A stretch of 23,344 nucleotides of DNA. It comes from a virus. The stretch is taken from IMG/VR virus record IMGVR_UViG_3300031167_000038, positions 1 through 23,344 of that record; one strand, given 5' to 3'. Shown here one piece after another: positions 1 through 23,344 of the stretch. The notes beneath the pieces are model-generated. The model saw nothing but the letters and a program-made list of their open reading frames with translations. It was not told the DNA's origin and did no database searches. Positions within the stretch are counted from its first letter, which is position 1; every line of letters begins with the position of its first letter. The position numbers were made by a program, and so were the translations under genes.

Positions 1-1
1 T

Positions 2-1228
2 ACAGGAGCCGCAGGCTCGAACGGAACAAACGGAACAGACGGAACAGACGGCAAATTTATATCAAGTGCCGCTGTAGCAGGTTCTACATTAACACTTACT
101 CATAGTGATTCAAGTACTACAGTAGTTAGTGGTAGTGTTACAGGTGCTACTGGAGCCGTTGGAAACGGAATTACAACTGTTGCTCTAAGTGGCGACAACT
201 TAGTATTAACTTACTCAAATGCTTCTGTACAAGATATGGGAAGTGTTAGAGGTGCTACTGGAGCCGCTGGAGCGGCAGGTGCCGCAGGTTCAGACGGAGC
301 CGCAGGCGCAGTAGACCAAACATTAAGTGCTTCAGGTAATGTTATTACTATTAGTGGTAACAACGACACAGTAGATTTAACTACTATGTTGGCACCATAT
401 ACAAAAACAGATACTGATGCACAGACATTATCATTAAGCGGAACAAACTTATCAATTACTGGTGGTAACACTATAGACGTAAGTAGCCTAGGCGGTAGTA
501 GTTATACTAACGCATCAGTTGATACGCACCTTAACCAAGCTGGACCAACAACTGGACATGTTCTTTCTTGGAATGGATCAGACTATGCCTGGGTAGCAAA
601 CAGTGGCGGTGGCAGTTATGGAGACTCCGATGTTGATTCTCACATACAAGGAACTGGTTCGCAGATCTCATACGCTTCAGGCGTAATTGGTTTAACCGAT
701 ACAGCCGTTACAGCAGGTATTTACGGAAGCTCAACAAACAGTCCACGTATTACAGTTGACCAACAAGGTAGAATAACAAGTGTAACTGAACAAGCAATCT
801 CCGGAGGCGGAGGCGGCAGTGGTACAAGTTACGAATACTTTAAAATATATTATACATCAGCAGGAGCCATTGATACAACTCAAGGCACTGGCGGTATTAG
901 TGATAAGAGTAGTAAGATGGGAACAGTTACAGTATCTAATGCGGCAAGTAATGCCTGTGAATTAACATTACATTTTAACAATAACTATAACAGACCTCCA
1001 TTAGGAATTACTGCTTATGGTTATTCCCAATCAACAAGTGAATATAACATAAAAAGCATGATACAAAACTTAGTTAACACCACATTAAAAATGGATGGCT
1101 CCGGCACTCCACATGGATCATTAGGATCAAACTTAATTACAATGAGTTTGACACGTTCTGAAACAGGCTCGAGCAGTGGCTTTGGACAATCCAGTCATGC
1201 TTGGATTTACTTTACGATGGGAAGTTAA
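2..1228 (+). CDS. Collagen-like virion structural / tail-fibre protein, 3' part
   Basis: The reading frame is open from base 2, so the 5' end lies outside the window; the visible part is 408 codons ending in TAA. Two Gly-X-X collagen-like stretches are seen, one at the very start (G-[ST]-[ND] triplets) and one at about 238-315 (GATGAAGAAGAAG-type triplets). They are separated and followed by Ser/Thr/Asn-rich beta-type sequence. A module at 703-807 (AG-x-YGS-...-P-x-ITVD-x-QGRITS) recurs in the fibre gene at 3397. Gly-X-X repeats and such modules are common in phage fibres and form trimers. The next gene starts one base after the stop, so the two are co-transcribed. A fibre or fibre-associated virion role is inferred from composition and neighbours; which fibre it is cannot be said. 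Confidence 0.75.
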   Translation, partial: TGAAGSNGTNGTDGTDGKFISSAAVAGSTLTLTHSDSSTTVVSGSVTGATGAVGNGITTVALSGDNLVLTYSNASVQDMGSVRGATGAAGAAGAAGSDGAAGAVDQTLSASGNVITISGNNDTVDLTTMLAPYTKTDTDAQTLSLSGTNLSITGGNTIDVSSLGGSSYTNASVDTHLNQAGPTTGHVLSWNGSDYAWVANSGGGSYGDSDVDSHIQGTGSQISYASGVIGLTDTAVTAGIYGSSTNSPRITVDQQGRITSVTEQAISGGGGGSGTSYEYFKIYYTSAGAIDTTQGTGGISDKSSKMGTVTVSNAASNACELTLHFNNNYNRPPLGITAYGYSQSTSEYNIKSMIQNLVNTTLKMDGSGTPHGSLGSNLITMSLTRSETGSSSGFGQSSHAWIYFTMGS

Positions 1229-1229
1229 G

Positions 1230-3257
1230 ATGGCAGACGTAATTAACAAAAATTCAACTTCAACACTAGATATATACAAACCAGCAAAAGTACTACAACT
1301 AAGTGTTACTAGTGCAACTGGTGAAAAGTATTGGCCCCATGATGATGGCGCAGGCGATCCGTGGTGGAGTTCAAGTGCAAGTCCTAAGTTTTATCAATAT
1401 GTATTGGTAATGACTGTTACAGAATATGCACATGGTTCACATAAGACTAGAGCACACAAAAAATATAATGGACTTGACGTAGCAGTTGGCGATTGGATTG
1501 CTGGCTCACAAGACGGCAAGTGTATGCAGATTATCAGTGTAAGTGCCAAGACAGCAACTACCGTTACTTGCATTGTAGAAGATGTATTGAGATACAATAC
1601 ATTTAGAAGTTCGGCTGGTAGTCCGATTTTTTCCGTACCAGGTACAGCATTACTATTTACGCTTAATGAAAACGGTAAGCCTATTATTGACCCGTTGCCT
1701 GCCAGTGTTGTTAGTACAGACTTTTATCCAAACGTAACTAGTAGGTTTGAATACTTTAATCCTGCTGAAAACTTTAGATTGGAAAAGACTGCTCATGGGT
1801 TCTCTAGAGGCGATGTAATTGTTGTCACTGAAGCTGGAGCCTATGCTAAGGCAAATGCGGTTACTATGTCAAGAACGATTGGTGTAGTCAGTGTTGTTGG
1901 ACCTGGCCCGAATCAATTTGCAGTAATGCCACAAAATAGAATTATAGATTTCAATCCTGCATTGCCAGGAACAGTTGGTAACTACATATATGCAGACACC
2001 GACGGAGACTTAACTACAACCGATACTGGTAAAGTTATATTCTTAAAACTTAAAAACTCTGTTGCATCAACAGTTACTAGCACAAATGCATCACCCACTG
2101 CTACAGTAGGAGATAAAATTGAGATCAACGGAGCCAACGTAACCTTTACTGGTACAACAGTTGCATCTGTTGTATCTAACATCAACGCAACGGCTAACAC
2201 TTATGTAATAGCTAGTACCCAGGCAGAGCCTACAACAGTAACTAGTGATACTAGTACATATAATTACGGATTACTAGGTGGATACATTCCTTTTGCAGGT
2301 ACAATTAGCACAGGAAGTGGCGACCAAACTATAACTCAAAGCACAGCAGTACATGGTGCTGGAGTATACGGAGCCGGTATTGCAAGTGCTACTGATATTA
2401 AAAACACAATTTCCGCATTAGGCATTGCAAACTTATCTGTTACAGTATTAGGTACTGGACAATTAAAATTAAGCGAAGCCAATGGTAATGCTGTTACTAT
2501 TACTAACACCACTGCAGATGCTAATGGAAATCCATTTGCTGGAGCAAGTAGTGTTACTGGTTTGCCGTTAACTACTAGTGCTACAACAGGAAGTTTTATG
2601 CTCTTATCTAGAGCAGACGGTGGACCAATTGATATAGAAAATACTGTGGGAACTCCTGCAGAAGACTTAGCCATTTATAGTACACACAATGGACAATATC
2701 CATTAGGACTATACATTGAGCATGGTGTTAGAAGTGGTGGTATTACTATCGTTGCTAACGTGGCGGCTCGTAACTCATTAACACCACAAGGTGGCGACAT
2801 GGCTTATGTTACTGATGCTGGTGATGGCGAATGGGGTCTGTTTATATATGATGGCAGTGCATGGACAGAAGTTGGTAACCAGGATAGTGCGGCAACTGAT
2901 GCCCAAACTATTAGTTTCAACTATACTGCACCTGGCGGAGGCTTTGGCGGAGTTGAAACTGTAAACTTAGCAAACATATCTCCTGGTGCTAGAATTGTAG
3001 ATGTTAGTGTTGAAGTTAATACTGCATTAAGTAATTATACTGGCGCTACTGAACCTACAGTTGATGTTGGCACAGCAAGTGACTTAGATCAGTTTATGAC
3101 TGGTGATGAGAGTGACTTATCATTAGCTGGTACATATACTGCTAATCCAAACTATTTATACCCTTCAACACAGACAGTTGACCTTAGTCTTAAGGCTAGA
3201 ATATCCCATAGAACAAGTACTGCAGGCGACTTTGTAGTAACTGTAACTTACGTCTAA
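1230..3257 (+). CDS. Virion structural protein, probable tail/baseplate fibre subunit
   Basis: 675 residues starting at the ATG one base after the previous stop (MADVINKN). A longer in-frame start at 1176 would run 18 codons into the upstream gene and is less likely. There is no strong Shine-Dalgarno, so translational coupling is likely. The N-terminal half is mixed alpha/beta sequence. The middle holds modules of the type GDKIxINGxxVTFTGTT...INA, seen in phage and surface adhesins. Near the C-terminus is a segment like GDMAYVTDAGDGEWGLFIYD, of a kind known in virion proteins of T4-like marine phages, followed by a Gly/Thr-rich beta-sandwich-like end (...TVTYV). No catalytic motif is seen. 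The structural role is well supported by context; the exact position in the virion is not. Confidence 0.72.
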   Translation: MADVINKNSTSTLDIYKPAKVLQLSVTSATGEKYWPHDDGAGDPWWSSSASPKFYQYVLVMTVTEYAHGSHKTRAHKKYNGLDVAVGDWIAGSQDGKCMQIISVSAKTATTVTCIVEDVLRYNTFRSSAGSPIFSVPGTALLFTLNENGKPIIDPLPASVVSTDFYPNVTSRFEYFNPAENFRLEKTAHGFSRGDVIVVTEAGAYAKANAVTMSRTIGVVSVVGPGPNQFAVMPQNRIIDFNPALPGTVGNYIYADTDGDLTTTDTGKVIFLKLKNSVASTVTSTNASPTATVGDKIEINGANVTFTGTTVASVVSNINATANTYVIASTQAEPTTVTSDTSTYNYGLLGGYIPFAGTISTGSGDQTITQSTAVHGAGVYGAGIASATDIKNTISALGIANLSVTVLGTGQLKLSEANGNAVTITNTTADANGNPFAGASSVTGLPLTTSATTGSFMLLSRADGGPIDIENTVGTPAEDLAIYSTHNGQYPLGLYIEHGVRSGGITIVANVAARNSLTPQGGDMAYVTDAGDGEWGLFIYDGSAWTEVGNQDSAATDAQTISFNYTAPGGGFGGVETVNLANISPGARIVDVSVEVNTALSNYTGATEPTVDVGTASDLDQFMTGDESDLSLAGTYTANPNYLYPSTQTVDLSLKARISHRTSTAGDFVVTVTYV

Positions 3258-3294
3258 TAATCCTTCCAGTAACTCACTAAAAACTTATTTGAAC

Positions 3295-3302
3295 GATAAA
3301 TA
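3295..3302 (+). promoter_or_regulatory. T4-type late promoter (GATAAATA)
   Basis: GATAAATA lies in the 139-base gap ahead of the large fibre gene and differs by one base from the T4 late consensus TATAAATA. There is no recognisable -35 box, as expected for gp55/gp33-type late transcription. The predicted start is a few bases downstream, placing the hairpin at 3314-3336 at the very 5' end of the mRNA. The same GATAAATA occurs before the fibre gene at 16635 and, on the other strand, before the gene at 20038. Confidence 0.6.
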
Positions 3303-3313
3303 CAACTAGTATT

Positions 3314-3336
3314 GTAATCAGAACTATTATGATTAC
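3314..3336 (+). other. 5'UTR hairpin ahead of fibre gene
   Basis: GTAATCA (3314-3320) and TGATTAC (3330-3336) form a perfect 7-bp stem with a 9-base loop, 11 bases after the late promoter and about 60 bases before the fibre start. It lacks a following U-run, so it is not a terminator. A 5'-terminal stem could protect the mRNA or tune expression; that role is inferred. Confidence 0.45.
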
Positions 3337-3396
3337 GGTGCGATCTATAGATAAAAAATGATTTATTAAACAAGTCATCCTTAAGGAGTAACACAA

Positions 3397-6300
3397 ATGG
3401 CGAACATTAAAAACTTTGGTATCAAAGGTGTAGCCGCAGATATTCAATTTGGTAAGGGCGGAGGGTTCATGGTATATGACAAATCCAATAACAAATTCCA
3501 AGTTAAAGATTCTGGTAGTAGTTTAGAAGATATTGAATTTGCAACCGTACTGGCGGGTACGTGGGCAGGAACGGCAATATCAGTTGCTAAAGGCGGAACA
3601 GGATTAACAACTGTTGCAACTGGCAAAATTCTTTACACTACAGGCACCGACACATTTGGTCAAACAGATATATCAGCAACAGGTATTTCACTATTAGGTA
3701 GTGCAGATGCGGCGGCTGGTAGAACAGCATTGGGATTAGGCAACGTAGCAACCCAGGCAAACACAGCAGTAGACATCGACGGTGGTGCTATTGACGGAAC
3801 AGTAATCGGCGCAAACGCGGCGGCGGCAGGTAGTTTCAGTACTATCAATGCATCAGGAAATATTACTGGCGCATTAGTTGGCAACGCATCAACAGCCACA
3901 ACATTAGCAACAGCAAGAACAATTGGTGGAGTATCATTTAATGGTTCTGCGGCAATCAACTTGCCAGGCGTTAACGCAGTTGGTTCTCAGAATACAACAG
4001 GATCAGCGGCATCGTTAACAACTGGAAGAACAGTATCCGCAACTGGCGATATTGCATGGACATCAGCGGCGTTTGATGGTACTGGTGCAGTAACAGGCGC
4101 GGCAACTTTAGCAACAGTTAACAGTGACGTAGGAACAGCAGGTAGTACTACTTCTATTCCAGTTATCACAGTTAATGCTAAGGGATTAGTAACAGCAGTA
4201 TCAACGGCTTCAATCGCAACATCATTTAATATTGCGGCTGACACTGGAACTGCTAACGCATTAGACGGTGGAGAAACACTTTCTATATTAGGTACAACAA
4301 ACGAAATCGACACAATAGTTACAGCAAATCAAATCCAAGTTGGATTGGTTGCTAACCCAACTATTGGCGGTAACTTAACTGTTTCTGGAAACTTAACTGT
4401 TTCTGGTACTAGAACAGACGTTAACGTAACAAACATGGCTGTAGAAGATTCACTAGTTGCTTATGCTACTGGTAACTCTTCAGACGCAGTTGATATTGGT
4501 TTCTTTGGTAAGTTCAACGACGGATCAAATGATTTAGCAACTGGTTTATTCAGAGATGCGAACGATGGTAAATACCACTTGTTCACTAGCTCACAGGAAA
4601 CTATCTCAGGTAACGTAGTAGACAAAGCGGCAACAGGTTATGCTGTAGCTTCTTTGAAAGCAAATACAGAAGGAACACATACTGGTGCAGTAATTGGTAA
4701 CGTAACTGGTGATACATCAGGAAGTGCTGGAACTGTAACAAGTATTGCAAGTCACGTAATTGATTCAGATTCTATGGCAGGTGCTTCGGCAACTAACGTA
4801 GCTTCAGCAGAATCAACTAAAGCATACGTCGACGCTACAGTAGGTGCTATTAGTACAGTACTAAGTGTTGGCGCAGACAGTGGTTCAGATGACGGAGTTA
4901 CAGTTGGAACAGACACATTAAACTTTAATGGTACAGCAAATGAAATTGAAACAACAGTTAGCGACAACGCTATTACTGTTGGATTAGTTAACTCACCAAC
5001 AGTAAGTGGTACAATGACAGCGGCAACATTCGCTGGTAACTTAACTGGTGACGTAACTGGTACAGCTTCATTGGCAACATTAGCCGCTGATGCAACAACA
5101 TTAGCAACCGCAAGAGCAATAGGTGGAGTATCGTTTGACGGTTCTGCAGATATTAACTTGCCAGGTGTTAATGCCGCAGGTAACCAAGCAACAAGTGGTC
5201 AAGCAGGAACAGTAGCAACTATTGCCGCTTTCGTACTTGACGAAGATAACTTTGCAACGAACAGTGCAACTTTAGTACCTTCACAACAATCTGTTAAAGC
5301 ATATACTGATGCGGCTATAGCCACAGCAGTTTCGGCTTCAGACTTAGACTTCACAGCAGACAGCGGTGGTGCTTTAAGTATAGACTTAGATAGTGAAACA
5401 TTAACTATTGCAGGTGGTACAGGTCTTTCAACTGCTGGTGCTGGTAACGGCGTAACAGTTAGTTTAGACGCTACGGCAGTAACCGCAGGATCATATGGTA
5501 GTACAACTGCTATTCCTGTTATTACAGTAGATGCACAAGGTAGATTGACATCGGCTTCAACAGCCGCTATTAGTACTGCTTGGACACTTACAGGTGATAC
5601 TGGAACTCAAACTGTTAACGGTGGAGACACAGTTGACATAGCAGGTGGAACTAATATTACTACAGTAGCTAGTGCAACTGACACATTGACAGTTAATCTA
5701 GATTCTAACGTAACTGGTTTAACATCTTTGGGTGCAACAACAGTAACAGGTACAACAGTAACAGATGGCACGTTTAGTGTTAATAGTGGTGCTATAACAG
5801 GCGCAACTAGTATTGGTGCAGTTGACTTAGTATTATCCGGTAACTTAACTGTTAACGGTACTACAACAAGTGTTTCATCAACTAACACTACAATCTCAGA
5901 TACATTGATTGAATTACAATCAGGACTAGCTGGCGGAAACAGTAGTGATATTGGTATTGTACTAGAACGTGGTAGTACTGGTGATAACGGCTTTATGGGT
6001 TGGGACGAGAGCGAAGACAAATTTGCTTTTGCAACAACTACAGCAACAGGTACAGCCACTGGCGACTTAACACTTGCAGATGCAGGTATTAAAGTTAGTG
6101 ACGTATTAGCTTCTGGAACTGTTACATTCGCAAGTTTAAGCGATGGAGCAATTACAATAGCATCCTTCCAAACTACACTTACAGATAGTGACACTATTGT
6201 TCCTACCTCAGGTGCTGTTAAGGATTATGTTGATTCACAAGTAGCCGCAGTAGATGATACTGTCTTAAGAGCTTCCTTTACAGCTAACTCTTCAGCAAGT

Positions 6301-6615
6301 TCATTCAACATTGGCGTTATGCCTAACACATCTGGTAGAACTTATACTGGATCAAAACTTACTCTTAAAGTTGCTACTGGTTTTACTGGTAACGGCGTTG
6401 ATGGTATTGTTGTTAACGACGGAAGTAATGACTTAATGGCAGTGGTTCAAAATGATCCAACTGTTACTGGTCTTTATGTTGTTGATTTAGGCGCAGAAAC
6501 TATAGCCGGCGGAGCAACTATTAGTTGTTCATTCAAGCAGTCAGACGGAACAACAGCTTCCGTACCAACTGCTGGTGCGGTAACGGCGACTGTTGAATAT
6601 CAGTTCTTTACATAA
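3397..6615 (+). CDS. Large repeat-rich tail-fibre-like protein (1072 aa)
   Basis: The start ATG follows a good Shine-Dalgarno (AAGGAG, about 8 bases upstream). The N-terminus (MANIKNFGIKGVAADIQFGKGGG) is followed by the fibre motif GTWAGTAISVAKGGTGL at about residues 53-69. The body is built of duplicated beta modules. TTLATAR-[TA]-IGGVSF occurs at residues 168 and 567. Copies of the module YGSTT-x-IPVITV-x-A-[KQ]-G lie near residues 249 and 698. GNLTVSGT/GNLTVNGT units occur near 325-340 and 810. The DTGT/DSGS...NEI-[DE]-T segments near 285 and 490 repeat too. The C-terminal ~120 residues are non-repetitive and probably form the distal domain. The gene is single and intact, closed by a strong terminator. 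It is probably a trimeric, elongated host-recognition fibre; receptor and exact fibre type are unknown. Confidence 0.85.
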   Translation: MANIKNFGIKGVAADIQFGKGGGFMVYDKSNNKFQVKDSGSSLEDIEFATVLAGTWAGTAISVAKGGTGLTTVATGKILYTTGTDTFGQTDISATGISLLGSADAAAGRTALGLGNVATQANTAVDIDGGAIDGTVIGANAAAAGSFSTINASGNITGALVGNASTATTLATARTIGGVSFNGSAAINLPGVNAVGSQNTTGSAASLTTGRTVSATGDIAWTSAAFDGTGAVTGAATLATVNSDVGTAGSTTSIPVITVNAKGLVTAVSTASIATSFNIAADTGTANALDGGETLSILGTTNEIDTIVTANQIQVGLVANPTIGGNLTVSGNLTVSGTRTDVNVTNMAVEDSLVAYATGNSSDAVDIGFFGKFNDGSNDLATGLFRDANDGKYHLFTSSQETISGNVVDKAATGYAVASLKANTEGTHTGAVIGNVTGDTSGSAGTVTSIASHVIDSDSMAGASATNVASAESTKAYVDATVGAISTVLSVGADSGSDDGVTVGTDTLNFNGTANEIETTVSDNAITVGLVNSPTVSGTMTAATFAGNLTGDVTGTASLATLAADATTLATARAIGGVSFDGSADINLPGVNAAGNQATSGQAGTVATIAAFVLDEDNFATNSATLVPSQQSVKAYTDAAIATAVSASDLDFTADSGGALSIDLDSETLTIAGGTGLSTAGAGNGVTVSLDATAVTAGSYGSTTAIPVITVDAQGRLTSASTAAISTAWTLTGDTGTQTVNGGDTVDIAGGTNITTVASATDTLTVNLDSNVTGLTSLGATTVTGTTVTDGTFSVNSGAITGATSIGAVDLVLSGNLTVNGTTTSVSSTNTTISDTLIELQSGLAGGNSSDIGIVLERGSTGDNGFMGWDESEDKFAFATTTATGTATGDLTLADAGIKVSDVLASGTVTFASLSDGAITIASFQTTLTDSDTIVPTSGAVKDYVDSQVAAVDDTVLRASFTANSSASSFNIGVMPNTSGRTYTGSKLTLKVATGFTGNGVDGIVVNDGSNDLMAVVQNDPTVTGLYVVDLGAETIAGGATISCSFKQSDGTTASVPTAGAVTATVEYQFFT
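3898..5180 (+). repeat. Diverged internal duplication in fibre gene (copies 3898-3983 and 5095-5180)
   Basis: The two 86-base copies encode TTLATARTIGGVSFNGSAA and TTLATARAIGGVSFDGSAD, each continuing into INLPGVNA. They match at most positions at DNA level with scattered, mostly third-position differences, so this is an old in-frame duplication within the fibre gene, not a recent repeat. The copies sit about 1.2 kb apart, each flanked by similar GNxTG and AAxA linkers, suggesting that a module of several hundred bases was duplicated. Confidence 0.8.
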
Positions 6616-6637
6616 GAAGTAGATAGAGAAACAAATT

Positions 6638-6665
6638 AAAAGCACACTTAGGTGTGCTTTTTTTT
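6638..6665 (+). terminator. Rho-independent terminator of the structural-gene block
   Basis: AAAAGCACAC (6638-6647) pairs with GTGTGCTTTT (6652-6661) around a TTAG loop, giving a perfect 10-bp stem with eight consecutive T at 6658-6665. It lies 23 bases after the fibre stop and just before the next promoter, so it separates late structural from early transcription. Confidence 0.93.
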
Positions 6666-6674
6666 GGATAAAAC

Positions 6675-6703
6675 TTGACATCAAGCAGAAATAGTCGTAT
6701 ACT
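6675..6703 (+). promoter_or_regulatory. Early sigma-70 promoter, TTGACA-N17-TATACT
   Basis: TTGACA at 6675-6680 and TATACT at 6698-6703 are separated by 17 bases, essentially ideal for host sigma-70. The predicted start site (about 6709-6711) falls on the ATG of the next gene at 6710, implying a leaderless transcript. Confidence 0.85.
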
Positions 6704-6709
6704 ATACGC

Positions 6710-7012
6710 ATGACTAAAGACAAAGACGGCGACGGTAACGAGCCAATAGACAACGTAGTAAAGTTTCCTTCAAAACCAAAGAAGGCGGACAACGACACTC
6801 ATTACGAAATTACTATTGAGAGTTTTAGCCCTGAAGAGTTACACACCAGAATGTCAGATATCGACGATTCATACGAAGCATGTTTTCACTATGCGAAAGC
6901 AATTGAATACACCATGCATAATTTCACCACAGACCTAGACCTAAACCAGCTTCAGGCCCTAGAAATCAAGTTAAAAGAGATATTTTTGGAGTTTGCTCCA
7001 GAAAAAGGTTGA
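6710..7012 (+). CDS. Small acidic early protein of unknown function (100 aa)
   Basis: 100 residues, rich in Asp/Glu/Lys. The N-terminal DNVVKFPSKPKK segment resembles disordered leaders of many small phage proteins. From about residue 34 a folded part follows (HYEITIESFSPEELHTRM...), with predicted helices to the end. ATG 6710 is the only plausible start: the next in-frame Met is residue 48 and would discard well-formed coding sequence. There is no Shine-Dalgarno, and the start coincides with the predicted transcription start. The stop codon overlaps the -35 box of the next promoter (7009-7014). I do not recognise the family; the run DKDGDGN looks like half of an EF-hand loop but lacks its later ligands. 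Confidence 0.75.
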   Translation: MTKDKDGDGNEPIDNVVKFPSKPKKADNDTHYEITIESFSPEELHTRMSDIDDSYEACFHYAKAIEYTMHNFTTDLDLNQLQALEIKLKEIFLEFAPEKG

Positions 7013-7037
7013 CATTGGTACCGGATTTTAGTATAAT
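7009..7037 (+). promoter_or_regulatory. Early sigma-70 promoter, perfect consensus TTGACA-N17-TATAAT
   Basis: TTGACA at 7009-7014 and TATAAT at 7032-7037 match both consensus hexamers with 17-base spacing, preceded by an A-run and GG (AAAAAGG) as at 8307 and 14174. It drives the MoxR-type ATPase gene, leaving a leader of about 40 bases. Confidence 0.92.
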
Positions 7038-7084
7038 ATATGCATAGGTTGAGAAAACAAACATACATTTCGTAGGAGTAATAT

Positions 7085-8179
7085 ATGGAAACATTAACAG
7101 TAAGACCCAGTCAGACAAAGAACATTGTAAACAGAGCCTTTTTGGCGAAGAGACCAATATTCATGTGGGGTGCACCAGGAATTGGTAAATCTGAACTAAT
7201 AGAGGGTATTGTAAAGGACATGCCCGGTAACAATTTAATGATTGATATGCGTCTAGCATTAATGGAGCCAACTGACCTTAGAGGTTATCCGTTCCGTAAT
7301 GCAGAAACAAATCAAATGGAGTGGGCGCCACCGGCAGACCTTCCTAGCATGGAGCAGTCAGAACTGTACGACACGATTGTATTGTTCTTAGATGAGTTGA
7401 ACTCAGCTCCTCCAAGTGTACAAGCGGCGGCATACCAGTTAGTCCTTAATGGTCGAATTGGTCAGTACGTTATGCCAAGCAATGTAAGAATTGTAGCGGC
7501 TGGTAACAGAGAGACTGATAGAGGTGTTACTTATAGAATGCCTAGTCCGTTAGCAAACAGATTCCGTCATATTAACATGGACATTAACTTCGAAGATTGG
7601 AGTGTTTGGGCTGTTAATAATAAGATACACCAAGATGTTGTTGGGTACTTAACATACAGTAAAGCAGATTTATTTGACTTTGATCCTAAGACATCAAGTC
7701 AGTCATTTGCTACACCACGTAGTTGGTCTTTCGTAAGCGAAATACTAGAAACTGAAGGGTTTGAGTTCGCTCCTGACTTTGAGCAGAAGGCAGAAATTGC
7801 TGGAGCAGTTGGAGAAGGCATGGCTATTAAGTTTTGTGAACATAGAAAGGTTGCTTCAAAGCTACCTAACCCAGAAGATGTATTAACTGGTAAAGTTAAG
7901 ACCCTTAAGGTAAAAGAGAAGTCAGCTCAGTACTCATTCGCAATTGGATTATGCTACGAACTAGCCGCTCTTAATAAAGCGGACGACGAAGCGGCATTTG
8001 ACAAAGGTGTTGATTACTTCTTTGACTTTATAATGGAGAACTTTGAACCTGAGTTGGTTATCTTTAGTGCTAAGAGTGTTCTTAGTGACCACGACATAGA
8101 TATTAAGCCTAGAAAACTCCAAGGCAAGAAGGAGTTTAAGGAACGGTACTGGAAGTACTTGTTCCCCGCTACGGTATAG
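7085..8179 (+). CDS. MoxR-family AAA+ ATPase
   Basis: 364 residues with a clear Shine-Dalgarno (GTAGGAG) six bases before ATG. It is an AAA+ ATPase of the MoxR/AAA_5 type. Walker A is GAPGIGKS at residues 29-36, Walker B is LFLDELN with D103/E104, sensor 1 is GN (140-141) in VAAGNRETDRG, and arginine-finger candidates are R159 and R161 in PLANRFRHI. Residues 1-28 have no extra domain; the C-terminal ~180 residues include the lid region and an acidic helical part. MoxR ATPases usually work with a von Willebrand A protein as a chaperone-like pair that remodels or inserts cofactors into partner proteins. The next gene encodes such a partner. Target unknown. A separate promoter and terminator let each gene be set independently. 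Confidence 0.9.
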   Translation: METLTVRPSQTKNIVNRAFLAKRPIFMWGAPGIGKSELIEGIVKDMPGNNLMIDMRLALMEPTDLRGYPFRNAETNQMEWAPPADLPSMEQSELYDTIVLFLDELNSAPPSVQAAAYQLVLNGRIGQYVMPSNVRIVAAGNRETDRGVTYRMPSPLANRFRHINMDINFEDWSVWAVNNKIHQDVVGYLTYSKADLFDFDPKTSSQSFATPRSWSFVSEILETEGFEFAPDFEQKAEIAGAVGEGMAIKFCEHRKVASKLPNPEDVLTGKVKTLKVKEKSAQYSFAIGLCYELAALNKADDEAAFDKGVDYFFDFIMENFEPELVIFSAKSVLSDHDIDIKPRKLQGKKEFKERYWKYLFPATV

Positions 8180-8190
8180 GACAAAAAAAA

Positions 8191-8296
8191 CTGTTGCTGT
8201 ATCCTACAACGGTACTTGGTTATACTCGTACCGTACGTTACTCCTACAACCTAACAGCAAAAAGTTTTACCCTGCTCACAAGGCGGGGTTTTTTTT
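8191..8296 (+). ncRNA. Candidate structured regulatory RNA / 3'UTR with anti-Shine-Dalgarno repeats
   Basis: The 190-base gap between the MoxR and VWA genes holds nested inverted repeats: outer stem TTGCTGT (8194-8200) with ACAGCAA (8254-8260), and inner stem ACGGTAC (8209-8215) with GTACCGT (8228-8234). TCCTACAAC occurs twice, at 8202-8210 and 8242-8250, on either side of the inner stem; the first copy overlaps its 5' arm. The 3' copy region TTACTCCTAC (8238-8247) is the exact complement of GTAGGAGTAA at the ribosome site of the upstream gene (7072-7081). CTCCTACAA (8241-8249) is the exact complement of TTGTAGGAG at the site of the next gene (8356-8364). A terminator closes the element. It has no promoter of its own that I can see, so it would be made by processing or as part of the MoxR mRNA. 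Function is inferred. Confidence 0.45.
8270..8296 (+). terminator. Rho-independent terminator after the MoxR gene
   Basis: CCCTGC (8270-8275) pairs with GCGGGG (8283-8288), including one G-U pair, with a 7-base loop and eight T at 8289-8296. It lies 90 bases after the stop and just before the promoter at 8307. Confidence 0.88.
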
Positions 8297-8306
8297 GATT
8301 AAAAGG

Positions 8307-8335
8307 TTGACTATGGGGTACTTTGGTAGTATAAT
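8307..8335 (+). promoter_or_regulatory. Early sigma-70 promoter, TTGACT-N17-TATAAT
   Basis: TTGACT at 8307-8312, 17-base spacer, TATAAT at 8330-8335. The block from the end of the spacer through the initial transcribed region (8327-8349) is nearly identical to 14194-14216 of another early promoter, and the AAAAGGTTGAC upstream edge is shared with those at 7009 and 14174. Confidence 0.9.
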
Positions 8336-8370
8336 AGTTGTATATTAAGTAGAAATTGTAGGAGGTTTTT

Positions 8371-9708
8371 ATGTCATTTAAAACAGATACATTAGCAGTG
8401 AAAGGACCAAAGATAACAGGAACACCAAGCGATACAGCTCACAAGGCTATTGCTACTATTCCTGAATCCAAGCTCACAGATAAAGAAGTTGAAGATAGAC
8501 TTATATCAACTCGTATTAACATGTTACTACAATGTCCGTTCTACGGAAACTTAGCATGTCGTTTAGAATTTAAAGACGCTAGTGAATGGTGTCCAACTGC
8601 CGCAACAGACGGCAAGTACTTCTACTACAATAAAGATTTTATATCAGCACTAACTATTCCAAACTTAGTTTTCCTTTGGGGACACGAAGTAGAGCATTGT
8701 GTTTACGATCACTTTGGTAGACGAGGTGACCGTAATCCAATGCTTTGGAACATTGCTAATGACTATGTAGTAAACATGGATTTAGTAGAAGGTAACATTG
8801 GTGAGAGAATTACACTAGTTGAGATACTGTTTGATTACAAGTATCGTAACTGGATGAGTGAAGAAGTATATGCTGACTTGTTCAAGCAAATGGAAGAAGA
8901 CGGCAAAGATTTTGAAGATGGAACTACACTTGATGTTCACTTAGATATGGAAGATGGTGAAGACGAAGGTAGTGGTCCAGGTATGGAAGGTAACGTTAAT
9001 GACGGAACCAAAGGTCCAGTAAGATATACAGAAGACGAAAAACGTAGTATTAAAGAAGCATTTAAGAATGCTACGGTACAGGCGGCACGTTCGGCTGGCG
9101 CTGGTAACTTACCTAGTGGCATTAAACGTCTTGTAGATGATCTAATTAATCCACAACTTAGTTGGAAAGAGTTACTACCACAGCAAATCCAAAGTGTAAT
9201 GAGAAGTGACTATAGTTACAATCAGTGTTCACGTAAAGGAATGGACAGTGGCATTTGGTTGCCAGGCATGGACAGAGAAGAGACTATAGATATCGCAGTT
9301 GGTATTGACACATCAGGATCAATGAGCGATGAGATGCTTAGAGATATCCTTAGCGAAACAAAAGGTGTTATGGATCAATACAGCGACTTCCGTATACACT
9401 TGTTCTGCTTTGATACTGAAGTACATAATCCACAAGTGTTCACTGAGCATAACATGGAAGAGTTTATGGAGTACGAGCCAGGCGGCGGTGGCGGTACTGA
9501 CTTTGATTGTTGTTTCGATTGGTTCAAAGAAGAAGGCATAGTGCCTAAGAAGTTCGTAATGTTTACAGATGGTTACCCTTGGAACAGTTGGGGCGATGAG
9601 AACTACTGTGATACATTGTTTATTGTGCATGGCGGAGGCTATGGCGGGCAGACACCTGTTGCACCTTTCGGCATAACTGTACCTTACAATAGAGATGAAG
9701 TAGCATGA
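8371..9708 (+). CDS. Metallopeptidase-like / VWA-domain protein (DUF2201 type), MoxR partner
   Basis: 445 residues with a strong Shine-Dalgarno AGGAGG five bases before ATG. The N-terminal half has the zinc-peptidase-like motif HEVEH (H105, E106, H109), followed by NIANDYVVN, as in the putative metallopeptidase domain of the DUF2201 family. An acidic linker lies at about 170-215. The C-terminal third is a von Willebrand A-like domain with a complete MIDAS: DTSGS (D313, S315, S317), a Thr after a Gly run (T376) and TDG (D400). Such proteins are paired with MoxR ATPases; the ATPase is the preceding gene. It overlaps the next gene by four bases (ATGA). Whether the HExxH site is catalytic, and what the pair acts on in infection, cannot be told from sequence. 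Confidence 0.88.
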   Translation: MSFKTDTLAVKGPKITGTPSDTAHKAIATIPESKLTDKEVEDRLISTRINMLLQCPFYGNLACRLEFKDASEWCPTAATDGKYFYYNKDFISALTIPNLVFLWGHEVEHCVYDHFGRRGDRNPMLWNIANDYVVNMDLVEGNIGERITLVEILFDYKYRNWMSEEVYADLFKQMEEDGKDFEDGTTLDVHLDMEDGEDEGSGPGMEGNVNDGTKGPVRYTEDEKRSIKEAFKNATVQAARSAGAGNLPSGIKRLVDDLINPQLSWKELLPQQIQSVMRSDYSYNQCSRKGMDSGIWLPGMDREETIDIAVGIDTSGSMSDEMLRDILSETKGVMDQYSDFRIHLFCFDTEVHNPQVFTEHNMEEFMEYEPGGGGGTDFDCCFDWFKEEGIVPKKFVMFTDGYPWNSWGDENYCDTLFIVHGGGYGGQTPVAPFGITVPYNRDEVA

Positions 9709-10007
9709 CATCAGTATATAAGTTTACAAAGTTCCATAGGCTAACTCAAGACGAGTTTGTATTATTGAGAGGCACAGAGTTGGCAGAGAAGATGTTAACT
9801 AATAAATGGTTTACTGACTGCAAAGAAGTATTAGATTTATTAGATGCCCACGCCACCGGGACATGGTGTGCTGTACCTTATCAAGATGGTTACCTATTAT
9901 ACCTATCAAGTGTCGGAGACATCATACTAGCCAAGCAGTATGTGGAACCAGGATCAGACCCTGCTCCAACAATACAAGGTATAAATATTGGGTATGAGCA
10001 TTCCTAA
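9705..10007 (+). CDS. Small protein of unknown function (100 aa)
   Basis: Starts at an ATG sharing ATGA with the stop of the VWA gene, so it is translationally coupled and expressed from the same early promoter. The sequence is compact and looks folded: an N-terminal helix-rich part (LTQDEFVLLRGTELAEKMLT), then a beta-rich part around TWCAVPYQDGYLLYLSSVGD. No signal peptide, membrane segment or recognisable motif is seen. Coupling to the MoxR/VWA pair makes an accessory role in that system possible. Its 3' end overlaps the start of the amidinotransferase gene by 14 bases. Confidence 0.75.
   Translation: MTSVYKFTKFHRLTQDEFVLLRGTELAEKMLTNKWFTDCKEVLDLLDAHATGTWCAVPYQDGYLLYLSSVGDIILAKQYVEPGSDPAPTIQGINIGYEHS
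9980..9987 (+). promoter_or_regulatory. Possible T4-type late promoter (TATAAATA)
   Basis: An exact TATAAATA inside the end of the previous gene, followed by TTG as at 12093-12103. In T4 the box spans about -13 to -6, so the start site would fall at about 9993, on the ATG of the amidinotransferase gene (9994). An exact octamer is expected a few times by chance in an A+T-rich window of this size, so the call rests on position alone. Confidence 0.3.
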
Positions 10008-11061
10008 ACCAATATGGTCCTGCAACGAGTGGGACACCTTAAAAGAAATTATAATCGGAACGGCAATAGATGCCAACATACCTGATAATGATTTGAGCCA
10101 CCATGCTACTAACTATGCTAACTTAACTCCAGAAGAGTATGCACAACTGCCCAAGGGACGATACCCTGAGCATGTATACGAAGAGGCAGAAGAGGACTTA
10201 GATGCATTAGTTACTGTACTAGAACAAGCAGACGTTAAGGTTCACAGACCTGATACAAGCGTCATAGACTTCGCTAGTACTGTGAGCAATGGCTTATGGG
10301 AATCAACACAATACGAAGCATACTGTCCACGCGATAGTGTAACTGTTATAGGTGATACTATAATAGAAGGTGCTATGAGTTTACGAGCAAGGTACCATGA
10401 GACATTCTTGTTCAACAAACTATTCAAAGAGAAGAGTATGCAAGGTGCTAGATGGCTTCCAATGCCTAAGCCCATGCTACAAGATGACTTGTATAAGTTA
10501 CAGCCAGGCAGAGACCCAAGTGTAAATAACAACGAGCCTATCTTAGATCCTGCTAACTTGATTAGATGTGGGTACGACATACTGTATTTGATATCTAATA
10601 CAGGTAACGAGCAAGGTGCTAAATGGCTACAGAACACACTCGGAGACGCATTTAAAGTTCATATGATGCACGATCTTTATAGCTGGGCTCATGTAGACAG
10701 TACTATTATGCCGTTACGTCCTGGGCTTGTAGTGTTAAATGCTAGTAGAGTAGACAAGGATAAAGTCCCTGAGCTATTCAAAACATGGGATAAGATCTGG
10801 TACACAGAAGAGATGTGTGTTGGACAGCCATGCTTAGAAGACTATGCTCCAGCAAGTGAATGGATAGGTATGAACACATTAAGCATTGATCCTAACACGG
10901 TTATCGTACCAAGCGAAGAAACGCACTTAATGAGTGCAATGGAGAAGCATGGGATAACTCCAGTTCCAGTACAGATGCGCCATATGAGGACATTAGCTGG
11001 TGGACCGCATTGTGTAAGCACTGATTTAGTGCGAGAAGGCACCCTAGAATCGTATAAATAA
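9994..11061 (+). CDS. Amidinotransferase (glycine/inosamine amidinotransferase family)
   Basis: 355 residues from the ATG; a TTG two codons upstream (9988) is an alternative start with a better-spaced AAGG. The fold is that of guanidino-group-modifying enzymes, with the AGAT-type catalytic triad visible: Asp in LDPANLIRCG (D185), His in WAHVDST (H233) and the nucleophilic Cys in GGPHCVSTDLVR (C340). The N-terminal CNEWDTLKEIIIG is typical of the family. Members move the amidino group of arginine onto an amine such as glycine or an aminocyclitol. Length matches the family and all key residues are present, so it is probably active; the acceptor cannot be predicted. It follows the early MoxR/VWA operon. 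Arginine deiminase relatives are an alternative, but the motif context favours amidinotransferase. Confidence 0.87.
   Translation: MSIPKPIWSCNEWDTLKEIIIGTAIDANIPDNDLSHHATNYANLTPEEYAQLPKGRYPEHVYEEAEEDLDALVTVLEQADVKVHRPDTSVIDFASTVSNGLWESTQYEAYCPRDSVTVIGDTIIEGAMSLRARYHETFLFNKLFKEKSMQGARWLPMPKPMLQDDLYKLQPGRDPSVNNNEPILDPANLIRCGYDILYLISNTGNEQGAKWLQNTLGDAFKVHMMHDLYSWAHVDSTIMPLRPGLVVLNASRVDKDKVPELFKTWDKIWYTEEMCVGQPCLEDYAPASEWIGMNTLSIDPNTVIVPSEETHLMSAMEKHGITPVPVQMRHMRTLAGGPHCVSTDLVREGTLESYK
11053..11060 (+). promoter_or_regulatory. Possible T4-type late promoter (TATAAATA)
   Basis: An exact late-promoter octamer overlapping the stop codon of the amidinotransferase gene (TAT AAA TAA), five bases before the -35 box of the sigma-70 promoter at 11065. 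It could give late expression of the phosphoesterase gene in addition to early expression. The codons alone also explain it, so confidence is modest. Confidence 0.35.
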
Positions 11062-11064
11062 CAC

Positions 11065-11093
11065 TTGACATCCACCATGGAATTTGCTATAAT
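11065..11093 (+). promoter_or_regulatory. Early sigma-70 promoter, perfect consensus TTGACA-N17-TATAAT
   Basis: TTGACA at 11065-11070 and TATAAT at 11088-11093 with a 17-base spacer. The initial region AGTTATATAAAGTAAG resembles that of the promoters at 8307 and 14174. It drives the phosphoesterase and Smr genes. Confidence 0.92.
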
Positions 11094-11129
11094 AGTTATA
11101 TAAAGTAAGAGGTTAAGGGGATATATACA

Positions 11130-11855
11130 GTGGGATTTTTAGTCGTAGGAGACATACATAACGAGATCGAGCAGATGACAGCAGTCGTCGATTTTGCTAC
11201 GAGTAAGGACTTGGACTTGATATTTGTTGGCGATTTAGTTGACTATGGTTCTAACCCAGCTGAAGTTATCAAACTTGCTAACTCATTACCCAACGCACAA
11301 TTCATAGAAGGCAATCACGATAACAAAATACATAGGTACACTAAAGGTAACGATGTAGTTATTGGTGAGAACCAGCAAGGTACGGTTGATGCATTAGAAG
11401 ACCCTGAAGTATTAACTGCCTGGACTGAATTGTATAACAAAATGACTTCTTTCGTTTCAATTGGAGACACTTTCATTACTCACGCAGGATTTAGTGGAGA
11501 GTTTTGGGAAGGTGTTGATAACAAGAAAGTTAGGAAGACATTTATGTTCGGTGAGATAGATAAGAACTTGCCATTCATAGAAAGATTCGGACAACTATAC
11601 CCACACAGAAGCTACGGCTGGACTGGATCAATACCTAAAGGCAAAACTGTTATAGTCGGACACGATAGAAGTCCATTTCAGGAAGAGCCTGCGTTTGATT
11701 CAAACATAAACAAAGTTGTAGTTAGTGAAAACGAGCAAGGTGGTACTGTGATATTTACAGACACAGGTGCTGGTAAGGGTGGATTTGTTAGTGGAGTTGT
11801 CATAGACGATAGCGGAGTTGTACAAGACTTCGTATCATTTGAAGATGAAGCTTGA
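11130..11855 (+). CDS. Calcineurin-like metallophosphoesterase (PPP type)
   Basis: 241 residues from a GTG start with AAGGGG nine bases upstream. All metal-site motifs of the calcineurin-like fold are present: GDIHNE (D8, H10), GDLVDYG (D35), GNHDNK (N62, H63), THAG (H118) and GHD (H178). The arrangement is closest to the PPP/ApaH/PrpE/lambda-phosphatase group, which act on phosphoproteins, dinucleoside polyphosphates or nucleic-acid ends. The C-terminal ~30 residues (TGAGKGGFVSGVVIDD) form the usual final strands. The substrate is unknown. It is the first gene after a strong early promoter and overlaps the Smr gene by 11 bases, so the two are probably coupled. Confidence 0.88.
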   Translation: MGFLVVGDIHNEIEQMTAVVDFATSKDLDLIFVGDLVDYGSNPAEVIKLANSLPNAQFIEGNHDNKIHRYTKGNDVVIGENQQGTVDALEDPEVLTAWTELYNKMTSFVSIGDTFITHAGFSGEFWEGVDNKKVRKTFMFGEIDKNLPFIERFGQLYPHRSYGWTGSIPKGKTVIVGHDRSPFQEEPAFDSNINKVVVSENEQGGTVIFTDTGAGKGGFVSGVVIDDSGVVQDFVSFEDEA

Positions 11856-12054
11856 CCTACATGGCGTCCGTCATGCCGAAGCAGACCTTACGGTCGAAAA
11901 CTTTATACTAGTAAATCAAACCAACGTACCATTAACAATAGTTTGTGGTAACAGTAACATAATGATAGACATTGTGAACAAAGTTATAGAGAGAATTGGG
12001 TGCGAACATACTGTAATGGACCGCTATGGTATCATTGTGGTAAGAAAGGTATAA
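11845..12054 (+). CDS. Stand-alone mini Smr-domain protein
   Basis: 69 residues from the ATG at 11845, overlapping the phosphoesterase gene; an upstream in-frame TTG at 11818 would add nine unlikely residues. It begins with the Smr signature LDLHG (residues 3-7). The second conserved region, normally a TGxGxxS-like loop, appears as IVCGNSN, followed by a helix (IDIVNKVIERIG) and a final strand (YGIIVVRKV). Smr domains bind or nick DNA, or cut RNA on ribosomes. At 69 residues this is near the minimum for the fold. Pairing with a phosphoesterase suggests nucleic-acid end processing, which is inference. Confidence 0.7.
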   Translation: MKLDLHGVRHAEADLTVENFILVNQTNVPLTIVCGNSNIMIDIVNKVIERIGCEHTVMDRYGIIVVRKV

Positions 12055-12092
12055 AAACTAACCAATTAATCGTAATTAAATACTCACTTATC

Positions 12093-12100
12093 TATAAATA
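12093..12100 (+). promoter_or_regulatory. T4-type late promoter (TATAAATA)
   Basis: An exact TATAAATA in the 90-base gap between the Smr gene and the gene at 12145, with no sigma-70 -35 box. It would give a leader of about 40 bases ending in a clear Shine-Dalgarno (TAGGAG). This is the best-placed late promoter in the window. Confidence 0.75.
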
Positions 12101-12144
12101 TTGCTGTACAAACATTATTACATACACAAATAGGAGCAGTAAAA

Positions 12145-12459
12145 ATGGCAAAAGCAGAAAGTAAGGTAGCTGAAGAAGTAGTTGAGCAAACAGCAACAGC
12201 TAACCCAGAAGTAAACGCAGGCGATGAAGCAGTAGTGGAAAGTATTTCACTAGTTGACTTAAACAGCTTGGCACAAATTATTGACCTCGCATCTACAAGA
12301 GGTGCATTCAGAGGCGGAGAATTAGAACCAGTCGGCGCATTGTTTAATAAATTAACAAAATTCTTAGGATCAGTTAAAGATGCTCAAGATGCCGCACAAC
12401 AGGAAACAGCAGACGGAACTGGCGCAGAAGCACCAGCAGAAGCACCTGCAGGAGAATAA
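12145..12459 (+). CDS. Conserved-looking phage protein of unknown function (104 aa)
   Basis: Starts at ATG with TAGGAG eight bases upstream. The ends are acidic, Ala/Glu-rich and probably disordered. The central part (about residues 35-80) is a compact helical segment, LNSLAQIIDLASTRGAFRGGELEPVGALFNKL. From memory, similar segments (IIDxxSxRGAFxGxEL) occur in small uncharacterised proteins of T4-like cyanophages and other marine myoviruses; this was not checked. The late promoter suggests a virion or assembly role. The next gene starts one base after the stop with its Shine-Dalgarno inside this gene. Confidence 0.8.
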   Translation: MAKAESKVAEEVVEQTATANPEVNAGDEAVVESISLVDLNSLAQIIDLASTRGAFRGGELEPVGALFNKLTKFLGSVKDAQDAAQQETADGTGAEAPAEAPAGE

Positions 12460-12460
12460 C

Positions 12461-13078
12461 ATGGCAACAATGATGAAACACGTCGGAGTATACGGCGAGA
12501 AACCTTGCGTAGTAGTATTTAGAGCACTACCGGAAGAAACAGAATCAGCACTTATTTGTATAAGTGATGGTCTAGAAGGATCACTACATGATGACGTTAT
12601 GTCTGTTGTAGATAGTCCTGAAGGTCAGAACTCAAATGAAATCAGTGAAGTATTCTTTAGACGTAGATTAAGCGATGGCGAGAACATGCTTGAAGCACTA
12701 CATGGTAGAAAGAAATTGTTAAAAGTACCAGTCAATATGGTAAAGTTAACTCCACTACCTAACCAACAAGTTGAACTTGCTGAAATTAATAAGCAGTTAA
12801 GTAATATTACAGCAGGTAGTAACCCAGCGTTAAAAACAGAAGCGGCTATGAACCCAATTGCGGAATCGCAAGTGGCTAATGTAGATGCACCTGTTGAAGC
12901 AGACAATAGTCCTGAAGGGATTGCAAAAGGTTTAATTGCACAGTCAGAACTTATTGAAGCAGACGCGAATGCAATGTTGAGTGATGCTCAAGCCAAATTG
13001 GCACAGGCATACGAAATGGCACCAGAACTGAAGCCTAAAAGAGGCCCAGGTCGTCCGCCAAAAACTGATACAGTATAG
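12461..13078 (+). CDS. Phage protein of unknown function with AT-hook-like C-terminus (205 aa)
   Basis: The start ATG 12461 is chosen because GGAG lies six bases upstream; an open frame 27 codons longer would lie inside the previous gene. Residues 1-115 look like one folded domain (MMKHVGVYGEKPCVVVFRALP... to VNMVKLTPLP), of a type I associate from memory with marine T4-like phages beside the 12145-type gene. A flexible Ala/Glu-rich middle follows, then a basic end KPKRGPGRPPK (191-201), similar to an AT-hook that binds the minor groove of A+T-rich DNA. Late expression is expected from 12093. Function is not known. Confidence 0.82.
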   Translation: MATMMKHVGVYGEKPCVVVFRALPEETESALICISDGLEGSLHDDVMSVVDSPEGQNSNEISEVFFRRRLSDGENMLEALHGRKKLLKVPVNMVKLTPLPNQQVELAEINKQLSNITAGSNPALKTEAAMNPIAESQVANVDAPVEADNSPEGIAKGLIAQSELIEADANAMLSDAQAKLAQAYEMAPELKPKRGPGRPPKTDTV

Positions 13079-13119
13079 TACCAGTTCTAAAACATAACTG
13101 TAGGGTTAAAGGAGAAAGC

Positions 13120-13446
13120 GTGTCAGCTCACGACATTAAGATATTATTGGTTGCGAAGCATAGTAAGAACAAGAAATTTGAGTCGTTACTCAAGGAAGTC
13201 TTTCCTACGGAGATACCTGTTGAAATGATTGATCAGGTAGTTTTAGAATTTATCGATGGAACACAGGCAAAGCTGGATCATACGGAACTCAAAGATCCAT
13301 TACCGACTGCCCCTAACAAAACTTGGGCGACGATGATCCAGGCTTTTACTAATGTTAAACAGATTACTATTGTAGTCGATGTTAACAACGTAGAACAACT
13401 GACTAAAAAGAAAGTAGATGATGTACTAGGAAAACACTTTGACTAA
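13120..13446 (+). CDS. Small protein of unknown function (108 aa)
   Basis: GTG start with an excellent AAAGGAG five bases upstream. The sequence is mixed alpha/beta with no membrane segment: a first strand IKILLVAKHS, a central acidic part, a strand ITIVVDVNN and a C-terminal helix VDDVLGKHF. The family is not recognised. It overlaps the start of the dehydrogenase gene by eight bases, so the two are co-translated. No local promoter or terminator separates it from the genes at 12145-13078. Confidence 0.75.
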   Translation: MSAHDIKILLVAKHSKNKKFESLLKEVFPTEIPVEMIDQVVLEFIDGTQAKLDHTELKDPLPTAPNKTWATMIQAFTNVKQITIVVDVNNVEQLTKKKVDDVLGKHFD

Positions 13447-14137
13447 GATAGCAATCACAGGACATACTAGTGGAATAGGACAGGCAGTCCATGACATGTC
13501 TGACCTTACGTTAGATGGTGTTAATGATGTTAGAGGTTACTCTAAGAGTAACGGCTGGAACATTGCTACCAATGACGGTGATGATATCATAGCAGAGTTA
13601 ATTAAGTTTGATCCTGATGTGTTTATAAACAATGCATACTATCCTGGTGTACAAACTAAAATACTGACCACACTATTCGAAGAGTGGAAAGGCAAACCAA
13701 AAACAATTATTAATATAGGTTCTATTGCAGGGTACCAACCCAATGTAAATGTAGAGCCACAATGGAGTACTTACGGAGACGATAAGTTTGAACAAGCTCA
13801 GTTCATTATCGTTAACAGTTTCAGAGATGGAATTGAACACCAAATACGAATGTTCAACATCAGCTTTAGTTTCGTTAACTCTCCCTTACTGACCAGATCA
13901 GTAGGCATGGGACTTAATCCAGACCGTATGATAGACACAATGGATGCCGCTGAAATGATCATGGATTGCATGGAAGACAACGGTAAAGGCTATGATATAG
14001 TAGAGCAAGTAGTCCAATGTAAAGTAATAACAAGCGAAGAATTAGTACAAAACTTCATGACCGGTAGCAGAAACATGGCAAAACATGTAATCCGAAGCGA
14101 CCGAGCTATTAAAAAAGCACTCAAATCAAGCACTTAG
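13439..14137 (+). CDS. Short-chain dehydrogenase/reductase (SDR) family protein
   Basis: 232 residues from a TTG start. TTG is accepted because AGGAAA lies about six bases upstream and the protein begins exactly as an SDR should (TKIAITGHTSGIG). The NAD(P)-binding motif G8-x3-G12-x-G14, the NNA motif (N64-A66), catalytic S95 in IGSIAG, and Y112-x3-K116 (YGDDK) are all present, so the Rossmann enzyme looks catalytically complete. SDRs oxidise or reduce alcohols, sugars or nucleotide-linked substrates; the substrate cannot be inferred. Sequence after K116 is shortish but continuous. It is the last gene before the promoter at 14174. Confidence 0.87.
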   Translation: MTKIAITGHTSGIGQAVHDMSDLTLDGVNDVRGYSKSNGWNIATNDGDDIIAELIKFDPDVFINNAYYPGVQTKILTTLFEEWKGKPKTIINIGSIAGYQPNVNVEPQWSTYGDDKFEQAQFIIVNSFRDGIEHQIRMFNISFSFVNSPLLTRSVGMGLNPDRMIDTMDAAEMIMDCMEDNGKGYDIVEQVVQCKVITSEELVQNFMTGSRNMAKHVIRSDRAIKKALKSST

Positions 14138-14173
14138 CACCCTAAAATATACCAAAAAAACTGGTAAAAAAGG

Positions 14174-14202
14174 TTGACTCTGCCCCCGAAACCTAGTATA
14201 AT
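14174..14202 (+). promoter_or_regulatory. Early sigma-70 promoter, TTGACT-N17-TATAAT
   Basis: TTGACT at 14174-14179 and TATAAT at 14197-14202, 17-base spacer. It shares its -10 and initial transcribed region with the promoter at 8307 (identical through TTGTATATTAAG). It drives the coupled run from 14234 to 15846 and probably the gene at 15857. Confidence 0.9.
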
Positions 14203-14233
14203 AGTTGTATATTAAGCAATAAGGGAAAGCAAT

Positions 14234-14704
14234 ATGTACAACATTTACCAAATCAAACTAAGCGAAGAAGTATACAACTTTGTTAACGGTCCAGAAGGCG
14301 GACACACAAAGACTTCTGAAAAGTACCCAGAGTACAATGCTCATATGGAAGTAATGCATAAAGGTTCAGAAGGATTTACTACTGATATGTTTGAGCATTA
14401 CACTAAGGTATGTGAAGTTGCTAACTTTGAAGGTCCAGTTAATAGCGAATTAGAAGAAGTATTCAAAATCCTAAATGGTTACTACTACAACGAAGACACT
14501 GACACAGACGAAACGTTTGATGCTTTTGTTAGTGGTTTTACTATGAAGACAGTTACTCGTAAGAGCGGTGAGGTTGTAACTTTTAGAGACATGCATTCAC
14601 TAAGTGTTGGCGACATTGTTGAAGACACTTCAACTGGTGAGTTCAGCATTGTAGATGGTATGGGCTTTGCACAAATTCAAACTAAATCATTAGAGGTAGC
14701 ATAA
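14234..14704 (+). CDS. Early protein of unknown function (156 aa)
   Basis: Starts at ATG with AAGGGAA about seven bases upstream. The N-terminal ~100 residues are acidic and helical with many aromatics (YPEYNAHMEVMHKGSEG..., ILNGYYYNEDTDTDE). A C-terminal beta part contains FRDMHSLSVGDIVEDTSTGEF. The phrase SLSVGDIV resembles the C-terminal motif of YodL-like domains found in phages and plasmids, but the match is short and tentative. The TAA stop shares a base with the ATG of the next gene (TAATG), so they are coupled. Confidence 0.75.
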   Translation: MYNIYQIKLSEEVYNFVNGPEGGHTKTSEKYPEYNAHMEVMHKGSEGFTTDMFEHYTKVCEVANFEGPVNSELEEVFKILNGYYYNEDTDTDETFDAFVSGFTMKTVTRKSGEVVTFRDMHSLSVGDIVEDTSTGEFSIVDGMGFAQIQTKSLEVA

Positions 14705-15027
14705 TGTTAACTACAGAAATTCATAACGAAGCGGTAGCGAATGCTCAATTGGCAACTCAGCAGTACATTTTAATTCACGGAGAACATCCTATGAATTGTG
14801 GATTTGCTTGGGTTGATGCAAGAGTTAAAGGTAACACTAAAATTGGTAAGAGTTTTATTGCTCAAGGCTTTGATAAAAGTTACAACGGTGGTTACAGTCT
14901 TTGGAACCCATCGGGTAATTACACTCAGGACATGAGTGCTAAGGAGTGTGGTGTCAATGCGTATGTGGCTACTGTTATAAAGTATCTTCCAGATACTCCA
15001 ATTTATTCAGGATCGAGGTTAGACTAA
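14704..15027 (+). CDS. Small protein of unknown function (107 aa)
   Basis: Translationally coupled to both neighbours by TAATG overlaps of one base. The N-terminal helix (residues 4-28) leads to a Gly/Trp/Tyr-rich core: MNCGFAWVDARVKG, then GFDKSYNGGYSLWNPSGNY. It ends in a helix and a short tail. The pattern of Gly and aromatics suggests a small folded, non-membrane protein. I recall similar NCGFAWV...SLWNPSG sequences among uncharacterised phage proteins but cannot name a family. Early expression from 14174. Confidence 0.75.
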   Translation: MLTTEIHNEAVANAQLATQQYILIHGEHPMNCGFAWVDARVKGNTKIGKSFIAQGFDKSYNGGYSLWNPSGNYTQDMSAKECGVNAYVATVIKYLPDTPIYSGSRLD

Positions 15028-15230
15028 TGGTTATTTTTGTAGGTGATTACATTAGATTGCACGGAGCAAATGATTATTATCGTGTGGTAAAGGTAGTTGA
15101 TAATTATTCTGTGAAGTTGGATAACGGATTTACCGTTGAAGCCAGCGACAAGTATATAGCAACTGTTCAAAGCGAATTAGAATTTTTAGAAGAGGGTGGA
15201 ATTATTCCAGAGGTAGTAGATGGGAACTAA
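15027..15230 (+). CDS. Small beta-barrel-like protein of unknown function (67 aa)
   Basis: ATG 15027 is chosen because it overlaps the previous stop as TAATG; the open frame extends 27 codons upstream, but only inside the preceding gene. The residues look like a small SH3-like barrel: VGDYIRLHGANDYYRVVKVVDNYSVKL..., with alternating hydrophobic positions, then an acidic end (SELEFLEEGG). It overlaps the HAD gene by 11 bases. No function is assigned. Confidence 0.7.
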   Translation: MVIFVGDYIRLHGANDYYRVVKVVDNYSVKLDNGFTVEASDKYIATVQSELEFLEEGGIIPEVVDGN

Positions 15231-15846
15231 GTATATTATAACAGACATCGATGGCGTTGTCTTAGATTGGGAAGAAGGCTTCAGCATTTGGATGGAGCAT
15301 CATGGACACGAGAAAGTAGAAGGAGCTCAGTTCATTTACAGCATTGGAGACAGGTACGGCATGAGCAGAAATGCTGGACATAAACTTATTAAGCAATTTA
15401 ATGAGAGTGCCGCAATAGGCTTTTTGCCTCCATTAAGAGATGCCCAATGGTATATTAATTTACTCCATGAGAAACATCGTTACAAGTTTATTGCTTTAAC
15501 AAGCCTGAGCCTAGATCCTTATGCGAAATACCTAAGGGAAAGAAACCTCAAGAAGTTAATGGGCGATGCATTTGAAAGAGTTATTTGTTTAGACACTGGT
15601 GCTGATAAAGATGATGCATTGACAGAGTTGGCAGGATATGCCAAGTACAAAGACTGCTATTGGATTGAAGACAAGCCACTGAATGCAGATGCTGGTACTA
15701 AAGTAGGCTTTAAATCTATTTTAATGGAACATGGTCATAACATGGATAGCGAAGTATTGAATGCTATCGTTGTTAAAAATTGGGAACATATTTACAATAT
15801 CCTAATTAACGAGACTCAAAACAAACCTATTCAATATATTAGATAA
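15220..15846 (+). CDS. HAD-superfamily hydrolase/phosphatase
   Basis: 208 residues; AGG lies six bases before the ATG, inside the previous gene. HAD motif I is TDIDGVVLDW with nucleophile D9 and acid/base D11. Motif II is T94 in FIALTS, motif III is K130 in GADKDD, and motif IV is the acidic pair E150-D151 in WIEDKP. All catalytic positions are present, so it is probably an active phosphatase. The short cap and small size fit 5'(3')-nucleotidase or polynucleotide 3'-phosphatase-like phage enzymes, but the substrate is inferred. It is the last member of the coupled early run. Confidence 0.85.
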   Translation: MGTKYIITDIDGVVLDWEEGFSIWMEHHGHEKVEGAQFIYSIGDRYGMSRNAGHKLIKQFNESAAIGFLPPLRDAQWYINLLHEKHRYKFIALTSLSLDPYAKYLRERNLKKLMGDAFERVICLDTGADKDDALTELAGYAKYKDCYWIEDKPLNADAGTKVGFKSILMEHGHNMDSEVLNAIVVKNWEHIYNILINETQNKPIQYIR

Positions 15847-15856
15847 GGAAACTACT

Positions 15857-16564
15857 ATGCGATTATACACAGGAAAAGAAGTTATTGCTCATGCCGTTGC
15901 TGTTGACAGATACCAAGGGTATAAGTACATCAAATCGCATGAAGCAACAGGCTCTATAAAACCCAACTTCAGCCTATTAATCCATTCGTTAAAGGACCCT
16001 AAGACTTCAGTAGTTGGTTCCGTTACGGACCAGGACTATGTTACAGCAGACTTAATCGTTGAATACTTCGAAGGATTAGTGTTTAAGGCTATGCAACGTG
16101 AACTGAGTGAGTATGAGAAGAAGATTACTGATCTTATTAAAGCAGTTGACATCAATCTACGAGGTAGAGATGATAGGCTTCCTATTGTTGGATCGTTACC
16201 TAACGTGTATAGAAACAATACCAAGCATGATGTTTGGGCAGAGGAAGAACAAAGTTTGCGTAAGACATCTGAATATGAAGGTGAGATAAAGACCAGGTCA
16301 GAGTTCAGTGGTGTTGTTAAAATGTCACGTTTTATGAATCGAACTAATAGTTTATTGGTTGCAGTACTCACAGACAAAGGTAACATAGTTAAGTTCTTTT
16401 ATGACTTATACAGACGTTCACCTGAATTTGAGCCAAGGACTGCACTAGCAGAAGGCAACACTATAAACTTCGTAGGACATGTTAAAGGACATGACGTGTC
16501 TAAGTACTCTAAATGCAAAGAGACATTTATTAATAGAGTTAATGTTCATACAGATGATAAATAG
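15857..16564 (+). CDS. Protein of unknown function, possible OB-fold C-terminal domain (235 aa)
   Basis: The start ATG has AAGGAA about six bases upstream. Residues 1-100 are mixed helix/strand (YFEGLVFKAMQRELSEYEKK). Residues about 150-235 have a strand pattern suggestive of an OB-fold: SEFSGVVKMSRF, SLLVAVLTDKGNIVKFFYDL, EGNTINFVGHVKGHD, and a final TFINRVNV. OB-folds of this kind bind single-stranded nucleic acid, so a DNA-metabolism role is possible; this is inference from pattern only. Its last codons contain the late promoter at 16556. Confidence 0.75.
   Translation: MRLYTGKEVIAHAVAVDRYQGYKYIKSHEATGSIKPNFSLLIHSLKDPKTSVVGSVTDQDYVTADLIVEYFEGLVFKAMQRELSEYEKKITDLIKAVDINLRGRDDRLPIVGSLPNVYRNNTKHDVWAEEEQSLRKTSEYEGEIKTRSEFSGVVKMSRFMNRTNSLLVAVLTDKGNIVKFFYDLYRRSPEFEPRTALAEGNTINFVGHVKGHDVSKYSKCKETFINRVNVHTDDK
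16556..16563 (+). promoter_or_regulatory. T4-type late promoter (GATAAATA)
   Basis: GATAAATA overlaps the stop codon of the previous gene and lies 72 bases before the fibre-like gene, followed by two hairpins. It is the same octamer as at 3295 (before the other fibre) and 20096-20089 (- strand). Confidence 0.6.
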
Positions 16565-16579
16565 TATTATAACTTAGAA

Positions 16580-16618
16580 CTAGAAACTTTAGGGTTTCTA
16601 GACTGTTAACAATAACAG
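16580..16618 (+). other. Two tandem 5'UTR hairpins ahead of fibre-like gene
   Basis: CTAGAAAC (16580-16587) and GTTTCTAG (16594-16601) form a perfect 8-bp stem with a 6-base loop. One base later CTGTTA (16603-16608) and TAACAG (16613-16618) form a perfect 6-bp stem with an ACAA loop. There is no U-run, and GGAG at 16622-16625 follows directly, so a role in mRNA stability or translation is more likely than termination. Confidence 0.6.
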
Positions 16619-16634
16619 ATCGGAGTATAATATA

Positions 16635-17810
16635 ATGGCAGTCTTTATGAATGCCAAAGGTACTACTAATACAAATTACCAAATAGGTAAGCGTGGTGGT
16701 AAAATCTTTGGTGGAGTAGCAACACCAGTTGCAAATGAAGTTAGTACAGGCGATATTTGGCTAGATAAGTCAAACGAACTTACTAAGATAGCAACCAAAA
16801 CTGGTGGTTCAGTTACATGGAACGAAATCCTTACTACAGATGTTGGTGACTTAACGGTCTCCGGTAATCTAACAGTTGAAGGTACGACTACTACTATAGA
16901 TTCTACTACGATAAATGTACAAGAGAGTTTAGTATTTGAAGGCAGTTCAGCTGACGACTATGAAACTACTCTAACAGCAACAAACCCAACAGCAGACAGA
17001 ACTATTACTATGCCAAATGCAAGTGGTACATTACTACTTGGTGGTGCAGTAGCAGTTGATGACTTTGGCTCGGCGGCATACGTTACTCAAGGTGAAACTT
17101 GGAACAGTGACGACAGCGAATTTGCTACAACAGGTCGAATAGATCAAATGATTACTACTGAAATTGCTAATGCAAGTATTATGCATAGCAGTGGAGTTGA
17201 ATCATTTGCTGGTCAAAAGACATTTACAACTGGTATCACAGTAACTGATGCAACTGTAACTGGACTTAAGAGTTCAAGTGTTACAGAAGAAACTAACTTG
17301 TATTACACTGACGCTAGGGTAGACACTAGAGTTGGTAACCTTAGCACAGATAGTTTACCAGAAGGATCAGGTAAGTTATACTATACTAATCCAAGAGCAA
17401 GAGCGGCAATTAGTGTAACTGATAACTCAACTGCTGGCAACGAACTTTCATACAATAGTTCAACTGGTATTCTTGTTTGGCAAGGCTCTGCTTCAAGTAC
17501 TACTAACGTAGACAAAGTTACAGCATTATCATTTGGAGCATTAACAGACTACGGACTGATAAGTGGTAGCACAACACTCACTAGCGATTGGGGTAATGTT
17601 GCAACAGCAAACGTTACATTTAGTGACTCAGGCTATCTACAAGTCAGCAGTGGCTTACCACAACTACCTAACTATGTAGTATCAAGTTTACCTAGCTCAG
17701 TAAGTGCAGGAGACCTTGCATTGTGTACTGACGAAACGGGTGGAGCTTCTGTTGTATTTAATGATGGAACTAATTGGCGTAGAATGTCTGACAGAGCTAT
17801 TGCTAGTTAA
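16635..17810 (+). CDS. Fibre-like virion structural protein (391 aa)
   Basis: ATG preceded by GGAG nine bases upstream. The N-terminus (MAVFMNAKGTTNTNYQIGKRGGKIF, then GDIWLDKSNELTKIA) resembles adaptor regions of phage fibres. At about residues 70-110 is GDLTVSGNLTVEGTTTTID...ESLVFEG, the same module as GNLTVNGTTT...DTLIELQ in the 1072-residue fibre. Two copies of an LYYT[DN]xRxR unit follow (about 221-228 and 247-254). The C-terminal ~120 residues are Ser/Thr-rich beta sequence ending in a GDLALCTDETGGASVVFNDGTNWRRM segment typical of fibre ends. Late promoter and 5' hairpins match those of the big fibre. It stands apart from the structural cluster and converges on the inverted oxygenase block. 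Role: fibre or fibre-associated; receptor unknown. Confidence 0.8.
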   Translation: MAVFMNAKGTTNTNYQIGKRGGKIFGGVATPVANEVSTGDIWLDKSNELTKIATKTGGSVTWNEILTTDVGDLTVSGNLTVEGTTTTIDSTTINVQESLVFEGSSADDYETTLTATNPTADRTITMPNASGTLLLGGAVAVDDFGSAAYVTQGETWNSDDSEFATTGRIDQMITTEIANASIMHSSGVESFAGQKTFTTGITVTDATVTGLKSSSVTEETNLYYTDARVDTRVGNLSTDSLPEGSGKLYYTNPRARAAISVTDNSTAGNELSYNSSTGILVWQGSASSTTNVDKVTALSFGALTDYGLISGSTTLTSDWGNVATANVTFSDSGYLQVSSGLPQLPNYVVSSLPSSVSAGDLALCTDETGGASVVFNDGTNWRRMSDRAIAS

Positions 17811-17838
17811 TACTCGTATTAACGGTAGTTAATACTCG
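17804..17838. repeat. Direct and inverted repeats at a convergent gene junction
   Basis: TAGTTAATACTCG occurs at 17804-17816 and again at 17826-17838. Between them GTATTAA (17816-17822) can pair with TTAATAC at 17807-17813 or at 17829-17835, giving two mutually exclusive hairpins. The first copy contains the stop of the + strand fibre gene and the second contains the stop of the - strand oxygenase gene. The stems lack G+C and there are no U-runs, so termination would be weak; it may be a bidirectional terminator or a rearrangement scar. Confidence 0.6.
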
Positions 17839-18524
17839 CACTTCCAACGAATCATAACACTTTCCCTTACATCACCTGGAGCGATATTAGTCGGAGCCTG
17901 ATGCCATGAGCCTTGTGCGTTGGTTGTTATAAACATTGTGTTAGGCATGAAAGGTACAGTAACTTCGTGTTTCCAATTATGTTCTTTGTCTTTATGTGCC
18001 ATGTGGGGCTGAGTCATGCCTTCATCTTGCATAGCATCTGTATGAATATCATCGCCTATGTAAGTAAACAGTTTAGTACCATAACGTCTTTGACTGTCAT
18101 CTTTAGGCAGGTAGATCATAGCACTGATAGTATAGTATGTAGGATCGAAGAACTGATCTGTATGTATATCGTTTATTAATAACTTGTCTGTGTCTTTCCA
18201 AAACGTGACACAAGGCACTGGAGCTTCTGATACTTCGTCGCCAAACTTCTTAGCAATAGCAAAAAATAGTTTTTCCATTAACTTGTTGAATTGTCTTACG
18301 TCTGATGTAGAAATATCTAATGCAGTTAATACATATTCATCTCTGCAACCGTAAACATCATGTTCATGCACTATATTAACAGAATCTGCATACTCTAGAA
18401 ACGTGCGATAGTTTTGGTTGATAGGTTCGGCAACAAACATATGGGGCCAGGGTGCTGTAAGTAGTTCGGACTGTTCTACTTTATATATTGTATTATTTAG
18501 ATTCTGAATAAAATCCGTATACAT
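17829..18524 (-). CDS. 2OG-Fe(II) oxygenase-like protein A (231 aa)
   Basis: The ATG has a perfect AGGAGG five bases upstream, inside the end of the preceding gene (32-base overlap). The double-stranded beta-helix iron site is visible: H121 and D123 in NDIHTD, distal H208 in GSWHQAP, and R220 in VRESVMIRW as 2-oxoglutarate ligand. A YGTKLF strand follows YLPKD. These enzymes use O2 and 2-oxoglutarate to hydroxylate proteins, nucleic acids or small molecules. The sequence around the iron site (W-x-DT-x5-ND-[IV]-H-x-D) matches the neighbouring gene, so the two are paralogues. Substrate unknown. It is the last gene of the - strand block. Confidence 0.85.
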   Translation of the reverse strand: MYTDFIQNLNNTIYKVEQSELLTAPWPHMFVAEPINQNYRTFLEYADSVNIVHEHDVYGCRDEYVLTALDISTSDVRQFNKLMEKLFFAIAKKFGDEVSEAPVPCVTFWKDTDKLLINDIHTDQFFDPTYYTISAMIYLPKDDSQRRYGTKLFTYIGDDIHTDAMQDEGMTQPHMAHKDKEHNWKHEVTVPFMPNTMFITTNAQGSWHQAPTNIAPGDVRESVMIRWKCEY

Positions 18525-19287
18525 GCTTCCTCCTGATGTCTTTATTAATTATAGGACTGCTATGCCATGCTTTTGCAGATCTAGGTATAAAGTATGCTGT
18601 ACCATTAGTGAATGGTAGTTGGTCTATGAGTGTGCAGTTCTCTCTTATTAAACTTGTAGTTAAGTCAGTTTCAAATACGTTTGGTTGCCAAAACTGTGTA
18701 CCAAACTCTGTTACTCGATCCTCTCCTGGCAAGTACATGCCAAATGTAATACCAAACTCATCGCTATCAACATGTACATCATTAACTGTGAATTGATTAG
18801 TATCTTGCCACAGCCAAACATTGCAATCATGCTCTTGATGTATTGCAAACTTATCTGCTATAGCCATTCTAATGTACTCATGATTGAATACTAAGTCATG
18901 TAGCTCCTGGAATGCAGGATTGCAGTCTATGTTTGCTTGTAGTCTTCCCTTAACTTCTGGCGGTAAAAACTCTGTGGGCCAGTTAGCATTAAGACTTTCT
19001 AATAGTGCTGGAGCAATAAAGTTTTCTATAACTATCTTGCTTTGAGATATTTTAGATTTAGCTATTGCATTTAGCGAATGTATTGTGTAAGGATGAAATT
19101 GTATCTCTCCTATGCTTTGAACACTACCACCTTCAAGTAAGATAGGTAGCCTAGGGTACCAAGGTTCAGCATCCATAGGTAAATGTGTGCAACTATTCAT
19201 TAGTCCACATTCTATACATTTTATTCTGGGATAGTCTGGATCGTACTCCGCAGGGTGAAACGGAATTCCGTGCTTGTCTTTAGCCAA
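18493..19287 (-). CDS. 2OG-Fe(II) oxygenase-like protein B with N-terminal Cys cluster (264 aa)
   Basis: Starts at TTG two bases after the previous stop; the first ATG would be codon 30, inside a Cys cluster, so TTG is preferred but not certain. Residues 20-36 carry C24-x2-C27-x5-C33-x-H35, a possible small zinc knuckle. The oxygenase domain follows: H172 and D174 in NDVHVD, FGTQFW after MYLPGED, distal H242 in AWHSSP, and R252/R253 as the 2-oxoglutarate Arg. All iron ligands are present. It is paralogous to protein A, which has no Cys cluster, so the cluster may serve target binding. Function in infection unknown. Confidence 0.82.
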   Translation of the reverse strand: MAKDKHGIPFHPAEYDPDYPRIKCIECGLMNSCTHLPMDAEPWYPRLPILLEGGSVQSIGEIQFHPYTIHSLNAIAKSKISQSKIVIENFIAPALLESLNANWPTEFLPPEVKGRLQANIDCNPAFQELHDLVFNHEYIRMAIADKFAIHQEHDCNVWLWQDTNQFTVNDVHVDSDEFGITFGMYLPGEDRVTEFGTQFWQPNVFETDLTTSLIRENCTLIDQLPFTNGTAYFIPRSAKAWHSSPIINKDIRRKHVYGFYSESK

Positions 19288-19289
19288 TG

Positions 19290-19601
19290 TTAAATCTCTA
19301 TGCTGGCTTCGAAGCTAAAGGTGATGTCTTCAAACTCTTCAAATAAGATAGTACTAATCTCATCACCTTCTGTAGGGAGGATCATTTCATCTAATACTAT
19401 TTCGTATATGAATAACTCTCCTTCCTTGTCTTCGTCTGTGTATGATATAACTTCAATGCCTACTTGTTCTTTCTCTTGGTCATACGCAGTTAATAATTTA
19501 GTGGCAACAACACTCTGCACGATATCAAAGTATTCGATAACGTCTTCGTCGGATAACTCTTCTCGAGTAATCATTCTTGTAAAGTGTTTTATAAATGCCA
19601 T
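19290..19601 (-). CDS. Small acidic protein of unknown function (103 aa)
   Basis: Very acidic (many Glu/Asp), mixed alpha/beta, with a basic N-terminus MAFIKHFTRMITREELSDED and a beta-rich second half (GIEVISYTDEDKEGELFIYEIVL, then ITFSFEASIEI). There is no membrane segment or motif I recognise. It lies between the EF-hand/TM gene (five bases apart) and the oxygenase genes on the - strand and shares their transcription. The ribosome site is weak (AGG 13 bases upstream), so coupling to the preceding gene is likely. Confidence 0.72.
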   Translation of the reverse strand: MAFIKHFTRMITREELSDEDVIEYFDIVQSVVATKLLTAYDQEKEQVGIEVISYTDEDKEGELFIYEIVLDEMILPTEGDEISTILFEEFEDITFSFEASIEI

Positions 19602-19606
19602 TATGA

Positions 19607-20038
19607 TTATTTACCTTTGCTAAACGCCTGAGCACCAAAGAATGCGGCAACAATACCGGCAACTGCAACAAAGTATGTTGGTGCCATTGATCCTAGTGTT
19701 GACTGTGCTTCACTTAGTCCTGCCAAGCTGGCAAAAACTACTGCGAATGGGTATAGTAACATGCCAAATAATGAGAACCAAGCCATCTTACGTTGAGCAT
19801 CTCTCATTGCATCTGCATCTTCTAATTCTTTTCTCTTGAATTCTAAGTGCATATCCATTTCACCTTTAGAGATATGTCCATCTCCGTTAGTGTCTATATC
19901 TTCCATTCCTTCGACTGTTTTAAATCCACGATTATCAACTGTCGGACCATCACCAGCTGGAGCATCACCTGCCGCTTTTGCCTTCAATGCATCATACTCT
20001 TTACGGGTCATGCTTACTTCTGCTTTATCTTCTGCCAT
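19607..20038 (-). CDS. EF-hand protein with two C-terminal membrane helices, possible holin
   Basis: 143 residues with GTAGGAG about eight bases before ATG. Residues 49-60 (DTNGDGHISKGE) are a canonical 12-residue calcium-binding EF-hand loop, with D1, N3, D5, G6, I8 and E12 in place. An amphipathic charged helix (61-84) leads to two hydrophobic segments, about 86-108 and 118-139, joined by a short polar turn, ending SKGK. There is no signal peptide. A helical hairpin with a charged tail and late expression fits a class II holin or other late inner-membrane protein. The EF-hand would be unusual in a holin. A membrane structural or superinfection protein is the alternative. Confidence 0.8.
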   Translation of the reverse strand: MAEDKAEVSMTRKEYDALKAKAAGDAPAGDGPTVDNRGFKTVEGMEDIDTNGDGHISKGEMDMHLEFKRKELEDADAMRDAQRKMAWFSLFGMLLYPFAVVFASLAGLSEAQSTLGSMAPTYFVAVAGIVAAFFGAQAFSKGK

Positions 20039-20088
20039 TTTCGTTTCTCCTACAAAACTTCTGTTTACTGTATGTATTCTACTATTAG

Positions 20089-20096
20089 TATTTATC
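20089..20096 (-). promoter_or_regulatory. T4-type late promoter on the - strand (GATAAATA)
   Basis: Reading the - strand from 20096 to 20089 gives GATAAATA, about 50 bases before the EF-hand gene and followed by its Shine-Dalgarno. There is no sigma-70 -35 box. It is the only evident promoter for the four-gene inverted block. Confidence 0.65.
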
Positions 20097-20109
20097 TAAA
20101 AGATAGTTC

Positions 20110-20137
20110 TTGACATAACCAGCTTTTAGTGTATAAT
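20110..20137 (+). promoter_or_regulatory. Early sigma-70 promoter, TTGACA-N16-TATAAT
   Basis: TTGACA at 20110-20115, 16-base spacer, TATAAT at 20132-20137. It serves the dsbA-like gene and gene 43. A late-like AATAAATA lies just downstream (20150-20157), but its first base departs from the forms seen elsewhere. The promoter is back-to-back with the - strand late promoter 14 bases away. Confidence 0.88.
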
Positions 20138-20195
20138 AAGAGCATAAGTAATAAATATTACTACATTCAACACACACAGTAACAAAGAGGTAGAA

Positions 20196-20459
20196 ATGGC
20201 ATTTAACAAAACATTCAACGCAGAAGAACAAGCAAGACTAAAGAAACTTATCCAAGAGGGCGATCAAGTCCTATACGAAGTAGACGCACTGAGCGAAGGG
20301 TTACGAGAAACTGTAAAAGCAATTGCAGAAGAAATGGACCTTAAAGCTGGAGTACTTATGAAAGCAGTTAAAGTTGCTCATAAGGCTAAGTTTACAGATG
20401 AAAGAGATAAGTTCGATGAACTCGAAACAATCCTGGAAACTGTCGGCAAAACACTTTAA
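20196..20459 (+). CDS. dsbA: DsbA-like double-stranded DNA-binding late-transcription protein
   Basis: 87 residues, close to the ~89 of T4 DsbA. The pattern FNAEEQARLKKLIQEGDQVLYEVDALSEGLRETVKAIAEEMDLK, with GLR[ED]TVKA-[IV]-AEE followed by a helix KAGVLMKAVKVAHKAKF, is the feature I recognise as DsbA. In T4, DsbA binds DNA at late promoters and helps their activation; late-type promoters are present in this window, which fits. It lies just before gene 43 with a 19-base gap and is read from the early promoter at 20110. This call rests on remembered similarity and could be checked by HMM. Confidence 0.8.
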   Translation: MAFNKTFNAEEQARLKKLIQEGDQVLYEVDALSEGLRETVKAIAEEMDLKAGVLMKAVKVAHKAKFTDERDKFDELETILETVGKTL

Positions 20460-20478
20460 TTTCTAGGATAGAACAAAT

Positions 20479-23172
20479 ATGAGTTACGTCGATGCATTCC
20501 ACGACACAGCCAAAGATAAAATTTATGTAGCCGAACGAGTGAACGGCGAACGTAAGATTATCACACATCAGCCTGAGTACAACTTTTATTTTAGTGATCC
20601 TAAAGGCAAGAAGCGTAGTATTCATGATGAGCCAGTCACAGAGATTAGATGCAAAAGTCTCAAAGAGTTCAGGAAGAACATTGCTATTAATAGAGCAACT
20701 GGTAAGTTATATGAGACTGATGTTAAGCCTGTTAACAAAACACTAGAGAAGAACTATCTCAATATTGATCCACCTAAACTACATACATGTTTCTTTGACA
20801 TCGAGGTAGACTTTGATCCTGTTAACGGATTTAGTACGCCTGAAGATGCCCTCATGCCTATCACAGCAATTGGCTTTTATATGGACTGGATGGATACTAT
20901 GGTATGTCTTGCAGTTCCACCGAAGACATTGACATGGGAACAGGCAGAGAACATTGCTAGTGCATACAAAGAAGTAATACTATTTAAAGACGAAGCAGAG
21001 ATGCTTAGAACATTCCTACATTTGATTGATGATGCAGACATATTGTCCGGTTGGAACAGCGAGGGTTATGATATCCCTTACACTATTAATAGGATCGTTA
21101 AGATACTAGGACGTAGTGCTACTAGGCAGATGTGTTTGTTTAATCAGTTACCCAAGGAGAGAATGTATGAGAACTTTGGTACAGAGAGACAGAGCTATGA
21201 CCTAATTGGTCGTGTACACTTGGACTACTTACAACTATATCGTAAGTACAACTATGAGGAACGACACAGTTATAGGCTAGATGCTATCGGAGAGATTGAA
21301 CTAGGTGAGAAGAAAGTTGTCTATGATGGATCGCTTGACAGACTATACAATCATGACTTTGGTAGATTCTTAGAGTATAACATACAAGACGTTATGCTTA
21401 TTGCTCGTATGGATAAGAAACTACAGTTCATTGACTTAGCTAATACTATTGCACATGACAACACCGTGCTACTGTATACTACAATGGGTGCTGTGGCAAC
21501 TACTGAACAAGCAATTATTAATGAAGCACACAGACGTGACATGGTAGTGCCAGATAGAAAGCGAGGTGGTAGTAAGAAAGGATCAGCGGCGGCTGGTGCC
21601 TTTGTGGCAACACCTAAGAAAGGCTTTCACGAATGGATTGGCAGTATGGATATTAACAGTCTGTACCCAAGTGTATTCCGTGCATTGAATATGGCTAACG
21701 AAACTATCGTTGGACAGTTGCGTCCTGACTTTACTGATGAAGAAGTTGAAGCAAAGATTAGATTAGAGAAGAGTTCATTTGCAGATGCTTGGCTAGGTAA
21801 GTTCGGATCAAACGAATACGAACTAGTTATGGAGCAAGACAATGCTCGTACAATGACATTGGATATGGAAGACGGCACAACTGCAGAAGTAACAGGCAGT
21901 GATGTGTACAACTTAATATTCAACAGTGGTCAACCTTGGAGCATTAGTGCTAACGGAACTATATTTAAAACAGACGTACTAGGCATTGTACCAGGCTTAC
22001 TAGAGCGTTGGTATACTGAACGTCAAGTATTACAAGCAAAGAAGAAAGAAGCAACTACAGAGGCGGAGAAGGCATTCTATGACAAGCGACAGTTAGTTAA
22101 GAAGATTAACTTGAACAGTTTGTATGGTGCGATCCTAAACCCAGGCTGTAGATTCTTTGATAAACGTATTGGTCAGAGTACTACTTTGACCGGAAGGCGT
22201 ATCACACGCCACATGGGAGCAAAAGTGAATGAGTTGCTCACAGGAAGTTACGATCATACAGGCGACACAATCATTTATGGAGACACTGACTCAGTGTACT
22301 TCACGGCAACGCCTGCCTTACCTGATGATATGCATTTAGATATGGATAGTGCTGTCAGCTTGTATGATCGTATCAGTGACCAGGTTAGTGATACCTTCCC
22401 AGACTTTATGAAGCAAGACTTTAATAGTCCAACAGAGATGGGTAGCGTTATTAAAGCAGGTAGAGAGGTAGTTGGTAAGTCAGGTATCTTTATTACTAAG
22501 AAGCGGTATGCAATCAAGTGTTTAGATATTGAAGGGTGGCAACCAGAAGGTGGCTATCTTAAAATTATGGGTATGGACATTAAGCGTTCAGACACACCTG
22601 AGTTCATACAAGACTTCCTAGAAGAGATACTAGACGATACACTTGAAGGAAAGCAAGAGCCAGAAGTTATACAAATGATTAAAGACTTTAAAGAATCATT
22701 TGGTGAGTTAGATGCTTGGAGGAAAGGAATGCCTAAACGTGTTAACAACTTAACCAAGTACACTGACAAACTTCGTAAGCAACAAAACAGTATGCCAACT
22801 GGCAGTACTATGTTTGGTATGACTGGTGCCGCCGATGATGGCGAGAACAAGATGATACCTGGACATGTTAGAGCTAGTATTAATTACAATGCTATGCGAT
22901 TTGCTAACGGAGACAACTATAGTTTACAGATTATGGACGGTAGTAAAGTTGTAGTGTGCAGACTAAAGCCAAACCCAATGGGCTATACTAGTATGGCTTA
23001 TCCTACAGATGAAATGCAGATTCCACAATGGTTTAAAGATATGCCGTTCGACGAAGACGCAATGGAAGAAGCAGTATTGGATAAGAAGATACAAAACGTA
23101 CTAGGTGTAATGAATTGGGATCTTAAGAGTGCTAACGATAGTGCGGCATTCCAACAGTATTTTGAATTTTAA
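20479..23172 (+). CDS. 43: DNA polymerase, family B (T4 gp43 type)
   Basis: 897 residues, against 898 in T4 gp43. The 3'-5' exonuclease domain has Exo I FFDIEVD (D107, E109), Exo II GWNSEGYD (D198) and Exo III YNIQD (Y300, D304). The polymerase has motif A SMDINSLYPS (D391), motif B K542-x3-NSLYG and motif C IYGDTDS (D602, D604), plus the KKRY element. All catalytic residues are present. The last residues (AAFQQYFEF) form a short hydrophobic C-terminal tail like the sliding-clamp-binding peptide of gp43. Replicates the phage genome with proofreading. AGGA lies about 11 bases upstream of ATG. No intein or split is seen. Confidence 0.98.
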   Translation: MSYVDAFHDTAKDKIYVAERVNGERKIITHQPEYNFYFSDPKGKKRSIHDEPVTEIRCKSLKEFRKNIAINRATGKLYETDVKPVNKTLEKNYLNIDPPKLHTCFFDIEVDFDPVNGFSTPEDALMPITAIGFYMDWMDTMVCLAVPPKTLTWEQAENIASAYKEVILFKDEAEMLRTFLHLIDDADILSGWNSEGYDIPYTINRIVKILGRSATRQMCLFNQLPKERMYENFGTERQSYDLIGRVHLDYLQLYRKYNYEERHSYRLDAIGEIELGEKKVVYDGSLDRLYNHDFGRFLEYNIQDVMLIARMDKKLQFIDLANTIAHDNTVLLYTTMGAVATTEQAIINEAHRRDMVVPDRKRGGSKKGSAAAGAFVATPKKGFHEWIGSMDINSLYPSVFRALNMANETIVGQLRPDFTDEEVEAKIRLEKSSFADAWLGKFGSNEYELVMEQDNARTMTLDMEDGTTAEVTGSDVYNLIFNSGQPWSISANGTIFKTDVLGIVPGLLERWYTERQVLQAKKKEATTEAEKAFYDKRQLVKKINLNSLYGAILNPGCRFFDKRIGQSTTLTGRRITRHMGAKVNELLTGSYDHTGDTIIYGDTDSVYFTATPALPDDMHLDMDSAVSLYDRISDQVSDTFPDFMKQDFNSPTEMGSVIKAGREVVGKSGIFITKKRYAIKCLDIEGWQPEGGYLKIMGMDIKRSDTPEFIQDFLEEILDDTLEGKQEPEVIQMIKDFKESFGELDAWRKGMPKRVNNLTKYTDKLRKQQNSMPTGSTMFGMTGAADDGENKMIPGHVRASINYNAMRFANGDNYSLQIMDGSKVVVCRLKPNPMGYTSMAYPTDEMQIPQWFKDMPFDEDAMEEAVLDKKIQNVLGVMNWDLKSANDSAAFQQYFEF

Positions 23173-23182
23173 GGCGAGATAG

Positions 23183-23344
23183 ATGAACCAAAAATGGAAC
23201 ACACAACCACTAACATCAGGCAGTGTAGTTATTAACACAGGGCTCGGTGGACCAGTAACAGTTAGTCCTATGTCTAGTTGTACTCCCGCTCCTACGTTCA
23301 CTACATCAGGAACAGCAATAAATCAAGGCACCATTACAGTAAGT
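23183..23344 (+). CDS. Unknown protein, 5' part only
   Basis: An ATG with AAGG eight bases upstream opens a frame that runs off the window end (54 codons seen). It begins 10 bases after the gene 43 stop. The visible part is rich in Ser, Thr, Gly and Pro with alternating hydrophobics (GSVVINTGLGGPVTVSPM), as in beta-structured surface or virion proteins, but it is too short for any assignment. Confidence 0.65.
   Translation, partial: MNQKWNTQPLTSGSVVINTGLGGPVTVSPMSSCTPAPTFTTSGTAINQGTITVS

Follow-up and report, generated by a model that had tools for sequence, protein, structure and literature searches.

Is GCWGC (GCAGC or GCTGC) the only word that has been erased from the window, i.e., the whole 23,344-base stretch analyzed here, and what could have driven its loss? 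The absence reported by a sequence-only reading was borne out by counting: there are 0 GCWGC sites, compared with a mean of 36.2 (sd 5.5) in 100 dinucleotide shuffles, 31.7 expected under a maximal-order Markov model, and 41.6 (minimum 33) in 30 synonymous-codon shuffles. The count therefore lies far under both the composition and the codon expectation, as in restriction-site avoidance, and the roughly 20 sites originally thought to be expected were an underestimate. The only 5-mers missing from the window are GCAGC/GCTGC and CGGCC/GGCCG. GCSGC occurs 49 times where 10.7 are expected, and the Ala-Ala spellings GCGGCN and GCCGCN that had been cited as examples are present, including the following runs:

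3709–3827, plus strand: Ala-Ala runs spelt with GCGGC, examples within the GCSGC excess.

In the ORFs of the window, as called by a simple longest-ORF script, GCA and GCT make up 480 of the 591 Ala codons, and all 44 Ala-Ala pairs open with either GCG (29) or GCC (15). The absence is not confined to Ala-Ala, since sites in the remaining two codon phases are missing as well (0 vs. ~84 expected, summed over the window and the large contigs G001, G004, and G005), and Ala-Ala codon-pair bias was rejected as the cause for this reason. Deamination was also rejected, as its C-to-T products were not consistently raised relative to unavoiding contigs (GTAGC 0.77, GCAAC 1.28).

A local or chance absence is excluded, since relatives of the window also lack GCWGC. 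The relatives were identified, and trees built, using the following marker:

20479–23172, plus strand: family B DNA polymerase.

The best annotated relatives of this polymerase are those of the jumbo phages Phosso (46%), Vibrio 2.275.O (45%), and Atu_ph07 (43%), and the window is a fragment of a jumbo phage genome. GCWGC is zero in 88 of the 107 leaves of the polymerase-defined jumbo-phage clade (0 vs. ~1,665 in those leaves, most of which are loci of at most 22.7 kb), and its avoidance is common to phages with polymerases down to 64% identical to that of the window. The zero contigs include ones of 250 kb and 110 kb; observed/expected counts in the large ones are 0/211 (G001), 0/138 (G004), and 0/125 (G005), and 44 dereplicated contigs covering 1,207 kb contain 0 sites vs. 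1,184. GCSGC stands at 3.4–6.8 times its expectation in seven large avoiders, consistent with synonymous escape. General avoidance in such phages was rejected: no GCWGC avoidance is seen in stretches of 35–50 kb from HTVC008M, P-SSM2, Atu_ph07, and DAC16, and 50-kb stretches of the unrelated marine phages HTVC008M and P-SSM2 contain it above expectation (65/34 and 67/27, respectively). All contigs are metagenomic, with none known to be complete, and the scans kept the best 80 of 208, the best 80 of 124, and the best 80 of 191. The trees exclude loci whose polymerase fragment is shorter than 600 amino acids, as well as L162, a near-copy of L043; their leaves are not independent, and in two of the trees FastTree support is below 0.5 at several nodes, including the placement of L169.

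The depletion had been described as specific to the W-centered motif, which turned out to be wrong. If a GC is termed bare when it lies outside GGC or GCC (HGCD), and spacing (d) is measured from start to start, pairs at four spacings are missing:

1–23344: HGCGCD (d = 2), 0 vs. 22.5 expected.
1–23344: GCWGC (d = 3), 0 vs. 36 expected.
1–23344: HGCDHGCD (d = 4), 0 vs. 20.9 expected.
1–23344: HGCDN5HGCD (d = 9), 0 vs. 21.5 expected.

The control spacing of 6 (HGCDNNHGCD) occurs 49 times in the window vs. 21.8 expected, and a codon-shuffle null predicts 32, 11, 10, and 37 bare pairs at d = 3, 2, 4, and 9, respectively. Each of the four words is, as a class, its own reverse complement and thus palindromic in the manner of Type II targets. 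G001 shows the same pattern, with 0/54, 0/215, 0/55, and 0/215 bare pairs at d = 2, 3, 4, and 9, and normal counts at d = 5–8 and 10–12. The 88 zero leaves, which were picked for zero GCWGC and are empty at d = 3 by construction, give pooled counts of 2/505 at d = 2, 7/546 at d = 4, and 139/1429 at d = 9, while the pooled values of 47 full-taboo leaves, picked for zero GCWGC and low d = 9 and hence zero or low in these two entries by construction, are 0.82–1.50 at every d from 5 to 40 other than 9. Neither the d = 2 and d = 4 counts nor whole contigs such as G001 were selected for low values. When dinucleotide pairs separated by up to 14 bases were scanned without bias, only GC-GC and AGCT fell below threshold.

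The loss of spacings varies by lineage: G005 is without d = 2, 3, and 4 but keeps d = 9, G047 is missing only d = 2, and G031–G034 are missing only d = 3. Such separate gain and loss suggests several nucleases with GC half-sites. Other palindromes are also gone from individual lineages, namely GTATAC (0/52) and GTTAAC (0/46) from G001 and TTTAAA (0/44) from G005.

At spacings 2, 4, and 9, a GGC or GCC context exempts sites wholly or partly. Because every GCSGC contains GGC or GCC, it is unsafe to argue, as had been done, that abundant GCSGC rules out an Fnu4HI-type GCNGC enzyme. A methyltransferase was rejected as the basis of the exemption, since none was detected with PF00145 in the 26 zero contigs searched, with PF02086 and PF02384 in 15, or with PF01555 in 7, nor by a motif scan of the ORFs of G001, G004, and G005. 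One lead for the exemption is 7-deazaguanine at GGC, a modification that may be shared by the whole family. The DNA of phage CAjan carries 7-deazaguanine modification at GA and GGC contexts. A GGC-specific shield of this kind would give the exemption seen here, and genes for FolE and for a QueE-like protein are widespread in the polymerase family, in avoiders and non-avoiders alike. The case differs from CAjan in that the modification is putative, neither QueC nor QueD was clearly detected in zero contigs, and a TGT-type (DpdA-like) gene was matched in 0 of 42 records, using a family that could overlook phage versions and was silent too in the queC/queD-bearing Vibrio 2.275.O. Likewise, tblastn with queC, queD, and QueF from Vibrio 2.275.O and queE from Phosso matched no relative.

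In two lineages inside the clade, one of them clearly nested, all four words occur, and each of these lineages encodes a phage-type DNA amino-methyltransferase. The SPPY motif and a motif I-like block are invariant in 16 of 16 aligned sequences, and the structural model (pTM 0.77) matches SAM methyltransferases, consistent with a class I SAM fold; the match to PF01555 is below its cut-off, and PADLOC Type II MTase models match weakly. The family is present in at least 191 IMG/VR stretches, and a bacterial origin was rejected, as one scan of genome contigs gave 3 loci, all on MAG contigs. Of 53 polymerase-family contigs, 3 have the gene, and these 3 contain GCWGC; among the leaves, none of the 20 positive ones is zero (17 of these came in via the methyltransferase scan), compared with 30 zero and 20 non-zero among the 50 negative leaves tested, in a tree that is a chosen subset. 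GCWGC is likewise present in 78 of 80 IMG/VR loci with the gene (the best 80 of 191). The methyltransferase is thus found where the targets stay and absent where they are purged, with the exception of L366 (0/12) and L381 (0/16), which are positive but without GCWGC. Negative clade contigs that are not zero include G047 (0.60), G016 (0.58), and G007 (1.42), which are fragments of 30–56 kb, as are most sister-clade contigs.

In G046, the gene for the methyltransferase is immediately upstream of a MoxR homolog, and in G002 it is within ~4 kb of one, with a homolog of a VWA-type gene nearby in both. The counterparts in the window are as follows:

7085–8179, plus strand: a gene that we take to encode a MoxR-like AAA ATPase, with no methyltransferase gene adjoining.
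8371–9708, plus strand: presumably a VWA-type gene, adjoining the MoxR gene.

The neighbor gene of the VWA kind in Phosso matches Pfam DUF2201.

Taken together, we consider it probable that this clade survives Type II-like restriction by removing the targets, and that the methyltransferase is an alternative shield in related lineages. In this mechanism, the jumbo phages would escape host nucleases by deleting target words made of two GC half-sites, i.e., GCGC, GCWGC (perhaps GCNGC), GCNNGC, and GCN7GC, which would be dangerous mainly when neither GC sits in GGC or GCC, and lineages with the methyltransferase would tolerate all four words, since the enzyme may protect them; a GC-dinucleotide specificity, which is putative, would cover all at once. 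HhaI recognizes GCGC, and Cac8I recognizes GCNNGC. Type II specificities in print include GCN7GC (MwoI), GCWGC (TseI, ApeKI, and M.BbvI), and GCNGC (Fsp4HI). Restriction avoidance is the best reading, supported by the link of the phage methyltransferase to the presence of the words, and the dissociation of spacings among lineages fits separate enzymes. The initial explanation by a TseI/ApeKI/BbvI-type site therefore survives as restriction avoidance but not as avoidance of one site, as three more spacings are avoided. Several observations count against a restriction purge: host restriction-modification specificities would be expected to change, yet avoidance of GCWGC extends across phages with deeply diverged polymerases; independent host enzymes should not share the GGC/GCC exemption unless it is phage-side; and the association with the methyltransferase has the exceptions given above in both directions.

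A mutational or codon-pair effect, with no selection on the DNA, would agree with most expected sites lying on Ala-Ala codon pairs, but with all three codon phases empty and synonymous-codon shuffles bringing back all four words, we give it practically no credence. A half-site common to spacings 2, 4, and 9 and an almost identical exemption at these three, together with the sole recovery of GC-GC and AGCT in the unbiased scan, would fit one nuclease that reads bare GC pairs, with the spacings of 2, 3, 4, and 9 reflecting a lineage-variable dimer geometry and the GGC/GCC exclusion residing in recognition. However, the spacings dissociate between lineages, and we know of no enzyme family that behaves like a single spacing-shifting nuclease, making this quite unlikely. 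Similarly improbable is that the phages themselves encode one or more GC-pair nucleases, e.g., against host or rival DNA, and spare their own DNA by methylation or target absence, in effect a restriction-modification pair with the modification replaced by motif absence. The persistence of a nearly constant GCWGC taboo through deep divergence, the phage-like methyltransferase family (its genome-contig loci being confined to MAGs), and the excess of GCWGC in unrelated marine phages argue for it, but no nuclease was found by Pfam (10 also by PHROGs) among 20 proteins of G001, G004, and G005 from families absent from no-pressure contigs, and no restriction gene was seen by eye among families that, in at least 12 of 80 loci, lie no more than 6 kb from the methyltransferase. 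An HNH gene that neighbors the methyltransferase in G046 was rejected, since zero G001 is without it, while zero G005 has it and so do the unavoiding contigs G036 and G007. One clade-restricted protein of the window was also considered:

15857–16564, plus strand: clade-restricted protein, candidate taboo nuclease, with a model resembling OB folds.

It was rejected, as the model matches mostly OB-fold proteins (best E 2.4e-3) and no nuclease.

In a further alternative, modification-dependent enzymes of the BisI/GlaI type would select against dense GC pairs in modified phage DNA: BisI and GlaI act on GCNGC and GCGC in which several cytosines are modified, some BisI homologs cut GCWGC better than GCSGC, and homologs of a Phosso glycosyltransferase occur in many contigs. 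Nevertheless, the methyltransferase families searched were not found in the zero contigs searched, and presence of the methyltransferase goes with a weakened rather than a strengthened taboo, so that this alternative appears very unlikely; a Tet_JBP search found none, with its controls silent too, and is hence not evidence of absence. A broader proposal, which we regard as unlikely though less so than the foregoing, is that a phage-borne or host-conserved nuclease system reads bare GC pairs at spacings 2, 3, 4, and 9 and ignores GGC/GCC, and that phages answer it either by a GC-dinucleotide amino-methyltransferase or by total erasure over genomes of at least 250 kb, helped by GGC base modification as a third shield.

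If restriction avoidance is the cause, site purging and self-methylation, which are usually described apart, look exchangeable within one phage group, which offers natural contrasts open to testing. The purge, absolute over very large contigs, and its spacing code together predict which enzymes shaped these phages, and the results point to an uncharacterized phage methyltransferase family that may shield every GC-pair site simultaneously. Among known systems, MwoI targets GCN7GC, the spacing-9 word, and its methyltransferase, M.MwoI, forms m4C (PMC3874165); MwoI is not known to spare GGC/GCC flanks or to be linked to these phages. M.CviPI and M.Vme43I are described as GC-specific viral methyltransferases, and GC-dinucleotide methylation of this type would shield all four words, as the enzyme here may, although the latter has amino-methyltransferase motifs (SPPY) and a putative specificity (PMC11347163). 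The account of Staphylococcus phage K, where GATC has been eliminated from a 140-kb genome, is similar in that a restriction target was removed from a large phage genome, but it concerns one site and a known host enzyme, Sau3A (PMC6532042), whereas the avoidance here is shared by many diverged phages, with putative enzymes and hosts. Rusinov et al. (2018; PMC6286503) describe complete or nearly complete loss of short palindromic Type II targets from roughly a tenth of viral genomes; the removal at the DNA level is the same here, but it is clade-wide, involves four spacings of one half-site with a GGC/GCC exemption, and is missing where the phage methyltransferase is present.

GCWGC is wholly absent from the window, as the sequence-only reading had it: no site is present against 36.2 expected from dinucleotide shuffles (sd 5.5), 31.7 from a maximal-order Markov model and 41.6 from synonymous-codon shuffles. 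GCSGC, described there as common, is in fact over-represented (49 vs. 10.7 expected). In the ORFs called by our script, GCA and GCT make up 480 of the 591 Ala codons, and the first codon is GCG or GCC in all 44 Ala-Ala pairs. The two other codon phases are also empty (no GCWGC vs. about 84 expected in the window and the polymerase-related contigs G001, G004 and G005 together), and therefore the absence is a DNA-level rule. Separately, CATCC/GGATG is under-represented in the window (11 observed/35 expected; pairs of numbers are given in this order below) and in all seven large avoiders (e.g., 134/353 in G001).

The missing GCWGC is part of a larger and very strong rule concerning pairs of GC dinucleotides, which we describe by their start-to-start distance d, calling a GC "bare" when it lies outside GGC and GCC (HGCD). 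The earlier claim that only the W-centered motif is depleted is wrong, as three further spacings are empty in the window: HGCGCD, HGCDHGCD, and HGCDN5HGCD are each absent against 21–22 expected, while 49 pairs are present at the control spacing of 6. In G001, bare pairs are missing at d2 (0/54), d3 (0/215), d4 (0/55), and d9 (0/215), and occur at d5 (37/54), d6 (334/215), d7 (72/55), and d8 (76/54), with normal numbers at d10–12. Across 88 tree leaves selected solely for zero GCWGC, bare pairs number 2/505 at d2, 7/546 at d4, and 139/1429 at d9. At all remaining distances from 5 to 40, observed/expected ratios are 0.82–1.50 in the 47 full-taboo leaves (1,331 kb, selected for zero GCWGC and low d9). 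All four words return under codon shuffling (for d9 in the window, 20 shuffles gave a mean of 37 and never fewer than 30), and GC-GC and AGCT were the only pairs depleted at the threshold of a dinucleotide-pair scan.

Several related deviations were seen. Bare pairs at distances 6, 7, and 12 are over-represented in the pooled full-taboo leaves (1.36–1.50), and the d9 forms GCCN5GGC and GGCN7GCC exceed expectation about four-fold. AGCT is strongly depleted in the 88 zero leaves (876 vs. 6,583), with lineages lying anywhere between none and roughly half of the expected number, and depletion of AAGCTT is strong in non-avoiding relatives as well (26 vs. 257).

The ban is relieved, in part or in full, when either GC is preceded by G or followed by C, both at d9 (ratios of 0.47–1.53 vs. 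0.00–0.01 unshielded) and at d4 (0.41–0.74 vs. 0.00–0.07), and at d2 GGCGCA stands at 154/149 vs. 1/290 for AGCGCA. In contigs G031–G034 the d3 ban falls chiefly on bare pairs (9/675, compared with 94/184 and 121/183 when a single outer shield is present). Because every GCSGC contains GGC or GCC, the W-centered specificity that was first noticed may be this exemption itself.

The window, a virus record of 23,344 bases, encodes a family B DNA polymerase. The annotated proteins that match it best all come from jumbo phages (Sinorhizobium phage Phosso, 46% identity; Vibrio phage 2.275.O, 45%; Agrobacterium phage Atu_ph07, 43%); megablast found no match to the window among 50,697 phage records. 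Relatives were gathered by four polymerase scans of IMG/VR and span 52%–100% identity. The absence of GCWGC is common to the clade: of 107 leaves, 88 lack it, the window among them (1,663 kb; 1,665 expected), judged for most leaves on a locus of at most 22.7 kb. After removal of near-duplicates, 44 zero contigs (1,207 kb) hold 0 sites vs. 1,184 expected. Large contigs without a site are G001 (250,519 bp, 0/211), G004 (109,775 bp, 0/138), and G005 (97,319 bp, 0/125). Eight of the 19 non-zero leaves have exactly one GCWGC, representing six distinct sites, and at five of these six a GC lies inside GGC or GCC. GCWGC is not avoided in outgroup stretches (Phosso 104/88, Vibrio 2.275.O 93/58, Salicola SCTP-2 25/18, Atu_ph07 54/34). 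Two marine phages unrelated to the clade, HTVC008M (65/34) and P-SSM2 (67/27), likewise show no avoidance in the stretches counted. A sister clade is mixed, with low ratios in some contigs (0.21 in G031, 0.14 in G032, 0.07 in G033, and 0.31 in G034) and higher ones in others (0.87 in G035; 1.19–1.52 in G036, G037, G039, and G042).

The four spacings are not always banned together. Where the expected pairs suffice at every spacing (34 leaves), 17 leaves ban all four; d9 is banned in 47 of the 67 leaves informative there. G005 bans d2, d3, and d4, not d9 (87/106); locus L140 bans d2 and d3 (d9 29/27); G047 bans d2 alone (0/35; d3 29/57); and G031–G034 ban d3 alone. This dissociation between lineages speaks for a set of enzymes more than for a single one. 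Restriction systems exist with each of these spacings, their targets being GCGC (d2), GCWGC/GCNGC (d3), GCNNGC (d4), and GCN7GC (d9). GCGC is the site of HhaI and GCNNGC that of Cac8I. GCWGC is listed for TseI and ApeKI and GCNGC for Fsp4HI (PMC4926085), GCWGC is also the target of the BbvI methyltransferase (PMC4081073), and GCN7GC is that of MwoI (PMC3874165). Single lineages have lost other words: GTATAC (0/52) and GTTAAC (0/46) in G001 (loci L082–L094), TTTAAA (0/44) in G005 (L118–L122), TACGTA (0/21) in G004 (L095–L100), and AGTACT (0/10) in G011 (L134–L136). Several of these are blunt-cutter sites.

The presence of the words is associated with a DNA amino-methyltransferase. In a PF01555 search of 30 contigs, G002, G003, and G046 gave weak matches and G040 a strong one; the protein type of the first three is confined to them among 53 polymerase-family contigs. 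GCWGC is present in G002 (423/524), G046 (110/181), and L021, which is part of the G003 contig (14/31), as are the other words in G002 (d2 166/262, d4 193/250, d9 505/471) and G046 (d2 69/81, d4 66/82, d9 82/86). In the polymerase tree, the sister group of the G002 lineage consists of 28 leaves, all of them zero, and the GCSGC excess that persists in G002 (452/204) is possibly a trace of past avoidance. For L169, the leaf of G046, whose tree position is poorly supported, regain of the words is one possibility. A methyltransferase scan yielded 191 IMG/VR stretches, and in the best 80 of these GCWGC is present in 78, the exceptions being L366 (0/12) and L381 (0/16). In the polymerase tree, none of 20 methyltransferase-positive leaves is zero vs. 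30 of 50 tested negatives, although 17 of the 20 came in via the methyltransferase scan and leaves are not independent. Every tested leaf is positive in two deep groups, one of them sister to the window's clade. Most of the sister clade is negative yet non-zero, as are G047, G016, and G007, which are fragments of 30–56 kb.

The methyltransferase carries an SPPY motif and a block resembling motif I, and its predicted structure is that of a class I SAM methyltransferase (pTM 0.77); it matches PADLOC Type II methyltransferase models weakly and nothing in NCBIfam. One scan of bacterial genomes gave only three loci, all on MAG contigs, and the protein therefore looks like a phage family. In 13 of the best 80 of 191 loci (L313 and 12 more) it adjoins a gene whose product looks like SAM synthetase. 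Two further genes were noted:
L282, 18882–19388: HNH-type endonuclease gene, judged by its motif; in contig G046 it lies a short way upstream of the methyltransferase.
L216, 1432–2283: a different N6/N4 methyltransferase, in contig G040 (strong match, PF01555, 110 bits).
Homologs of the HNH gene do not track the taboo, and it was rejected as its cause. In the G040 locus L211, GCWGC is reduced (4/20).

Taken together, we propose that nucleases cutting GC-pair targets would select against those targets, which phages with the methyltransferase would methylate and phages without it would purge. A predicted specificity for the GC dinucleotide would account for the joint tolerance of all four words, and viral GC-dinucleotide methyltransferases are known (M.CviPI, M.Vme43I; PMC11347163). 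The nucleases may belong to hosts or to phages. A taboo that is constant over the clade speaks for phages; against this, no nuclease was found among 20 clade-restricted proteins scanned, and none was recognized by eye beside the methyltransferase.

As for the exemption, d9 pairs in G001 number 0/215 when bare, 116/142 with one shield, and 179/65 with two or more; partial relief with one and full relief with two would fit a protective GGC/GCC modification made by the phage side. Methyltransferases of four Pfam families were not found in the zero contigs searched. FolE and QueE are part of the 7-deazaguanine pathway, and phage CAjan reportedly carries 7-deazaguanine at GA and GGC; by analogy, such a base at GGC is a lead. 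FolE and a QueE-like family (PHROG 2076) occur in the zero contigs G001, G004, G005, G006, G008, and G011, and these genes are group-wide in avoiders and non-avoiders alike (also G031–G036, G039, L138, and others). Against this lead, QueC gave weak, partial matches in zero contigs, that of G004 falling in a gene called NAD synthase by Pfam, and a QueD query matched nothing beyond its own phage. The TGT family was found in 0 of 42 records, being equally silent in Vibrio 2.275.O, although that phage has queuosine-pathway genes in its annotation and matches QueC strongly.

Restriction-site avoidance in phages is established (PMC6286503), and phage K is reported to have lost GATC from 140 kb (PMC6532042), so that target avoidance is an already known kind of phenomenon. 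Among the open-licence PubMed Central papers listed, none describes the present GC-pair pattern in its title or the opening of its abstract. What is new here is a GC-pair spacing code that extends over a clade, exempts GGC and GCC, and seems to be exchanged for a phage methyltransferase.
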